A stretch of DNA of 64,000 bases from Saccharospirillum sp. (GTDB lineage Bacteria; Pseudomonadota; Gammaproteobacteria; Pseudomonadales; Natronospirillaceae): positions 1-64,000 of the forward strand of contig JAIUML010000001.1 of NCBI GenBank assembly GCA_022565595.1, given 5' to 3'. The notes below the pieces were generated by a model. It was not told the DNA's origin. It did not search any database and was given only the letters and a program-made list of their open reading frames with translations. Every line of letters starts with the position of its first letter. Within the stretch, counting starts at the first letter, position 1. This document shows positions 1-64,000 of this stretch, in pieces. The position numbers and the translations under genes are program-made.

Positions 1-111
1 ACCTGCGCCGGCGCTGAACGCCCGTTATGACTTCGATTCTCTCCACCTTGGATACTCCTTTGCACTAGGTCTATGCCTAGGTCTTTGTTTTTACCAAGGT
101 GTCTGGTTTAA

Positions 112-2019
112 ATGGGGGCTACTACAGCTACGTTGTACAAAGACCTCGATACATTTTGGTGTAAAGAGTACTTGTTTAACGATACTCTACATGGTCACCA
201 ATACACACTTGATGAAGTTGCATCCAGTGTATGCCCTAATTTAAATGAAACAGCTAAAAGCATAATTAAGCAGTTTAATACTATTGAAGTTTTCAATAAA
301 CCTATTGTCGCAGTCTGTGGATTAATGAACTCAGGCAAATCCACTTTGACTGCATCATTTTTAGATAAAACATCAAGGCCGCGAGTTAATATAGGAGATG
401 TCTCTGCTGCAGGCACACATCGATTCGTACTGTGGGCGCCTTACTCATGGCGTCAATACAGGCATCAATTATTTGGCAGACTCGAAGGTATTTTCAGCAC
501 TGTACCTGAGTTGCTTTCCGAGAATCCTGACTTGGCAGCCGCGCAATATAACGCTCGTTCAGAGCACCTAGACAAGTTAAATATTCCTTTGGTCGCTTTT
601 GACAAGGAGCTAGACAGTATTGGATTTGCAATTTTAGATTGCCCTGATATTCAACGCAGTTACACCATCAATACAGAGCCATCCAATGGCAGAACATCTG
701 AGCTTAGGGCATTAATGCTTGAAAAAGCTTCACATCTTTGTTCAGCATTTATTGTAGTAGCTTCGCTAGAACAACAGGAAAGCAAAGATCTTAAAGATAT
801 TTTTTCAAGAATAAGTAGTATTTCAGTTTCTTTGCCTATTTACTATATTCTGTCTAAATCAAATAGTAACATTGATGAGAGTCTTCTTGAGGCCAATTCC
901 GCGCTTTCAACTATCGGTGTACTTAAAAGCATATCAGCCGTTTTCGTATCGCCAAGGATACACTCTGCTAATACTAGAGGGTATATCGACGAAATAGAGT
1001 ATATCAATACAAAGAACGAGTATTCAATAACAGAGACTTTAAGCTCTTTAGACAAAACCGAACTATATGAGAGATTCAAGGAAGATACTAAAACCAAACT
1101 TATAGATGTATTTAACGATATTTCTATCTGTATTGACAATCACATTCGAAGTAACCGTGAAGTTGCTGACTATGGACGAGGCGAGATTTTAAAGGCGCTA
1201 AATAACAAATTAGTTTCTGAGAGCGGCCAACGTATTGCGATAAACCCTCACCTACTGGCTCAGCTTCAAGATAGCATGCTTCGTACTGGTCCATTTTATG
1301 CTCGAATCTTTAGATATCCTCACTCTGCATTAGAGCACTTAAAATCCAAGTTTAGCAAGGTGAATCTTGAAAGCAAGATTGATCATATAACTACCCAGTC
1401 AATTGTAGACTTTCTAGATGGAAAAAAAGGCATCAACCTTAGTAAAGAGGATCTTACTTTATCTATTGAGAAAGCACTTACTATATATAATAACTACTTG
1501 AAAAGCGAAGAGTCATATGAAGTAAATAGAGCTGATCTTGATGATATTACGACAGCAATGTGGAAAGAGCGATTAAGTAAAAGAAAGATAATTAAAGAAA
1601 AAGCCCCACTTCTAGTTACTAGTAGTTTAATGCTGATTGGAACTCTATCAATACTTTTTTTCCCAGCCATAGCAATTGGAGGGAAAGCAGTTTTCATGGC
1701 GGCTTCTATGCCCGAAATATTTGCAGTTCTGGGCATTTCAGCCTTTTCGAGCTTAGCTTCAACCAAAGCGCTTCAGAGTTTCGTATCAGAAAATATTGGA
1801 TCACAGCAAGTCAGTGATTTATTTGCCTGTTTGCAGGATTCACTGGGTATACCAAGATCTTTTGATACTGGAGAACTAGACCTAGTCATCATTCCAAAGG
1901 ATGGCTTGCCCGTCTCGAACCTACCCTTTGTTGATTTTGAAAATAGGTCAATATTGAACGAACCAATAGTTACACCTAAAATAAACTTTGAAGACTCGTT
2001 TATAGATAAAATAAGATAA
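112..2019 (+). CDS. Dynamin-like membrane-associated GTPase, AT-rich, probably imported
   Basis: Predicted 635-residue GTPase of the dynamin/GTPase-with-membrane-hairpin type; biological role unknown. A P-loop GLMNSGKS lies at residues 70-77, a G3-like DCPD at about 176-179 and a weak G4-like SKSN at about 248-251. A hydrophobic double segment at about 495-560 suggests membrane insertion, with long helical stretches between. The ATG follows an in-frame TAA directly, with only a weak AAGGTG about 12 bases upstream. The gene is much richer in A and T than everything downstream, which suggests horizontal transfer. Similar proteins occur in bacterial defence and membrane-remodelling loci, but no partner gene is visible because the window starts here. 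The GTPase call is good; the dynamin assignment is tentative. Confidence 0.65.
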   Translation: MGATTATLYKDLDTFWCKEYLFNDTLHGHQYTLDEVASSVCPNLNETAKSIIKQFNTIEVFNKPIVAVCGLMNSGKSTLTASFLDKTSRPRVNIGDVSAAGTHRFVLWAPYSWRQYRHQLFGRLEGIFSTVPELLSENPDLAAAQYNARSEHLDKLNIPLVAFDKELDSIGFAILDCPDIQRSYTINTEPSNGRTSELRALMLEKASHLCSAFIVVASLEQQESKDLKDIFSRISSISVSLPIYYILSKSNSNIDESLLEANSALSTIGVLKSISAVFVSPRIHSANTRGYIDEIEYINTKNEYSITETLSSLDKTELYERFKEDTKTKLIDVFNDISICIDNHIRSNREVADYGRGEILKALNNKLVSESGQRIAINPHLLAQLQDSMLRTGPFYARIFRYPHSALEHLKSKFSKVNLESKIDHITTQSIVDFLDGKKGINLSKEDLTLSIEKALTIYNNYLKSEESYEVNRADLDDITTAMWKERLSKRKIIKEKAPLLVTSSLMLIGTLSILFFPAIAIGGKAVFMAASMPEIFAVLGISAFSSLASTKALQSFVSENIGSQQVSDLFACLQDSLGIPRSFDTGELDLVIIPKDGLPVSNLPFVDFENRSILNEPIVTPKINFEDSFIDKIR

Positions 2020-2044
2020 GAGCGGATTCGAATAAGCCGCTAGA

Positions 2045-2398
2045 TCATCCGATCCGGCGCCTGGCTTCCTCGGCAGCAACCTCCCAACTTTTGCGAGTGG
2101 TGGGCAAGCCATTATCACCAAGCGGCTCCACGCCCAGTGCCTGCCTGCGAGCATTGGCACGCTCGGTGTAATCCTGGCTCATGGGGTTCACGCCGCGTTT
2201 ACGGTCTTTGGCGTCAGCACTTGAATCCATCATAAAATCGTACTCTTCTGGAAACCACTCAAGATGGATTTGGCGAGTGAGTTCCTCTAACGCTTGCTGG
2301 CTTGCTTCTTTCTTGTCCATCTGTTTGACTTCTGCTTCGGTTAACCCCTCGCGGGCTTCCCGGTATTTTCTGGCTTCTTCTTTTTTAAGTCGGTTCAT
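2045..2398 (-). CDS. Conserved small charged protein of unknown function
   Basis: A 117-residue, very hydrophilic protein with many Lys/Glu/Arg residues and a predicted helical N-terminus (KKEEARKYREAREGLTEAEV), which could form a coiled coil. No signal peptide, membrane segment or catalytic motif is visible. I place the start at the ATG at 2398 because an AGGAG lies 8 bases before it; the longer reading from a GTG at 2407 would start inside that ribosome binding site. Codon use and base composition match the GC-richer downstream genes rather than the AT-rich GTPase, so it probably belongs to the resident chromosome. Function not recognised. Confidence 0.7.
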   Translation of the reverse strand: MNRLKKEEARKYREAREGLTEAEVKQMDKKEASQQALEELTRQIHLEWFPEEYDFMMDSSADAKDRKRGVNPMSQDYTERANARRQALGVEPLGDNGLPTTRKSWEVAAEEARRRIG

Positions 2399-2509
2399 CA
2401 GTATCACTCCTTACTGGTGACTCTGTTAAAGCCACTGTATCGACTCATGCGACAGTAAATGTCGCACCTGGATTGTACGATCGGCCAACAAAAAAATAGT
2501 GAGGACACT

Positions 2510-2764
2510 ATGCCATCAACCTTCACAGCGGAACAGATTTCCCAGGCTCTATTTCAATCGGACCCCATGCACACTTGCTGTCAGGAAAACGACTGTTTTG
2601 ATGAATACGATACGGTCTCGAACGATGTGGCGGAGCGTGTTAGTCGGGGGCAACCCATTGAAGCCGCGCTACACGACGTACTGTCCGAGTGGTTTTATGA
2701 CGGTGACCCCATAGCGGCCAATACGATCAAGCCTGTGATGACGCTGCTGCTGAGCCAGGAATAG
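2510..2764 (+). CDS. Small acidic protein of unknown function
   Basis: An 84-residue acidic protein starting MPSTFTAEQISQALF. It contains a CC pair and a further Cys (TCCQENDCFDEY) near residues 22-33, which might bind metal, but no family is recognised. The frame stays open upstream to 2459, but the ATG at 2510 has a GAGG 5 bases before it and is the better start. It is followed after 120 bases by the phosphoesterase gene and may be co-transcribed with it. Real coding is likely from composition and ribosome binding site, not from homology. Confidence 0.55.
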   Translation: MPSTFTAEQISQALFQSDPMHTCCQENDCFDEYDTVSNDVAERVSRGQPIEAALHDVLSEWFYDGDPIAANTIKPVMTLLLSQE

Positions 2765-2884
2765 CGAAATAGATGCTCTGCATGCGTTATTCAGCCCTGC
2801 AAGCCGAGCATGCAAAGCGGGCGTACCGTTTTCAGTTCGAATTTTGTACAGATCAATGTTACAGCAATCAAAAAGGCCCATTAG

Positions 2885-3817
2885 ATGTATGACATCATAG
2901 GAGACATTCATGGCCATGCGGCCCAGTTAAAGCAATTACTTCACTCGATGGGTTACAGCGACCGAGATGGCGTGTGGCGTCACCCGGAACGGAAAGTTGT
3001 TTTTTTGGGAGACTTTGTCGACAGAGGCCCAGAGCAAGTGGAAACCGTACACATTGCGAAGCGCATGGTCGAGGCTGACCTGGCTTATGCAGTGATGGGT
3101 AATCATGAGTTTAATGCCGTTGCCTGGGCAACAAAACACCCGAAGAATTCTGGCAGCTACCTTAGAGACCATAGTGCAAAAAACAGAGAGCAACACCAGG
3201 CCTTTTTGGACCAGGTGAGCGAAGGCAGTGATACTCACAAAGAGCTACTAAAGTGGTTTAAAACCTTGCCGCTGTTCCTGGAGCTGGACGGCATTCGCGT
3301 GGTCCACGCCTGCTGGCACCCGGAGCACCTCAAATCACTGGAGGCGTTTCTGGATCAACAAAACTGCATCAGAGCTGGTGCCTGGCTCGATCTTGCCCTC
3401 GAGAATGGGGCTGGCTATGACTCTCTGGAAGTTGTGCTCAAGGGCCTGGAGATTGATTTACCCGAAGGCTATTCGTTCCGGGATAAAAGCAATCACCCGC
3501 GCACTGCGATTCGAACCGCCTGGTGGAACCTGGATGCCACGACCTACCATGACGTGGCCATGGTCCCGGGTGATGAAATCCGCAAGATACCGAAGTTGCC
3601 GATAGAGGACGGAAGTATGCCTGGGTACGACGGGAAAAAGCCCGTCTTTATAGGTCATTACTGGTTACAGGGTTCGCCTGCGCCATTGCATCCCAGCATC
3701 GCCTGTCTGGACTACAGCGTGGCCAGCGACAAAGGCGGAAAGTTATGTGCTTATCGATGGCAGGGTGAGCGCACTCTCACGCCAGAAAATTACTGTTGGG
3801 TTGAACGTACGGTTTAA
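2885..3817 (+). CDS. Calcineurin-like metallophosphoesterase (PPP/ApaH-like)
   Basis: A 310-residue phosphoesterase with the canonical two-metal motifs in order: GDIHGH at residues 6-11, GDFVDRGP at about 42-49, GNHE at about 73-76, a later HACWHP and a GHYW near the C-terminus. These are the signature of the PPP family that includes serine/threonine protein phosphatases, ApaH (diadenosine tetraphosphatase) and PrpE. No signal peptide, so it is cytoplasmic. The true substrate (phosphoprotein, ApnA or another nucleotide) cannot be told from sequence. It is longer than typical phage-type PPP phosphatases because of an insertion after the GNHE motif. Confidence 0.85.
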   Translation: MYDIIGDIHGHAAQLKQLLHSMGYSDRDGVWRHPERKVVFLGDFVDRGPEQVETVHIAKRMVEADLAYAVMGNHEFNAVAWATKHPKNSGSYLRDHSAKNREQHQAFLDQVSEGSDTHKELLKWFKTLPLFLELDGIRVVHACWHPEHLKSLEAFLDQQNCIRAGAWLDLALENGAGYDSLEVVLKGLEIDLPEGYSFRDKSNHPRTAIRTAWWNLDATTYHDVAMVPGDEIRKIPKLPIEDGSMPGYDGKKPVFIGHYWLQGSPAPLHPSIACLDYSVASDKGGKLCAYRWQGERTLTPENYCWVERTV

Positions 3818-3867
3818 CGTCCATTGCCTACATTTCAACTAACCGAAAAGGGTTTCGATTTAAACAA

Positions 3868-4935
3868 ATGGATTTTCTAAATATCGGCAAAAAAGACAAG
3901 CTCGGTAAGCAAAGGCGCATTGAGCACCGTGGCAAGCACCTCCGTGCCAGCCGCACGGGTGGTGTCTCCTTTCGCGCTCAGACCAGGGCTGCTGGGTTAA
4001 ACCTGACGGCCAATAGCCGTCATGGCGTTCGCGTATCCCGGTCGGTTGGCAAAAACACCCAGATGGCGCTGCAAAACGGTCGGTTCGTTCTGCGTGGCCG
4101 CTACGGTAGTGGGCCGACCCGACTCAATTTATCGAAAACCGGCATGACGGTCTCCAGTCGAAATAAGCTGGGCACCTTTAACTGGGTCAAACCCAAGCGC
4201 TCCTCCGCCAAGCTTTTTGGCGTGCAGGTTCGCGGCAAGAACGCGGTGTATGCGCACCTGGTTTTTGCGCTGTTCAACCTTGTATTCTCCCTGGTTCAGG
4301 TAACGCTGTTATTGCTCTGGAACCTGGCTCGCTGGCTTATACTTCTGCTTGGGCTAGTGGCTCACTGGGCCTTGAAGGTATTGCAGAAAATCGTTGACTG
4401 CGTGATGGCGGCTCCGGACAGGTTGGCGCAGTTCAGATACGGGCAGCGGTCACGGCGGCTGCGCAAGTCGCTAGCTTTGGTGGCTGCCGCTGACCGAGCG
4501 GCGATGGAGGCATTAACGCAGCCGCAACTGGTCGCGGCTATGGTGTTGTTGTTTACGGCCCGGGGGCGTGGGCAGACCGTGCAAGAAAACATGCCCAGGC
4601 TAATTAAGACCCTGAGCAAGGCTCAAGATGCCGAGCCACTGCGCTCAAGCGCAGCAGATGTGAGAGAGGCCTCCGATACTTTGAAACAGTTACTGCCGGA
4701 TCCGGATGACCACAACGACCCCTTGCGTATTTTGGTTATAGTGGCGGGCCTTGCAGAGCAAGCGGGAAACATAATACCGGCAGAGTCACTGCCCGAGTTG
4801 GTGTTCAGCCTGGATGAGTTGATGCTGCAGCAGGGCCGGAAAACCCGGCTGCAGGAGGCGATGATTGACGTCTTCAGTGATTTTGCCGGGCTGACGCTGG
4901 TAGCTGAACCTCACACGGTACAGGGTGCCTGGTAG
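3868..4935 (+). CDS. Membrane protein with DUF4236-like basic N-terminus
   Basis: A 355-residue protein of unknown function. The first 110 residues are very basic and contain repeated short strands (SFRAQTRAAGLNL, RYGSGPTRLNLSKTGMTVSS), resembling the DUF4236-type region that often precedes a membrane segment. One or two strongly hydrophobic segments lie at about 128-170, and the rest is a helical cytoplasmic region rich in Leu, Ala and Gln. The ATG at 3868 has no strong ribosome binding site. It follows the phosphoesterase by 50 bases on the same strand and may be translated from the same message. Confidence 0.6.
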   Translation: MDFLNIGKKDKLGKQRRIEHRGKHLRASRTGGVSFRAQTRAAGLNLTANSRHGVRVSRSVGKNTQMALQNGRFVLRGRYGSGPTRLNLSKTGMTVSSRNKLGTFNWVKPKRSSAKLFGVQVRGKNAVYAHLVFALFNLVFSLVQVTLLLLWNLARWLILLLGLVAHWALKVLQKIVDCVMAAPDRLAQFRYGQRSRRLRKSLALVAAADRAAMEALTQPQLVAAMVLLFTARGRGQTVQENMPRLIKTLSKAQDAEPLRSSAADVREASDTLKQLLPDPDDHNDPLRILVIVAGLAEQAGNIIPAESLPELVFSLDELMLQQGRKTRLQEAMIDVFSDFAGLTLVAEPHTVQGAW

Positions 4936-5047
4936 ACTGGTTGTCCTGACTTTCCATTGGAGTTCACTGTATGTACCGGATCGACCGCTCACACTCAAGT
5001 GGGCTATCCGTCAATGGCTGACAATCCTTCTGAATTGATGACCAGAA

Positions 5048-5285
5048 TTATGTGACCACTACAAGTGGCTCAATCCTGCAATTAGGGATAACAGTAACTC
5101 CCAACATCACACCCAGCAGATTGCCAGTAATCGCACCAGTGGAATCTGAATCGCCATCGTGGTTGGCCGCCAACACACCAGCGAATACAACGGGTACCTT
5201 GCATGGCACGCCGCACCCGAGATTTTAATGGCTGCGGTATCCAGCAAAGCTTCCAAACCACACAGGAGGTGCATACAGACCTCAC
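5048..5285 (-). pseudogene. Remnant of an ADP-ribosylglycohydrolase (DraG-like) C-terminus
   Basis: On the minus strand the frame ending at the TAA at 5048-5050 reads AANHDGDSDSTGAITGNLLG. This is an almost exact copy of the metal-binding signature near the C-terminus of ADP-ribosylglycohydrolases (usual form NHsGDSDSTGAITGNiLGA). The frame is open only from 5224 and is closed upstream by a stop at 5225-5227. A plausible continuation (GLEALLDTAAIKI) lies in another frame up to about 5285, so at least one frameshift is present and the N-terminal two thirds is missing. The 472-base stretch from 4936 to 5408 holds this relic and the upstream region of the GntR gene, and no intact gene that I can see. 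Confidence 0.7.
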
Positions 5286-5408
5286 TGACTAGTCAGAATT
5301 GCTTCGAATGGAACGCAGCATCCCGGAGCCTTTTGGATATTGCAATATTCACCGTTTTGTCTAAATTACCAAAAATATTGAAGATTTTTAATTTTCTTGG
5401 TGATTTGG

Positions 5409-6071
5409 ATGTTCGGACGCAAGAATAACGAAAACGATACGGTAGTGGCCTTACTGGCTGCGGCGATCCGGCGTGATATTTCCTTTGGGGAGTTGCCACC
5501 AGACTCTAAGCTGAAGATCGAGTCGCTGCGCAGCCGCTATGGTGGCAGTGCTCATTCCATTCGAGAGGCTCTGGTGTCTTTGAGTGTCGAGGGTCTGGTC
5601 GAAGCAACAGCACAACGTGGTTTTCGCGTTGCCTCAGCAACAGCCGCTGACCTGGAGGATATCACCCGTCTAAGGGGTGAGCTCGAGGTAATGGGGCTGC
5701 GCTGGTCCATGGAAAACGGCGACATTGCGTGGGAAGGCCGTGTGTTGGCGGCACGTCATGCCCTGTCCCGGATAGAGTCATTCATGCTGGAGCAGCCTGA
5801 AACCTATGCGCTGGAGTGGGAAGAATACAACCGGCAGTTCCACCACGCCTTAATGGATGCCTGTGGCTCACCCAGGCTGCTCGATATACAGGACAAACTG
5901 TACAACCAGAGCCGACGCTTTCGTCTGGCGGCGCTGAAAGAAGGGCGGATAAATTTCAACAATAGCCAAAAAGAGCATGATGATCTCGCCACTGCGGCCA
6001 TTAAACGCGATTCTGTGCATGCCTGTAACTTGTTAAAAATCCATATACAAGGTGCCAGACCGGGCCCATAA
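5409..6071 (+). CDS. GntR-family (FadR/FCD type) transcriptional regulator
   Basis: A 220-residue regulator. Residues about 8-70 form a GntR winged helix-turn-helix (LRSRYGGSAHSIREALVSLSVEGLVEA). The rest is an FCD ligand domain with its metal-coordinating positions visible (EYNRQFHH, SQKEHDD, and a late His in SVHACNLLKIH). FCD regulators usually sense carboxylates or similar small metabolites. I prefer the ATG at 5409 to the TTG at 5397. The 60 bases upstream are AT-rich and contain ACCAA and TTGGT arms about 24 bases apart, a possible self-regulatory site. It stands directly before the ABC/oxidoreductase operon on the same strand and probably controls it. Confidence 0.85.
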   Translation: MFGRKNNENDTVVALLAAAIRRDISFGELPPDSKLKIESLRSRYGGSAHSIREALVSLSVEGLVEATAQRGFRVASATAADLEDITRLRGELEVMGLRWSMENGDIAWEGRVLAARHALSRIESFMLEQPETYALEWEEYNRQFHHALMDACGSPRLLDIQDKLYNQSRRFRLAALKEGRINFNNSQKEHDDLATAAIKRDSVHACNLLKIHIQGARPGP

Positions 6072-6150
6072 GCATCACTGCACAACCCCCTGACGGATTT
6101 CGATTTTACATCGAGAGGCGTCGCTTTGCTTAACCAAAAAGAATAACCAG

Positions 6151-6167
6151 GATCAGCGCAGCTGATC
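6151..6167. promoter_or_regulatory. Inverted repeat upstream of the ABC operon (candidate operator)
   Basis: GATCAGC and GCTGATC face each other across a 3-base centre, 49 bases before the binding-protein start codon. The position fits either an operator for the GntR regulator just upstream or a small hairpin in the 5' leader. No T-run follows, so a terminator is unlikely. Confidence 0.35.
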
Positions 6168-6215
6168 TGTTAACCCAAGCCCTAACAGGCACTCTTGCAG
6201 CATCGGAGCACAACA

Positions 6216-7256
6216 ATGCTAAAGACTACAAAAAAAATCGGTACGCTAATGATCAGCGCCATCACTGCAACAACCCTAATCACCACCCAAGGATTTGCCA
6301 GCGACCATACAGCCGATCGCGACACCATTCGGGTGGGCGCGCTTCGTCTTGGTTCACATGCGCCCAACTTCATTGCATATGAGCGCGGCTACTTTGATGA
6401 CCAGAATCTGGACGTTAATTTCATCTATTTTGATGCTGCTCAACCCATGGCGGTAGCTATTGCCTCCGGTGATGTGGATTTTGGTTTGACGGCGGTCTCT
6501 GGGGCACTGATCAACCTTGCCAACCGCGGTGCTATTAAAGTCATTGGTGGCTCTCTGCAAGAAGAGCCAGGCGTCGACGGCCAGATTATTTTGGCCTCAA
6601 AGGCAGCCTATGATGATGGTCTGACATCACCCGAGAAACTCGCCGGGCGCAGCTTCGGCATCACACAGGCTGGCTCGTCTTTCCACTATATGGCTTCTAA
6701 AATTGCCGAAGCATCCGGGTTCTCGACTTCAGACTTGACCCTTCGCCCCTTGCAGGGAGTAGGCACAATCGTCGGTGCATTGCGCACTGCGCAGATCGAC
6801 GCCTGGTCTATTGTACCAAACGTCGGCAAGCCTCTGGCGGAGGCCGATGAAATTGTGCAGATCGGATGGGTAGCAGACTACATCCCGGATTACCAGGTGA
6901 CTACCGTGTTTACCAGTACACGCAATGTAAATGAACGAAGGGAGATGGTTGAGCGCTTCCTGGCTGCCTATTCAGCCGGCGTTAGTGACCACAATGCAGC
7001 ACTTGTCGACAAAACCGCCAGTGCAGATGAAGCCGAAGCAGTTACTCGCATCATTGCGCAGTATATTGCTGCCGACCAACCCTACGAGCGCTCTTCTGTT
7101 TCCATACAAAACGGTGCGATGCGCATCAATGAGGACGCTAAAATGAACGTGACCAACCTGCGGGATCAGTTGGAGTGGTTCCAGTCTGAAGGCCTGGTTT
7201 CGTCCAGCATCCAATTCGAGACAGTTTTCGATACGAGCTTTGTCGAAACCTACTGA
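6216..7256 (+). CDS. NitT/TauT-type ABC transporter substrate-binding protein
   Basis: A 346-residue periplasmic binding protein of the NMT1/SsuA/TauA class. A Sec signal peptide covers about residues 1-27 (hydrophobic stretch ending GFAS). The mature part begins with the typical strand IRVGALRLGSHAPNFIAYERGYFDDQNLDVNF and the AIASGDVDFGL segment that lines the ligand cleft. The ATG at 6216 has GGAG 7 bases upstream; the longer frame from 6195 lacks this. It opens the operon with an ATPase and permease. Family members bind sulfonates, nitrate, pyrimidine precursors or aromatic acids, so the ligand is not predictable from sequence alone. Confidence 0.85.
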   Translation: MLKTTKKIGTLMISAITATTLITTQGFASDHTADRDTIRVGALRLGSHAPNFIAYERGYFDDQNLDVNFIYFDAAQPMAVAIASGDVDFGLTAVSGALINLANRGAIKVIGGSLQEEPGVDGQIILASKAAYDDGLTSPEKLAGRSFGITQAGSSFHYMASKIAEASGFSTSDLTLRPLQGVGTIVGALRTAQIDAWSIVPNVGKPLAEADEIVQIGWVADYIPDYQVTTVFTSTRNVNERREMVERFLAAYSAGVSDHNAALVDKTASADEAEAVTRIIAQYIAADQPYERSSVSIQNGAMRINEDAKMNVTNLRDQLEWFQSEGLVSSSIQFETVFDTSFVETY

Positions 7257-7265
7257 GATCACATC

Positions 7266-7285
7266 GCCTGGCCTATTGGCCAGGC
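7266..7285 (+). repeat. Intercistronic hairpin after the binding-protein gene
   Basis: GCCTGGCC and GGCCAGGC pair perfectly across a TATT loop, 9 bases after the stop codon. There is no strong T-run. Such hairpins after binding-protein genes usually protect the upstream message and reduce expression of the ATPase and permease. Confidence 0.6.
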
Positions 7286-7350
7286 TCATCTTTATGCTTC
7301 CATCACCACGCATGGGCACTGTGTCTGTCGCCTGAATCAGGAGCGTCTTA

Positions 7351-8118
7351 ATGGACCTGTCTCTGAATAACATTCATCACTTCTATGGTGATGTGGAAAT
7401 TTTATCTGGCATCAATTTCGAAATTAAAAGTGGAGAGATTGTTTGCATCATAGGGCCATCAGGTTGTGGCAAGTCCACCTTGCTAAGGTTTCTGGGTGGG
7501 TTGGAGCGACCCAGCTCAGGCGAAGTCTTGCAAATAGGCTCACCGCCAGAGGCCTGCCTGAACCCGTTGACCTATATCTTCCAGGATTTTGCCCTACTGC
7601 CATGGCGCACTGTAGAAGGCAACATCTCACTCGCACTGGAGGACCACCGAATACCAAAACAGGAAATTGAGAGAATCATCGACAATGTTTTGGGTCGTAC
7701 CAAGCTCACAGATTTTCGATCAGCGCTTCCTCGGCAACTGTCCGGCGGAATGAAGCAACGCGTTGCTATTGCCCGAGCTTTATGCGTCAACCCGGCAGTA
7801 TTGCTGATGGACGAGCCGCTTTCGGCACTCGATAGCCAAACGCGAGAGCTGTTGATGGACGACCTGGTCGACCTCTGGACCAGGGAGCGATTTACAGCCT
7901 GTTATGTAACACACAACCTGGCTGAGGCTGTCCGGCTCGGTCACAAGATCGTTGTGCTTTCTAGACGACCGGGAAAGATTCGCGAGATTGTGTCAATCGA
8001 TACACCGTTGGCCGACCGGAAGAATGACTTGGTCAAACTTGAACAACAACAAAATCATCTGTGGAACCTGATGCGCGAAGAAGCACTGGCTGCAGATATG
8101 GAGCTGAATGATGTCTGA
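7351..8118 (+). CDS. NitT/TauT-type ABC transporter ATP-binding protein
   Basis: A 255-residue ATPase with Walker A GPSGCGKST at residues 35-43, a Q-loop (FQDFALLPW), the signature LSGGMKQR and Walker B LLMDEPLSALD followed by the switch His in YVTHN. This is the SsuB/TauB/NrtD class that energises sulfonate, nitrate or aromatic-acid importers. The ATG has AGGAG 7 bases upstream. The 3' end overlaps the permease start, so the two are translationally coupled. Confidence 0.9.
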   Translation: MDLSLNNIHHFYGDVEILSGINFEIKSGEIVCIIGPSGCGKSTLLRFLGGLERPSSGEVLQIGSPPEACLNPLTYIFQDFALLPWRTVEGNISLALEDHRIPKQEIERIIDNVLGRTKLTDFRSALPRQLSGGMKQRVAIARALCVNPAVLLMDEPLSALDSQTRELLMDDLVDLWTRERFTACYVTHNLAEAVRLGHKIVVLSRRPGKIREIVSIDTPLADRKNDLVKLEQQQNHLWNLMREEALAADMELNDV

Positions 8119-8941
8119 TTCCATTACTCACACTCAGACCAACACCTCTACTCGACTCGCCAGGCCGGTTCCCTTCCGCGGTGGTGGTTTTCGCATTGGC
8201 ACTGTCCCCTGGCTTTCGCCCTTTGTGTTTGTCGGGCTAATTTTGTTCTGGTATTGGGGTTCCAGCAGCGGTTTTATCCATCCTCTGGTGTTACCCTCGC
8301 CGGGTGAATCACTGCAAGCGTTCATAAACCTTGCGCAGTCTGGCATGCTCTGGAAGCACGTTAGCGCGTCCGTGCAACGATTGGTTATCGGTTGGACGTC
8401 TGGCACCATTTTGGGTATCAGCATTGGTCTGGCAATCGCTCTTTCTTCTCTTGCTCGTGCTACTTTCGCCCCCCTGGTCGCCGCTATTATGCCAGTACCC
8501 AAAATTGCACTGCTACCTTTGTTCGTTATCTGGTTCGGAATTGGTGAAGGCTCAAAAGTTGCTACCATTCTGTTCGGCGTATTTTTCCCTACCGTCATTG
8601 CAACCTATGGTGCGGTCGACAATGTGGATCGTAGCCTGATTCGAATGGGGCAATCATTCGGCTTGTCCTGGTCGTCGATCGTTCGCAAGATCATTTTCCC
8701 GGGTGCTTTGCCTGCCATATTGTCGGGCTTCAGAATCTCGGCCTCCATCGCCATCATCCTATTGGTTGCAGCTGAAATGATTGGAGCTGAGTTTGGTATT
8801 GGTGCCTACGTTCTATTGGCTGGCAGCCTGATGGCAACAGATCAGCTCATTGCCGGTGTGGCCGTTCTGTCACTGTTGGGCTTGACTGTTTCCTTCCTGA
8901 TAGGCCGAGCAGAGCGCTACTTCTTGAGATGGCGGACCTAA
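8111..8941 (+). CDS. NitT/TauT-type ABC transporter permease
   Basis: A 276-residue inner-membrane permease with about six transmembrane segments and the EAA-like loop (GQSFGLSWSSIVRKIIFPGALP) that contacts the ATPase. Two ATGs stand in tandem at 8108 and 8111; 8111 has the better distance to GGAG. It overlaps the ATPase gene by 8 bases and its stop lies next to the oxidoreductase start, so import and catabolism are encoded in one tightly packed operon. Confidence 0.88.
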   Translation: MSDSITHTQTNTSTRLARPVPFRGGGFRIGTVPWLSPFVFVGLILFWYWGSSSGFIHPLVLPSPGESLQAFINLAQSGMLWKHVSASVQRLVIGWTSGTILGISIGLAIALSSLARATFAPLVAAIMPVPKIALLPLFVIWFGIGEGSKVATILFGVFFPTVIATYGAVDNVDRSLIRMGQSFGLSWSSIVRKIIFPGALPAILSGFRISASIAIILLVAAEMIGAEFGIGAYVLLAGSLMATDQLIAGVAVLSLLGLTVSFLIGRAERYFLRWRT

Positions 8942-8943
8942 AC

Positions 8944-10206
8944 ATGAGAACAGAATCACAATACGATGTACTCGTCTGCGGCGGAGGTGCTGGTGGAATC
9001 GGTGCCGCAGTTGGAGCAGCCAAAGCAGGGGCAAAGGTTTGCCTGGTCGAAAAATATGGCTTTCTCGGTGGTGCAGCGACAACGTCACAGGTACTCGCTT
9101 ACTGCGGTATTTTTCAACAAGGACAAGAGCCACTAAAGGCGGTATCCGGTGTCGCTGAGGAGCTTCTGGTCGAACTCAAGAGGCTCGGCCTCAGCGGCGA
9201 TGCCCATCGGTCGGAGACCACTGGAAACTGGATCGTCATGCTGGATACCGAAGTTCTGAAACTCGCCCTCGACCGCTTGACACAAAGACACGGCATTGAT
9301 GTATTCCTGCATACTCGATGCGCCTCTGTTACCCGCACTGGCAAAGCACTGGAAGGCGTCACTCTGGCAGGCATGGATGGCCGCAAACGTGTCATCGCCG
9401 AGACCTTCATTGATGCATCGGGTGATGCCAATCTGGCGATGCTCAGCGGCGTCGATTACCGGGTTGGGAACCTGCAAGGCCAACTTCAGGCCTTGACCAT
9501 GCCGATACGCATCAGCGGGGTAAAAGAAAACACGAGGCTGAATCGCAAAATGCTGATGGCCTTGATCGAAGAGTACAATCGCCATGGTCAATACCCTATT
9601 GCGCGCAAGGACGGCGGTATCATTATTCCGCTGCCCATTTCACAGGATTATTGGTGGATGCTGGTTGATCTCCCCTTAAATGACTTGAGCTCTCACAGTT
9701 TTACCGAAGCAGAGATGACCGGCCGTGCCATGGCACATGACTACCTGAAACTGCTCAGAAACCTGCCCGGATTTGAGGATTGCTACTTGGTCAGCACCGG
9801 ACCACAAGTCGGCGTTCGTGAGACCAGACATCCGCTAAGCCGCTACGAAATGACTGCGGAAGACTTACTTCAGGGTCGCCAACGAGACGATGGTATTGCC
9901 CGTGCTGCCTGGCCTATTGAGCTGCATGCCGAAGCGGGTAAACCGGTGTATCACAGCCTGGGTGGGCCGGGCTATGCACACATTCCGTACGACAGCATAC
10001 GCGCCAAAGGCGTCGATAATCTGTGGTATGCCGGCAGAGTGATCGGAGCGGACGATGAAGCCTATGGCTCCGTTCGTGTTATGGGCACTGCCTTTGCTTC
10101 TGGCGAAGCAGCCGGTGTTGCAGCGGCTGACTATTCTCAAAACAGCCAGGAAGTGAATGTACCAAGAGTGCAGGAGCGGCTACGGATACAAGGAGCCCTG
10201 GTTTGA
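8944..10206 (+). CDS. FAD-dependent oxidoreductase (FAD_oxidored family)
   Basis: About 420 residues. The N-terminal Rossmann motif reads VLVCGGGAGGIG with the ribose-binding Glu in CLVEK. The segments GFLGGAATTS, FIDASGDANLAMLSGV and GVRETRHPLSRYEM are typical of the PF12831-type FAD oxidoreductases, often found with catabolic transporters. The C-terminal GRVIGADDEAYGSVRVMGTAFASGEAAG closes the FAD site. No signal peptide, so it is cytoplasmic. The start could also be the ATG at 8929, which overlaps the permease gene. The substrate is unknown; context says it oxidises the compound imported by the preceding ABC system. Confidence 0.8.
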   Translation: MRTESQYDVLVCGGGAGGIGAAVGAAKAGAKVCLVEKYGFLGGAATTSQVLAYCGIFQQGQEPLKAVSGVAEELLVELKRLGLSGDAHRSETTGNWIVMLDTEVLKLALDRLTQRHGIDVFLHTRCASVTRTGKALEGVTLAGMDGRKRVIAETFIDASGDANLAMLSGVDYRVGNLQGQLQALTMPIRISGVKENTRLNRKMLMALIEEYNRHGQYPIARKDGGIIIPLPISQDYWWMLVDLPLNDLSSHSFTEAEMTGRAMAHDYLKLLRNLPGFEDCYLVSTGPQVGVRETRHPLSRYEMTAEDLLQGRQRDDGIARAAWPIELHAEAGKPVYHSLGGPGYAHIPYDSIRAKGVDNLWYAGRVIGADDEAYGSVRVMGTAFASGEAAGVAAADYSQNSQEVNVPRVQERLRIQGALV

Positions 10207-11048
10207 TGGTACATAAAAGCACTCGCTCCGTTTTGCCCAATGGGCGCACTTTGTTGTTTCCAATTATTGGCGACCCAATCGCCCAGGTTCACTCGCCGGC
10301 CTATCTTACTCCTTTACTCACTCAACGTGACATTAACGCGTTGGTGGTTCCGCTGCATGTGAAGCCTGCGCACCTCAAGCTGGTTATTGACAGCCTATTC
10401 CACTCCCACAACGTGCCCGGCCTCATTTTAACGATGCCACACAAGCACACTGCCTTTACATTGTGCGATGAACTTTCGGATCGCGCGAGCCTCGTTAATG
10501 CGGTCAATGTGATGAGGAAAACAGCCGATGGTCTCTACTTTGGAGACCATATGGACGGTATTGGCTATCTGAATAGCCTGGAACGCCTGGGATATGTTGT
10601 GCCCAATTGCCGGGCATTGGTCATAGGTGCCGGCGGAGCAGGCTCTGCCATTGCTTACGAATTGTTGGTTCGGGGCGCCGCACATGTTGATGTGTACGAC
10701 ACCAAGACCCTACTGAGTCAACAATTAATTAATCGACTTATGAGACGCTTTGGTGCTCGTGTTGGAATGGGTAGCTGTGATCCTACAGGATATACATTGG
10801 TTGCCAACGCTTCGCCAGCTGGCATGAACGCCGAAGACCCTGAACCGGTCAATTTTGACAAGCTTCGATCAGATCAATTCGTGGCTGAGGCCATTACTGA
10901 GCCAGCGGCTACTCCCTTACTGAATCATGCTAACGCAATAGGCTGTAAAACCATGACTGGTGCCGATATGTTCGCCGGTCAATCAGAAGCATTGGTCGAA
11001 TTCCTATGTCTTGCTCATCATCCTGACCTGAAAAGGAGCACATTGTGA
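10206..11048 (+). CDS. Shikimate/quinate dehydrogenase-like protein
   Basis: A 280-residue protein of the AroE fold. The N-terminal substrate domain has GDPIAQVHSP and the catalytic Lys in MPHK (K80), and the catalytic Asp is present in HMDGIG (D117), although the usual Asn of the NTDG motif is His here. The NAD(P) domain has GAGGAGSA, and SPAGM matches the conserved late motif. The ATG overlaps the TGA of the FAD enzyme. It sits in a catabolic operon, so it is unlikely to be the housekeeping AroE; a paralogue acting on a cyclic hydroxy acid related to shikimate or quinate is more likely. Confidence 0.75.
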   Translation: MVHKSTRSVLPNGRTLLFPIIGDPIAQVHSPAYLTPLLTQRDINALVVPLHVKPAHLKLVIDSLFHSHNVPGLILTMPHKHTAFTLCDELSDRASLVNAVNVMRKTADGLYFGDHMDGIGYLNSLERLGYVVPNCRALVIGAGGAGSAIAYELLVRGAAHVDVYDTKTLLSQQLINRLMRRFGARVGMGSCDPTGYTLVANASPAGMNAEDPEPVNFDKLRSDQFVAEAITEPAATPLLNHANAIGCKTMTGADMFAGQSEALVEFLCLAHHPDLKRSTL

Positions 11049-11497
11049 TACTGACGGAGAAAGCTATTGAATCACTTGAGGCTGTGAAAAAGACACACTT
11101 TCTGAACAACAAAGCGATACGCAACAGTCGATCACTTGGAGATGCTGCTGGTTTACAGAACCTGGGGGTACACTTGATCCAGGTTGAGCCAGGGCACTAT
11201 TCTACTGAGCGGCACACGCACCATTATGAAGAGGAGTGCCTGCTCATCCTTTCAGGTCAGGCTACGGCTTTCGATGGTAACGAGGAAACTGCCGTCAGCG
11301 CGGGCGATTTCCTGGCGTACCCCTGCCATGGGCCAGCACACAGTTTACTGAATTCTGGAACTGAACGCCTAATCTGTCTGGTTATAGGTCAGCGGCTTGA
11401 CTATGACATTACCGACTACCCCGATAAAAAGAAACGGCTATTTCGGCATCAGGGCTCAAGAAGCCTTGTAAATCACAGCGACATAGAGACTCCCTAA
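11045..11497 (+). CDS. Cupin-domain protein
   Basis: A 150-residue single-domain cupin. Motif 1 is complete (G50, H57, H59, E64, G71 in the spacing G-x6-H-x-H-x4-E-x6-G), and motif 2 follows with GDFLAYPCHGPAHSLLN, including H99. It should bind one metal ion. The GTG start has AGGAG 6 bases upstream and overlaps the preceding stop by 4 bases. It is the last gene of the operon; it may be an isomerase, dioxygenase or non-enzymatic sugar/acid-binding protein. Confidence 0.75.
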   Translation: MILTEKAIESLEAVKKTHFLNNKAIRNSRSLGDAAGLQNLGVHLIQVEPGHYSTERHTHHYEEECLLILSGQATAFDGNEETAVSAGDFLAYPCHGPAHSLLNSGTERLICLVIGQRLDYDITDYPDKKKRLFRHQGSRSLVNHSDIETP

Positions 11498-11551
11498 GGC
11501 CGTAGCCCGAGATTTGTCGCGTTTACGCCAGTGCATCCTTTGCGGCAGTAG

Positions 11552-11579
11552 CGCCCATCGCCATTCAGCATGATGGGCG
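11552..11579. repeat. Inverted repeat after the cupin operon
   Basis: CGCCCATC and GATGGGCG are perfect inverted 8-base arms with a 12-base centre. No T-run follows directly, so it is a weak candidate for the end of the cupin operon. The stretch 11498-11772 otherwise shows nothing convincing; a 65-codon frame at 11570-11767 has no ribosome binding site and starts inside this repeat. Confidence 0.35.
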
Positions 11580-11772
11580 AACCTACATTTCAATACTTTT
11601 TAGACACAGCAAAAGCGGCGAGGATAGCGGGTGAGCGGGTTCCAGGTGATCCCTTGGGACTATATCCAGGTCGATGGCTGCTCAGATTCCGAAAGCTGCG
11701 AAAGACCAGGGTAGTACAGTTGTTGCTTTATGAGTATTTGATCTACCGAGAAGATTGCCTCATATAGCGTTT

Positions 11773-12657
11773 TTAATCCCCCAGCGGTTGGTCATCATCG
11801 TCACCTCTATAGCGAACCAGGTTGTGGCGGATACGCCGCACGTTATCCAATGCTGGCTCACCGATCATCACAGCCAACTCAGAAGAAAGCACGTCTATTA
11901 CCGCGAGCAAGGCATAGCGGGATGATGTCGGCTGGTTGACGAACTCTTTCTCCTCCGGGATATTGACAGGCAACAGTATATCTACCTTTTGACTTAGCGG
12001 AGAGTCGGGGCGCGTTACACCAATGACGGTGGCGTCATAGCTTTGGGCTATTTCACAAGCATCAACCAATCCAGCAAAGCGACCTGAAGTTGAGATGGCG
12101 AGCAAAACGTCGGTTCGTTTTAGGGTTGAAGCGACCATTTGCATCATCTGGCTATCCTGATAAGCATTGATGTTAAGCCCCAGCCTGAACATTCGGTATT
12201 CAGCATCTTGTGCCACTATAGTGGCACCGCCGCCGCTGCCAAATACGACAATCCGTTTCGAGTGCAGCAGTGCCTGCACTGCTGATTCGATAATGTCACT
12301 ATCTAGGCTGGCGAGTTGAATGTCGAGCGCTCGCTGTGCTCGACTGACAATCTGAAAAGCGGTTTCGGAGTGGCTACCGGAAGACATTCTGCCAGCCAGG
12401 AAGCGCGCACCGACTGAGCTGGCCTGGGCAAGCTGTACTTTGAAGTCTCGCAGATTCCTGAAGCCCAGCTTGCGGCAAAACCGGGTAACACTGGCCGTAC
12501 TGGTCCCTGAATGTTCAGCCAATTCAGTGGTGCTCGCCTGTACTGCGAAGTCCACGTCCGCAAGAATCAGTTCACTCAAGCGACGATCGGCATTACTCAT
12601 GGACGACTTACGCTCCTTTAAGTAGGACACCACATCCGTAACGATGGCTTTATTCAT
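11773..12657 (-). CDS. RpiR-family transcriptional regulator (TRAP-linked)
   Basis: About 294 residues (300 if the GTG at 12675 is used). The N-terminal RpiR helix-turn-helix reads ASTTELAEHSGTSTASVTRF, followed by a SIS sugar-phosphate-binding domain at about 120-260 (VVFGSGGGATIVAQDAEYR, LLAISTSGRF). RpiR proteins sense phosphosugars or related acids. It is divergent from the TRAP operon and a perfect palindrome lies between them. Its C-terminal tail DDDDQPLGD is nearly the same as that of the second RpiR gene at 20022, so the two are close paralogues and may respond to intermediates of one pathway. Confidence 0.88.
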   Translation of the reverse strand: MNKAIVTDVVSYLKERKSSMSNADRRLSELILADVDFAVQASTTELAEHSGTSTASVTRFCRKLGFRNLRDFKVQLAQASSVGARFLAGRMSSGSHSETAFQIVSRAQRALDIQLASLDSDIIESAVQALLHSKRIVVFGSGGGATIVAQDAEYRMFRLGLNINAYQDSQMMQMVASTLKRTDVLLAISTSGRFAGLVDACEIAQSYDATVIGVTRPDSPLSQKVDILLPVNIPEEKEFVNQPTSSRYALLAVIDVLSSELAVMIGEPALDNVRRIRHNLVRYRGDDDDQPLGD

Positions 12658-12820
12658 ATCAATCTTTGTTTCCACCTGGCAGGTCAGCTATGAGGCCAGA
12701 GAAGCTTCGATGGCTTTCAGAGCTGCTCGGGTTTCGATCTTGAGGCATTAAAACACGACAATCACTCGTTGCAAACTGTCGCCTCCCTGTACCGCCAAAC
12801 AGGACTCTTCTCACACCCAC

Positions 12821-12839
12821 AATGAAGATTTTCTTCATT
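12821..12839. promoter_or_regulatory. Perfect palindrome, probable RpiR operator 1
   Basis: AATGAAGA-TTT-TCTTCATT is a perfect 19-base palindrome in the 273-base divergent region between the RpiR gene and the TRAP operon. Its core TGAA-N7-TTCA recurs before the binding-protein gene at 21144, next to the second RpiR gene. Confidence 0.6.
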
Positions 12840-12892
12840 TAGTGCCAAAAATCCATTGATACTTACCCAGAATCGCACTACATTAGCCAAAT

Positions 12893-12911
12893 AATGATAA
12901 TTTTCTTCACT
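12893..12911. promoter_or_regulatory. Imperfect copy of the palindrome, probable RpiR operator 2
   Basis: AATGATAATTTTCTTCACT matches the site at 12821 except for a few bases in the outer arms and lies exactly 72 bases downstream, about seven helical turns. It ends 20 bases before the TRAP small-subunit start codon, a position suited to repression or looping. Confidence 0.45.
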
Positions 12912-12930
12912 CACAAGAATAAGGTCTATC

Positions 12931-13449
12931 ATGGAAACCGTCGCTCGACTTAGCGCTGATTTCAGCGAATTCATTGATCGCCTGAATCGCTGGGCCGTTG
13001 GCCTGCTGATGGCGCTGCTGATTCTGACAGTGTGGACTGCGGTGTTGGATCGCTACCTCTTTAAATGGCAAATTGGTTGGGTGGAAGAGCTCGCGCGCTA
13101 CTTAATGATCTGGGCCATTTTGCTGGCAGTGCCCTGCTGCGTTGTTGCGCGACAACACGTTCGGTTAGCCATGTTTAGTGATCGATTGCCTCCAATTATC
13201 CAAAAGCCACTGAGTATTCTGGTAGATCTGGTCACCATCGCATTCTTTGCTTACATAGCCATTTCCGGCATCGACTTTGCTCGACAAGGAATGAGCCAAT
13301 TGTCCACCGTTTTCCGAATGCCTATGGTTTACGCCTTTGCAGCCATTCCAACCGCCTTTGGCCTGGCCGCACTGCAAGCCTTTTTAACTTTACTCGGCAG
13401 TATGGGTGCCACTAGAAACACTTCGCCACCTCTAGCTGGGTCTTTCTAG
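12931..13449 (+). CDS. TRAP transporter small membrane subunit (DctQ-like)
   Basis: A 172-residue protein with four transmembrane segments and the DctQ-type motif VLDRYLFKWQIGWVEELARYLMIW. TRAP transporters import organic and sugar acids using a sodium or proton gradient; this subunit joins the binding protein to the large permease. The ATG has AAGG 6 bases upstream. First gene of a three-gene operon. Confidence 0.88.
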   Translation: METVARLSADFSEFIDRLNRWAVGLLMALLILTVWTAVLDRYLFKWQIGWVEELARYLMIWAILLAVPCCVVARQHVRLAMFSDRLPPIIQKPLSILVDLVTIAFFAYIAISGIDFARQGMSQLSTVFRMPMVYAFAAIPTAFGLAALQAFLTLLGSMGATRNTSPPLAGSF

Positions 13450-13509
13450 CGCTCAAACCCAATCGATTCAATCAGTTCCTCGAACTTCTCTTAAACTACG
13501 GTGCAAAGT

Positions 13510-14787
13510 ATGGCTATTGCGATTATTTTCCTGGTGTTGCTGCTCATCGGAGCGCCTATTGGCGTAGCTCTTGGGCTGGCAGGCGTTATAGGTATGTACG
13601 AGACCGGCGGTATTTCTTTCGCTGCACTGGGTTCGTCAAAGATATTTCATGGGTTGAATATCTTTCCGTTTCTGGCGATGCCGTTTTTTATTTTGGCCGG
13701 TGAGATCATGAACCACACTGGCATTACGGCTCGCCTGATGCTGCTGGCGCAAGCACTGGTTGGTCACTTCCGAGGCGGTTTGGCCCACTCCAATATGGTT
13801 GCATCTGTTTTTTTCTCTGGTATTACCGGTGCTGCCACGGCCGATGCGGCTGCCTTTGGTCGCACTCTGGTCCCGGAAATGGTGAAACAGGGTTACAGCC
13901 GCCCCTATGCCTGCGCAGTTACCGCTGCAGGCTCTATTATTGGCCCAACCATACCTCCTTCGGGGTTAATGGTGGTTTACGGCTCACTAATGGGCGTTTC
14001 CATTGGAGGGTTATTTGCTACCGGAATATTGCCAGGCATTCTGATTTGTCTGGTGTGCATGGCCATTATTGCCGCCTTTGCTCGCCGTAAAAACCTGCCC
14101 AAATCAGAAGAGCGCGCGAGCTTAAAGCAGATCCTGGTGCATTTCCGGGGCTCCATTTTTGCACTGCTGATGCCACTGATCATCCTCGGGGGAATTGTCA
14201 CAGGCATTGTGACACCAACTGAGGCTGCGTCCATTGCCGTTGCTTACGCCCTCTTTGTCGGCCTGGTTATTTATCGCAACTTGAGCCTTGGCATGTTGGT
14301 GCATTTGCTGATTCGCACGGCTCAGATTACGGCCGTAATCTATTTGATCATCGGCGCTGCCTCCATCTTTGGTTGGTGGCTCAGCTTTAACCAGATTCCA
14401 CAGGCCATTGCCACTTTCATCAGCGCACTCTCAGACAACCCCAACGTCATACTTTTATTGATCATCGGGTTTCTTCTTCTAGTGGGCATGATCATGGACA
14501 TCAATGCCATGTTGATTATCCTGGCTCCCTTGTTAATACCCATGACTCAGCAAATGGGCATGGACCCACTGCACGCTGGCATCATCTTTATTCTGGCATT
14601 GAATATCTCATTGATGACTCCGCCGATTGGGGCCTGCCTGTTTGTTCTATCGTCCGTTACCGGAGAGAAACTGGAAAAGATCTCCGTAGAGCTTACTCCG
14701 TTTCTTATCGGCCAACTGGCTTTATTACTGATCTTTGCTTTTTCCCCGAGCATCACACTCTTTATCCCACGTTTGCTGGGATACTAG
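13510..14787 (+). CDS. TRAP transporter large permease subunit (DctM-like)
   Basis: A 425-residue protein with about 11-12 transmembrane segments and the DctM signatures PFFILAGEIMN, SGITGAATADAAAFG and GSIIGPTIPPS. The start at 13510 (MAIAIIF) is preferred; a GTG three codons earlier is possible. It is the channel-forming subunit that couples ion and solute movement. Confidence 0.9.
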   Translation: MAIAIIFLVLLLIGAPIGVALGLAGVIGMYETGGISFAALGSSKIFHGLNIFPFLAMPFFILAGEIMNHTGITARLMLLAQALVGHFRGGLAHSNMVASVFFSGITGAATADAAAFGRTLVPEMVKQGYSRPYACAVTAAGSIIGPTIPPSGLMVVYGSLMGVSIGGLFATGILPGILICLVCMAIIAAFARRKNLPKSEERASLKQILVHFRGSIFALLMPLIILGGIVTGIVTPTEAASIAVAYALFVGLVIYRNLSLGMLVHLLIRTAQITAVIYLIIGAASIFGWWLSFNQIPQAIATFISALSDNPNVILLLIIGFLLLVGMIMDINAMLIILAPLLIPMTQQMGMDPLHAGIIFILALNISLMTPPIGACLFVLSSVTGEKLEKISVELTPFLIGQLALLLIFAFSPSITLFIPRLLGY

Positions 14788-14826
14788 TGTGTGCTCTACA
14801 ACCCACCAACCTTGAAGAGTGACGCA

Positions 14827-15882
14827 ATGATGACCTTTAAAAACAAGATATTGGCAGCAACTCTGACTGCCTCAATGGTAATAGTGGCTCCGGCCGTTCA
14901 TGCGCAGAAAGTTCTCAAGTTTGCACATGATAACCGTACCGACATGTTTGAGAACCCGGCCCATGCTTTTACTGGCGTGTTCAAGAACATCGTCGAGTCA
15001 GCCAGCAACGGCGCCATTAAAGTAGAGGTATACCCAAACAATCAGTTGGGCTCAGCGAATGAGCATTTAACGATGGTGCAAAACAATGTTATTCAGGGCA
15101 CCCTGACCTCTGTTGGCGCCTTGGCCAGCTTTTACCCTCGGATGGGCGTGCTCGACGTACCCTTCGCTTTCAGTAGCAATGCTTCAACCTATGAAGTATT
15201 CGATGGGCCGTTTGGCCATGAGCTGGCCGACGATATAGAAGCATCCCTGAGAAATGTCAAAGTGCTCGGCTTCCCGGATACGGGTGGTTTTTTCTCGGTG
15301 ACCAACTCGCGACGGGCCATCGAGAGCATCGACGACTTCGACGGTATTCGCGTGCGGACCATGACGCTTCCGTCACACCAGCGAATCATTCAGGAGTTGG
15401 GTGGTGAAGCCTATCCATTGGCGTGGGGCGAAGTGTACTCGGCATTGCAAACGGGTGTGATTGATGGACAAATGAATCCGATTCCAACCATCTCCTTTGC
15501 CCGTTTCGATGAGGTACAGCAGTATGTGACTCTAACCAATCACCTGTTTTCGCCTTATACGTTGATTATCAGCAAGCGGTTCTATGATGGACTGACAGAA
15601 GAGGAGCAAAACATTCTTCACTATGCCGCTCAGTCCGGAATCAATGCCAGCCGAGGTGTTTCTCGGGTAATCGAAGCGTCAGATCGTGGTTTGCCGGGTT
15701 TGCAGGGTAAAATGCACGTTAATGCTTTGTCTCCAGAGGAGCGGGAGCGTTTCCGTGAGGCAACTCAACCTGCGCTTATCGACTACATTCGCACAACTCA
15801 GGACGAGAAAGGCGGAGAACTGCTGGATCTGTTCCTGCAGGAAACAGAGCGGGCCAATAACCGTCGCTATATGGCGCCCTGA
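14827..15882 (+). CDS. TRAP transporter solute-binding protein (DctP family)
   Basis: A 351-residue periplasmic protein. The signal peptide ends at AVHAQ (about residue 26). DctP features include EVYPNNQLGSANEHL, GFPDTGGFFSVTNS and the Arg in DGIRVRTM that normally holds a carboxylate. The ligand is therefore most likely an acid; in this neighbourhood a sugar acid such as N-acetylglucosaminate is attractive. GAAGAG lies 7 bases before the ATG at 14827; the longer frame from 14791 has no support. Confidence 0.87.
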   Translation: MMTFKNKILAATLTASMVIVAPAVHAQKVLKFAHDNRTDMFENPAHAFTGVFKNIVESASNGAIKVEVYPNNQLGSANEHLTMVQNNVIQGTLTSVGALASFYPRMGVLDVPFAFSSNASTYEVFDGPFGHELADDIEASLRNVKVLGFPDTGGFFSVTNSRRAIESIDDFDGIRVRTMTLPSHQRIIQELGGEAYPLAWGEVYSALQTGVIDGQMNPIPTISFARFDEVQQYVTLTNHLFSPYTLIISKRFYDGLTEEEQNILHYAAQSGINASRGVSRVIEASDRGLPGLQGKMHVNALSPEERERFREATQPALIDYIRTTQDEKGGELLDLFLQETERANNRRYMAP

Positions 15883-15913
15883 TTACCCTTGACAGTGTAG
15901 ACAGAATTCTAAC

Positions 15914-15947
15914 AGCCTCAGATTCTTGATCCCTGGGGCTTTTTTTT
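15914..15947 (+). terminator. Rho-independent terminator of the TRAP operon
   Basis: AGCCTCAG pairs with CTGGGGCT (one mismatch-type pair) and runs into eight Ts, about 30 bases after the TRAP binding-protein stop. The following 120 bases up to 16067 show no gene. Confidence 0.8.
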
Positions 15948-16067
15948 ACCAACCTGAAAAAGAATGTAAACAATCAAAGCGTTGGAAGCAGCTCTCACTG
16001 ATATGGCGGGCAGGATTCTTCTATCGCCACCCTGCCCGCATAGCACACTATGGTACCGACAACATCA

Positions 16068-17123
16068 TCAGAAAACACACCCACGCGCTACAACATCCTG
16101 GCGACTCAGTGAACCGTCCAGTTGCGCCAGCCAAACATGATCATAGAGATTGGATACCACACAGGCATGATTTGGAATAATGCTCAAGCGATCACCAATT
16201 GCTGGTGAATGAGGGCAGCGACTCACATCCACCACACCGTGCTCCTCACTCAAGGACAGTATGTGTGCCATGGGGTATTGAACGATGTGCCCAAAACCTT
16301 CCAGGCCCAGCAGGTCTGAGCTGAGTGCCTTGGAGCCGGCATCCATGACGACTCGTCCCGGTTCTGGTGTGCTGACAACGGTGACTTCAAGTGTGAGTGC
16401 GCACTCTTCTAACTGGCATATACCTCGCTCCAGCAGGGAACGGTCGTTGTAGACGTAGGTCCCACACCGATATTCGGTGATGGCCTTCATACGCGGCAAT
16501 TGCCACATATCCGGTGCACCACCACTGGAAACCACCTGTACTGCAATCCCTGCTTGATCGAACAAGGCTCTGGCATCCATTAGCCATTGGTTAACGGCTT
16601 CGATCTTGCCTGCTGGAGGGTAGGTCATCAAGCCGGAAAACCGTAAGCCATCCTTGCTTAGAATGTGTTTAGCGAGCTCCAGAGCTTGTTCCGATGTGGG
16701 TACGCCACAGCGGTTCGCCCCCGTATTGCACTCCACCATGACGCTTAATGGGGCGTCCTGACTCGCAATACTGGCCAGGCCATCAACAACAAAAGCGTGA
16801 TCGGCGGTCACAGTCAGCTTGCATTGCCGGTTCAATGCGGCCAGACGGTTTAACCGCTCTCGGCCCAGAATATTGTAGGTGATCAGTAAATCGTCAAAGC
16901 CAGCCCGTGCAAAGACTTCAGCCTCAGACAGTTTCTGGCAATTGATACCCACCGCCCCCGCGTCGATTTGCCAATGGCCAACCAGGGGTTGCTTGTGGGT
17001 TTTAATGTGGGGGCGAAAGTCAATACCGGTCCTGTCGCACAAGCGCTGAAAACGTTCGATATTGGCCAGAGTTTTCTGCTGATCAATGCGCACATAGGGC
17101 GTTAATGGATCGCTATTAGGCAT
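16068..17123 (-). CDS. D-threonine aldolase / D-serine dehydratase-like PLP enzyme
   Basis: A 351-residue PLP enzyme of the DSD1/D-threonine aldolase family (alanine-racemase-like N-terminal barrel). The PLP Lys lies in RPHIKTHK at residues 37-44, and the metal pair is His319 and Cys321 in PNHACVVSNLYD. Members act on D-amino acids with a beta-hydroxyl: D-threonine, D-serine or D-threo-3-hydroxyaspartate. D-glucosaminate also fits this chemical type, and given the neighbours I propose a glucosaminate dehydratase giving 2-keto-3-deoxygluconate and ammonia. The gene overlaps the MlrC-like gene by 8 bases, so the two are coupled. Confidence 0.85.
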   Translation of the reverse strand: MPNSDPLTPYVRIDQQKTLANIERFQRLCDRTGIDFRPHIKTHKQPLVGHWQIDAGAVGINCQKLSEAEVFARAGFDDLLITYNILGRERLNRLAALNRQCKLTVTADHAFVVDGLASIASQDAPLSVMVECNTGANRCGVPTSEQALELAKHILSKDGLRFSGLMTYPPAGKIEAVNQWLMDARALFDQAGIAVQVVSSGGAPDMWQLPRMKAITEYRCGTYVYNDRSLLERGICQLEECALTLEVTVVSTPEPGRVVMDAGSKALSSDLLGLEGFGHIVQYPMAHILSLSEEHGVVDVSRCPHSPAIGDRLSIIPNHACVVSNLYDHVWLAQLDGSLSRQDVVARGCVF

Positions 17124-18576
17124 GATGAGGGTTCTCCACTATTGGCCAAATTGGACGCTCCAGATGCTGATAACCATTAGACTTCGGGTTGCTGGGATAG
17201 GGGGCGCCAGCGTCTACATAAATAATGGTTCCGGCTATGGGCTCGAAGCCATCGTAAAAGTGATTGGTGGATTTGATCAACAAGTACTGCCTGGCAGTCG
17301 GGTCTAACCCCATGGTGGTAAACAAGGTAGGATCAAAGGATTGACAGCGGTTGGAGCTGAGCACCAAGTCAATTCCCTGCCAATGAATCCAGGCACAATC
17401 GCCCATGGGCACGAGGCTCTCACCGAACTGTTGCTGTGCGTTGCGTACCAGGCTTTTGACATTGACCATGGCATCGATAGGAGCCCCGGCCTTGGCATCG
17501 CTCTTGCCACCGAACCGCAACGGAATCTGAGCGCCCTCACCTGCCGCAAAGCACAGCTGCACTGCCATTGGATCCCACAGCAGACCACAAGCGACTGACT
17601 CGATCCCCCGCGCCATAATGGCGTGCAGAATCAGTGTGCCGTCTCCGGCAACACCGCCCCCTGGGTTATCCCAAACATCGGCCAATACTACGGGGGCTTG
17701 CTGGCTGCTTTCAGCCTGGTCCAAAGCTTGCTGAACACTCAGAAAAGGTGGCCGCGTTCGACCTCTGAAATCAAACAGCTCCAGACCCAGGCGGCGCGCC
17801 AGTGCTTCGCCATGTTCGGGGGCGTTGTCTGTAATCACGACGATGCGAGTACCCAGCTCGGGCACATCACCGGCCATAAAGCCGTGAATAACGGAGATGG
17901 AGAGCACTTTGTCATCTGTTTTCTCCAGTTCGTGCAGTTGGCGTATAAAGCCCTTCATCGGTTCACGACTGGTTGGCAGCACTTCGATCATCCGGCAGTC
18001 GAAGCTGGAGATAACGGGCTTGATGCGTTGCTCTACAGCGCTTTGTGTCAAATGTACCAGGTCCCGAGCTCGCTCCATAAAGTCGGTGTGAGGGAATTCC
18101 TTGAACGCAACGAGCAAATCGGCCGCCTCGCATCGGGCCGGGGTGAGGTGACTGTGTGGGTCAAGTTCCGCGGCAATAATGACATCGGGGCCAACCATGT
18201 CTCGCATTCGGCGCAACAGGTCGCCTTCGCAATCGTGATAACCCTGGGCAACCATGGCTCCATGCAGGCCCAGCACGACAGCCTGTACCGGCATTGCTTC
18301 CTGCAACTCCTGCAACAGGGTGTCGCGCAGGGTTTCCCAGGTCGCTTTGGCGATCAGCCCACCCGGTTCTGCCCAGGTGGCGGTTCCTTCTATAACCTCC
18401 CAGCCTTGAGGGCGCAAGATTTCACGGCAGGCAATAATGGGTGCGCTGCACAGGGTCGGCGTGTCGGGGTGCTCACCGGGCCTGGCGTAGAAGGTGTCAG
18501 TAAAGGAACGCAAATCGGTAAAGATGGGGGAAAAGGTATTGGTTTCAGTTGCGACTGAAGCGGTAAAAACTCTCAT
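17116..18576 (-). CDS. MlrC-like (peptidase family M81) metal-dependent hydrolase
   Basis: A 486-residue protein of the M81/MlrC family, named after microcystinase C, which cuts linear microcystin. Metal-ligand candidates are visible in DPHSH (D139, H141, H143) and FPHTD (H163), with GLHGAM just before; ADVWDNPGGGVAGDG marks the MlrC domain. No signal peptide, so it is cytoplasmic. Most members have nothing to do with microcystin. Between a KDG-type kinase and a D-amino-acid PLP enzyme it would suit an amide hydrolase, for instance deacetylating N-acetyl-D-glucosaminate. That substrate is inference. Confidence 0.85.
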   Translation of the reverse strand: MRVFTASVATETNTFSPIFTDLRSFTDTFYARPGEHPDTPTLCSAPIIACREILRPQGWEVIEGTATWAEPGGLIAKATWETLRDTLLQELQEAMPVQAVVLGLHGAMVAQGYHDCEGDLLRRMRDMVGPDVIIAAELDPHSHLTPARCEAADLLVAFKEFPHTDFMERARDLVHLTQSAVEQRIKPVISSFDCRMIEVLPTSREPMKGFIRQLHELEKTDDKVLSISVIHGFMAGDVPELGTRIVVITDNAPEHGEALARRLGLELFDFRGRTRPPFLSVQQALDQAESSQQAPVVLADVWDNPGGGVAGDGTLILHAIMARGIESVACGLLWDPMAVQLCFAAGEGAQIPLRFGGKSDAKAGAPIDAMVNVKSLVRNAQQQFGESLVPMGDCAWIHWQGIDLVLSSNRCQSFDPTLFTTMGLDPTARQYLLIKSTNHFYDGFEPIAGTIIYVDAGAPYPSNPKSNGYQHLERPIWPIVENPHHA

Positions 18577-19505
18577 TGGCTGATGCGCTCCACACTAAAA
18601 AAGGGGTGATTGGCAGGCAAGAGCGCACCCGGGTACCGCACGACTTCAGCGGCCAACTGGCTGGATTGCTCGGCGGCTTGCCAGGCCCTTAAACCAGAGC
18701 AGATGCCCGCCAGGTAGGCGCCGTTAAAGGAATCGCCGGCCCCGGTCGCGTCTGTCGCCTGTACAGGTCGGCCGGCTACCGGGCGCCAATGTTTGTCCTT
18801 ACAAATCAGGGCGCCTCGCTCACCCCGTTTCAAAATCAGGGTGCAATGGTCGGATTGGCGCTCCAGGCGAGACAGCGCGGCTGTCTCCGAACAATCGTAC
18901 AGAGCACACTCGTCGTCCAGCGAGGGCATGTAGTGTTCTGCAAAGGGCAGAATCCGGCTGTGCCAATAGAGCGCCTCCTCGCGGTTGCGCCACAGTGCTG
19001 GCCTGTAGTTACTGTCGTAAACGATCACACAACGATCCGATAATGCCGAAAGCAGCTCAACCAGAGCGTCCCGGTTTTCGACTACAGCGACACTGATCAA
19101 GGACAAATAAAAAACCCGACCTCGCTGACACACATCCAGCACATCCATCAATGGTCTGTGAAACAGCGTCCGCACGGGCGACTGGCTGCGCCAATAGTGG
19201 AATCGTCGATCTCCGGCTTCGTCGTTCTCAATCCAGTACATGCCTGGCGGATTAAGGCCATCCCGAAACACACCTTCGGTGTCCACGCCATCGGCCTGAA
19301 ACGAATCGACCAGGCGCTGACTCAATGCATCACGACCCAATACAGTGACATAGCCGGCTTTTATCCCCAGTTTGCGCGCGTAATAGGCAGTGTTGTAACT
19401 GTCACCACCATAGCCCATCTGCACAAGGCCGGGCTCCTCCAGCGCTCTGAGCTCCAGCATACATTCTCCCAGACACACCAGGTCCAGCGAGACACCAGCA
19501 TTCAT
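18573..19505 (-). CDS. PfkB-family sugar kinase, 2-keto-3-deoxygluconate kinase-like
   Basis: A 310-residue PfkB/ribokinase-fold kinase. The start LVCLGECMLEL, GYGGDSYNTAYYARKLG, the segment FHYWRSQSPVRTLF, YDSNYRPALWRN and the catalytic DATGAGDSFNGAYLAG closely follow KdgK. The expected reaction is 2-keto-3-deoxygluconate plus ATP to KDPG, which Eda (60927) would cleave. AGGAGG stands 4 bases before the ATG. It is first in the kinase-MlrC-DSD1 operon, overlapping the next gene by 4 bases. Confidence 0.82.
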   Translation of the reverse strand: MNAGVSLDLVCLGECMLELRALEEPGLVQMGYGGDSYNTAYYARKLGIKAGYVTVLGRDALSQRLVDSFQADGVDTEGVFRDGLNPPGMYWIENDEAGDRRFHYWRSQSPVRTLFHRPLMDVLDVCQRGRVFYLSLISVAVVENRDALVELLSALSDRCVIVYDSNYRPALWRNREEALYWHSRILPFAEHYMPSLDDECALYDCSETAALSRLERQSDHCTLILKRGERGALICKDKHWRPVAGRPVQATDATGAGDSFNGAYLAGICSGLRAWQAAEQSSQLAAEVVRYPGALLPANHPFFSVERISQ

Positions 19506-19522
19506 ATGACCTCCTGCTCTTT

Positions 19523-19600
19523 AAGAAAATTCTTTACATTTAAACACTTAAAACCTTAACATTTACCTGCAAATGGTCAATATATTGAAATTAATTTTCT
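19523..19600. promoter_or_regulatory. Divergent control region with two TTTC/GAAA palindromes
   Basis: The 111 bases between the kinase operon and ridA are AT-rich. AAGAA-AA-TTCTT at 19523-19534 is symmetric, and TGAAATTAATTTTCT at 19586-19600 resembles the TGAA-N7-TTCA sites at 12823 and 21144. Both would place an RpiR protein over the divergent promoters. The second site directly precedes the ridA ribosome binding site GGAGG. Confidence 0.45.
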
Positions 19601-19616
19601 TTTTGGAGGTAACCTT

Positions 19617-20000
19617 ATGAGTATTCAACGCCATGGTGACGTTGGTCGCGGTGCTGGCGGGCAAAAGCTTCCCTTTGCTCGCGCTGTTGAAGCCGGCGGG
19701 TTTCTGTATGTTTCCGGGCAAATTGCCATGGAAAATGGCGAGGTGGTGGGTGGCACCATTGTTGAGCAAACGCAGAAAACCATCAGTAACCTGAAAGCAA
19801 TACTGGATGAAGCAGGCTATGGCTGGGAGCATGTCATCAAGGTCAACTGCTGGCTGGAGGATCCGAGAGACTTCTGGAGCTTCAACAAGGTATTTGCCGA
19901 GACTTTTGGCGAGCACCCCCCTGCCCGCTCCACGGTTGAAGCCAGGCTGATGGTTGATGCCAAAGTGGAAATGGATCTGATAGCCTATAAGGCGCCCTGA
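19617..20000 (+). CDS. RidA-family enamine/imine deaminase
   Basis: A 127-residue RidA/YjgF protein (LYVSGQIAMENGEVVGG, QTQKTISNLKAILDEAGY, HPPARSTVEARLMVDAKVEMDLIA). The Arg in PARSTVEA is the residue that binds the carboxylate of 2-imino acids. RidA proteins hydrolyse reactive enamine/imine products of PLP dehydratases. Here it is divergent from an operon containing such a PLP enzyme, so a dedicated helper role is likely. GGAGG lies 7 bases before the ATG. Confidence 0.9.
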   Translation: MSIQRHGDVGRGAGGQKLPFARAVEAGGFLYVSGQIAMENGEVVGGTIVEQTQKTISNLKAILDEAGYGWEHVIKVNCWLEDPRDFWSFNKVFAETFGEHPPARSTVEARLMVDAKVEMDLIAYKAP

Positions 20001-20021
20001 CCCTCAAAAGAAGAGCCGCCC

Positions 20022-20888
20022 TTGGACATTATTTCGCGCATCAAAGACGTTCACTCGAAACTGAGCCGCGCAGAACGGCAAGTGGCCGACTTTGTACTCG
20101 ACAATCTCGAGTTTGCAGCGCGCGCCAGCACGACAGATCTGGCCAGGGCGGCTGATGTGAGCCCACCCACCATCACCCGTTTTTGCCGCTCAGTCGGCTG
20201 CGACAGCCTCAAGACGGTAAAGCTGGAATTGGCTCAGGCCCAGGTCGTCGGTGGGCGTTACCTGAAAAAACCCTATACCAAAAATGACCTGGATACGGTC
20301 GCCGAAAACGTCATCGGCGGGCTACGCAATGCCATTCATCAACTGGAACACCAACTCGACAGTGAGGTCACGACTCGGGTGGTTCACAGTCTGAAATCCG
20401 CGAAACGCGTGGTGGTGTTTGGCGGAGGTGGCAGTGGCGCAGCATTGGCCGATGAATTTGCCAATCGCCTGTTTCGGTTGGGTTTGCACGTTAGCGCCTA
20501 CACTGAGAGCCAGATGCAAACCATGGTTGCCGCCACCCTGACCAAAGGCGACGTTTTGATTGTGTTGTCCGCTACGGGCCGTTATCCGGCGCTTTGCGAA
20601 TGCGCGACCATTGCGCGCCTGTATCAGGCCGAGGTCATTGCCATGACTCGACAGGGTTCGCCACTGGCGGCCGTTGTCGATGGGCTGTTACCCATTGTCA
20701 TCGATGAGTCGGAAGACATATTCAAGCCCACGGCTTCACGCTATGCCTTTATGGCGCTGATCGATATTGTTGCCACCGGCGTGGCACTGGCACTCGAAGA
20801 AACCGCCGCCGAACGGCTGCGTCGCATCAAATACCAACTCATGGTCAGCCGGGATGGTGATGATGATGGTGCGCCACTGGGTGACTGA
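20022..20888 (+). CDS. RpiR-family transcriptional regulator (hexosaminidase cluster)
   Basis: A 288-residue regulator with RpiR helix-turn-helix (ASTTDLARAADVSPPTITRFCR) and SIS domain (VVFGGGGSGAALADEFANR, LIVLSATGRY). The start is a TTG with AAGAG about 9 bases upstream; no ATG gives a complete N-terminus. It follows ridA by 21 bases. Recognition helix, linker (LAQAQVVGGRYL) and acidic tail (DGDDDGAPLGD) closely resemble the RpiR protein at 11773, which suggests duplication and similar operators. It probably senses a phosphorylated intermediate such as KDPG or an amino-sugar phosphate. Confidence 0.88.
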   Translation: MDIISRIKDVHSKLSRAERQVADFVLDNLEFAARASTTDLARAADVSPPTITRFCRSVGCDSLKTVKLELAQAQVVGGRYLKKPYTKNDLDTVAENVIGGLRNAIHQLEHQLDSEVTTRVVHSLKSAKRVVVFGGGGSGAALADEFANRLFRLGLHVSAYTESQMQTMVAATLTKGDVLIVLSATGRYPALCECATIARLYQAEVIAMTRQGSPLAAVVDGLLPIVIDESEDIFKPTASRYAFMALIDIVATGVALALEETAAERLRRIKYQLMVSRDGDDDGAPLGD

Positions 20889-21143
20889 GTCTGCCTGACT
20901 ACCCTTACCTAACCGACAGCCATGCCCCCTGACCTCAAACCGCACTTACCTTACCTTTCCGACTACTGACCTGAAAGCGCTTACTGCAAAACAAGGCTGG
21001 GCATCACCCGGACCACGGTAATTATTTTCTTTTAGAAACCGATTGAAATTCGATAATAAGCCATAGTAAGATCCAAAACGATCACTTATTAAGCCCAATG
21101 GAAACCCTTTTAGATACCTTTAGGGCCGAGAATCGATCAAAAA

Positions 21144-21158
21144 TGAAAAATAATTTCA
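21144..21158. promoter_or_regulatory. Probable RpiR operator before the ABC importer
   Basis: TGAAA-AATAA-TTTCA is symmetric and lies 46 bases before the binding-protein start. It shares TGAA-N7-TTCA with the site at 12823. A possible promoter (TTGAAA, 18 bases, TAAGAT) lies just upstream. The 316-base gap 20889-21204 contains no other feature I can support. Confidence 0.5.
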
Positions 21159-21204
21159 ATAAAGAGGGTTCCAGGACAACCTCGGGACCCATGCAGGAGG
21201 TAAG

Positions 21205-22860
21205 ATGAAAACGACCGTTACCGCGACCGCCGCATTGGTTGCCGCTTTGTCCCTTCCCCAGCTCAGCCTGGCTGAACGACACACCCTGACGATGAACATT
21301 CAGCAGGTAACGTCCTGGGTGCGCAACTTTAACCCTTACAACGAAACCACACGCTTGCGTTCGACGCGGGAATTCATTTACGAGCCATTGGCGATTTACA
21401 ATGTTTTCGAGCAAGGCCAGCCTTACTATCGACTGGCCGTTGCAGAAGCGTACTCCGATGACCTGATGACCTTTACCTACGATCTGCGTGAGGGTGTGCA
21501 GTGGTCCGATGGCAGACCCTTTACCGCCGCAGACGTCGTCTTCACATTCGAAATGCTGAAGCAGAATCCGGCGCTGGATACTGGTGCGATCTGGAATCGC
21601 CTGGAAGCCGTTGAAGCCGAGGGCGACCATCGGGTTCACTTTCACCTGAGCGAAGTCAATACAGGGATTCACCTGCGTCTCGTCGACGTGCCTGTAGTGC
21701 CAGAACACATCTGGTCGTCGGTCAGTGATCCGGTCTCCTTTACCAACGACAATCCGGTAGGCACGGGGCCCTTCACCGAAATAGAGCGCTTTACTCCACA
21801 AATCTATGTGCAGTGCGCCAACCCGAGCTACTGGGATGCACAGGCCGTGCAGATTGATTGCCTGCGCTTTCCGCAACTGGCCACCAACGACAACACCCTG
21901 GCCGCTGCCGCTTCGGGCGAACTGGATTGGTTTGGATCCTTTATCCCGGACATCGATCGAACCTACGTTTCCAGAAACCCACAGCATCACAAATACTGGC
22001 TACCCGCTGGCAGTATGGTTGCCATGATCATGAATCTGGAGACAGAGCATGAGGGTAATCGTGAAGCCTTTAATGATGTCAACTTCCGTCGTGCCTATTC
22101 AATGGCGATGGACCGTGCTGCTCAAGTCAATATCGCCGGCTACGGCTACCCGACCCTGAACGACTACGCCAGCGGTTTGGGGGAGCTCTATGCGGCCTGG
22201 GCCGATGCCGAGCTGCGTGAGCAATACCTTCCATTTATGTCCTACGACCTGGACTCAGCTCGTGAGCTGTTGCTCAATGCGGGTTACCAGCAAAACAGCA
22301 ATGGCTTCCTGAGCACCCCCAGTGGCAACAGCATCGAATTCGACATCATTGTGCCAAACGGCTGGACAGACTGGGTCAATACGGTGCAAATCGCGGCTGA
22401 GGGGCTGCAGGAAATTGGCATCAACGCCAGAGTCAGGACGCCCGAGGCCGCCGTCTGGGATCAAAGCCTGATCAATGGCAATTATGACTCAGCCATCAAC
22501 TCCTGGTTGCCCGGTGCCACGCCTCACCGCATGCTGGATAATGCTTTCCACTCGCGCTTTAAAGACAACACGCGTTTTGCCGCAGCGCGTTATCACAATG
22601 ATGAACTGGATGCCCTCCTGGATCAATTTTTCACAATCACTTCACTACCAGAGCAACAGTCTATCATCCATAAAATAGAGGCAATCATTGCTGAGGACAT
22701 GGCCTATGTCCCTGTGTTCAACAACCCCATGTGGTATCAGTACAACGATAGCCGTTTCGTTGGCTGGTGGAGCGAGGATAATCCCAAAGGCCGCCCACAA
22801 CCCCATGCCGGTAACCCGGAGCGATTGCTGCACCTGCTCGACTTGAGCCCACGCCAGTAA
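21205..22860 (+). CDS. ABC transporter binding protein, SBP_bac_5 family (chito-oligosaccharide/peptide type)
   Basis: A 551-residue periplasmic binding protein with a signal peptide of about 23 residues (ending LSLA). Family features: TFTYDLREGVQWSDGRPFTAADVVFTFE and NPVGTGPFTEIERF. The family was named for oligopeptides but also includes the chitobiose-binding protein of Vibrio. Followed by two permeases, two ATPases and a GH20 enzyme, the same order as the Vibrio chitobiose cluster, it most likely binds chitobiose or its oxidised acid. AGGAGG precedes the ATG. Confidence 0.85.
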   Translation: MKTTVTATAALVAALSLPQLSLAERHTLTMNIQQVTSWVRNFNPYNETTRLRSTREFIYEPLAIYNVFEQGQPYYRLAVAEAYSDDLMTFTYDLREGVQWSDGRPFTAADVVFTFEMLKQNPALDTGAIWNRLEAVEAEGDHRVHFHLSEVNTGIHLRLVDVPVVPEHIWSSVSDPVSFTNDNPVGTGPFTEIERFTPQIYVQCANPSYWDAQAVQIDCLRFPQLATNDNTLAAAASGELDWFGSFIPDIDRTYVSRNPQHHKYWLPAGSMVAMIMNLETEHEGNREAFNDVNFRRAYSMAMDRAAQVNIAGYGYPTLNDYASGLGELYAAWADAELREQYLPFMSYDLDSARELLLNAGYQQNSNGFLSTPSGNSIEFDIIVPNGWTDWVNTVQIAAEGLQEIGINARVRTPEAAVWDQSLINGNYDSAINSWLPGATPHRMLDNAFHSRFKDNTRFAAARYHNDELDALLDQFFTITSLPEQQSIIHKIEAIIAEDMAYVPVFNNPMWYQYNDSRFVGWWSEDNPKGRPQPHAGNPERLLHLLDLSPRQ

Positions 22861-22877
22861 GTGTAAACAAGGCTAGC

Positions 22878-22906
22878 AAACCGGCTGGGACAACCCAGCC
22901 GGTTTT
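22878..22906 (+). terminator. Strong hairpin with short T-run after the binding-protein gene
   Basis: AAACCGGCTGGG pairs with CCCAGCCGGTTT over an ACAA loop: 12 perfect pairs, ending in four Ts. It sits between the binding-protein gene and the permease gene, so it probably acts as a partial terminator that keeps binding protein in excess. Confidence 0.7.
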
Positions 22907-22968
22907 ATTAATGGCCGCCTGGATTCAGTAATGGTTTGTATCGAAGTATCGCAACAGGATGATTGTTC

Positions 22969-23946
22969 ATGGTTTTCTTTCTGCGTCGTCTGACCTTTTA
23001 CCTTGCCGCCTTTCTGGTGGCAGCCACTTTCAATTTTCTGCTACCGAGGTTGATGCCGGGCGACCCGGTTTCGATGATGTTCGCACAGGCCGGCAGCACC
23101 TTATCGCCTGAAGCCATGGATGCCTTGAGAGCAACCTTTGGCTTTGTTGAAGGGCCACTATTCATGCAATACCTGGCCTACCTGAAAAGCGTTTTTACCT
23201 GGGACCTGGGTATGTCCGTCTTTTTCTACCCACAGCCTGTTAATGAAGTTCTGGGACGCGCAGCGCTATGGACACTCTTTCTGGTGGGCACATCTACCAT
23301 ACTGAGCTTTGCGATTGGTAGTTTGTTGGGAATTTTTGCGGCATGGCATCGTGGTGGTCGATTCGATTCCTTCTTCTCCCCTCTTGCTTTGGTCATGCAG
23401 TCCATCCCTGCTGTTGTGCTCTCCATTCTGGCCCTTTTCGTTTTCGGGTTCTGGCTGGGCTGGTTTCCCATTGGCAGAGCCTATGATCTGGAACTGGACC
23501 CTGCCTTCACCTGGGCCTATATCAGCAGCGTTCTTTACCATGCCGCTCTGCCTCTTGGCACCCTCATTCTGGTTCAAGTCGGTGGTTTTCTGGTCACCAT
23601 TCGCAACAACATGATCAACCTGCTAGGCGAAGACTACATCACCATGGGCCGAGCAAAAGGCCTGGAAGACCGGTCCGTCATGTTTCGCTATGGCGCCCGC
23701 AACGCCCTACTGCCCAGCGTCACCAGCCTGGCCATGGCATTCGGCTTTGTCATCGCCGGCGCACTGATCACAGAGGTCGTCTTCAACTACCCGGGGCTGG
23801 GCAAGATACTGTTTGACGGCATCAATGCCCGCGACTACCCCCTGATTCAAGGCCAATTACTGCTGATTACCCTGGCGACGCTCACCGCCAATTTTATAGC
23901 AGACCTTTTGTACGTTGTACTCGATCCAAGACTGCGCAGGAGCTGA
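22969..23946 (+). CDS. ABC importer permease, DppB/OppB family
   Basis: A 325-residue inner-membrane permease with six transmembrane segments, the DppB-type N-terminus (RRLTFYLAAFLVAATFNFLLPRL followed by MPGDP) and the ATPase-contact loop YITMGRAKGLEDRSV. The ATG at 22969 has AGGATG upstream; the frame is open to a TTG at 22963. Partner of the DppC-like permease 3 bases downstream. Confidence 0.88.
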   Translation: MVFFLRRLTFYLAAFLVAATFNFLLPRLMPGDPVSMMFAQAGSTLSPEAMDALRATFGFVEGPLFMQYLAYLKSVFTWDLGMSVFFYPQPVNEVLGRAALWTLFLVGTSTILSFAIGSLLGIFAAWHRGGRFDSFFSPLALVMQSIPAVVLSILALFVFGFWLGWFPIGRAYDLELDPAFTWAYISSVLYHAALPLGTLILVQVGGFLVTIRNNMINLLGEDYITMGRAKGLEDRSVMFRYGARNALLPSVTSLAMAFGFVIAGALITEVVFNYPGLGKILFDGINARDYPLIQGQLLLITLATLTANFIADLLYVVLDPRLRRS

Positions 23947-23949
23947 TTC

Positions 23950-24852
23950 ATGAGTGTCATTTTCTCCGTCATTAAAGGTAACTGGAAAGCGCAAATAGGC
24001 TTGGGCATTGTTAGCCTGTTCCTGATCATGGCGTTGGCGGCCCCCCTGTTGAGCCCATACGAACCACAGCGACGGGTGGGCATGCCTCACCAACCACCCA
24101 GCAGCGAACATTGGCTGGGCACAACTCGTATGGGCCATGATGTTTTTACCCAATTGGTGCACGGTACCAGAACGTCTCTTGCCGTCGGCTTTGGTGCGGG
24201 GCTTATCGTTGCCGCGCTGGGCACTCTGATTGGCATCAGTGCGGGCTACTTTGGAGGTAAAATAGACGAGGTTTTAACCTTTTTTACTAATGTCGTTCTT
24301 GTCATTCCCAATCTGCCCTTGCTTCTGGTGTTGGCCGCCTTTATTGGTCAGGCCAGCCCCTGGGTGATCATGATCATTATCGGCTTTACCTCCTGGTCAT
24401 GGGGGGCTCGCGTCATTCGTGCACAAACCATGGCATTACGTGAGCGAGAGTTTGTCGTTGCTTCCGAGCTAATCGGCGAACCCAAGTGGCGCATCATGTT
24501 TGTTGAACTATTGCCCAACCTGATCTCCATTGTTGGCATCAACTTTATTGGCAGTGTTATCTACGCCGTTCTGACAGAAGCCACCATTGAGTTTCTGGGG
24601 CTGGGCGATCCGACCTCCGTTTCCTGGGGGATACAGCTGTACAACGCACAGAATTCTGCCGCCCTCTATGTTGGCGCCTGGTGGGAAATCATGGCTCCCT
24701 GCCTGGCCATAGGGCTATTGGGAGCCGGTCTGGCACTGTTGAATTTTGCCGTGGATGAAATGGCTAACCCAAGGCTGCGTACCTTCCAGGTCAGCAAAAA
24801 AATGAAACGGCTTATGCTGCAACCCAACCGCGTGAAGGAGGTGCAAGCATGA
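23950..24852 (+). CDS. ABC importer permease, DppC/OppC family
   Basis: A 300-residue permease with a DppC-type start (IGLGIVSLFLIMALAAPLLSPYEP, WLGTTRMGHDVFTQLVHGTRTSL) and the coupling loop around REREFVVASELIG. It forms the heteromeric channel with the preceding permease and overlaps the following ATPase by 4 bases (ATGA). Confidence 0.88.
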   Translation: MSVIFSVIKGNWKAQIGLGIVSLFLIMALAAPLLSPYEPQRRVGMPHQPPSSEHWLGTTRMGHDVFTQLVHGTRTSLAVGFGAGLIVAALGTLIGISAGYFGGKIDEVLTFFTNVVLVIPNLPLLLVLAAFIGQASPWVIMIIIGFTSWSWGARVIRAQTMALREREFVVASELIGEPKWRIMFVELLPNLISIVGINFIGSVIYAVLTEATIEFLGLGDPTSVSWGIQLYNAQNSAALYVGAWWEIMAPCLAIGLLGAGLALLNFAVDEMANPRLRTFQVSKKMKRLMLQPNRVKEVQA

Positions 24853-25679
24853 AGCAACCACTCATCTCGATTCGCAACCTTTGTGTCGATTATGTAACAG
24901 GGGACCAGTTTTTCAGAGCCGTGAAGGATGTCAGCCTGGATATAGCTGAGTCCGAGATCCTGGGTCTGGCTGGTGAGTCTGGCTGTGGTAAAAGTACCCT
25001 GGCTTTCTCACTGCTTAACTTGCATCAGCCTCCGGCCTATATCACTCAAGGGCAGATCCTGTTTCAAAATGATGACATTCTAAAATGGCCACTAAACCAA
25101 CTGAATCGATTCCGCTGGAGCCAGGTCGGCATGGTGTTCCAGAGTGCCATGAACTCCCTGAACCCTGTGGCTCGCATCGACAAGCAGTTCCTTGATGTAT
25201 TGGCCCGTCATACCACCATGAGCAAGGATCAAGCAATCAGCCGAGCCGAAGAAATGATGGCACTGGTGGACATCCCGCTCTCCCGGCTTTATGACTACCC
25301 CCACCAATGCAGCGGTGGCATGCGTCAACGCATTGTGATCGCTATCTGCCTGGCGTTGTCGCCTCGTCTGATCATTATGGATGAGCCCACCACCGCCCTG
25401 GACGTTGTCGTCCAACGTGAAATACTGCAGCAAATTCACGAGTTGAAGCAGAAGCTCGACTTCTCAGTACTCTTTATCACCCATGATCTGGCGCTCATGC
25501 TGCAGTTCTGTGACCGCATTGGCATCATGAAAGACGGGGAGATAGTAGAACTGAAAGATCGTGCGACCCTCTACGAAAAACCGGAACACTCTTACACCAG
25601 ACAATTGCTTGAAGCCATTCCCGGGCGCCACTTGTTTGGTCGAACCTGGCATGAACCCTTGCCGGAGGTGTCGCCATGA
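24849..25679 (+). CDS. ABC importer ATPase, DppD/OppD family
   Basis: A 276-residue ATPase with Walker A GESGCGKST, signature CSGGMRQR and Walker B IIMDEPTTALD plus the switch His in FITHD. It is shorter than many OppD proteins but has the family C-terminal segment around HSYTRQLLEAIPG, seen in oligopeptide/oligosaccharide ATPases. AGGAGG stands 7 bases before the ATG; the stop overlaps the next start. Confidence 0.88.
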   Translation: MKQPLISIRNLCVDYVTGDQFFRAVKDVSLDIAESEILGLAGESGCGKSTLAFSLLNLHQPPAYITQGQILFQNDDILKWPLNQLNRFRWSQVGMVFQSAMNSLNPVARIDKQFLDVLARHTTMSKDQAISRAEEMMALVDIPLSRLYDYPHQCSGGMRQRIVIAICLALSPRLIIMDEPTTALDVVVQREILQQIHELKQKLDFSVLFITHDLALMLQFCDRIGIMKDGEIVELKDRATLYEKPEHSYTRQLLEAIPGRHLFGRTWHEPLPEVSP

Positions 25680-26596
25680 GTGTGCTGTTATCCGTACAGA
25701 ACCTGCACAAGACCTTTCTTCAGAGGCAGGGTCTAAAGCAGGTCAGTTTTGATGCACTCAGAGGCATCAGCTTTAGTGTCGAAGCAGGCCAGGCACTTGC
25801 CCTGGTGGGTGAATCTGGCTGCGGCAAGAGCACTACCGCCAGACTGATTACCGGCATGATGCCAGCCAGCTCCGGCAGTATCTCCATACAAGGAACCCCC
25901 CTTGTCAACTTGAAAAAACGCCGTCAACGGATGATCTATCGCCGCGCGGTGCAGATGGTGTTTCAGGACCCTTTTGGCTCTTTGAATCCGACACGCACGG
26001 TACGGCACCATCTGGAACGCCCTTTGCGGTTGCATCGATCAGAGCTGAGTAAAGTGCAGCGCCTGCATCGTATCAACGCTTTGCTGGAGCGTGTCGAACT
26101 AACGGAAACCGACATTCTGAGCAAGTACCCTCATCAGCTCAGTGGCGGTCAGCGCCAGCGCGTCAACCTGGCCCGTGCGCTGGCCGTTGAACCCAGCATT
26201 CTGATTGCCGATGAACCGACCTCCATGCTTGATGTCTCGATCCGCCTGGATGTGCTGAAGTTGTTCCGGCAACTGAAAGAGCAACAGCAACTTGGCTTGC
26301 TCTACATCACCCATGATATTGCGACCGCTCAGTATGTGGCGGACGAAACGGCGGTCATGTATTCGGGGCAAATTGTCGAATTTGGATCAACAGAACAATT
26401 GATCAACCACCCCCAACACCCTTACACACGGTTGTTGTTGTCTTCGGTACCCGACCCGACTCGCTCCTACCAGGCACTGCTGGAGCAGGAAGAAGACTTC
26501 CGCCACCAGGCGGACAGGATTCGACAATTCAGCCGACGTCCAGGTAAGGAATATCGAAAACATGCAGACAATCATTTTGTACTGCTTCAGGAGTAA
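25676..26596 (+). CDS. ABC importer ATPase, DppF/OppF family
   Basis: A 306-residue ATPase with Walker A GESGCGKSTT, QMVFQDPFGSLNP, signature LSGGQRQRV and Walker B LIADEPTSMLD. The C-terminal HPQHPYTRLLLSSVPDP is typical of OppF/DppF. Second ATPase of the importer, three bases before the GH20 gene, so transport and intracellular hydrolysis are in one transcript. Confidence 0.88.
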   Translation: MSVLLSVQNLHKTFLQRQGLKQVSFDALRGISFSVEAGQALALVGESGCGKSTTARLITGMMPASSGSISIQGTPLVNLKKRRQRMIYRRAVQMVFQDPFGSLNPTRTVRHHLERPLRLHRSELSKVQRLHRINALLERVELTETDILSKYPHQLSGGQRQRVNLARALAVEPSILIADEPTSMLDVSIRLDVLKLFRQLKEQQQLGLLYITHDIATAQYVADETAVMYSGQIVEFGSTEQLINHPQHPYTRLLLSSVPDPTRSYQALLEQEEDFRHQADRIRQFSRRPGKEYRKHADNHFVLLQE

Positions 26597-26599
26597 CAC

Positions 26600-28399
26600 A
26601 TGCTGACACTCACCCCTCCGCCAAAATCAATGAAGCAGACACACGAACGCTGGCATCCAGCTCCCGCCTCTATTCTGGCGAAACTGACTGCCTACCAACT
26701 CGGCGACCCGCCTATCGCTGAGATCGTTCGTCATCATAGCCAGGAGCAGGCCGCCGAAGGCTACCGACTGGTTGTCCGTGAACAGGGGCCTGAAATCCAT
26801 TGTTCGTCGGATCGTGGCTATTTTTATGGCATACAAACACTGAAACAGGTCATCCAGCAGAGCCAGTCGAGCGAAGGCATTCCCGGTTGCGACATAATTG
26901 ACTGGCCGGATTTCCCCAGTCGAGGAATACTGTTGGATATCAGCCGAGACCGAGTGCCCACTCAGGCCATGCTGTACCACCTGGTCGACCTGTGGGGCAG
27001 CCTCAAGTACAACGAACTGCAACTCTACATGGAGGCGGCTTTCGACTATGAAGGCCATGCTGCTGCGGTTGCCCATCGATCGCCACTGACGGCGACAGAA
27101 ATACGAGAACTGGACCAATACTGCGCCAAAAAAGGCATCAGCCTGATCGCCAACCAGAATACCTTTGGCCATATGGAGCGCTGGCTGGACTTGCCGGACT
27201 ACCAGCATTTGGCTGAGCAGGTTGGCGGCTGTATCGACCCACACGGCAACCATCGTAACCACTCCTTTTGCCTCAATCCGGTCAGCGAGCTATCTGTTGC
27301 CTTTGTCGATGACCTGCTGTCACAACTCTTGCCTTGCTTCTCGGACAACAGAATCAACATCAATGCCGATGAAACCTTTGACCTTGGGCAGGGTGCCAGC
27401 AATGCCAAGTGTCGAGAGCTTGGCAAAGACAGGGTTTACCTGAACTACGTTAAACACATTCACGAGCTCTGTACCCGCAAGGGCAAGAGGGTCCAGATGT
27501 GGTCTGACATTTTGCTGAAGTACCCACATTTGCTGCCAGAACTGCCCAAAGACATCACCGTCATGAACTGGGGCTACGAAGCCGACCACCCCTTTGATCG
27601 TGAATGCGCCCAACTCAAGTCATCGGGCATCGATTTTCAGGTGGTTGCCGCCACCGGCACCTTTGCGGCGTTCAGCGGGCGCTGGTTGAATGCCTATCAG
27701 AACGCCCTCAACGCGGCGCAGAATGGACTGAAATATGGTGCCAGCGGGTTTTACATGTCCGAATGGGGCGACTTCGGGCATGGTCAGGCCTGGATCAGTG
27801 CCTATCCGGGTTACTTTATCGGTGCCGTTGCTGGCTGGCACGTTGCGGCCTTATCAGACTTCAATACCGAGCGTGCCGTTCAACATCAGGTATTGAACAA
27901 TGCTACCCTTGCCATCGCTTTACTCAAGCTGGGAAACCTGTACCTGTCGACGCTGACGGCGGATCAATTACCCTTCGTCTCGGTAATCGGAGTCCTGCTG
28001 TTCAACCAGATGACCAACCGCCATATGAAGAAATTGTCGGAATGGTACCCCCGTGGCTTTCGCCATGGATGGCATCAGTGCCAACAGTTGATCGAAGCCT
28101 TGGGTGCCATCACCCCTGAGGACGAACGACAGTCTTATTGGCAGCGTGAATTGCTGTTGACCGCAAGACTCTCAGCACACGCTTGCGCTTTGGGTGAAGC
28201 CCTTTCTGAACAAAGGGATTACCGGGTCGAAAGACTCTCCTTCAAGCTGAGACAGCAACTGGCCGAAGAGCTTGAGCCACTGATCTCGGACTATGCCGAC
28301 CTGTGGCTGGAGCACAGCAGACCTGGCGGATTGGAAGACAGTCAGGCCCGGCTCGACTATTTGCTATCGCTATACCGCTCGCCACCCAGGGCAGGCTGA
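26600..28399 (+). CDS. GH20 beta-N-acetylhexosaminidase, cytoplasmic
   Basis: A 599-residue glycoside hydrolase family 20 enzyme. The catalytic Asp-Glu pair is D257-E258 in ININADETF; other barrel motifs are SRGILLDISRDRVPT, YNELQLYME and MWSDI. It has no signal peptide, so it acts in the cytoplasm on the imported sugar. GH20 enzymes use substrate-assisted catalysis and release non-reducing-end GlcNAc. The length fits the short GH20 proteins linked to chitobiose importers. Expected products here: GlcNAc plus GlcNAc, or GlcNAc plus N-acetylglucosaminate if the substrate is chitobionate. AGGAG overlaps the preceding stop. Confidence 0.85.
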   Translation: MLTLTPPPKSMKQTHERWHPAPASILAKLTAYQLGDPPIAEIVRHHSQEQAAEGYRLVVREQGPEIHCSSDRGYFYGIQTLKQVIQQSQSSEGIPGCDIIDWPDFPSRGILLDISRDRVPTQAMLYHLVDLWGSLKYNELQLYMEAAFDYEGHAAAVAHRSPLTATEIRELDQYCAKKGISLIANQNTFGHMERWLDLPDYQHLAEQVGGCIDPHGNHRNHSFCLNPVSELSVAFVDDLLSQLLPCFSDNRININADETFDLGQGASNAKCRELGKDRVYLNYVKHIHELCTRKGKRVQMWSDILLKYPHLLPELPKDITVMNWGYEADHPFDRECAQLKSSGIDFQVVAATGTFAAFSGRWLNAYQNALNAAQNGLKYGASGFYMSEWGDFGHGQAWISAYPGYFIGAVAGWHVAALSDFNTERAVQHQVLNNATLAIALLKLGNLYLSTLTADQLPFVSVIGVLLFNQMTNRHMKKLSEWYPRGFRHGWHQCQQLIEALGAITPEDERQSYWQRELLLTARLSAHACALGEALSEQRDYRVERLSFKLRQQLAEELEPLISDYADLWLEHSRPGGLEDSQARLDYLLSLYRSPPRAG

Positions 28400-28536
28400 C
28401 TCCCTGAATGCTGAATGCAGAATACAGACCCAGGTCAAGGTTGTGCATGCAGTTATCTTTTAAGCTTGTGGAACGGCATATGCCCGGTTATTTTTGACAT
28501 CACCCCGGTTAACCAGATTCCAGAGGCTAAAACTAG

Positions 28537-29217
28537 ATGACGATAGTAAGCAGTAAACCAGAAGCATTGCACAAGGATGACATCGGTAGCGTTTTTGAAA
28601 GCATCTCCAGCAGAATGTCCGGCTTTTTGTATAGATGCAGCATGGACAGCGACTACACCATGCAGTACATGTTTGGGTCTGTTGAAGAACTGACAGGTTA
28701 CAAAAAGGACGAGCTGGTGAGCAATCGGCTGGCATCCTACGTTACGCTGATCCATACCGATGATGTTGCAAAGGTGGATGCTGCTGTTGAGTCCGCCATT
28801 GACAGCCACTCACTCTGGGATGTTGATTATCGGCTGAACACCAAGGGTGGTGATGAATTCTGGGTCAACGAGAAAGGCGGCCCAGTCTTTGGCGAGGGAA
28901 AGCACGTACTTTACCTGGAGGGTGTAGTAACAGACATAAACAGTCGCAAACAACTGGAATTCGATCGCCAATCAAAGATGGCCAATGTCGAACAACACAG
29001 CACAGATATCATAAAGCAGACGCATACCATCCTTGATATGCTGAAGACTCTGCGACTGCTGAGTTTGAATGCGAGCATTGAAGCAGCACGTGCTGGAGAA
29101 GCTGGGAGAGGCTTTGCGGTCGTCGCCGATGAAGTCAAAAGCCTGGCAGACCGCTCCCGAGCGGCAGCGGATGAAATCACCAGACTGACCAGTGAGCTGG
29201 ATCACCTGCTGAAATAG
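28537..29217 (+). CDS. Small soluble PAS-domain chemoreceptor-like protein
   Basis: A 226-residue protein with a PAS domain (about 30-140; [35 protein letters not shown]) directly followed by the tip of a chemoreceptor signalling hairpin ([34 protein letters not shown] at about 172-206, given here only as a location). No membrane segment is present. The hairpin is very short, with only about 30 residues on each side of the tip, so it belongs to the minimal PAS-MCP class. It could still contact CheA/CheW. The 137 bases before it (28400-28536) show no other feature. Confidence 0.8.
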
Positions 29218-29246
29218 TTCAGAACGCTGCGCTTTTACTATTTATT

Positions 29247-31106
29247 TCAGCGAAAGTGCCAGGCCAGTAAGAGTTGGGCATTCAGCTCCGCTTCGGCTCC
29301 CCCTCGGTCAAATGAGGACAATTCGGCCTCCAGGCTCCAACGTGGAGAGAAGCTGAACCTCGAATCAAGCCCCAATTGGACGCTTTCACCCGAGGTCCAG
29401 AAGGTGTAGTCCGCATAACCTATCCAGGTAATCCTTTGCCCAGTCGTAAGGGCTAACTCCGCACGAGCCCCCAGGCCACTTTCCCAGCCAGACTGCCTGA
29501 AAGCGCCAAGTGCAGACAACAACATCGAGCCTACCTGAACACTCTGGCCAACCTCGATATCGGCCTGGCCACCAGCTCTATAGCGTCCAGTCTGAGCTGT
29601 TTGCCAACCAAGGTCGATGGTCCAACTCAATGGCCAATCTCCAGGCAAACGGTCGATTAAATCACTGCGTTGCGCGACTCGAATTAGCGTGAACTTGGCG
29701 TCGAGAGCATCCTCTTGTAACCGCCCATCCAGAGCTAAAACCGTCAGTTCCGAAAAATCATCGTTACCCAGGTCCGTTGCCGACTGAGAATAGGGTACCC
29801 AGCCAAGCGCCAAGCCCGGCTGATTATCGACCAGAGAGACTCCCATACTCAAGCGGGATACCCTTGCCGTCTTGCCCGGCTCAGTGGTTGGCTCGATCTC
29901 AGCTGCCTGTAGAAATCGACCTGAGGGGTACTCGAGGCGAGCTACGATCAGTTGCCTGCGCCGCTCATAAAGCTCTGTTCCCAGTTCAGGGTAGCCACTG
30001 ATCAGATAGCTATAAAAGCTGATCAAGGATTCAATGACTTCTGCTGCTTCAGCCTCTTCAAGGTCAGCCAACAAGGGTTGAACCGGTTGCTGCTCACGAC
30101 CAATGTATCGACCGAAAACCTGGCGCTGCTGCGCCGACAAGGTAACATAGAGTGACTTCAAAACACTTTGTTGAGAAGGGACAAAGTGTTTTGAGCGGAT
30201 GACTGACAGATCGCCTTGTTGGTGGATCTCTTCCAACTCATGAAACAGAGTAACCGGAGGATAAAACAGTGTATTTTGATTAACCAGATTCCGTTCAAAA
30301 ACGATCTCCAGAATCTCGGCTACGGCAAAGGCACAGTTGTTCTTCAAGAAATAATAGGTCGACGGGCTGTCCAGCAACTCCCATAAATGCGCCAGGAAAA
30401 ACACCCGCTGGGTGTCATCAAGATCCAGCTCGTAATGCCACATATCCCGATGCTCAACCTGGGTGTACACCAGATCCTGCCTGTAGTAACTCTCGGCGGT
30501 AAAGGACGCCAGATAGCCGCCAGCCAGGCCATTAAGAATGTATTTGATAGGTCCTTCACCCTGAGGCACTCGAGCACCAAAATTGATGCTCGTATCCAGT
30601 AACTGCTGAGCGCCATCGCTGCGACCATGGCGCAGTACCAAGTGTCCAAATGAGGAAGCCGGGTTGCCGTAATAGCCTTCTACCATAACCACTGACAGTG
30701 AATCATAGCGATCAAAGCGAGCCCAATTTTGAAAATTCGAGCATTCACCCAACAGTGAAGTATCGTAATCAAGCGCAAGAGCCGCATTCAAAAATAGAAA
30801 TCGACCTGGAAATCGACAAGCCGGATGATCATTATTCAGTTGATCCAGGTTGGAGAAGACGGCCTGGCGGGTCTGAAGCAACTCCTGAAACGGGTCTATA
30901 CTATCGGTACCGCTAAAATAGAAATCATCCGATTGAATACGAGGCCGATAAGGCCCACCTTTTGGCCGATCTGAAAGGTATAGCTGTTTCTTCCATTGAT
31001 CAGATTGAGAGACCTGGTAGGCCAATACATCAGAATCTGATTGAGCAAAAAGGAGTGCGGGGAAGAATAAGAAACTGATTGAAGCGAAAATACGCGCTGA
31101 TTGCAT
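29247..31106 (-). CDS. DUF4105-domain periplasmic/outer-membrane protein
   Basis: About 619 residues with a signal peptide (MQSARIFASISFLFFPALLFAQ). The central part at about 150-290 matches the DUF4105 region (SSFGHLVLRHG, Cys-containing YYFLKNNCAFAVAEILE, which is reminiscent of an NlpC/P60-like Cys-His pair). The last 200 residues have alternating strands and end in an aromatic residue (LLAWHFR), which fits a beta-barrel in the outer membrane. I start at the ATG at 31106; the frame is open to a TTG at 31121. It stands next to a DUF3015 gene, a pairing often seen in gammaproteobacteria. Function unknown. Confidence 0.75.
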   Translation of the reverse strand: MQSARIFASISFLFFPALLFAQSDSDVLAYQVSQSDQWKKQLYLSDRPKGGPYRPRIQSDDFYFSGTDSIDPFQELLQTRQAVFSNLDQLNNDHPACRFPGRFLFLNAALALDYDTSLLGECSNFQNWARFDRYDSLSVVMVEGYYGNPASSFGHLVLRHGRSDGAQQLLDTSINFGARVPQGEGPIKYILNGLAGGYLASFTAESYYRQDLVYTQVEHRDMWHYELDLDDTQRVFFLAHLWELLDSPSTYYFLKNNCAFAVAEILEIVFERNLVNQNTLFYPPVTLFHELEEIHQQGDLSVIRSKHFVPSQQSVLKSLYVTLSAQQRQVFGRYIGREQQPVQPLLADLEEAEAAEVIESLISFYSYLISGYPELGTELYERRRQLIVARLEYPSGRFLQAAEIEPTTEPGKTARVSRLSMGVSLVDNQPGLALGWVPYSQSATDLGNDDFSELTVLALDGRLQEDALDAKFTLIRVAQRSDLIDRLPGDWPLSWTIDLGWQTAQTGRYRAGGQADIEVGQSVQVGSMLLSALGAFRQSGWESGLGARAELALTTGQRITWIGYADYTFWTSGESVQLGLDSRFSFSPRWSLEAELSSFDRGGAEAELNAQLLLAWHFR

Positions 31107-31119
31107 TGCTATCCCTATC

Positions 31120-31144
31120 AAAAAAAAGGCCCCTGTCTGGGGCC
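31120..31144 (-). terminator. Terminator of the DUF3015 gene
   Basis: GGCCCC and GGGGCC pair over a 5-base loop; on the minus strand the stem runs into seven Ts. It separates the DUF3015 gene from the DUF4105 gene, although some read-through is expected because the next start is only 15-20 bases away. Confidence 0.8.
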
Positions 31145-31171
31145 TTGTTTCAACTCACTCAGCCTTGCACT

Positions 31172-31654
31172 TTAGATTGTGCAGAGCTGGTTCGAGGTAG
31201 ACATGGCAGCATTGTACAGTACTTCCGCTTTTTCAAAGCCGTCTGCATCGTAGTAAGTGCCACCAGCAACTGAATCGGCGAACTGAACACGAAGGGCAGA
31301 AACAGCCTGGCCTTCAACACCTTCACAACCCATCAGGTTTACCATGGAAGCGAGGTACTCGCCTTCACCGATAGCCAATTCCTGTTCCAACTGAGGATAA
31401 GCATCAAGAACCAGGGACGCCATCAGAGCAGGGTTGCCGTTGCAGGTTTCTGGAGAGGACAATTCTGAAATAACCGCTGTGGTACCGAGGTCCCAGGTAA
31501 CATTGGTCACTACCGCAATAATGGGGTCATTTGGGAAGAGCAAGGCTCCAAGACCACATTCCTTATAGATAGCTGCAAAGTCACGCTGAGCGGCGGCTGA
31601 ACCGATCATGGAAACCATTGCGACTGCCGCCAATGCCATTTTAAAAAGTTTCAT
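31172..31654 (-). CDS. DUF3015 family periplasmic protein
   Basis: A 160-residue secreted protein with a signal peptide (MKLFKMALAAVAMVSMIGSAAA). It shows the DUF3015 pattern: KECGLGALLFP near the mature start, VTNVTWDLGTTAVISELSSPETC, then two more Cys. AGGAG lies 6 bases before the ATG at 31654; the longer frame to 31735 has no support. Known family members are exported and often sit beside DUF4105 genes, as here. Molecular function unknown. Confidence 0.82.
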   Translation of the reverse strand: MKLFKMALAAVAMVSMIGSAAAQRDFAAIYKECGLGALLFPNDPIIAVVTNVTWDLGTTAVISELSSPETCNGNPALMASLVLDAYPQLEQELAIGEGEYLASMVNLMGCEGVEGQAVSALRVQFADSVAGGTYYDADGFEKAEVLYNAAMSTSNQLCTI

Positions 31655-31879
31655 TACATACTCCTTTTTTCCATTGAATAATAGTGGGCAACCCACCAGC
31701 GCAAGTATAGAGCTTGATTCTGATTGCTCAAGCAAGGCATGACATAAAAATCGCGATCAGTTCACAGTTCTTCTAGAATGCCGCCATGACGACTCCATGA
31801 AGCTGGCCGAAGTGATTGATTTATAAACAAAAAACCCCAGGGGCAGCGCCCTTTTTAATGATTACAGGAAAGCCGGGCC

Positions 31880-33187
31880 TTATTCCGCAAGCCGGTCAAA
31901 GGCATTTACGGTGAGATTGGTTGAGACACCCGAGGAGACCACCACGTTATCCTCATACCTTATCCCGCCATAAGGCTTGAGTGTCTCAATCAAATCCAGA
32001 TCACAACCATGATCCGGATTCTCCTGATCCATCCGTTCCAACAACATGGGAATGAAGTACAAGCCCGGCTCTACGGTGACGACCATGCCTGGTTGCAAAT
32101 CACGAGTCAGGCGCAGGAAGGGGTAATCCTCGTGCGCTGCAAGCCGCCCTTCAACATCCTGCTGATGTCCACCGACATCATGCACCTGCAAGCCCAACAA
32201 ATGGCCAATGCCATGAGGGAAAAAGGTTTGTGGGATGCCTTGCGCCAACTGCGTTTCAACACTGTGGCGGCAAATGCCGGAATCCAATAGCAATTGAGCG
32301 ACACCTGTCAGTGCACCGTGGTGAATATCGGACCAGGCGATACCTGGTTTCGCTTGATCCGTCAATGACAGCGATAATCGTTCAATGCCATTGGCCAAAT
32401 CCAGAAAGAGAGCGCTGCCTTTAGTATGCGTTCGGGTAATGTCGCTGGCGTAACCATTAACATTTGCGCCGGCATCAATCAGCAGGGTACGGTGTTCGAC
32501 CGGACGTTCAAACCGACGCCGCTCATAATGAAGCGTCGCCGCCGACTCATTCAAGGCGATGATGCCGCTATAGGGCTCCTGGCTTTCCAGTTGACAGCTG
32601 TAGTGCAAGTAGGCCCGGTAGATTTCTGCCTCGGATTGACCATTCAAAAAAGCCAGCCCCGCGGCTCGGTGGCCAACCACTGCTTTGTCATTGGCTGCTT
32701 GCAGGCACTGAATTTCGAACTCCGTCTTACGGGCTCGGCTGTAGATCAACTCGGCCTTCAACGCTGTCGGATTGACATCAACCCTCTGTAAATCGAGCTG
32801 CGGATGCACCGGGCCTAACCAGGCGATGTTACCGACCAGGGCGGGTAACCAGTCCTTGAGTGACGTAGCCGCTTCAACCTGCCAAAGGGCAGTCCATTCG
32901 CCGTCTGGCGTTGTTGGCGTCAAATGCCAGAAGTCGGCTCTCGCCGGCCATAGCAGTCGGGGTTTCTCACCAGGCCTGAAAACAATAAAGGTATCCGGAT
33001 GGAGGTCATAGGGCAGCCATTGCTGAGCAAAAGCCAAGGGTGTATAGGGGTAGGTGCGGTCATCCTCTGCAACCACTACCTGACTGCCAGCGCAGATGAC
33101 AATCTGATCATGCCCCGACTTCGCCAAGGCATCACTGTATCGCGCCATCAGAGTACTGAGGTGAGTTCTGTAATGTTCAAAAGTCAT
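31880..33187 (-). CDS. pepQ: Xaa-Pro dipeptidase (PepQ-like, M24B)
   Basis: A 435-residue metallopeptidase with the creatinase/prolidase fold. The two-metal ligands are visible: Asp in LLIDAGANVNGYASDITR, His in HGIGHLLGLQVHD, Glu in VTVEPGLYF and Glu in GIRYEDNV. It should cleave Xaa-Pro dipeptides in the cytoplasm. GAGG lies 5 bases before the ATG at 33187, better than the GTG at 33211. It is the last gene of the peptide ABC operon, so import of proline-containing peptides is a natural reading. A short GC hairpin with flanking A and T runs at about 31828-31855 may end transcription from either side. Confidence 0.88.
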   Translation of the reverse strand: MTFEHYRTHLSTLMARYSDALAKSGHDQIVICAGSQVVVAEDDRTYPYTPLAFAQQWLPYDLHPDTFIVFRPGEKPRLLWPARADFWHLTPTTPDGEWTALWQVEAATSLKDWLPALVGNIAWLGPVHPQLDLQRVDVNPTALKAELIYSRARKTEFEIQCLQAANDKAVVGHRAAGLAFLNGQSEAEIYRAYLHYSCQLESQEPYSGIIALNESAATLHYERRRFERPVEHRTLLIDAGANVNGYASDITRTHTKGSALFLDLANGIERLSLSLTDQAKPGIAWSDIHHGALTGVAQLLLDSGICRHSVETQLAQGIPQTFFPHGIGHLLGLQVHDVGGHQQDVEGRLAAHEDYPFLRLTRDLQPGMVVTVEPGLYFIPMLLERMDQENPDHGCDLDLIETLKPYGGIRYEDNVVVSSGVSTNLTVNAFDRLAE

Positions 33188-33211
33188 AATAGCCTCTATC
33201 TTCGAGTACAC

Positions 33212-33934
33212 TCAGTGACTTTTACTGAGCAGTTCGTTGCCGTATTCGGATTGCAGGTTGCCTTGTTTGAGTCGTTCAACGGAAGTAACCTCAGTCAGTT
33301 CACCATTACGCAGCACACCAAGCTCATCACAGAGAAAGGACACCACGGGCAGGTCGTGTGTGACCAGAAAGTATGTCAGCCCATGGTCTTCACGCAGGGA
33401 TTTCAGCAAATTCAATACTTCCGCCTGTACCGATACATCCAGAGCAGAAGTCGGCTCGTCCAATAACAGGATCGGCGGGTTCAACATCAGAGCACGAGCA
33501 ATGGCCACTCGCTGACGCTGCCCGCCTGATAGTTGATGCGGCAGACGAAAACGGAACTTCCGGGCCAGACCCACGGCATCCATGGCTTCCAAGACACGCT
33601 CATTCTGCCGACCAATGCGATGTATGGCCAAAGGTTCAGACAGTGTCGCATCGACGGACTTGCGTGGGTGCAGAGAACCAAAAGGATCCTGAAATACCAT
33701 CTGACACAGGCGCACCAATGCCGGATCTCGGCCGTGCTCGAGACTATGATCACCGAGCCTTATTTGCCCCGTCCAATCGGTCACCTGCCCTGCCAGAGCC
33801 TTGAGTATAGTGGATTTACCGGAGCCGCTCTCACCGACCAGGGCAAAGCTGGCACCCCGGGCAATGGACAAGGAAACCTCCTTGACCACCTGGGTCTCAC
33901 CGTAAAAAATGGAAAGATTTCGCAGTTCAATCAT
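33212..33934 (-). CDS. Peptide ABC importer ATPase, DppF family
   Basis: A 240-residue ATPase with Walker A GESGSGKST, MVFQDPFGSLHP, LSGGQRQRVAIARAL and LLLDEPTSALD. It is shorter than usual DppF because it ends soon after the ABC domain and lacks the YTRxL tail. It overlaps the preceding ATPase by 8 bases. Paired with the DppD-like protein at 33927. Confidence 0.87.
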   Translation of the reverse strand: MIELRNLSIFYGETQVVKEVSLSIARGASFALVGESGSGKSTILKALAGQVTDWTGQIRLGDHSLEHGRDPALVRLCQMVFQDPFGSLHPRKSVDATLSEPLAIHRIGRQNERVLEAMDAVGLARKFRFRLPHQLSGGQRQRVAIARALMLNPPILLLDEPTSALDVSVQAEVLNLLKSLREDHGLTYFLVTHDLPVVSFLCDELGVLRNGELTEVTSVERLKQGNLQSEYGNELLSKSH

Positions 33935-34769
33935 GAGTTTCTAGCCCCTCCAGCAAGGCTCGATCAAGCACAGGCAGACGCTCACGACGCTCATCCATGG
34001 TTGGCACAGACGCCAGCAACCCTCGGGTGTACGGATGTGACGCCTGGTGCAGTTCACTGGCAATACAGCTTTCGACGATGCGGCCGTTGAACATCACCAG
34101 TATGCGATCACAGTAGCGGGCCACCAGGTTGAGATCATGGCTGATAAGAATCAGCCCCATGCCTTTGTTGCGCACCAGGTCGTCCATGATGTCCAGCACC
34201 TGGGATTGCACTGAAACATCCAGAGCTGAAGTGGGTTCATCAGCGATCATCAGATCTGGCTCCAGCACCACCATCATGGCAATCATGATGCGCTGCCCCA
34301 TCCCACCCGAAACTTCGTGTGGGTATTGCAGATAGACTCGCTCCGGGTCTTGTATTCTGACCGACTGCAAGGCCTGTAATACTCTCTGACGCCTTGCCCT
34401 TCGGTTCAATCGCCCGTGAAAACGCAATACTTCCGATATCTGGTCACCAATGCGCATGACAGGATTCAAAGAAAACTTCGGATCCTGCATGACCATCGAC
34501 AAGCGCGCACCGCGCAGGCTTCGCATGCCTTTTTCTGGCAAGGTCAGTAAATCAATACCATCAAAGTTCATTTGATCGGCGGTTACCAGGCCAGGTTCAC
34601 GAATCAAGCGCAACAGGGCACGACCTGTCATCGACTTGCCGGAGCCACTTTCACCAACAATACCCAAGCGCTCGCGGCCGAGCTCGAAGCTAATCCCCTT
34701 CACCACTTCGACTCGCCCCTGCTCTGTGGGAAAACTAACTCGCAAGTTTTCTACCGTTAACAGGCTCAT
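33927..34769 (-). CDS. Peptide ABC importer ATPase, DppD family
   Basis: A 280-residue ATPase with Walker A GESGSGKSM, signature VSGGMGQRI and Walker B MIADEPTSALD; the C-terminal HPYTRGLLASVP is the OppD/DppD tail. The residue after the P-loop Lys is Ser and then Met instead of the usual Thr, a mild variation. One base overlap with the permease before it. Confidence 0.87.
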   Translation of the reverse strand: MSLLTVENLRVSFPTEQGRVEVVKGISFELGRERLGIVGESGSGKSMTGRALLRLIREPGLVTADQMNFDGIDLLTLPEKGMRSLRGARLSMVMQDPKFSLNPVMRIGDQISEVLRFHGRLNRRARRQRVLQALQSVRIQDPERVYLQYPHEVSGGMGQRIMIAMMVVLEPDLMIADEPTSALDVSVQSQVLDIMDDLVRNKGMGLILISHDLNLVARYCDRILVMFNGRIVESCIASELHQASHPYTRGLLASVPTMDERRERLPVLDRALLEGLETHD

Positions 34770-35671
34770 TATTTCGTCCTACTTCTTGGATCCAGAATAT
34801 CTCTCAAGCCGTCGCCAAAAAGGCAAAAGCCGAGACTGACAATCACGATGGCAAAGCCTGGCATGGTAGCGACCCACCATTGATCCAGGATATAGGCGCG
34901 GCCACTGGAAATCATCGCACCCCATTCGGGCAATGGCGGTTGCGCACCCAGGCCCAGAAAGCCGAGCCCGGCTGCAGTCAAGATGATGCCAGCCATATCC
35001 AGAGTCACTCGGACGATGGTCGAGGACATACACAACGGCATGACATGACCAAATATGATGCGGCCATGGCTGGCCCCCTGCATACGAATGGCAGAGATGA
35101 ACTCCGAATTGCGAAAGGTCAATGTCTCGGCTCGGGCAATGCGGGCATAAACGGGCCAGGCGGTTATGGCAATGGCGATTACGGCATTCTCGATTCCCGG
35201 CCCGAGGGCGGCCACAAAGGCCAATGCCATAATCAAACGAGGAAAAGACAAAAAAATGTCCGTCAGTCCCATCAACACCTTATCAATCCAGCCACCAAAA
35301 TAGCCAGCCACAGTGCCTATCAACAGCCCCAGCGGGGCAGATATGACAGCGACCAGCAATACGATGAACAGCGTGATGCGGGTGCCGTGAATGATGCGCG
35401 ACAGGATATCCCGTCCCAGTTCGTCTGTGCCCATCCAGTGCGCAGCGGAAGGAGCCATCAATCGCATGGAGAGATTGCTTTCGGTGGGTGAGTAGGGTGC
35501 AAGCCAGGGGGCGAATGCTGCGACAACCAGCAATAGCAGAATAATCAAGGCCCCCACGATGGCCAAGGGATTACGCAGCAAGGCCAGAAACAAGCGATAA
35601 GCCTGTCCCGCTCTGGACTGGGCCCGAGTCTGGGGGTTTTCATCGAGTAACCATTGAGTTGTCAGCATCAT
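34769..35671 (-). CDS. Peptide ABC importer permease, DppC family
   Basis: A 300-residue permease with the DppC pattern (AIVGALIILLLLVVAAFAPWLAPYSPTE, WMGTDELGRDILSRIIHGTR) and five to six transmembrane segments. Tandem ATGs at 35671 and 35668 overlap the stop of the upstream permease gene. Confidence 0.88.
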   Translation of the reverse strand: MMLTTQWLLDENPQTRAQSRAGQAYRLFLALLRNPLAIVGALIILLLLVVAAFAPWLAPYSPTESNLSMRLMAPSAAHWMGTDELGRDILSRIIHGTRITLFIVLLVAVISAPLGLLIGTVAGYFGGWIDKVLMGLTDIFLSFPRLIMALAFVAALGPGIENAVIAIAITAWPVYARIARAETLTFRNSEFISAIRMQGASHGRIIFGHVMPLCMSSTIVRVTLDMAGIILTAAGLGFLGLGAQPPLPEWGAMISSGRAYILDQWWVATMPGFAIVIVSLGFCLFGDGLRDILDPRSRTK

Positions 35672-36723
35672 CGGGCCCTCGGATCCAGTAAGCGGTACAG
35701 CATGTCAGACACCTTGTTGACACCAATAAATACCGCGCCAATGACCAGAGTGGCACCCAGAACGGCATTCATGTCGGCATTGAACAAAGCGCTGGTGAGA
35801 TAGTTGCCAATGCCCGGCCAGGAAAAGACCGTCTCAATCATCACCGAGCCTTCCAGCAACTGTGCGTAGGAAAGACCAATGACCGTAATCAACTGCACTC
35901 GAATCGCCTTGAATGCATGCCCCCAAACAACCACTCTTTCCGGAGCCCCTTTCACTCTGGCCGTGGTTATGTACTCCTGACTGAGCTGTTCAAGCATAAA
36001 GGATCGCGTCATCCGGGCGATGTAGGCCATGCTGAAAAAGCCCAGTATCAGTGCAGGCAAAATGATGTGTGAAAAGGCATTTTTGAAAACTGCCCAGTTC
36101 CCGGCCAGGGCACTGTCGATCAGCAACATGCCAGTTCGAGTTGGCACCATGCCTTCCAGAAACAGGTTCAACCGGCCCGGGCCGCCAACCCAGCGCAAAT
36201 GAGCGTAAAACAACGCCAGGCCAACCAGGCCCAACCAGAAAGCAGGGATGGCGTAACCAGCCAAACCAAGCACCCGTATAACCTGATCACGCCAACTGCC
36301 CTGGTGCGCAGCTGCGGTGACACCCGCCGGCACGCCAACCAGAACCCCGATCAGAATACCCAGGGTGGCCATTTCCAGGGTGGCCGGGAATACGCGGCCC
36401 AACTCTTCAATGACGGGTCTCTGAGTTGAGACCGCCATTCCGAGATCGCCACGCACAACGTCCCATACATAATGGGCGAACTGCACAATCAGAGGGTTAT
36501 CCAGGCCCATCTCCAGTCGCACCGCTTCATAAACCGCTTGTGGTGCCCGATCTCCCACTACGGCAAGAACGGGATCTATCGGCACAACCCGACCAATAAT
36601 AAAAGTAATCGCCAGCAACCCAAGGAAGGTTGCGGCGATTGTTATCAAGAAACCGGAAATCACGGAAGCACTTTTCAGCGCTTTGGCGCGAGTTCTGGAC
36701 CAACCGTAAGTGGCAAGAGGCAT
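35668..36723 (-). CDS. Peptide ABC importer permease, DppB family
   Basis: A 351-residue permease with the DppB N-terminus and the coupling loop YITTARVKGAPERVVVWGHA. First gene of the reverse-strand peptide importer operon (DppB-C-D-F-PepQ). Its binding protein is encoded on the other strand at 37496, beyond the shared control region. Confidence 0.88.
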   Translation of the reverse strand: MPLATYGWSRTRAKALKSASVISGFLITIAATFLGLLAITFIIGRVVPIDPVLAVVGDRAPQAVYEAVRLEMGLDNPLIVQFAHYVWDVVRGDLGMAVSTQRPVIEELGRVFPATLEMATLGILIGVLVGVPAGVTAAAHQGSWRDQVIRVLGLAGYAIPAFWLGLVGLALFYAHLRWVGGPGRLNLFLEGMVPTRTGMLLIDSALAGNWAVFKNAFSHIILPALILGFFSMAYIARMTRSFMLEQLSQEYITTARVKGAPERVVVWGHAFKAIRVQLITVIGLSYAQLLEGSVMIETVFSWPGIGNYLTSALFNADMNAVLGATLVIGAVFIGVNKVSDMLYRLLDPRAR

Positions 36724-36736
36724 CTGTCCAACCTGT

Positions 36737-36767
36737 TTTTGTTAAAATCTTTTTTGACTTAACAAAA
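36737..36767. promoter_or_regulatory. Perfect inverted repeat in divergent promoter, probable operator
   Basis: TTTTGTTAA and TTAACAAAA form perfect 9-base arms around a 13-base centre, within the 55 bases between the permease start and the XRE-cupin regulator start. It would cover both divergent promoters and is the obvious target of that regulator. Confidence 0.65.
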
Positions 36768-36778
36768 TTTTTTTACTA

Positions 36779-37414
36779 ATGTCAAATAACTTTAGCAGAG
36801 CAGAGCACAAGATGAACGCCAGCAAAGCCCCCACAGAAGGCTCTAAAACGCTGCTTAGCGGCGGTCGCATACGAGACTTACGACGCCGAGCCGGTTTGAC
36901 TCTGCAAGAGTTGAGTGACAAGGCCGGTATTTCGGTTGGATTTCTAAGTCAGGTTGAACGCGATAAGGCGACACCCTCTCTGGGCACTCTCGCTCAGCTT
37001 GCGTCAACGTTGGGAGTGAGCATTGAATTTTTCATCTCGACACCGAAAGTCACCGACAGCATCACACGATCTGATGAGAGGCCGCGCTTTTCAGTGGCAG
37101 ACTCGTCGCTTCAATACGAACGCCTGACAACCGATTTACCCGGCGGAACGCTGACATCACTGATCATTCATGTGCCTGCCGGCTACCAGTCGGAAGTAGC
37201 CAGCCACGCCGGCGAAGAAATGATTGTGGTTCTGGAAGGCACTATCCGTCAGACCCTGGGCGACAGTGCTTTTACGATGACCGTAGGAGATACCCTGCAC
37301 TTTATGGGTGATACACCGCACAGCTTTGCCAATCAAACAACCAAAGCGGTGCGACTGCTCTGGACAGGCACCACACCACGTCTAATCGGTAAGCAATTAA
37401 CCAATGGTGACTGA
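36779..37414 (+). CDS. XRE-family regulator with C-terminal cupin domain
   Basis: A 211-residue regulator (200 if the ATG at 36812 is used; neither start has a strong ribosome binding site). Residues about 30-85 form an XRE helix-turn-helix (LRRRAGLTLQELSDKAGISVGFLSQVERDKATPSLGTL) and residues about 130-205 a small cupin (AGEEMIVVLEG, GDTLHFMGDTPHSFAN). This architecture (PuuR/SutR type) usually senses a small amino compound through the cupin. Placed between the divergent halves of a peptide importer, it likely controls both. Confidence 0.87.
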   Translation: MSNNFSRAEHKMNASKAPTEGSKTLLSGGRIRDLRRRAGLTLQELSDKAGISVGFLSQVERDKATPSLGTLAQLASTLGVSIEFFISTPKVTDSITRSDERPRFSVADSSLQYERLTTDLPGGTLTSLIIHVPAGYQSEVASHAGEEMIVVLEGTIRQTLGDSAFTMTVGDTLHFMGDTPHSFANQTTKAVRLLWTGTTPRLIGKQLTNGD

Positions 37415-37495
37415 ACAGCAGACAAAGCCTGAACAAGACAACACCGTTCGAACGAGCATCACACCCAGACAATAACCAACAGGAGATAAAAAACG

Positions 37496-39082
37496 ATGCA
37501 AAAACTCGCCTCACTTGCCCTGGCAGCCGCTTTGCTGGCGGCTCCGGGCCTTCAGACGATGGCCGCCACGCCCCCCAATGCCCTAGTGGTTGCCCAAAAC
37601 ATCGATGATATGGTCAGCATTGACCCGGCACAGGCTTACGAGTTTTCGTCAGGAGAGTACGTCGCCAATACTTACGATCAGTTGGTCCAGTACGATGCAG
37701 CCGATACCACTCTGCTCGCCCCTGGCCTGGCAACCGAGTGGGAAATCGACGGTGCTGCTAAAAGCATCACCTTCACTTTGCGCGAGGGTGTCACCTTCCA
37801 TTCCGGCAACCCCTTACGCCCTGAAGATGTGGTCTATTCCTTCAGGCGAGTCGTTGCTCTAAACAAGGCGCCTGCATTCATCCTGACCCAATTGGGCTGG
37901 AACGAAAGCAATATGGATGAAATGGTCACTGTCGAGAACGGCCAGATCGTGGTTCGCTACCAGGGAGACTTCGCACCCTCTTTTGTGATGAATGTCCTGG
38001 CATCGCGCCCTGCATCCATCATTGATGCCGAGCTTGCCAAAGCAAATGAAGTTGATGGCGACATGGGCAATGCCTATTTGAACCGGAACTCGGCAGGTAC
38101 AGGCCCCTTCAAGCTACGCACCTATCGTCCTGCAGAAATGCTGATCATGGATGCCAACCCGGATTATTTCGGAGGCGCTCCATCCATGGACTCAATCATC
38201 ATTCGCCACGTAGGCGAGGCTGCGACGCAGCGCCTGCTGTTGCAATCAGGCGATGTTGACATTGCCATGAACCTGACCCCCGACCAGGTCTCTGGCATGC
38301 AAAATAATGCCAATATTCGAGTAGAAACCTATCCACAAGCAGCGGTACACTTCTTGTCATTCAACCAGAAAGCGGAAGTGCTGACGCAGGAAGCTTTGTG
38401 GGAAGCGGCTCGTTACCTGGTAGACTACAACGGCATGGTCGACAGCTTCTTGAAAGGTCAAATGGAAGTGCATCAGGCGTTCTGGCCTGAAGGCTTCCCG
38501 GGTTCAGTCACTGACACGCCTTATAGCTATAATCCCGAACAGGCCCGCGCTATTCTAGAGGAACATGGTGTCGAGCTGCCAATTCGTGTCACCCTGGATG
38601 TGATTAATTCGGCCCCCTTTACCGATATGGCTCAGGCTCTGCAATCCACTTTCGCACCTGCCGGTGTCCATTTTGACATCCTGCCGGGTACGGGTGCTCA
38701 GGTGATTACCAAGTACCGTGCTCGCACACATGAGGCCATGCTGCTGTATTGGGGGCCCGACTTCATGGACCCTCATTCCAATGCCAAGGCCTTCTCCTAC
38801 AATAGTGACAATTCGGATGACAACTACCAAAGCACAACCACCTGGCGTAACGGTTGGCAGCCAAGTGATGCCATGAATGAAATGACAATGGCCGCCCTGT
38901 CTGAACAGGACGCTGATCAGCGATTGGCCATGTACGAGCAACTGCAACGCGAAGTGCAGGAGCATTCGCCCATTGTCATCATGTTCCAGGCAGCCAAGCA
39001 GGTTGCCATGCGTGACAATGTTCAGGGGTTTGTGAATGGCGCTATTTCTGACTACGTTTTCTATCGTCTGGTAGAAAAATAG
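37496..39082 (+). CDS. Peptide ABC importer binding protein (DppA/OppA-like)
   Basis: A 528-residue periplasmic protein of the SBP_bac_5 family with a signal peptide of about 24 residues (ending TMAA). Key segments: SITFTLREGVTFHSGNPLRPEDVVYSF and SAGTGPFKLRTYRP. AGGAG is followed by 9 bases and the ATG. It follows the XRE-cupin gene and serves the permease/ATPase operon on the opposite strand; a PepQ in that operon suggests Pro-containing peptides. Confidence 0.88.
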   Translation: MQKLASLALAAALLAAPGLQTMAATPPNALVVAQNIDDMVSIDPAQAYEFSSGEYVANTYDQLVQYDAADTTLLAPGLATEWEIDGAAKSITFTLREGVTFHSGNPLRPEDVVYSFRRVVALNKAPAFILTQLGWNESNMDEMVTVENGQIVVRYQGDFAPSFVMNVLASRPASIIDAELAKANEVDGDMGNAYLNRNSAGTGPFKLRTYRPAEMLIMDANPDYFGGAPSMDSIIIRHVGEAATQRLLLQSGDVDIAMNLTPDQVSGMQNNANIRVETYPQAAVHFLSFNQKAEVLTQEALWEAARYLVDYNGMVDSFLKGQMEVHQAFWPEGFPGSVTDTPYSYNPEQARAILEEHGVELPIRVTLDVINSAPFTDMAQALQSTFAPAGVHFDILPGTGAQVITKYRARTHEAMLLYWGPDFMDPHSNAKAFSYNSDNSDDNYQSTTTWRNGWQPSDAMNEMTMAALSEQDADQRLAMYEQLQREVQEHSPIVIMFQAAKQVAMRDNVQGFVNGAISDYVFYRLVEK

Positions 39083-39125
39083 TTCTACAACCTTGATTCA
39101 TAAGTTGTACTCCTTAGCTCTCATT

Positions 39126-39152
39126 GGGCGCAGATTCTGCGCCCTTTTTTTC
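39126..39152 (+). terminator. Rho-independent terminator after the binding-protein gene
   Basis: GGGCGCAGATTCTGCGCCC folds into a perfect 8-pair stem with a 3-base loop, followed by about eight Ts. It stands between the binding-protein gene and the small GAF gene. Confidence 0.9.
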
Positions 39153-39175
39153 GTCATTTCTTTACTGGATAATCA

Positions 39176-39634
39176 ATGAACACCCATCACGAAACCGTTT
39201 ACGCCCAACTTCACCAGAACGCCAGCGAGCAAGCTGGTACCAAATTATTTACTGTCATGGTTCTGGACCGGTCGGCTCAGCTCGCGCGTCGCGTCTACTC
39301 TTCTCACCCTGTTGAGTATCCGGTTACCGGATCCAAACCCATGCGCAATGATCGGTGGAGCCAGCAAGTAATCGAAAAGCAGCAACCTTTCATTGCAAAC
39401 AAGACCGAGGAGTTTTCGGACATTTTTTCGGACTATGCCATCATTAACCAACTGGGTTGCGAATCCGCGCTTAACCTGCCACTGGTCGATAATAATGGCC
39501 ATGTCATCGGTACTGTTAACTACCTTGGCGCTGCAGGCCTGTTTACCGACCAGGTTGTCTCCCAATTAGCAGCGCTAACAGCAAAAAATCGTGATGAACT
39601 GATAATCGCCATGCACCGCGCCCTGCCTCACTGA
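39176..39634 (+). CDS. Small GAF-domain protein
   Basis: A 152-residue single GAF domain (QPFIANKTEEFSDIFSDY, GCESALNLPLVDNNGHVIGTVNYLGAAGLFTDQVVSQL). It has no output domain. Stand-alone GAF proteins of this type occur next to peptide or amino-acid catabolic genes. It may be expressed by read-through of the terminator just upstream. Function unknown. Confidence 0.75.
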   Translation: MNTHHETVYAQLHQNASEQAGTKLFTVMVLDRSAQLARRVYSSHPVEYPVTGSKPMRNDRWSQQVIEKQQPFIANKTEEFSDIFSDYAIINQLGCESALNLPLVDNNGHVIGTVNYLGAAGLFTDQVVSQLAALTAKNRDELIIAMHRALPH

Positions 39635-39655
39635 AAACGGTTGGCACAGGCCACA

Positions 39656-39680
39656 AAGAGCGACCAGCGTCGCTCTTCTT
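39656..39680 (+). terminator. Terminator after the GAF gene
   Basis: AAGAGCGAC and GTCGCTCTT pair perfectly over a CAGC loop, followed by a mixed CTT tract. The 160 bases that follow up to the glycosidase start contain no gene. Confidence 0.65.
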
Positions 39681-39842
39681 AATCATCTCCAGGGCTTCGC
39701 GCGATGGCATAGCAGCGCTCAGTAGGTGGATTATCAAAGTAAATTCATAACCATCTTAATCGTTTAAGCCTTTCTCTAACACTGTAAGTCGAGCTACCTT
39801 GAAAAGGCTCTACCAGTTCCTTCATTCAGTCAGGAGATCGGC

Positions 39843-42230
39843 ATGGCCAAGACAAAACAATGCACCTTGAACCAGACAGCATCAGAAGCCATGGCGAGTT
39901 GGCGGCAACAGGTCAGTCAGGGTGCCGTAGAGCCGTTTGAGGCCGCTCAGCAAATCGTACGACGACTGGGTGCCCACTTCAGCGAGGAGGGTGATTGCCA
40001 TCTGGGCTTCTGGGCGCCAGAGCTGTCTCATCTGTCGGAATCTCCCGCTCAGGTTTACCTCGAGATATTTACCCCGCTCGAAGAAGTCGAATTCCGGGCC
40101 GGTCAACAGAATGTGTCTGCGCGCCTGGAGCGAGTCCCTGTTCTGCTGGATGGCGAGTTCTGCTGGGCTGTCGTCGGCGGTATGATCGCAGGCCAACGTG
40201 AAAGGTGTGGGTCTTTTTATTGGTTGAAGTATCAGGATGAGCACGGTCTATGGCAGACTCTGCGCGATCCACTGGCCTATTCCCTACCCTTTGGAGCATC
40301 ATCGCCGGCAGAAGCCTATGATATGGCGCAGCTTCATTCGCAGCGGACCGATTTGTCGTACTTTGCCCAGTTGACTGGCAAGGCAGGCAAGGATGGCATC
40401 ATTACTCAAACCGGCCCGGTCAATATATTGCAATTGCACCCAGGCACCTCGACGGCGCAGGGCACCCTTGAAGGTTTGACCGAGCATTACCAGAAGCTGG
40501 CACAGAAAATCACACAAAAGGAACCACTGACACCAGCCGAATCCGCCTACCTTGGTTACGATGCGGTTCAACTAATGCCGGTTGAACCCACCATAGAGTT
40601 TGAAGCCGGCCTGGCTTTCTGGCAATGCGACAGCACTGAGCCTGGTCAGTGCCAGATCAAACTCAAAGCACCGGATATGACCAACTGGGGTTACGATGTC
40701 ATGACCCTGGGCTCGCCTTCCGTTGCAGCGACCGTACTTGGTTCGAAACGACCGGATGAACTGGTCGACCTGATCGCTACCCTGCATACCTTCCCCGGCC
40801 AACCGATACGGGTCATCTTCGATATTGTTTATGGCCACACAGACAATCAGGCTCCCCAATATTTAAGCCAGGTTTATTTCTCCGGCGACAACATGTACGG
40901 CAAGAACCTGAATTATCGCCACCCCCTGGTTCGCGCCATTCTGTTGGAAATGCAGCGTCGCAAGAGCAATTACGGTGTCGATGGTGTGCGCGTCGATGGC
41001 GCTCAGGACTTCAAGATCTGGGATCCCATTACCGAACAGCTTTACCACGACGACGACTATTTGAAGTGCATGAGCGATCTGCCTGTTGAGGTCGGCTCAA
41101 ACATTTTCCGCCCCTGGATGATTTTTGAAGACGGCCGCCCATGGCCCAGGGATGACTGGGAGTTGTCTTCCACCTATCGTGAGGTGACGCGCCAACAGCC
41201 CGACATAGTCCAGTGGGGTCCTTTGACCTTTGCCCACAACACACCTTATCTGTTCACTTTCTGGTTGAGCAAATGGTGGCGCGTGCGTGAAATCGCCGAA
41301 GTCGGTAGCCACTGGATTACTGGCTGTGCCAACCACGACACTCTGCGCCGCGGCACTCAGGTTGATCCGAAAGAGCCTATCAACACTTATCTTGGCGCAA
41401 CACTGCCCAAAATTTTCCGCAGAGCCTATAACAACCCGGCCTCCCATTTGTTGGACTACGCCATGTTGCCCGGTATTCCCATGGAGTTCATCAATGCCAA
41501 TGTCGAAGCACCCTGGAGCTTTATGCGCAATATCGATGATCGCTATGGCGTAAAAGTGATGGCAGAAGAAGCCTGGTTCACACACTGGGCAATACGCAGT
41601 CAGGATTACCAACAACCAGACCATTTCAAGCGCATTAAGCAACGCGGCTTTACTGAGCTATCCGAACTGCGAGATTTTTTGCACAAGCTGATGGCCTTTG
41701 TTGATATAACGGCCTACGACTTGAAAGCCATTACCCAATTGATTCAGGCATTGCCAACTTCTGCTGACAAAAAACTGGACAGCACAGCAGCGCTCAAATC
41801 TCTGGCCAGAGACTGGATGGACGACGTCCATGATTATTGCAATGTCTGCCACTGGCTGGACGATCTGGATGCGGAACAAAGCCAGTATTTTTCCAGGCTG
41901 CGGGATTTCAGACGGGCCAGACCGAGTCTGCGCAATAATCTGAACCTTGAACAAGGTGACTATTTTGATTACCTCCATCCCAGTGAAGGTGCAGTCATCT
42001 ATGTCGGCTTGCGCCAGCTAAGGGACAGCAACGAGCAATTGCTGTTTATCGCCAATATGGCAGGCGCGCCGCGCGAAGTAACACCACAAAACCTGCCAAT
42101 CCCCAACCTCGCACAGTCCGGGTGGCAGGTTGCACTTAACACACCAGGCCTGACCCACGTGGATTTCAGTGGACCTTTGTACATCAGTGACAGTGAAGGG
42201 GTGCTGTTCAGCCGAACGCTGGTTGGTTAA
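39843..42230 (+). CDS. GH13-type glycoside hydrolase, probable glucosylglycerol hydrolase
   Basis: A 795-residue alpha-amylase-clan enzyme. Conserved regions in order: VIFDIVYGHTDN (region I), GVDGVRVDGAQDF with nucleophile Asp (region II), WMIFEDGRPWP with the acid/base Glu (region III) and CANHDTLRRG (region IV, NHD). The whole resembles the GghA type that hydrolyses glucosylglycerol, a compatible solute, rather than a starch enzyme. No signal peptide, so cytoplasmic. AGGAG lies 6 bases before the ATG. It is a single-gene unit with its own terminator. Turnover of glucosylglycerol after osmotic downshift is the likely role; the substrate is inferred. Confidence 0.68.
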   Translation: MAKTKQCTLNQTASEAMASWRQQVSQGAVEPFEAAQQIVRRLGAHFSEEGDCHLGFWAPELSHLSESPAQVYLEIFTPLEEVEFRAGQQNVSARLERVPVLLDGEFCWAVVGGMIAGQRERCGSFYWLKYQDEHGLWQTLRDPLAYSLPFGASSPAEAYDMAQLHSQRTDLSYFAQLTGKAGKDGIITQTGPVNILQLHPGTSTAQGTLEGLTEHYQKLAQKITQKEPLTPAESAYLGYDAVQLMPVEPTIEFEAGLAFWQCDSTEPGQCQIKLKAPDMTNWGYDVMTLGSPSVAATVLGSKRPDELVDLIATLHTFPGQPIRVIFDIVYGHTDNQAPQYLSQVYFSGDNMYGKNLNYRHPLVRAILLEMQRRKSNYGVDGVRVDGAQDFKIWDPITEQLYHDDDYLKCMSDLPVEVGSNIFRPWMIFEDGRPWPRDDWELSSTYREVTRQQPDIVQWGPLTFAHNTPYLFTFWLSKWWRVREIAEVGSHWITGCANHDTLRRGTQVDPKEPINTYLGATLPKIFRRAYNNPASHLLDYAMLPGIPMEFINANVEAPWSFMRNIDDRYGVKVMAEEAWFTHWAIRSQDYQQPDHFKRIKQRGFTELSELRDFLHKLMAFVDITAYDLKAITQLIQALPTSADKKLDSTAALKSLARDWMDDVHDYCNVCHWLDDLDAEQSQYFSRLRDFRRARPSLRNNLNLEQGDYFDYLHPSEGAVIYVGLRQLRDSNEQLLFIANMAGAPREVTPQNLPIPNLAQSGWQVALNTPGLTHVDFSGPLYISDSEGVLFSRTLVG

Positions 42231-42238
42231 GAAAGGGT

Positions 42239-42266
42239 GTTTGAGCAGCCAGTAGGCTGCTCAAAC
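42239..42266. terminator. Strong hairpin between convergent genes
   Basis: GTTTGAGCAGCC and GGCTGCTCAAAC pair perfectly over an AGTA loop. It lies between the glycosidase (plus strand) and the chemoreceptor (minus strand) and probably stops transcription from both directions. Confidence 0.8.
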
Positions 42267-42282
42267 AAGGTTTATCGACGTT

Positions 42283-44166
42283 CTAATCGACAATAAAGTT
42301 CGACGCTTTCTGGTTCAATTCACCCAATAGCTGTGCAACCTGGTCTGCATTCTGGGTAATGGTTGTTATGGAGCCGGAATCATTACGAACGCTCTGTGCT
42401 ACCTGGTCCATATCTTCACTGATCTGCCTTGCTGCGGTGGCGACGTCTCGAATCAACTGTGCCATCTGCTCGGCTGAGGTAGCACTGTCCTGGGCCCGTG
42501 ATTCAATGCCATGCATGGCTTCACCAGCCTCCTCGCTGTGGTTCTCAACCCCTTCAAGATGCTTTTGCGCCTGAACCATGGTTTCCAGTGCATTGCCGGT
42601 AGAGCCTTGAATGGCTTCGACTATAACGGTGATACGCCCTGTTGCGTCTACCGTTCTTTCTGCCAGGGTACGCACTTCGTCTGCCACCACCGCAAAGCCT
42701 CGCCCAGCCTCGCCGGCTCGGGCCGCTTCAATGGCTGCATTCAGCGCCAAGAGGTTGGTCTGGCTAGCCAGATCATTGATCATGCCAATGACGCTGTCGA
42801 TATCAGAAGACAGATTGCCCAGCTCTTTCAGTTTCTCGTGGGTCTCGCGAACAACACCACCCGTTTCTTTCAAGGCAACCAGGGCTTGATTCAAGGTAGC
42901 CGCGCCGTGGGTAGCTGCCTGATAGGTTTGCTCAGCTTTCTCATTGAGATCGTGAGTGGTGTCTGAAACGCTGCTGATAGTGGCCGAAATTTCTTCTGTG
43001 CTGGTTGCCACCGAGTCAGTCTGAGCATTCACTTGCTGATTGCTGCTGTTGAGGCGCGTAATTTCCTGGTTCAGTTCCTGAATCATTTGCGCTGACATAC
43101 CCGCAGACCGAACCACATCGCTGACCAGGCTCCCTAACCCTTTGGCCATACCGTTAACCGCTTCACTCAAGGCATCGAATTCATCATTCCGCTTGTGGTT
43201 GACTGCCAAACGGGCGGTCAAATCACCGGCCTGTATCTTGCCAAGGTCTTCGGTAATGTGCATGAGGGTGCTGCGCACGCTGACCGTAATCCATGCACCA
43301 ACCAGTATGACCAGGGCTGCCACAATCAGACCCACAATGATCAATGTGGCCACTGCCTGCGCTGAACTCTGATCTGCTTGACTTCTCGCATCGTCGACAA
43401 GCTGATTCATTTCAGCGGAGACGGTGGTCTGCAAACTATCCAGTTGCCCAAGTTGAGCGGCCAAAGCATTCTGACGGGCGTCCAGAGAGGTACCAGCTTC
43501 AACGAAGCGATCAATTGTACTGCGGTAGGCTTCGACCTGTTCAGTAAAACGATCGAGCAAACCAATGGCGTCCAGTTCACTGTAAAAAACGTTGTAGGCA
43601 TCTTCAAAAGCCATCTGGTTGTTAACGGATGCCTCGATAGTCAGATTAACTTCGGCATCGCGCATGGCGACCACTCGATCACGAACCATACTCAAAAATG
43701 ACAAGGATTCCTGTAGCTCTTCCCCTATAACACTGACTTCACCCCTGAGGCCGGTACTGCGGCTAAAGCCAACCTCCTGGTTGAAGCGTGCGACCTCCTG
43801 AGACAATGAGAGAAATCGATCGTATTGCACATAATAACGCTCATAGTCGTCTTCTATGCCGGTGCCAGTAATCAGCCTGGCCCCTGCTTCCTGTTGAGCT
43901 GGCAGTGCCTCACTTTGAGTGGTCACTTCGCCAAGGAATTGCTCAAGGTTGGCGTCGTTTAGGTCTCTCATGCTCTGACGAAACCGTAAAGCATTCATTG
44001 CCAAACCATTCAACTGATTGCTGACAAGATCGAGGTTCTGTACCTGGTTGTTGGTTTCTTGTTGTTGGCGCATACCGTTATAGCCCACTGCGAGTAGCGC
44101 AGCCAACCCGGCAATGGATGCCACCAGGACGATCATTAGCTTTAGACGAAAACTGAGATTATTCAT
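42283..44166 (-). CDS. Methyl-accepting chemotaxis protein
   Basis: A 627-residue transmembrane chemoreceptor. One membrane segment lies at about residues 8-28, a helical periplasmic sensor at 30-265, the second membrane segment at about 268-292, HAMP at about 293-345 and the signalling hairpin to the end. The tip [20 protein letters not shown] is intact for CheA/CheW. No C-terminal CheR-binding pentapeptide is present. The ligand is unknown. Confidence 0.9.
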
Positions 44167-44481
44167 TTTTTACCCACTTCCAGCCAATCTGTGATTATGG
44201 CGTATAGGCGGTCCAGGTCTCTCCTACCATGGCAGGACGCAGGACTGCATTTTTTGCAGTTGAACACTCGTATCGAATGATATCAGCGTTTGAATCAATA
44301 CTAACAACTATAGGTTCGGTATCGACCAGTGCACCCTAACCTTTAGATGCAGGAGCAACAAGATTCAAAACTATCCTGTACAGCGCGTCCAGGTTTTGGA
44401 ACAAAACTTTTTTGCCCTTGTCTGGTTTGAATTGGTCTACCATTAAACGATGGACCAACAGCATATCAGGCAGCTAACCCC
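44167..44481. promoter_or_regulatory. Divergent promoter region of chemoreceptor and diguanylate cyclase
   Basis: This 315-base stretch contains no gene. Two symmetric elements are visible: ACTGCA-TTTTT-TGCAGT at 44244-44260, and an imperfect repeat at 44432-44457 (TTGGTC..CCAT facing ATGG.CCAA) about 25 bases before the cyclase start. Either could be an operator or a leader hairpin. Confidence 0.35.
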
Positions 44482-46767
44482 TTGATTCAGTGGCGAACAT
44501 GGATATTGGCAATCTTGTGGCTTTGCTGCTTGCCGCTGGCCTATGCCAGCTCTTCTGCACTGGCGCTCGACCAGGGCTGGGAATACCGCTGGGGGGACTC
44601 CCTTTTTAACGAACAAAACCAACCCCTCTGGGCCCTCACGGAAGAGCCAGAGGCCTGGACCAGTATCGGCTTTCCCTCCAACCCACCCGAACGACGCGGC
44701 CAGCGTAATGCCTGGTTCAGAATTACACTGCCTGAAGGAGATTGGGCCGACCCCGTCCTCTATATTTATAGCGTTGACCTGATCACTCAGGTCTTCCTGG
44801 AAGACCAGCTCATATATCAATACGGCGAATTCCGCGAGGACGGTTCTGGCGACTTTCGCGGTTGGCCCTGGCACCAGATTTCGTTGCCACAGGGGTTTCA
44901 GGGTCAGCGGCTGTATTTTCGAGTCTACTCCAACTACAGCGATATCGGCCTCTGGGGTGAGGTCAAGATCATGGATCAACCCGATTTGACCTACTTTGTG
45001 CTGCAGAATTCTGTAAAAGCGCTAATTTCCGGTGGCATCTCGATTCTGGTTGCCTTGCTCGCCTTCGTTTTTGCCTGGTTTCCCGGTAGTCGCAGGAGTT
45101 TTGGCGCCATCGGCCTCTTTGCTTTGGGGTCAGGGTTCATGGTCATCGCGGAAAGCCAGGCCCGCTTGTTGCTGATGAATGCACCACTGACCTGGAATTA
45201 CCTGGGTGCAGCAGGCTATTACAGCCTGCCCCTGGCAATGGCACTGCTGTTGGAGCAATGGTTGTCGGGCAAGACCGCACTCTGGATCCGCCGAGTCTGG
45301 CAACTCCACCTGGTTTACCTGGTACTGGCTCTGGCACTTTCGGGAATGGGGTTGATCAACCTTTCCACGACATTCCCGGTTTTTGATGTGTTGTTACTGA
45401 TCACTTTGACACTGATGTTCACCATGCTTGCTCCGCAACTGGGCAAGTTGAACCTGGAAGAAACGGGAATTGTGGCTGCCTTCGCCATCTTCGCAGTGTT
45501 TCTGGTCGTCGATATGCTGGTAGCCCACAATTTCCTGCCCTGGGCACGAGTGCCCGTTTCATGGGGCGCCCTGGCGTTCTCTTTGGTCGTTGTCACCCTG
45601 TCACTGCGCCACTACGGTCACACCCAAAAACGGCTGACTCGGCTGAATATGGAGCTGGAAGCCAAGGTTCAGGATCGAACCCAGGCACTGGAACGTCTGG
45701 CAGCCAAAGAGCGCGAGCGAGCTCAAATACTGAGCTATGAAAACGAAAAGAACAGGATTCTGGCCGATATCGTCAGCCAATTGGAGAAATGCAATCGTCT
45801 GGAAGATGGTTTTTCCATTCTGGCTCGAACTCTGCCCAACTATGCAGAGCCATTGGCCGGCAGTCTTTACTTGCGAACGCCCCAGTCCAATGTCTATCGC
45901 CAATGGGCCACCTGGAGACACAATCGAAAGGGCTCACTGCCGACCTTACCATTGGAACTGGATGTTCTGCCTCCGGCCAGCCAGCCAGAAACTGACGAGA
46001 CCAGGGAAACGCCTCTCCAGGTCAATTTTGAGTCCAGACCGCACTGGTGCTTTCACCTTGCGCTTGAGCACCTTCAATATGGACGTATTCCCTGTGGTGC
46101 ACTGATGCTGGCATTGCCGGAATCCCTGTCTGAGCCCCAAACACACTCCAATCAGAGCTTGCTATTTCTTGCCTTGAAGCAGGCGATTGAGCGAGTCAGT
46201 GTTGTTCTGTCGAGCCTGGCGCTGCGCGAGCAGTTGCAAACACTGTCCTATGAAGATGGCCTCACTGGCCTCAAGAATCGCCGATATTTTGATGAGCTAT
46301 TAACACACGAACTTGCCGTCGCAGCCCGCAATGAAGCTCCGCTGGCCATCATCATCGCCGATATTGATCACTTCAAGGACTTTAACGATCGCCATGGCCA
46401 CCCGGCTGGCGATACCGCCTTGAAGGCCGTTGCCAAGGCTTTTTTAGATGAGTTTCGTGAGAGTGATACTCTGGCGCGTTACGGTGGCGAAGAGTTTGTA
46501 CTGATATTACCTGGTGCGAACGCCGAACAAGCCGCCGAGCGTGCCGAAGTGTTGCGGCAATCGGTTGAACAACTTGAGCTGATCCATGAGGCACAGCCCT
46601 TGAGCAAACTCACGCTATCCCTGGGCATTGCTTCATGGCCCGAGCAGACAAGCCGAGCGCACGACTTACTGAGTCGGGCCGACAAGGCCCTTTACCTGGC
46701 GAAACAACGCGGCCGTAACCGCATTGAATGGCTGCCCGACGATTCTCCCCCTAGAGACTCAAGCTAA
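44482..46767 (+). CDS. 7TM-DISM diguanylate cyclase (GGDEF)
   Basis: A 761-residue sensor protein. Signal peptide (about 1-22), a periplasmic 7TMR-DISM extracellular beta domain (about 25-165), seven membrane segments (about 175-400), a coiled coil (EAKVQDRTQALERLAAKERE), a GAF-like region and a C-terminal GGDEF domain (about 595-757). The active site GGEEF is intact, and RESD five residues before it is a product-inhibition I-site. It should make c-di-GMP. The start is a TTG with weak AGG; no better start gives a signal peptide. The 3' end overlaps the convergent SoxYZ gene by 17 bases. Confidence 0.88.
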   Translation: MIQWRTWILAILWLCCLPLAYASSSALALDQGWEYRWGDSLFNEQNQPLWALTEEPEAWTSIGFPSNPPERRGQRNAWFRITLPEGDWADPVLYIYSVDLITQVFLEDQLIYQYGEFREDGSGDFRGWPWHQISLPQGFQGQRLYFRVYSNYSDIGLWGEVKIMDQPDLTYFVLQNSVKALISGGISILVALLAFVFAWFPGSRRSFGAIGLFALGSGFMVIAESQARLLLMNAPLTWNYLGAAGYYSLPLAMALLLEQWLSGKTALWIRRVWQLHLVYLVLALALSGMGLINLSTTFPVFDVLLLITLTLMFTMLAPQLGKLNLEETGIVAAFAIFAVFLVVDMLVAHNFLPWARVPVSWGALAFSLVVVTLSLRHYGHTQKRLTRLNMELEAKVQDRTQALERLAAKERERAQILSYENEKNRILADIVSQLEKCNRLEDGFSILARTLPNYAEPLAGSLYLRTPQSNVYRQWATWRHNRKGSLPTLPLELDVLPPASQPETDETRETPLQVNFESRPHWCFHLALEHLQYGRIPCGALMLALPESLSEPQTHSNQSLLFLALKQAIERVSVVLSSLALREQLQTLSYEDGLTGLKNRRYFDELLTHELAVAARNEAPLAIIIADIDHFKDFNDRHGHPAGDTALKAVAKAFLDEFRESDTLARYGGEEFVLILPGANAEQAAERAEVLRQSVEQLELIHEAQPLSKLTLSLGIASWPEQTSRAHDLLSRADKALYLAKQRGRNRIEWLPDDSPPRDSS

Positions 46768-47557
46768 CCTGCTCTTCGACTTCGAAGCCGGTATCCTCAT
46801 GCCAGACGAACTGTGCCTGCACGCTGCTTTGTGGTGCAAGGAAGAAACGCAAATAAGGGTTGGCTGACACAGCTGTGTGCAAATGCACTTCGAGAGCGGT
46901 TTCATCGCCAAGGGTGACCACAAAACGCTCCACCAGCCGCCGCGGGAGCAGGTTACCGTCCGGGCCTTCTCGCATTCCGGTTTCCATTGGGTGAGTCACC
47001 AGGGTACGAATTTCTGCTGGCTGACCGGCGGTAAAGCTGCGTGGCAGTGCGACGCGAGGCTGGCTTAAGGCAATGGTTGAATTGTCTTCAGCGGTCATCA
47101 AACAGCCACCCACTGTTACGCGGATATCGTGATGCGTGACCCAGGCCTCACCCTGATTGTTGGTCGCCACTGCCCAGATCCTCTGGCTTTCGTTGACACG
47201 AATACGGCTCGACACTTCGGCGCGTCCCAGCGCAGGCGACAAATAGAAATCGACTACTTCCGCGTTGGGATTGCCTTGCGCAAATATATGAATGCGGGTG
47301 ATGTACCGGTCTTCGGTCATGGGGTGGTCCAGCTTGACGTTGATGGGTACAGCCGATCCATCCTCTGAAACCAGAGGCATTTCGAGCGCCAGACCTTGCT
47401 CGTGCACCTGTTCGGCATCGGCCAGAATGCTGGCCACTGCATCGAAGCCTTGCCAACTCGCCTGTGCCGGCAGCGCAAACACCATAAGGGCAAGAGAAAG
47501 CAATGGGCCGAGCGCCAAAGTGGTTCCGGGAGTACGCCAGTTATTGATGCTGATCAT
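46751..47557 (-). CDS. SoxYZ fusion-type sulfur carrier protein
   Basis: A 268-residue exported protein with a signal peptide of about 33 residues. The N-terminal half is SoxY-like and contains the conserved Cys in VTVGGCLM; the C-terminal half is SoxZ-like (LVTHPMETGMREGPDGNLLPRRLVERF). In free SoxY the Cys is near the C-terminus on a swinging GGCGG arm; here it sits in the linker. It is the last gene of the sulfide-oxidation operon and would carry sulfur bound to Cys in the periplasm. Similar fusions accompany quinoprotein dehydrogenases, but none is seen here. Confidence 0.82.
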   Translation of the reverse strand: MISINNWRTPGTTLALGPLLSLALMVFALPAQASWQGFDAVASILADAEQVHEQGLALEMPLVSEDGSAVPINVKLDHPMTEDRYITRIHIFAQGNPNAEVVDFYLSPALGRAEVSSRIRVNESQRIWAVATNNQGEAWVTHHDIRVTVGGCLMTAEDNSTIALSQPRVALPRSFTAGQPAEIRTLVTHPMETGMREGPDGNLLPRRLVERFVVTLGDETALEVHLHTAVSANPYLRFFLAPQSSVQAQFVWHEDTGFEVEEQVSLSL

Positions 47558-47656
47558 GAATCACACTCTCATAAATATTGTTTGCAGATTTTACGCGATC
47601 ATTCATTCGCTGGATTGTAGTCAGAAATGCTTCGCCAGGATCACGGCTTTACAAGC

Positions 47657-48709
47657 TCATGACCCGGCCGAAGCCACTCGAACCGGGCTTTTCAACCCCA
47701 ACCAGGCACCCAAGAGAATGGCCGCAATGGCTACCAGACTGCTGATCGACAGCGTCGAAAAACCACTCAAGCCCTGGCCAATACTGCACCCCAGTGCCAT
47801 GACACCGCCGACCCCCATCATCAAACCGCCAAGAATCCCGCGCTGCAGTTGGCCGATGCTCTGATAACCCTGCCATGTAAACTGACCTGTGATCAGAGCC
47901 ATGATGAGGCTGCCGACTATGACACCAGCCACCACGCTGACGCCAAAACTGACGCTCATGCCGGTGGCGATCATCAGGTACTGAATGCTCTCACCAATGG
48001 GCGCAATAAAGGTCAATGTCGCCAGACGAACCGGATCAAAGACATCGTCGCCAACAATGCCCGTCAGCCACCAGCCAGTGGTCACCAACAAACCGATCAA
48101 AGCGCCCGCCAGCAATGCAGAAGGGTCGGCTTGAACACGCCCTTTGCGCAAAGCAAAGTAGAACAAAAGCGCCGCCAAAGGCAGGGTGACCAGAAGACGA
48201 GAAAGACCAACAGACATCCCCGTTGTTGCCACCAGCCCCGTCAGGTCCGGTGCAGCCAAGGAGGGACGTACCAGCCCTTCAAGCCAGAGCCTGACCGGCG
48301 CGAGCACGCCAGATGACGCCATATAAGCCGCTACTCCAAGACACAGCAACACCGTCAGAGAGCGTAAATTGCCCTGACCGAGCAAAACCAGCGAACGCGC
48401 ACCACAGGCGTTGGACAGTACCATGCCATAGCCGAACATTGCGCCACCAAGTACTATGGCCAACCAGGCCGGATTGCGTTGCAGGTAGTGGGCTCGGCCG
48501 AGGTCGAGCCCACTCACCCAAACAAGCAATTGTGTTGCGAGCAGCGCGGTGGCCATGGCCATGAAGAACATCTTCAGCTTGCGTGCATCCTGCTGCAACC
48601 AGAGCCCATTCAAGCCACGCAAAAAACAAAAACCCGACCGTTGCCCAATACCACCGAAGAGCAGACCAATCAGTCCGCCCCCCAGCACCACCCAGTCAAC
48701 ACCGCTCAT
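47657..48709 (-). CDS. YeeE/YedE-family thiosulfate/sulfur transporter
   Basis: A 350-residue membrane protein with about nine to ten segments and the YeeE/YedE Cys motifs SGFCF, SNACGARS and LGCSIGQGLSG. Family members move thiosulfate or related sulfur species across the inner membrane. The ATG overlaps the stop of the flavoprotein gene by one base. It links periplasmic sulfide oxidation to sulfur uptake. Confidence 0.85.
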   Translation of the reverse strand: MSGVDWVVLGGGLIGLLFGGIGQRSGFCFLRGLNGLWLQQDARKLKMFFMAMATALLATQLLVWVSGLDLGRAHYLQRNPAWLAIVLGGAMFGYGMVLSNACGARSLVLLGQGNLRSLTVLLCLGVAAYMASSGVLAPVRLWLEGLVRPSLAAPDLTGLVATTGMSVGLSRLLVTLPLAALLFYFALRKGRVQADPSALLAGALIGLLVTTGWWLTGIVGDDVFDPVRLATLTFIAPIGESIQYLMIATGMSVSFGVSVVAGVIVGSLIMALITGQFTWQGYQSIGQLQRGILGGLMMGVGGVMALGCSIGQGLSGFSTLSISSLVAIAAILLGAWLGLKSPVRVASAGS

Positions 48710-50031
48710 CAGGCACGCGTTCCCCAGGTATCCTGACAGATAGCGTCATACCAGCCATGAGCGTGTTGTGCTTCCGCAGCCCTCAAGCTCGCCGGTGCTT
48801 CGCGCGGGCTCAGACCGCCAGCGCCTGCAACTTCCTGAATCAAACCATCGCTATTGAGGTTGTAGATTCCCGCAACCGAGATGCCATAGTCTGGCGCGAT
48901 CAGGCTGTAGCAGGTGTTGGTAAAGTAAGGGCGTGGCGCATCACGGCTGTCGAGTGACGCCGCAATAGCCGCAGCGGCGACCTTGGCCTGGGAGTTGGCA
49001 CAAAAGCCGGATTTTGGCATAGGCGCAGCCACTGTTGCGTCGCCAACAACAAAGATATCGTCTGCCAACTGCGATTCAAAGGTAGCGGCCTTTACTGGCA
49101 CCCAACCACTGGCATCAGTGACCCCTGCACGATCGGCAATCCATCCCGCTTTTTGTGGTGGAATCACGTTCAACACATTGGCCTGATGGCGTGTGCCAAA
49201 TTCGGTCTCTACTTCACGCCGAGCGGCATCCACGCGAGTCACACGGCCATCGTTGGACAAACCAACCCACTCGATGTTATCGCCGTAGTATTGCTGCCAA
49301 CCATCGGTGAACAACCCCTGCTTGGAGAAGGCGTCTTTCGGGTCAAGAATCAGGACCTTGGAGCGCGGCTTCCGCTGACTGAAGTAATGCGCCACCATGC
49401 TCGCCCGTTCGTATGGCCCAGGAGGGCAACGATAGGGGTTGGGCGGTGCCACCATGATGTACAAGCCACCATTAGGCATCATCTCGAGTTGACGCTTGAG
49501 AATTTGCGTCTGAGTTCCAGCCTTCCAGGCATGGGGGGCCAGTTCCGCAGCGGCTTCGTCATAGCCTTCAATAGCGTTCCAGCGCATGTCGATACCCGGC
49601 GACATGACCAGTCGGTCGTACTCCAGGCTTTGGCCGTTGGCCAACTGCACAGTATGGGCTACAGGGTCGACATCCTCGGCCATGGTGTGAATGACGGTCA
49701 CACCATAGTCGTTGCGCAACTCATCATAGCCGTGGCCAATTTCGTTGAACTGACGGATACCACCCAGGTAGAGATTACTGAACGGACAGGTATAAAAGGT
49801 TTGTGCTGGTTCGATCAAGGTGACGTCAATATAAGGGTTGGCACGCTTGATGTATTTGGCGGCCGTTGCGCCCCCAAAACCACCACCAATGACGACGACT
49901 CGACCATCGACTCGACGATTTCGCCCTATGGTGGCACAGCCGCTGAGCGCCGTAACGGCTCCAGCTGCGCCCATGCCTTTGACCAGATTGCGGCGAGTAA
50001 GCCCACCGACTGCTTGTTGTTTATCGACCAT
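48709..50031 (-). CDS. fccB: Flavocytochrome c sulfide dehydrogenase flavoprotein subunit
   Basis: A 440-residue FAD protein with a Tat signal (TRRNLVKGMGAAGAVTALSG). The FAD motif is VVVIGGGFGGATAAKYIKR. The two Cys of the redox-active pair are visible in FYTCPFSN and NTCYSL, and the C-terminal FCSD dimer domain follows. The enzyme oxidises sulfide in the periplasm and passes electrons to the cytochrome encoded just upstream. AGGAGG precedes the ATG. The Cys at LSGC also resembles a lipobox, which is a possible alternative. Confidence 0.9.
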   Translation of the reverse strand: MVDKQQAVGGLTRRNLVKGMGAAGAVTALSGCATIGRNRRVDGRVVVIGGGFGGATAAKYIKRANPYIDVTLIEPAQTFYTCPFSNLYLGGIRQFNEIGHGYDELRNDYGVTVIHTMAEDVDPVAHTVQLANGQSLEYDRLVMSPGIDMRWNAIEGYDEAAAELAPHAWKAGTQTQILKRQLEMMPNGGLYIMVAPPNPYRCPPGPYERASMVAHYFSQRKPRSKVLILDPKDAFSKQGLFTDGWQQYYGDNIEWVGLSNDGRVTRVDAARREVETEFGTRHQANVLNVIPPQKAGWIADRAGVTDASGWVPVKAATFESQLADDIFVVGDATVAAPMPKSGFCANSQAKVAAAAIAASLDSRDAPRPYFTNTCYSLIAPDYGISVAGIYNLNSDGLIQEVAGAGGLSPREAPASLRAAEAQHAHGWYDAICQDTWGTRA

Positions 50032-50043
50032 GGTAGTGTCCTC

Positions 50044-50361
50044 CTAGCGCGCATCCAGTTGAGCGAAATAACGAGCGATTTCGCCGATTTCATCATCGGT
50101 GAACCCTTTGGCGATACGTGTCATCACAGTCGATGGCACTCGCTCGTATTTGAAGTTGAGTAATTGTCGCTCAAGGACACTGGCCGATCTTGAAGACAGC
50201 CCACTGAGGTTACCATCGGTACCGTGGCACCCGGCACATCCACCTGCGAGAACGGCGGCTTGAAGTTCAGCATCGGTCAGTGGCTCAGCCGCGAAGGCCA
50301 TTGAACCCAGGGTCATGGACATGACCACTGCTCCCAACCCGAGTTTTCTTGTTATAGGCAT
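50044..50361 (-). CDS. c-type cytochrome (FccA-like electron acceptor)
   Basis: A 105-residue monohaem cytochrome with signal peptide (ending AFAA), a single CAGCH haem site and a candidate distal Met in STVMTR. AGGA lies 8 bases before the ATG at 50361; the frame is open to 50406 without support. It sits 12 bases before the flavoprotein gene and is the natural electron partner of the sulfide dehydrogenase. It has one haem, while some FccA proteins have two. Confidence 0.85.
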   Translation of the reverse strand: MPITRKLGLGAVVMSMTLGSMAFAAEPLTDAELQAAVLAGGCAGCHGTDGNLSGLSSRSASVLERQLLNFKYERVPSTVMTRIAKGFTDDEIGEIARYFAQLDAR

Positions 50362-50428
50362 CGTTACATTCCTGTCATTGTTTTTGCATTGACCACTGAA
50401 CTCCAAATCAGCAGTCCACTCAGGCTAA

Positions 50429-50473
50429 TATAGACATCCATTTGGGTCACGTCTAATAACCTGGACATCTATA
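50429..50473. promoter_or_regulatory. Imperfect inverted repeat before the sulfide-oxidation operon
   Basis: TATAGACATCCA and TGGACATCTATA face each other with two mismatches across 21 bases, about 70-110 bases upstream of the cytochrome start. A possible operator for a sulfide- or redox-responsive regulator. Confidence 0.35.
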
Positions 50474-50499
50474 CTTATTAGAAATTACGAATATAGGAC

Positions 50500-52266
50500 T
50501 TATTCCAAACGAACCCGGTATGCCTCCGCCAGCGAAATAACACCCTTGCGTGCCAAGGCGATCGCGTGCTGAGTCAAAGGCGTCATTCCATCGACTCGTG
50601 CCTGCTGTTCGAGCTGATCCAGCGAAGCGCCCTCTTCAATGCTTGCCCTTAACGCTGAGCTGACGGACAGCAACTCATAGACAGCTACACGACCCTGGAC
50701 ACCAGTGTGATGGCAATGTTCACAGCCGGGGCTGTGATAAAACACCTCATCAAGGGGGATACTCAAGTGGGTTCGAATCGACTCGGCGACAGGCTCTGGC
50801 ACGCGACAATGAGTACAATTCTTGCGAACCAGCCGCTGAGCCAGAACGCCTATGACCGTCGCATTAACCAGGTAGGCCTCAATGCCCATCTCCAGCAAAC
50901 GGGTGATACTGCTGGTGGCATCATTGGTGTGCAAAGTACTCAGCACCAGGTGACCTGTCAACGCACTTTCAACGGCCATATTGGCGGTTTCACGATCGCG
51001 AATCTCACCAATCATGATCACATCAGGATCGTGCCTGAGAATATGCCTCAGTGATCGTGCAAAGGTATAGCCTATCTCTGGTCGAGTCTGGATCTGGGTA
51101 ATACCGTCAAGATGGTATTCCACCGGGTCTTCAACCGTAATGATGTTGGGGTTACTTTTTCGAATATGGCCCAATGCCGTATAGAGCGTTGTGGATTTAC
51201 CCGAGCCGGTCGGACCTGTGACCAAAAAGATGCCCTGACTGCGGCTAAGCAAATGCTTCAATCGTTGCTCGTCGCCAGCGGAATAACCGAGGGCTTGCAA
51301 ATCTCTCAAGGCAAAATCGGTATCAAGCAAGCGAATCACCACACTTTCCCCATGCAATGCAGGGATGATCGACAAGCGTAAATCCACCGTCTTGTTCTGT
51401 ACCGATAAACGATAACGGCCATCCTGGGGCAAACGATGCTCGGCCAGGTTCATATTGCCCAGCACCTTGATGCGACTGACCACCAGGGGTAACAATGCCT
51501 TGTTCAATTTTCTGACCGTGAGCAGTTGCCCATCGATACGAAACAACACTTCGGCATGGCTTTGTCGCGGTCGAATGTGAACGTCCGACGCACGACGAAT
51601 CAAGGCATCGGACAGCAGGTTCTGCACAAGGTGAATGATTGGCTTGTTTTGCTCCACTGAGCGTTTGAGGGCTTTCTCATCTTTGCTTTGGGTCAGTACA
51701 CTGGTGCGAATACTCGCCAGAGCCTCCTGCTCTTCACCTGCATCGTAATGACGACTGATTGCGGCAAATATCTCAGCCTCGTTGGCGAGTGCCAGGTCGA
51801 TACTCTTGCCCGTGATGAACTTGAGCATGCCCAGTAATTCAGTGTCTGTAGGGTCGCTGACGGCCACTACCAGGCTATCGGAGGTTGCTAAAATGGGTAC
51901 ACAACCATGCTCACGTGCAAATTCGGCCGGTATGCGTTCAATAACACTATCTTCGATATCGAAGCTGTCCAGGTGCACAAAGGGCAATCCCAGTATCTCA
52001 GCCAGAGCGGTTGCTATATCTTCGGCTCTGGCCCACCCTTTTTTCTGCAACAGTTGACCAAGGCGAGTGGTCCCCAACTGTTTTTGTTCCACAAGAGCGC
52101 GGGACAACTGATCTCGATTAATCACCTGGTGCTGGACAAGTATCTCTCCCAGCGGATGATAAGTCGCATATTTTGGCCTGGCCTGATAATAACGCCTTAG
52201 GTCTTCGAGCGACGTTAGGGTCAGTTTTTGAGAGGGGCTGGCGTTGCCGGGCTCCATTGCAGACAC
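50500..52266 (-). CDS. GspE/PilB-type secretion ATPase with MshEN-like N-terminus
   Basis: A 588-residue type II secretion/type IV pilus ATPase. Walker A GPTGSGKSTT, Asp box, Walker B DVIMIGEIRDRETA, His box and two CxxC zinc pairs (CTHC, CEHC) are all present. Residues about 38-100 hold two tandem 24-residue motifs (PLGEILVQHQVINRDQL and RLGQLLQKKGWARAEDI) separated by five residues, the pattern of the MshEN c-di-GMP-binding domain; the first lacks the usual Arg. The GTG start has AGGAG 7 bases upstream. It stands alone without pilus genes. Confidence 0.87.
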   Translation of the reverse strand: MSAMEPGNASPSQKLTLTSLEDLRRYYQARPKYATYHPLGEILVQHQVINRDQLSRALVEQKQLGTTRLGQLLQKKGWARAEDIATALAEILGLPFVHLDSFDIEDSVIERIPAEFAREHGCVPILATSDSLVVAVSDPTDTELLGMLKFITGKSIDLALANEAEIFAAISRHYDAGEEQEALASIRTSVLTQSKDEKALKRSVEQNKPIIHLVQNLLSDALIRRASDVHIRPRQSHAEVLFRIDGQLLTVRKLNKALLPLVVSRIKVLGNMNLAEHRLPQDGRYRLSVQNKTVDLRLSIIPALHGESVVIRLLDTDFALRDLQALGYSAGDEQRLKHLLSRSQGIFLVTGPTGSGKSTTLYTALGHIRKSNPNIITVEDPVEYHLDGITQIQTRPEIGYTFARSLRHILRHDPDVIMIGEIRDRETANMAVESALTGHLVLSTLHTNDATSSITRLLEMGIEAYLVNATVIGVLAQRLVRKNCTHCRVPEPVAESIRTHLSIPLDEVFYHSPGCEHCHHTGVQGRVAVYELLSVSSALRASIEEGASLDQLEQQARVDGMTPLTQHAIALARKGVISLAEAYRVRLE

Positions 52267-52370
52267 TGCGTTTCTCCTGCACTCATGAGCATCACGTTCG
52301 GGAGGGTTGGTCCAGGATGCTGCCTTAGCCGTAGTTTATCGCGAATACACCATGATGTGATGATGAATCT

Positions 52371-52544
52371 ATGTTTAAGTGGCTAAAGTCTGATCCAACT
52401 CAAAAAATGCAAAAAGAGTATGAGGCCTTGCTGAGTAAAGCCATGAACGCTCAGCGCAACGGAGATATACGCAACTACTCCTTGCTGACCGAACAAGCAA
52501 ATGCCCTATACCAGAAAATAGAAGCCGCGGGAAAACGTGACTGA
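52371..52544 (+). CDS. DUF6435/Lacal_2735-type small protein
   Basis: A 57-residue protein beginning MFKWLKSDPTQKMQKEYE and continuing with LLSKAMNAQRNGDIR. It strongly resembles a widespread family of about 55-residue proteins (MFxxxKSDPxKKL.K.Y..LL.KAMxAQRNGDIR). It is helical, charged and has no signal peptide. There is no clear ribosome binding site. It is divergent from the secretion ATPase gene and convergent with the DUF4032 gene, leaving only 5 bases between stops. Function unknown. Confidence 0.78.
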   Translation: MFKWLKSDPTQKMQKEYEALLSKAMNAQRNGDIRNYSLLTEQANALYQKIEAAGKRD

Positions 52545-52549
52545 AAGCG

Positions 52550-53872
52550 TCAGGGTGTGTCGAGAGCGTCGGGATCACTTTCGCCCAACTCTGAAAAAGG
52601 CACGGTAAAGGCATCGCCTGTGGAGGATTCTGGAGCCTCTCTACGAAGTTCGAGGATCTCCTTGATGTAGGCTTCGGTCGCTTCTTTTTGACCGACATCC
52701 CTTTTAAGGTCTTCGCTCATATACCAACGGTGCTCGAGGATTTCGTGAAAGAGCTCCGCATCTTCAAGGCCGCCTTTCAACTCTGCAGGAATGCTCTGCA
52801 CGGTCGGGTTATACACCTCTGTGAGCCAGCGATAGGCTGCAACCAGTTCTGGCACGTCGAGATGGTCCTTTTGTGACAGATAGACCCTGTAGCGACCGAT
52901 GTCGTTCAACATCCGCCTCGCCTGATTTTCCTGAACTTGCAAACCAGTCAATGTATTCAAGCGCCGACGGTGATGCCAATGTTCCACAACACGGGGCACC
53001 ATACGAACCCGCTGACCATCATCAACCGTCGTTATTTCCATTTCCTCGACATCAAACCCCAGTTCGTTCAATCGACGCACCCGGCGTTCGATCATGTGCA
53101 GATCTTCCGGTGCAAACACATCGTCATGCGTCAGTTCCTGCCACAGGCTCTCGTATCGAGTGACCAGTGAATTGGCCAGGTCTACCGGGTCCTGTTGATC
53201 CGGCAAACCACAATAGGCTTCCAGATCCATCAGATCGCCACCGATGTTCATTTCAGCCAGTTCGAGATCATATTGACGGCGCCCATCGGTCAGGCTGGGC
53301 AAAAGCTCACTGGTTTCCGCATCAACCAGGTAGGCCGCCATCAAACCCGCATCACGCCGAAACAGCGCATTCGACAACGAACAGTCGCCCCAATAGAAAC
53401 CCGATAGATGCAAGCGCACCAATAGTTCAGCCAGGGCATCCAGCATCTGGCTCAACTGATTGGCATTAATGCCATTCTGAATGATGACGCGGTAGGGTAA
53501 GGCCCGATCGAGAAACTGAGTGACCAACAGTGCCCGATCCTTCATGTCTACAGGGTCGCCCACCAGCTCGAAACGGTTTTTTGCTTGAGAGACTTCTTCG
53601 TCGCGATGCGTCACGAGCCCCACAACATCGACCACAGGCAGGCCCATTTCATGCAGTTCGCGCAGCAATCGGTATTCGTTCCGAGCGACCGATGCCATCA
53701 GTTCTTTCAACGCGTACACCTTGCCCTTGTAACTGATAAAGCGAACAACGTTGCGATGGATACCCTTGGGCACCTCCACAAACAGCTCTTCAGGCCATTG
53801 CGACAAATGCCGGGACCAGGGGTAGCGCAAGTCGGCGATGTAATTTCCCGGGTTGGCGATTTGTATTTTCAT
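52550..53872 (-). CDS. DUF4032 protein with kinase-like fold
   Basis: A 440-residue cytoplasmic protein. The N-terminal half has a lipopolysaccharide-kinase-like fold: VYALKELMASVARNEYRLL (Lys and Glu of the ATP site), a catalytic loop FYWGDCSLSNALF and a DAET motif in place of DFG. The C-terminal half is the DUF4032 region, with many Arg/Glu-rich helices. The start is set at 53872; the longer frame to 53944 would run through the terminator of the neighbouring gene. Function unknown. Confidence 0.78.
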   Translation of the reverse strand: MKIQIANPGNYIADLRYPWSRHLSQWPEELFVEVPKGIHRNVVRFISYKGKVYALKELMASVARNEYRLLRELHEMGLPVVDVVGLVTHRDEEVSQAKNRFELVGDPVDMKDRALLVTQFLDRALPYRVIIQNGINANQLSQMLDALAELLVRLHLSGFYWGDCSLSNALFRRDAGLMAAYLVDAETSELLPSLTDGRRQYDLELAEMNIGGDLMDLEAYCGLPDQQDPVDLANSLVTRYESLWQELTHDDVFAPEDLHMIERRVRRLNELGFDVEEMEITTVDDGQRVRMVPRVVEHWHHRRRLNTLTGLQVQENQARRMLNDIGRYRVYLSQKDHLDVPELVAAYRWLTEVYNPTVQSIPAELKGGLEDAELFHEILEHRWYMSEDLKRDVGQKEATEAYIKEILELRREAPESSTGDAFTVPFSELGESDPDALDTP

Positions 53873-53910
53873 GAACTTGACTCGTAGTGGTTCAAGGATT
53901 CTCTGGACAT

Positions 53911-53937
53911 AAAAAAGCCAGCCCCTGGCTGGCTTTT
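53911..53937 (-). terminator. Terminator of the MalK-type ATPase gene
   Basis: GCCAGCC and GGCTGGC pair over a 3-base loop with six As before and four Ts after, so it can act on both strands. On the minus strand it lies 30 bases after the ATPase stop codon. Confidence 0.85.
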
Positions 53938-53966
53938 CGCTCAATCACAACATGCAGACTGTGCGA

Positions 53967-55061
53967 TCAAAGACGCTTCTGAGTTTCGTTGTCAAAGATG
54001 TGAATATTGTCGGCATTGACGTTCAGTTCCAATTGCTGACCAATCTGAGGCACCTTGTGCACATCCATCTTGGCGACAATGCGTTTTGTGTCATTGCCCA
54101 GGCTCATGTGTACCACAACTTCATGCCCCAGAGTCTCAACGATTTCCGCTTTGCCACTGATTTCGGCAACGTTGCTCCAGCTATGCTCGTCAGGGGCGAC
54201 AATGTGCTCGGGACGCATACCGACAAAGACTTCTTTACCCTTACGGTCGGCCACTGCGGCCTTCAGGCGTTCGGGCACTTTGAGAGTAATATCCGGATGC
54301 ACCACACTGGTACCGTCGTCGGAAACCTTCATCTTCAGCATGTTCATGTTCGGCGTGCCGATGAACTGAGCAACAAAGACGTTGGCCGGCGTATCGTAGA
54401 GTTCCAGCGGCGTACCCACCTGGGCCAGATGGCCGTTGTGCAGCACAGAGATCCGATCGCCCATGGTCATGGCTTCAACTTGGTCGTGGGTTACATAAAC
54501 GGCCGTAATCCCCAGGCGCTTCTGCAGGTTGGCGATTTCGGCGCGCATGTGCACACGCAGTTCGGCGTCAAGGTTGGACAATGGCTCATCGAACAGGAAT
54601 ACCGAGGGCTTACGGACAATGGCGCGACCCAGTGCAACACGCTGGCGCTGACCACCAGACAAGGCCTTGGGCTTACGATCCAGCAGGTCACGCAAGCCGA
54701 GGGTGTCGGCAGCTTCGGTTACCAGGCGGTCGATCTCATCTTTTGGCATTTTGCGCAAACGCAAACCGAAGGCAATGTTTTCGTAGACCGACATGTGAGG
54801 GTAGAGAGCATAGCTCTGGAACACCATGGCTACGTCACGGTCTTTCGGGTGAACGTTATTGACCAGACGGTCACCAATGAAGAGTTTACCATCGGTGATT
54901 TCTTCCAGACCGGCAATCATTCGCAGCAGGGTTGACTTACCACAACCGGACGGACCCACCAGGACCATGAACTCTTTGTCCTGAATCTCAAGGTCGATTG
55001 ACTTGATGATATCGCCTTCACCGTAGTTCTTGACCAACTTCTCTAACGTGATATTCGCCAT
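53967..55061 (-). CDS. MalK/UgpC/MsmK-type sugar ABC ATPase
   Basis: A 364-residue ATPase of the carbohydrate-uptake CUT1 class. Walker A GPSGCGKST, Q-loop QSYALYPHMSVYENI, LSGGQRQRVALGRAIVRKP, Walker B FLFDEPLSNLD, then the MalK-type C-terminal regulatory domain (VGMRPEHI, GHEVVVHM). No permease or binding-protein gene is nearby, so it may be a shared energiser for several sugar importers. Two HexR-like sites in the region upstream suggest control by Entner-Doudoroff flux. Confidence 0.88.
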   Translation of the reverse strand: MANITLEKLVKNYGEGDIIKSIDLEIQDKEFMVLVGPSGCGKSTLLRMIAGLEEITDGKLFIGDRLVNNVHPKDRDVAMVFQSYALYPHMSVYENIAFGLRLRKMPKDEIDRLVTEAADTLGLRDLLDRKPKALSGGQRQRVALGRAIVRKPSVFLFDEPLSNLDAELRVHMRAEIANLQKRLGITAVYVTHDQVEAMTMGDRISVLHNGHLAQVGTPLELYDTPANVFVAQFIGTPNMNMLKMKVSDDGTSVVHPDITLKVPERLKAAVADRKGKEVFVGMRPEHIVAPDEHSWSNVAEISGKAEIVETLGHEVVVHMSLGNDTKRIVAKMDVHKVPQIGQQLELNVNADNIHIFDNETQKRL

Positions 55062-55141
55062 CTGCTTCCACTCTCTTGTTGTCGTTGTTCAACATCCATC
55101 GCGGCTTTGTAATTGGCTTACAAGCTCTTCAGTCGGCAAAA

Positions 55142-55156
55142 TGTTGTTTTATTACA
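55142..55156. promoter_or_regulatory. HexR-like operator, site 1
   Basis: TGTTGTTTTATTACA matches the HexR consensus TGTARTWWWAYTACA at 14 of 15 positions. It lies about 80 bases upstream of the MalK-type ATPase start, downstream of the likely promoter. Confidence 0.5.
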
Positions 55157-55187
55157 GCCATTTTGCCAAACCAACGAAATCTGCCTC

Positions 55188-55209
55188 ATTATAGCCGTAA
55201 TTATACTAC
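55188..55209 (-). promoter_or_regulatory. Promoter -10 box and HexR-like operator, site 2
   Basis: On the minus strand GTAGTATAATTAC (55197-55209) matches the HexR core GTARTWWWAYTAC exactly, although both outermost bases of the full site differ. TATAAT at 55188-55193 follows 3 bases later and looks like the -10 box, so a bound protein would sit in the promoter spacer and repress. Confidence 0.5.
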
Positions 55210-55261
55210 CAAATGCAACCCCGATTCCGCAGAAAGTGCTGTAATTTTGTTTCAGACAGCG

Positions 55262-57454
55262 TTAGCCCTGCCGGCGTACCTCACCAATTTTCTGGCAAAA
55301 GGCCGCTATTTCGGGGCGCTGCAGCAGATTGACCACCGGCTCCTTGAGCTTGCGTCGCCAGTTAGGGTATTCATCACTGGTGCCCGGAATGTTCACCGGT
55401 TTGTTGATCAGCATGAGGTCTTCGAGCTGAACGGCGATGATTTGCGAGTGGCTTTTCGCCAATAAGGTATGAATGGCAAGGCACAATGGCAGTGTCATCT
55501 CCTCCAGCTCACTGGCCTGGTCTGGCACCCCTTCGGGAAGCAGGTTGTAGGCGTTCAGGCCATCCAGAATGGCTTGTTTGGCCAGGCTGCGCTTGTGCTG
55601 CTCGCCATGATAATCAGCTTCGCTGGCGAACATGCCCAACTGCCAACGCAGTTCCAGGTCGCTCATCTGCCAAAAGGCGTGGACGGTTGGCATATCGTGA
55701 TTACAGACAATGGCCAGAGCTTTCTCTGCGTACTCTTCCACCGGTGTACAGCCGGCCTCACCCACTTCAAAGTAGAACACCTTGTTGGAGTAAAGCTCGG
55801 CCTTCGGGAAATACTCCACAACTTCCGGCGGCACGGTGCCCAGATCTTCCGCTATGACCATGGTCCGGTTGCGTTGCGACTCCAGGTTAAGAATACCCAG
55901 CATATCGAACAGATCGTAGTAGACGTAAGCGCCATAGGCTGCCGACTTTCCTGGCGGGCACCACCATAGCCTCAACAGCGCCATAGCGTGGTCTATGCGC
56001 AGGGCGCCGCAGGCACGCATGTTATTGCGCAGCAGGGTAATAAAGGTCTGGTAGCCGTCGCGTTTCAGTTTGACCGGGTCCAGCGGTGGCAGCCCCCAGT
56101 TCTGGCCATTGGGGCCCAGTGCATCGGGTGGCGCACCAACAGCCGCATCCAGGCAAAAGCTCTCCCGGTTGGCCCAGATCTCGGCACCGCCTCGGTCTGC
56201 ACCAACGGCCAGGTCACGATAGAGGCCAATTTTCATGCCCAATGCCTTGGCACGTTGATCGGCGTTCTGCAATTGTTCATCCGCGATGAACTGCAGGTAT
56301 TGGCGGTAGGCTATTTCGTCCGGGTGGGCTTCGATAAAGGCCTGAACTTCAGCGGAATGGTGGTTCTGATAGGCTTCTGGCCACATTGGCCAGCCCCAGG
56401 CGTTGATGTCCAGCGCCTTGAAATGCACCAGCAGGGCTTCAAAGGTCGCATGTTCCAGCAAGGGTGTACCCTGGCTCTCTACAAACTGCTGAAAAGCCCG
56501 CTCGCGCTCGGTGCCTTTGCCCGCATGCTTGCTTTTGTAGGTGTCGTATAGCTCTCGCAGAGCAGCGTACTTCAACTCGCTGACGCCCGTGTAAGAAACA
56601 TCCTCTGTCTGGCGCAGTTCGGCCAGCTTTTTCTGGAAGGCTTTGCCCGATACGCGACGCTTCAGCTTGGCAGCCTGGGCAAACTCCGGCACCTGCTCAA
56701 TGTCAACATAAAGTGGGTTGATGTAACTACGGTTGGATGGGCTGTAGGGGCTGGCATGCTCTGGGCTGACCGAATAGAGCGAGTGTATGGGGTTCAACCC
56801 GACCACATCCGCACCCTCGGCAGACAATCGCTCGAGCAGATCGGTCAGGTCGGAAAAATCCCCCATTCCCCAGTTGCGCTCAGAACGCAGAGTGTACAAC
56901 TGAATGGCGGTACCCCAGATTCGGCTGCCATCGGCCAAGGATTCTGGTTGAAAACTGGTCGCAGGAGTAATAATCAAGGGGGTAGTCTGCTGTCGCTCAC
57001 CCACACTGACTTTGATGCGGTGATACCCCAATGGCAGGTTCTCCGGGATGGGCAGTTCAAGCCGCACATAACGATCCGAGCCCATCCAATACTCGCCGGA
57101 TTCCGCCAGCGCCGAAGCGTCAAACGACTCGGAGCGCTCAGTGCCATCCTCAAATGTAACCTGCCACTGTGCTGAGTTGCCCTTTTCTGCATCCAACAGA
57201 TAGAGATTTACTCGCCAACCCCGGTAGGGGCTGATCACAGTTACTGGTTCCAGCAATTCATACCACTGGGCTCGGTCCAGTTGCCAGGCATCTCGTTCGA
57301 GCTGTTCCTGGTCGTCCAGACGGTACCCCATCGCCTCCAGTATCAGATGGAGGTTCTCCTCTGCGACTTCCGTTTCGCGACCAAGGTAATCGACAAAGCG
57401 GGATGACAGGTTTCTTAAATGGGCAATTTTCGCAGCGAATTCCCGTTGCGCCAT
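55262..57454 (-). CDS. malQ: 4-alpha-glucanotransferase (amylomaltase)
   Basis: A 730-residue GH77 enzyme that transfers alpha-1,4-glucan segments and works on maltodextrin or glycogen in the cytoplasm. The nucleophile Asp is in LRIDHAMALLRLWW, the acid/base Glu in VIAEDLGTVPPEV, and the third acid in CNHDMPT. An N-terminal domain of about 170 residues precedes the barrel, as in the long proteobacterial MalQ form. It lies between the MalK-type ATPase gene and the phosphorylase-kinase-like gene on the same strand. Confidence 0.92.
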   Translation of the reverse strand: MAQREFAAKIAHLRNLSSRFVDYLGRETEVAEENLHLILEAMGYRLDDQEQLERDAWQLDRAQWYELLEPVTVISPYRGWRVNLYLLDAEKGNSAQWQVTFEDGTERSESFDASALAESGEYWMGSDRYVRLELPIPENLPLGYHRIKVSVGERQQTTPLIITPATSFQPESLADGSRIWGTAIQLYTLRSERNWGMGDFSDLTDLLERLSAEGADVVGLNPIHSLYSVSPEHASPYSPSNRSYINPLYVDIEQVPEFAQAAKLKRRVSGKAFQKKLAELRQTEDVSYTGVSELKYAALRELYDTYKSKHAGKGTERERAFQQFVESQGTPLLEHATFEALLVHFKALDINAWGWPMWPEAYQNHHSAEVQAFIEAHPDEIAYRQYLQFIADEQLQNADQRAKALGMKIGLYRDLAVGADRGGAEIWANRESFCLDAAVGAPPDALGPNGQNWGLPPLDPVKLKRDGYQTFITLLRNNMRACGALRIDHAMALLRLWWCPPGKSAAYGAYVYYDLFDMLGILNLESQRNRTMVIAEDLGTVPPEVVEYFPKAELYSNKVFYFEVGEAGCTPVEEYAEKALAIVCNHDMPTVHAFWQMSDLELRWQLGMFASEADYHGEQHKRSLAKQAILDGLNAYNLLPEGVPDQASELEEMTLPLCLAIHTLLAKSHSQIIAVQLEDLMLINKPVNIPGTSDEYPNWRRKLKEPVVNLLQRPEIAAFCQKIGEVRRQG

Positions 57455-57586
57455 ACTAACCTCTTATTCAGTGCAATTACTAAAGTGACAAATACAGGGG
57501 CATGGCTGTGCCGCCCTTTTTGATCAGTGTACCGAGCCTGACGGCCCTTTGCCTTTCTTAAACACTTAAGGTTAGACGGATTTAAA

Positions 57587-57611
57587 GAGCAGGTGGAATT
57601 TCCTCCTGCTC
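57587..57611 (-). terminator. Terminator after the phosphorylase-kinase-like gene
   Basis: GAGCAGG and CCTGCTC form a stem extended by GG/CC around an A-A mismatch; on the minus strand it is followed by TTTAAAT. It lies 12 bases after the stop of the 1074-residue gene. Confidence 0.65.
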
Positions 57612-57622
57612 ATCCAGCCCCG

Positions 57623-60600
57623 TCAACCCCTGCCCTCCACGGGCTCAGTGGCAGAGCTGAGTTGGGCGAGATAGGCCATGGATTCAAGTACCCGGGTTTT
57701 TACCTGAGAGGGTGCCGAACAGTAAAACAGCTTCCATGCGTCGGCTCGGTGCTGGTTGTAAGTCTGCTCCATGCCCGGGTTGGCGGCGATCCAGTTCAGC
57801 CTCACTGCGTGGGAGATCATCACCTCCACTATCACCACATCATCCACTTTCAGTGCCGGATTGGCCTTGGCAAAGGCCATCAGTGCAAACAGCGCTTCCA
57901 GCGTCAACTGCCGATATGAAGGGCTACGGATCTGATTCAGGATTTGTTCAATCAGGTACGCAAACTGCGCTTCATCGGCCGTCATTGAGCTTAAAACCAG
58001 GCTCGACTCGAGGCGATTACGTGAATCAAAGCGATCACCAATGACCAGCCCTCGACAGTGCTCCAGCAAGTGCCACAGGTTGCGGTAAAAATCGTCCGGC
58101 ACTCGCGCCATAACGCCTTGTTGCTCGCGCCATTGCATCCAATTCTGTACGGGCTCCGAGGCCGCTTCTTCTTCGACCAGTGTCACATCAACCGTCATGG
58201 ACTCCAGCGGCGCACCCAGATGCAAGCCTTCGGTAGAGAACAGACGGGCGACTTCGTGGTCGTAACTGCGCAGAATGGTCTCAATGCGCATCTGAATCGC
58301 ATGCGGGCTCAACGCCGCCATCGACTCAAAGGCCTGATCCGGTTCCTGATCCAGTTCCTGTGCCAACTGACCGATGATTAACATGGCCAGGTGACCAGGA
58401 CGCAGGGTTTTCAAGCCCTTGAACAGTTTTGGCTCGCCGCGCATCAGTACCGACAGAATGACCAGAATTTCCTGATTGAGAATGGCTTCGCGACCATCTC
58501 GGCCAATACCTGACTCAATAAGGGCGACAATTTCCTTGTTGGACAAAGGCTCGGTAATCAACCCTTGCTCACTGTAGGCGCGCCCGACGGCAATCACTTT
58601 CTGGGTGGCCAGAATTTCCGCGACCGATTCGTCCAACCCACCCCAATACTTGCCCAATTCGCTCGCCGCCTGACGAACGACACTCCAGTAATTCAGGCGA
58701 CTGGCTTTCTGGTAGATCTCTTCGAGCAGAATCTTCACATTGACTCTGGGTGCAATGCCCGGCTGAAATTCCAGCCCTTCCGTCGCGGCAAGATCGGCCA
58801 GAATACTGACTTGTTCGTAAAGGTTGCGCGAGTGACGCAGCGCCGCAACTCGGTTTTCCAGAGTCGGGTTGGGTTGCAACCAGTCCATCATGCTGACGGC
58901 CACAGGCTGGCATTGAGTCGGGTCATACCACAACCATTCCTTGCGTTCCCTGGCATTCAAACGGGTGGTGTCAGGCAGGTAATAATCGTTCAGGTCGTCA
59001 ATACGTTCTTCGCCGGCCAGATTAAGCATGCTCAACAAGGGCCCGGTACTGACGCTTATGCCTTCGCATTCCCCCTTGTTCAGGGCATCCAGCAGATCCA
59101 GCACAGCATCAAAACCTTCCGCCTGCATCATGGCTTCCGTCACGTAGAGCATCAAAACCGGCAAGCCTTCCTGGTCCCAATGACGGCTGATGTATTTCAA
59201 TTCGGCACGAAACTTCTCGCTGAGCAGGCGGTTATCCGATGCCAGGAAGAAGGTCTCCCGGTTCTGAAATTGCGGCAAAAACACACAGCTCTCTCCATTG
59301 AGATGATAGATCTGGGCTGTGGCCAGGGATCGCGGCCGACGTTGTGGGCGACCGGTCAAACCAAGGGAGCGGTTCTGACCGATGACATTGAATACCCTCG
59401 CCAGCTCCAGAGGTTGCAGCACTCTAAGCGGCTCAAGGTCGGCCTCGGTATCGCCATGAACACCCTGCAACTGCAGGCCGTGTTTGACTCGTTCGGATTC
59501 TGCCAGCACACCGACCAGCACTGGACTGTTGCTGAGCTGACCGAGCGCCTTGTGTCGGCCAAGGGGGTCGAGGTCATCCCGCGCGATGACTCCGGCATCC
59601 AGCAGCGCCGCCAACTCAAAGAGCGACTGCGTCCAGACCAGCGGCAGGTTCTCATTAGGCTCTCTGGGCTGGCTACCGGGGTTGGCTTTTTCCTGCTCAA
59701 TGCAATCGGCAGGCACTCGGTAAAGTTCGGGCAACAGCCACTGACCGTCCTTCTCGACCTTCAAGCCATCGAGTTTGGCCCGATACTCCCGGGCCAATGG
59801 CTGATCGTCTGAAAAAAGTGCATCCAGATACAGAAAAGCATAGAACAGGGGCCACTCGGATTCGATGTGCTCGAAATTGCGCAGCTCTTCGGCTTCGTAA
59901 TGGAGCCGATGCGGATCTTCCAGAGCCGTCTGATGACCGTCACGCAAGAAGCGTTTACATCCCCAGGGGCCGGCCAGCTTGTCCAGAATGCGCTTACGGG
60001 TTCTGGCAACCAGATCGGTATTCTCGACCGCAAAGGCCGGGTAACCAATAATGGACAAACAAGCCGCATCCACCTCCTTCGACAAGGATTCGCGGGGCAG
60101 CAAGTTCTCGAGCGTGGTGCGGCAACGCGCTATTTCATCCTGAACCACATGAATCACACCGCGTTGCCCTGCCTCTTTACCCATCAAGGGTAAGCCACTC
60201 ATGGCTTCCAGTGCCGCCTTGACCATACCAACGGACGAAGCGTTCACTTCCACCCGACCGTTATTGACCTTGTTACCACGTTCCCAGATGCCGTAGTCAG
60301 GAGTGCGATAACCGCGGCCAATGTACCACACCAGATTCTGCACAAAATTGACTTCGTCAGTGGTCTCCACCAGGGTCAAACCCGAGCGCGTCATCTGAGC
60401 CAGCATCAGCAGGTACAGCGAAGTCGCATCAAGCTGAAGATGACCCCACTTGTCGTCATCCACCACCACCTGACCGGTTTCTGTATCGTACTTGGCGTGC
60501 AAGGCATCCATGGGGTTCTGGGTATATTTGAATCGCTCCACCTTGTGCACCTGACGCATCATCGCCTGCAACAGGCCACGCATCAGTCGGATGATGCTCT

Positions 60601-60847
60601 CGCCCAGGTAGACCTCGCGTTCGTAATGATGGCCACTTCGACGATAGCCCAACCAGAGGCCATAGACCGCCTGAATGGAGTAGACATTGTCACGTACCCA
60701 GGCATCGGTGTAGTCACCGTGGCCGTTGACATCGGTGCTCGCCGGGAACAATCCCGTGTGCGGATTTTGCCGACACAGGATGGTGGCCTGGACCGTTTCG
60801 AATGTCTGGTCCAGTAGTTGAACCTGAGGTTTGGTTAGTGGCTTCAT
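57623..60847 (-). CDS. Bacterial phosphorylase b kinase alpha/beta-like protein (GH15-like)
   Basis: A 1074-residue cytoplasmic protein colinear with the eukaryotic phosphorylase kinase alpha and beta regulatory subunits. Diagnostic segments: TGLFPAS, DAWVRDNVYSIQAVYGL, LMRGLLQAMMRQVHKVE, DALHAKYDTETG, WGHLQLDATSLYLL, YGIWERGNKVNNG, EVNASSVGMVKAALEAM, LLPRESLSKEVDAACLS and EWPLFYAFLYLD, all within the first 400 residues (a GH15 glucoamylase-like alpha/alpha barrel). The similarity appears to continue into the C-terminal helical region (ILNQEILVILSVLMRGEPKLF). The C-terminal lipidation Cys of animal subunits is absent. No kinase or calmodulin gene is near. AGGAG precedes the ATG. It sits beside malQ, so a role in glycogen/maltodextrin metabolism, as glucan sensor or hydrolase, is likely. 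Confidence 0.88.
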   Translation of the reverse strand: MKPLTKPQVQLLDQTFETVQATILCRQNPHTGLFPASTDVNGHGDYTDAWVRDNVYSIQAVYGLWLGYRRSGHHYEREVYLGESIIRLMRGLLQAMMRQVHKVERFKYTQNPMDALHAKYDTETGQVVVDDDKWGHLQLDATSLYLLMLAQMTRSGLTLVETTDEVNFVQNLVWYIGRGYRTPDYGIWERGNKVNNGRVEVNASSVGMVKAALEAMSGLPLMGKEAGQRGVIHVVQDEIARCRTTLENLLPRESLSKEVDAACLSIIGYPAFAVENTDLVARTRKRILDKLAGPWGCKRFLRDGHQTALEDPHRLHYEAEELRNFEHIESEWPLFYAFLYLDALFSDDQPLAREYRAKLDGLKVEKDGQWLLPELYRVPADCIEQEKANPGSQPREPNENLPLVWTQSLFELAALLDAGVIARDDLDPLGRHKALGQLSNSPVLVGVLAESERVKHGLQLQGVHGDTEADLEPLRVLQPLELARVFNVIGQNRSLGLTGRPQRRPRSLATAQIYHLNGESCVFLPQFQNRETFFLASDNRLLSEKFRAELKYISRHWDQEGLPVLMLYVTEAMMQAEGFDAVLDLLDALNKGECEGISVSTGPLLSMLNLAGEERIDDLNDYYLPDTTRLNARERKEWLWYDPTQCQPVAVSMMDWLQPNPTLENRVAALRHSRNLYEQVSILADLAATEGLEFQPGIAPRVNVKILLEEIYQKASRLNYWSVVRQAASELGKYWGGLDESVAEILATQKVIAVGRAYSEQGLITEPLSNKEIVALIESGIGRDGREAILNQEILVILSVLMRGEPKLFKGLKTLRPGHLAMLIIGQLAQELDQEPDQAFESMAALSPHAIQMRIETILRSYDHEVARLFSTEGLHLGAPLESMTVDVTLVEEEAASEPVQNWMQWREQQGVMARVPDDFYRNLWHLLEHCRGLVIGDRFDSRNRLESSLVLSSMTADEAQFAYLIEQILNQIRSPSYRQLTLEALFALMAFAKANPALKVDDVVIVEVMISHAVRLNWIAANPGMEQTYNQHRADAWKLFYCSAPSQVKTRVLESMAYLAQLSSATEPVEGRG

Positions 60848-60926
60848 TTGTTCGTGTTCTCCTGGGTTTGGAGATGGTGTTGGTGTTGGGTTTTGTGGTT
60901 AAGGCAGGTCAAACACCCCCAAAAAC

Positions 60927-61556
60927 TCACCCAGCCGCCTCACAAGCCTCCCGTGCCAACTGCTCAATCCGTTGCCAATCCCCCTGATTCAACGCATCCG
61001 CCGGCACTACCCAGGAACCACCCACACACAACACATTGGGCAGGGCCAGGTAATCGGTAAAATCCTTTGCCGAAATACCGCCGGTTGGGCAGAAGCGAAC
61101 ATTCGGGAAAGGGCCAGCAAAGGCTTTCAACGCCGATACACCACCGGATGAGGCCGCCGGGAAGAACTTGAAGTGCTCATAACCGAGCTCCATCGCCTGC
61201 ATCATCTCCGACACCGATGCCACCGCCGGCAGGAAAGGCATTGCTGCCTGTCTGCCCGCCTCCAGTAACCGGGGTGTTGCACCGGGACTGATTGCAAAAT
61301 CAGCGCCAACGGCTTCCAATTGTTTAAGCTGCTCGACCCTGGTGACCGTACCAGCCCCGACAATAACACCCTCGACCTGTTTCATGGCTGCAATCACATC
61401 AATCGCCGCCTCGGTTCTCAACGTGACTTCCAACACAGTCAGGCCACCGGCCTTCAATGCCTCGGCCAGAGGAATGGCATCCTCGACTCGACTCACCGCC
61501 AACACCGGCATCACCGGATAGGCCTGCTCCATAATGCTTTGTACTTGATTCGTCAT
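60927..61556 (-). CDS. eda: KDPG aldolase (2-keto-3-deoxy-6-phosphogluconate aldolase)
   Basis: About 209 residues. The Schiff-base Lys is in HFKFFPAASSGG, the catalytic Glu in VLEVTLRTEAA, and TVTRVEQL and TGGISAKDF bind phosphate and carboxylate. It cleaves KDPG to pyruvate and glyceraldehyde-3-phosphate, the last step of the Entner-Doudoroff route and the exit of the proposed glucosaminate pathway. The start is set at 61556; the frame is open to 61568. It follows glk after a 260-base gap containing a structured repeat. Confidence 0.93.
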   Translation of the reverse strand: MTNQVQSIMEQAYPVMPVLAVSRVEDAIPLAEALKAGGLTVLEVTLRTEAAIDVIAAMKQVEGVIVGAGTVTRVEQLKQLEAVGADFAISPGATPRLLEAGRQAAMPFLPAVASVSEMMQAMELGYEHFKFFPAASSGGVSALKAFAGPFPNVRFCPTGGISAKDFTDYLALPNVLCVGGSWVVPADALNQGDWQRIEQLAREACEAAG

Positions 61557-61641
61557 GTCCACTCTCACTCTCGCGATGATCTGTCGCCATCGATTCTATT
61601 TTCAGGAAGCTACCGCCTTCCTTTGAGGTGAGCACTGGATG

Positions 61642-61785
61642 CCAGGGTAGCCCATCCGGGGTGGTCCGCAGCATGGTCGCCTTTGTTGCTCCTGCAACGG
61701 CGACACTAGGCCATCCATGGCCGTCGGATGCTGCGAACCAGGCTCCAGGGGAGGATTCACGACGACCCCGGAGGAGCTACCCTGG
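61642..61785. repeat. Structured intergenic repeat with cruciform symmetry
   Basis: A 144-base GC-rich element between glk and eda. Three outer arm pairs are nested: CCAGGGTAGC (61642) with GCTACCCTGG (61776), CCGGGGT (61656) with ACCCCGG (61765), and CGCAGCAT (61667) with ATGCTGCG (61728). Two inner hairpins follow: GTCGCC/GGCGAC enclosing GTTGC/GCAAC (61676-61704), and GGCCAT/ATGGCC (61709-61722). The layout suggests a mobile REP- or MITE-like palindromic element. No open frame inside. Confidence 0.7.
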
Positions 61786-61816
61786 TAGCCCGTGCGTATT
61801 TTGCTACAAAAGAAAC

Positions 61817-62839
61817 CTAGGCTTGCAAAGCCAACTGTTCTGCATGAAGCCGATGGTTCAGAACGGCCGCCGATCCCAGCAAACCAGGCTGTTTCGCCAC
61901 CACGACATAGGTCGGGATGTTTTCCACAAAACCACGTAACCGAGCCTTGGCTTCAAAACGGCTGCGAAACTGGCTCGCCTGAAAATACTCGATAAAGCGC
62001 GGCACGATGCCCCCGGTAATATAAACCCCACCCTTGGCGCCCAGTGTCAGGGCAACATCGCCAGCGTAATTCCCCAGAATGGCGCAAAACCTGGCCAGTG
62101 CTTCTTCGCAAACGACGTCGGTTTTTTCCAGCGCCTGGCGAGAAATATCCGCCGCAGTCAATTTCTGACTGACCTGACCTCGCAGCGAACAAAGCCCCTC
62201 GTATATATTCTCCAACCCCATACCGGAAATCAGCCGCTCGTTGGAAACCCGATTATGCTTTTTGAGCAGGAACTGGAGAATGCCAATCTCAACCTCATCG
62301 GTGGGCGCAAAATGCGCATGCCCACCTTCGGTCTCCAGGGTTACCGGGCCCGCCTCACCAAAGGCAAGCCCTGCCAGACCCAGGCCGGTGCCGGGGCCAG
62401 TAACGGCCATGGGCCAACCGGCCACGGCTTCACCACGCCCAATCTTGATCAGGCCATCTTCACCAAGGTGTGGAATCGAGTTCGCCAGGGCGTTGTAGTC
62501 GTTGATGAACTTGAGCGAGGCCAGGCCCAGTTCCGCCTTCAACTCACTGACCTTGAACGACCAGGTGTGGTTGGTCATGGTGATCTGATCCTGATCTGTC
62601 GGGCAGGCAATCGCCATCACGGCGTGCTCAGGCGTGTCGTACCCTTTGGCCGGGCCAGCCAGGTAAGCCTTGACCGCCTCACCAATGGTCTCGTAGTCGG
62701 CACCGTTCAACGCCTTCACGGCGACCAGTTCGTCATCACCCAGGCTGAGGCCATCGGGCCCACTGAAAGTCTTGATCGGCGCCAGTGCAAAGCGCGCGTT
62801 GGTGCCACCGATATCGGCGATCAATCCATACTGGGTCAT
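61817..62839 (-). CDS. glk: Glucokinase
   Basis: A 340-residue kinase of the proteobacterial Glk type, converting glucose to glucose-6-phosphate with ATP. It has LIADIGGTNARFAL (phosphate 1 motif), the catalytic Asp in FINDYNALANSIPHL, GPGTGLGLA and the zinc/sugar-site segment ETEGGHAHFAP. It begins 2 bases after edd, so the two are co-translated, and supplies the Entner-Doudoroff route. Confidence 0.93.
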   Translation of the reverse strand: MTQYGLIADIGGTNARFALAPIKTFSGPDGLSLGDDELVAVKALNGADYETIGEAVKAYLAGPAKGYDTPEHAVMAIACPTDQDQITMTNHTWSFKVSELKAELGLASLKFINDYNALANSIPHLGEDGLIKIGRGEAVAGWPMAVTGPGTGLGLAGLAFGEAGPVTLETEGGHAHFAPTDEVEIGILQFLLKKHNRVSNERLISGMGLENIYEGLCSLRGQVSQKLTAADISRQALEKTDVVCEEALARFCAILGNYAGDVALTLGAKGGVYITGGIVPRFIEYFQASQFRSRFEAKARLRGFVENIPTYVVVAKQPGLLGSAAVLNHRLHAEQLALQA

Positions 62840-62841
62840 GG

Positions 62842-64000
62842 TTACTCCTCGAAGTCTTCAAAACGGAAGATGGTGGCGCCTTCTTCTGGCGCATTAACAG
62901 CGGCACGCATCGGGCTATAAAGCTCGCGGCCCACACCCCAGAAATTGTCGCTGAGGTCTGCCTTGACTGGCGAACGCTTAGCCCACTCGTCATCGGAAAC
63001 CAGAACCTTCAATTCACCCGTATCGGCGTTCAGAGCAATACGATCGCCCTCTCGTACTTTGGACAGCGGGCCGCCTTCGCTGGCTTCAGGCGACATATGA
63101 ATGGCCGCCGGCACCTTACCGGAGGCGCCACTCATGCGGCCATCGGTGACCAGGGCCACCTTATGGCCTCGATCCTGCAGTACGCCGAGCGGCGGCGTCA
63201 ACTTGTGCAGCTCGGGCATACCGTTGGCTTTGGGGCCCTGAAAACGTACCACCACGATGCAGTCCTTATCCAGATCACCGGCCTTGAAAGCGGCCTGCAG
63301 ATCGTGCTGGCTTTCAAAGATGACGGCCGGTGCTTCGATGATGCGATGTTCCTTCGCGACAGCCGAGATTTTCACCACACCGGTACCCAGATTGCCGTGA
63401 ACCACATGCAGGCCACCCTCAGGGCTATAGGGGTTGCTTGTCGGCCGCACCACGTCCTCATTCAACGACACCTCGGTGCCTTCGCGGAATTCGAGCTGAC
63501 CTTCCTTCAGGAAGGGTTCCTGCGTATAACGATGCAGCCCCTTGCCAACGATGGTGCTGACGTCGTCGTGCAACAGGCCGGCGCCGAGCAGCTCACGGAT
63601 CATGAAGCCCAAGCCACCGGCTGCATGGAAGTGGTTTACGTCCGCCATGCCGTTCGGGTAGACATGTGCCAACGAAGGCACAACATGTGACAGGTCGGAA
63701 AAATCCTCCCACTTGATGATGATGCCTGCCGCACGCGCCATGGCAATGATGTGGATGGTCAGGTTGGTCGAGCCACCGGTGGCCAACAAGCCGACAATGC
63801 CATTGATAAAGGCTTTTTCTGAAAGCACTTCACAGGCTGGCGTGTATTGGCCATTCAGGCGTGTCAGGCGAGCGGCCTGCTGCGTGGCTTCATAGGTCAA
63901 CGCATCACGCAACGGCGTGTTGGGGTTCACAAAGCTGCTGCCCGGTAAATGCAGGCCCATGAACTCCATCAGCATCTGGTTGCTGTTGGCTGTGCCGTAA
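62842..64000 (-). CDS. edd: 6-phosphogluconate dehydratase, C-terminal part (cut by window edge)
   Basis: The frame runs off the right edge: the last 386 codons are present and the first about 220 are missing. The edge residues [21 protein letters not shown] are the conserved Edd/IlvD centre, followed by [37 protein letters not shown] and [10 protein letters not shown]. The enzyme dehydrates 6-phosphogluconate to KDPG with an iron-sulfur cluster whose other Cys ligands lie outside the window. It is the upstream gene of the edd-glk(-eda) group. Confidence 0.93.

Follow-up and report, generated by a model that had tools for sequence, protein, structure and literature searches.

Positions 11,773 to 28,399 of a 64,000-nucleotide stretch from Saccharospirillum sp. 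(the window; assembly GCA_022565595.1, contig JAIUML010000001.1, positions 1 to 64,000) hold two importers, two hydrolases, a PLP enzyme, a RidA protein and a sugar kinase, and raise the question of what compound such a set of genes might serve to degrade. A first-pass annotation had proposed a complete system for oxidised chitin. All of the protein families that it named were recovered in place with Pfam and NCBIfam, including the aldolase Eda outside the block, which scored 280 bits against a cut-off of 241.

11773..12675, minus strand: RpiR1, MurR/RpiR-type regulator (HTH_6 and SIS domains; 71% identity to the RpiR of the Marinobacterium module, L001)
12931-13449, 13501-14787 and 14791-15882, plus strand: TRAP transporter DctQ, DctM and DctP (Pfam/NCBIfam), proposed free-acid importer
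16068..17123, minus strand: fold-III PLP enzyme (Ala_racemase_N and D-ser_dehydrat domains; H319 and C321 form an HxC motif), proposed hexosaminate dehydratase
17116..18576, minus strand: M81 plus MlrC_C zinc hydrolase, proposed N-acetyl-hexosaminate deacetylase
18573..19505, minus strand: PfkB kinase of KDG-kinase type (NCBIfam best match KdgK)
19617..20000, plus strand: RidA, 127 aa, OngD subclade (Pfam/NCBIfam and RidA tree)
20022..20888, plus strand: RpiR2, MurR/RpiR-type regulator (RpiR/SIS domains)
21205..26596, plus strand: SBP_bac_5 ABC importer of Opp/Dpp type (binding protein, two permeases, two ATPases), proposed disaccharide importer
26600..28399, plus strand: GH20 beta-hexosaminidase, apparently without a signal peptide (D-E pair at 257-258)
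60927..61568, minus strand: Eda, KDPG aldolase, proposed downstream step

Overlaps of 4 and 8 bases join the kinase, M81 and PLP genes, which thus probably form a single transcription unit. Foreign origin left no signal in base composition (G+C 53.2% in the block, 53.0% in the window). The M81 gene is absent from the 4 genomes of the same genus and the 8 of the same family that were listed, which suggests that it was gained late.

We consider it reasonably probable that these genes serve the inducible breakdown of an N-acetyl-2-amino-2-deoxy-aldonate, with N-acetyl-D-glucosaminate (GlcNAc1A) as the likeliest candidate, and of a disaccharide carrying it. As we infer the substrates, reactions and regulation, the TRAP transporter would bring in the free N-acetyl-hexosaminate, while the disaccharide would enter through the SBP_bac_5 importer and be split by the cytoplasmic GH20 to free the acid. 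The M81 zinc enzyme would then remove the acetyl group, the PLP enzyme would eliminate water, and ammonia would be lost through an enamine/imine hydrolysed by RidA to give 2-keto-3-deoxygluconate (KDG), which the PfkB kinase would convert to KDG-6-P for cleavage by Eda. This order of deacylation, PLP-dependent dehydration and deamination, RidA and KDG kinase had been put forward in the first-pass annotation, and comparative evidence favours both it and a sugar-acid substrate.

M81 proteins are common, yet they are named for one activity, microcystin hydrolysis. The window protein carries both domains of the family (M81 and MlrC_C, 264 and 176 bits in Pfam), as does microcystinase C, MlrC (PDB 7YLQ), and the zinc ligands E39, D167, H169 and H191 given in the available portion of PMC9982164 correspond to E11, D139, H141 and H163. 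The paper numbers the last of these ligands H196 once and H191 elsewhere; in the alignment it is H191 that is conserved. Microcystin degradation of the MlrC kind was rejected, as the reported site residues E70, W59, F67 and F96 are replaced by L42, A31, T39 and W68, and the gene context of MlrC is also unlike that of the window gene. It is this context that points to acetyl removal by the M81 protein; the parts consulted of the literature on M81 proteins, chitin and (N-acetyl)glucosaminate breakdown describe no M81 deacetylase.

The window M81 protein falls in a discrete tree clade (support 1.0), and the linkage of other genes to this clade is the main evidence for a common function. M81 matches occurred in 136 of the 385 genomes sampled, all from one class; 106 loci were compared, 26 collected first and 80 picked from the 385-genome matches by rank and identity band. 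The 29 loci with an M81 protein of at least 54% identity were gathered by M81 sequence and not by gene context. Since the home-made gene caller used for fetched loci errs in GC-rich DNA, linkage was counted by tblastn. The PLP gene was present at 28 of the 29 close loci and 3 of the 77 more distant ones, RidA at 26 and 1, and RpiR at 29 and 1, respectively. All three occurred together at 26/29 against 1/77, a grouping that exceeds chance. Linked KDG-type kinases were seen at 9 close loci and none of the 77, leaving 20 of the 29 without one. Seeds for PLP, RidA, RpiR and DctP came from the window only; those for kinase, GH20 and SBP_bac_1 came partly from clade loci, so that these three counts favour the clade, and one of the two SBP_bac_5 seeds was from outside the window. 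Loci chosen by annotation or neighbours (L101, L122-L129) were left out of the counts. Two exceptions are L021, where M81 occurs without PLP and RidA, and L143, which lies inside the M81 clade yet has none of the module neighbours. DctP at 40% identity or more accompanies 13 of the 29 clade loci. The clade is found on many rhizobial plasmids. In rhizobial versions of the module, carbohydrate (CUT1-type) importers stand in place of TRAP and are accompanied by an SDR dehydrogenase.

The highest-scoring solved relatives of the PLP protein are D-threonine aldolases (4v15, 7dib; 128-137 bits), and its relatives are labelled 'D-TA family' in annotation. These aldolases have HxD in the C-terminal metal site, whereas all 53 sequences with at least 39% identity, the window protein among them, have HxC, and an aldolase identity was therefore rejected. 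The HxC motif also occurs in D-threo-3-hydroxyaspartate dehydratase (3wqc), which like D-serine dehydratase (3anu) has the same fold-III PLP domains; these two score just 95-114 bits, and the substrate proposed here, a hexosaminate, differs from theirs.

A pathway for GlcNAc1A has been proven in Pseudoalteromonas prydzensis ACAM 620 (ong), with the enzymes OngB and OngC; as far as the accessible text of PMC9537276 goes, growth on GlcNAc1A requires OngD, whose role was left open, and the ong cluster occurs together with LPMO in 298 marine genomes. OngB is described in the sections seen of PMC12017989 as a D-aminoacylase-type amidohydrolase. The ong cluster and the window block have in common an RpiR-type regulator, a KDG-kinase-like gene, a GH20, a RidA of the same subclade and an HxC fold-III PLP enzyme. 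They differ in that M81 takes the place of OngB, the importers are of TRAP and ABC type, the GH20 apparently lacks a signal peptide, and no LPMO was found in the genome. The block has no SSS-family inner-membrane carrier like that of the ong cluster, and no TonB-dependent outer-membrane receptor was seen among its scanned genes. The OngC-like protein of L232, which also has HxC, matches 3gwq at 485 bits, and the window protein matches 3gwq at 24 bits; by sequence, the window protein belongs to a different fold-III clade from OngC. No OngB was located elsewhere in the genome: there is no D-aminoacylase relative at 1e-60 (4 candidates scored), and the PF07969 matches are, by eye, deaminases and an imidazolonepropionase (L032-L034 gave no usable gene call).

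RidA links the two systems. The window protein has 57% identity to OngD-type RidA and shares a clade with it (bootstrap support is 98 for an inner clade of 8 members and 72 for the entire clade of 32). A RidA encoded in the same cluster as an OngB-like gene (541 bits to PpOngB) nests inside the RidA clade of the module. Outside the subclade, 11 of 12 paralogues from three genomes were recovered in the tree, L256 being missing. Among the solved kinases nearest to the window PfkB protein is the ketodeoxygluconokinase 3lhx. Its best NCBIfam match is KdgK, at 206 bits where the cut-off is 400; the six linked kinases scanned, which are of two subfamilies, all had a KDG-kinase model as their best match, at scores below the curated cut-offs.

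M81 does not always accompany the PLP clade: of six loci fetched for its absence (L210-L215; PLP identity 50-54%), one has a D-aminoacylase next to PLP and two have a clade RidA. Replacement of M81 by D-aminoacylases (L128, L211, L220, L224) was considered as proof of a deacetylase role, but this argument is weakened because the RidA proteins of L220 and L224 belong to another clade and the L211 hydrolase scores higher as a D-aminoacylase (515 bits) than against PpOngB (459 bits).

The two RpiR-type repressors would bind TGAAR-N5-YTTCA sites, which lie in all three promoter gaps.

12823..12837, no strand: palindrome TGAAGATTTTCTTCA, probable RpiR operator in the TRAP promoter
12895..12909, no strand: TGATAATTTTCTTCA, an imperfect repeat of this palindrome at a distance of 72 bp
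19586..19600, no strand: operator-like site TGAAATTAATTTTCT in the kinase-RidA gap
21144..21158, no strand: operator-like palindrome TGAAAAATAATTTCA, perfect copy upstream of the ABC-GH20 operon

Pairs of such sites 73 bp apart occur in 6 module loci. The operator-like palindrome is shared with ong-type clusters: both of the ong-type loci (TGAAATTAATTTTCA in L230) have it 5' of the PLP gene, and 8 of the 33 module loci have it 5' of RidA. Over the whole window there is no excess, with 13 sites found and 8.8 expected. Compared with the L232 regulator, RpiR1 and RpiR2 are 38% and 35% identical; this was rejected as proof of OngR, since a third RpiR-type regulator of the window's own genome (L233) scores alike, with 33% and 37% identity to RpiR1 and RpiR2.

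Neither an AA10 LPMO nor a GH18 was found in the window's own genome, in a search whose LPMO control gave a match in Lactococcus lactis, and LPMO was found in 0 of 26 genomes carrying the module. The acid must thus come from elsewhere, and neither oxidised chitin as its source nor the label of a complete system is supported. Other routes bear some likeness to the one proposed. In the portion seen of PMC9529869, KDG-6-P likewise arises by ammonia elimination from a hexosaminate, but that enzyme acts on the 6-phosphate, whereas in the window and ong systems elimination is proposed to precede phosphorylation. Breakdown of GlcNAc via glucosaminate by other enzymes is predicted in the available part of a haloarchaeal study (PMC12343721), while the extract of the Aeromonas chitin work (PMC11653859) did not confirm a GlcNAc1A route.

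Three other explanations have to be weighed. The block might take up N-acyl-D-amino acids or small D-peptides, the nearby sugar genes being incidental: M81 would liberate D-serine, D-threonine or a 3-hydroxy-D-amino acid for dehydration by the PLP enzyme, and RidA would clear a 2-aminoacrylate-type intermediate. The closest solved PLP relatives do use D-threonine and D-3-hydroxyaspartate, in L128, L220 and L224 the neighbours of PLP relatives include D-aminoacylases and peptide-type ABC importers, the M81 enzyme with a name, MlrC, is a peptidase (PMC9982164, in the text at hand), and OngC itself accepts D-serine and D-threonine (PMC9537276, likewise in part). We nevertheless regard this as improbable, given the restriction of KDG-type kinases to clade loci, the carbohydrate importers of the rhizobial modules, and the module RidA in the OngD subclade, outside which those of L220 and L224 fall. 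The same chemistry acting on another hexosaminate of non-chitin origin, such as N-acetyl-galactosaminate or a non-acetyl N-acyl form, also appears unlikely, though slightly less so. It would suit the missing LPMO and GH18, the Marinobacterium kinase, which fits the KDG/KDGal kinase model best, and the relatives of the window GH20, which adjoin sulfatases and in one case fucosidases too; the RidA subclade and operator-like site common to the GlcNAc1A pathway speak against it, as does KdgK as best model for the window kinase and four others scanned.

It is also conceivable, although we rather doubt it, that the ABC importer and GH20 form a hydrolytic system of their own, for chitobiose or another HexNAc-disaccharide, that merely adjoins the acid module. 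The chitobiose ABC importer plus GH20 of Vibrio has a layout like that of the window, where both lie in one operon. No strongly hydrophobic segment is present at the N-terminus of the GH20, which fits the cytoplasmic location suggested earlier, by a hydropathy reading and not a signal-peptide predictor. NCBIfam gave the binding protein weak nickel/oligopeptide matches, far below cut-off. GH20 is near only 3 of the 29 clade loci, and the link to SBP_bac_5 is not specific, since such genes are common near M81 outside the clade (24/57 and 3/20 loci). However, the operon follows RidA and RpiR2 on the same strand, the perfect palindrome lies in its promoter gap, TRAP and SBP_bac_5 importers both flank the module in L005, L006 and L026, and a GH20 of a different subfamily is found near the rhizobial module. 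The regulon seems to include the ABC-GH20 operon, and we favour an aldonate system in which importer and GH20 probably feed the disaccharide into the acid route.

More tentatively, as a genuine possibility short of an expectation, the M81 clade may represent another family of N-acetyl-hexosaminate deacetylases, unrelated to that of OngB. Together with the HxC PLP enzyme and OngD-type RidA, it would make up an amino-sugar pathway to KDG that is widespread and does not depend on LPMO. Rhizobia would oxidise free GlcNAc or a similar sugar intracellularly to the aldonate and degrade it without NagA/NagB and without prior phosphorylation. If so, the steps from N-acetyl-hexosaminate to KDG would have arisen at least twice, with unrelated deacetylases but with a RidA of one subclade and repressor sites of one kind. 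RidA would gain a clear task in GlcNAc1A-type pathways, the D-TA (aldolase) label would be corrected for a PLP clade that resembles dehydratases, and the use of oxidised amino sugars would extend beyond LPMO-bearing chitin degraders to soil and plant-associated bacteria.

All gene families that the first-pass annotation had assigned to the block at 11773-28399 were recovered there by domain and profile scans, and a profile scan also placed an Eda gene at 60927 of the window. Few-base overlaps join the genes for the kinase, the M81 protein (MlrC-type, the proposed deacetylase) and the fold-III PLP enzyme (the proposed dehydratase). Three promoter gaps carry operator-like sites:

12676-12930, gap 1, between RpiR1 (-) and DctQMP (+): perfect palindrome TGAAGATTTTCTTCA at 12823, with a near copy at 12895
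19506-19616, gap 2, between kinase-M81-PLP (-) and RidA-RpiR2 (+): operator-like site TGAAATTAATTTTCT at 19586
20889-21204, gap 3, preceding the SBP_bac_5 ABC genes and GH20 (+): operator-like site TGAAAAATAATTTCA at 21144

The Saccharospirillum genome comprises 66 contigs and 4.77 Mb, and none of the listed genomes from its genus (4) or family (8) has the M81 gene. Directly 5' of the block there is a compact operon (8929-11497, +) of FAD_oxidored, a small cupin and a shikimate-dehydrogenase-like protein, the last scoring 139 bits and thus below its cut-off of 200. The gene that immediately follows GH20 (28537-29217, +) codes for a protein of 226 aa that combines PAS and MCP signalling domains and may be a small, soluble receptor.

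Two samples of M81 relatives were compared with the block. The first consisted of 26 loci retrieved with the M81 protein as sole query, the second of 80 stretches from 385 genomes (the class of one of the first 26), picked by rank and identity band.

Genes found by tblastn within 8.5 kb of M81, by identity to the window M81. The counts are non-independent events, since many loci are closely related (two come from Marinobacterium and four from Stappia, and the scores of L131 and L132 are equal), and are also affected by short contigs that end early and by some tblastn seeds taken from clade loci.
At least 54% (n = 29): PLP 28, RidA 26, RpiR 29, KDG-type PfkB 9, GH20 3, DctP 13, SBP_bac_5 12, SBP_bac_1 6, D-aminoacylase 0
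37.5-54% (n = 57): PLP 3, RidA 1, RpiR 1, PfkB 0, GH20 0, DctP 1, SBP_bac_5 24, SBP_bac_1 0, D-aminoacylase 2
Below 37.5% (n = 20): SBP_bac_5 3, D-aminoacylase 1, all other counted genes 0

Based on these counts, the PLP-RidA-RpiR set is specific to the clade of the window M81, and the peptide-type importer alone is not. The clade has 34 members in the M81 tree (support 1.0), among them L186, the sole locus of the middle band with RidA, RpiR and DctP. The exceptions among clade loci are L021, which has neither PLP nor RidA, and L015 and L017, which have no RidA. L143 (M81 identity 47.6%) also falls inside the clade, yet has none of the module's neighbours.

The closest published counterpart in function is the ong pathway for N-acetyl-D-glucosaminate (GlcNAc1A) of Pseudoalteromonas prydzensis. 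As described in parts of PMC9537276, OngB deacetylates GlcNAc1A, OngC converts the product to 2-keto-3-deoxygluconate (KDG) and ammonia, and KdgK phosphorylates KDG; OngD is a 127-aa RidA of unknown role that is required for growth, and OngR is a MurR/RpiR repressor. The fold of OngB is D-aminoacylase-like, according to PMC12017989. The task list of the window is identical, but M81 stands in the place of OngB and a TRAP importer in that of the SSS carrier, and the window PLP enzyme belongs to a separate clade from OngC. Thus, the system would work like ong, but falls outside that type in LPMO (none found), deacetylase and PLP clade.

Two ong-type clusters, L230 and L232, were found in genomes of the window's class. 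L232 has the order PLP - GntP permease - RpiR - OngB-like - RidA; its hydrolase scores 541 bits with PpOngB versus 445 with D-aminoacylase, its PLP protein is of 3gwq type (485 bits), and its permease is GntP. The window RidA is 57% identical to that of L232, compared with at most 38% to 11 paralogues recovered from three genomes. In a RidA tree (IQ-TREE, 49 sequences), module and ong RidAs fall together in a 32-member clade (bootstrap 72), within which 23 members form an inner clade (bootstrap 98). The ong sequences cluster with L210 and the module RidAs of rhizobia (bootstrap 100), and with those of the window and Marinobacterium (98). Two enzyme pairs that otherwise differ thus share a dedicated RidA, and no other single argument speaks as strongly for one intermediate that both pairs would handle.

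The zinc ligands of MlrC and its microcystin-site residues E70, W59, F67 and F96 are given in PMC9982164. In alignment the window M81 retains the zinc ligands, and the four microcystin-site residues are replaced by L, A, T and W, respectively. Residues that mark the clade (32 clade and 74 other sequences aligned) are W68, S142, M234 and Y460, with S142 directly after the zinc ligand H141. The window PLP protein has the motif H319-A-C321. HxC is the motif of D-threo-3-hydroxyaspartate dehydratase, whereas the solved aldolases compared have HxD. All 53 PLP relatives at 39% identity or more (window counted) have HxC, as does the OngC-like protein; 17 of 19 more distant ones have HxD.

Some relatives of the PLP gene adjoin a D-aminoacylase gene (L128, L211, L220, L224), others an amidohydrolase/deacetylase (L219 and L222, above the NF006689 cut-off, and L221, judged by eye). 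Therefore, the PLP family tends to accompany an enzyme that cleaves amides, and at least three kinds of such enzyme occur. The RidAs of L220 and L224 belong to a different clade from the module RidA, so these two systems may act on other N-acyl-D-amino acids.

Six module-linked kinases were scanned, including that of the window, and all lie under their model cut-offs: KdgK is the best model for five (206-300 bits, cut-off 400), and KDG/KDGal for the Marinobacterium kinase (289 bits, cut-off 440), which shares 24-26% identity with the four others compared. The presence of two KDG-type kinase subfamilies on one module points to a 2-keto-3-deoxy sugar acid as the probable product of the PLP step.

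The motif TGAAR-N5-YTTCA was derived from the block's own gaps, and with one mismatch allowed it shows no clear excess over the whole window (13 versus 8.8 expected; at least 13 in 8 of 100 shuffles). As an independent check, TGAAATTAATTTTCA and AGAAAATAATTTTCA lie 73 and 84 bases 5' of the PLP gene in the two ong-type clusters. A candidate site occurs within 350 bp upstream of RidA in 8 of 33 module loci (25 have none), whereas random windows from these loci averaged 2.2. None of 2000 random draws reached eight loci or more, but the test is lenient, as coding DNA is part of the random windows and about three lineages account for the eight loci. Six of the eight (L001, L012, L014, L018, L020, L023) have paired sites 73 bp apart, and the window pair (12823/12895) is 72 bp apart. 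This pairing suggests that an RpiR protein might loop the DNA. A spacing of 72-73 bp is about seven helical turns and is seen in both TRAP-type and ABC-type versions. Remote from the block, TGAAGAACATCTTCA at 48562-48576 fits the operator-like pattern perfectly.

The same core is found with interchangeable importers (TRAP, peptide-type ABC and carbohydrate ABC); L005, L006 and L026 resemble the window in having both TRAP and SBP_bac_5. On annotated rhizobial plasmids, the core is accompanied by SDR and a carbohydrate ABC importer (L127) or by SDR, MFS and ROK genes (L101, L125). In Sinorhizobium meliloti (L129), M81, RidA, RpiR and SDR are followed 1-4.5 kb downstream by a carbohydrate ABC importer, and no PLP gene is annotated nearby. 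An SDR dehydrogenase is present in ten rhizobial modules (L007, L008, L010, L011, L016, L019, L101, L125, L127, L129), where it replaces TRAP and kinase, in several together with the carbohydrate ABC importer. Free GlcNAc could be degraded oxidatively by the rhizobial module, with the acid made intracellularly.

GH20 lies close to the module in L007, L008 and L016 (tblastn) and in L125 (annotation), with GH20-like stretches in L101 and L129. The Kaistia (L008) and Rhizobium (L125) enzymes share 63% identity with one another, against 26-27% with that of the window; GH20 was therefore recruited twice, separately. Of the 369 genomes searched in the window's class, 13 (its own included) have any match to the window GH20, and one other genome matches over most of the length (36%). 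Beside sulfatases in a haloarchaeon (L122, L123) lie relatives with 32-34% identity across most of the length. These two loci are Halomontanus rarus plasmids; L122 also carries fucosidases, an M81 of another kind and an ABC importer, and L123 a D-aminoacylase.

The first-pass annotation had read the block as a possible complete system for oxidised chitin. This source did not hold up: a genome search found neither AA10 LPMO nor GH18 in the organism's own genome, and no LPMO was found in any of 26 module-bearing genomes. The acid would have to be scavenged from other producers, or be of different origin. The proposed order of reactions, from deacetylation through the PLP step to KDG and its phosphorylation, appears well supported by gene context, and the substrate would be GlcNAc1A or another N-acyl-hexosaminate.
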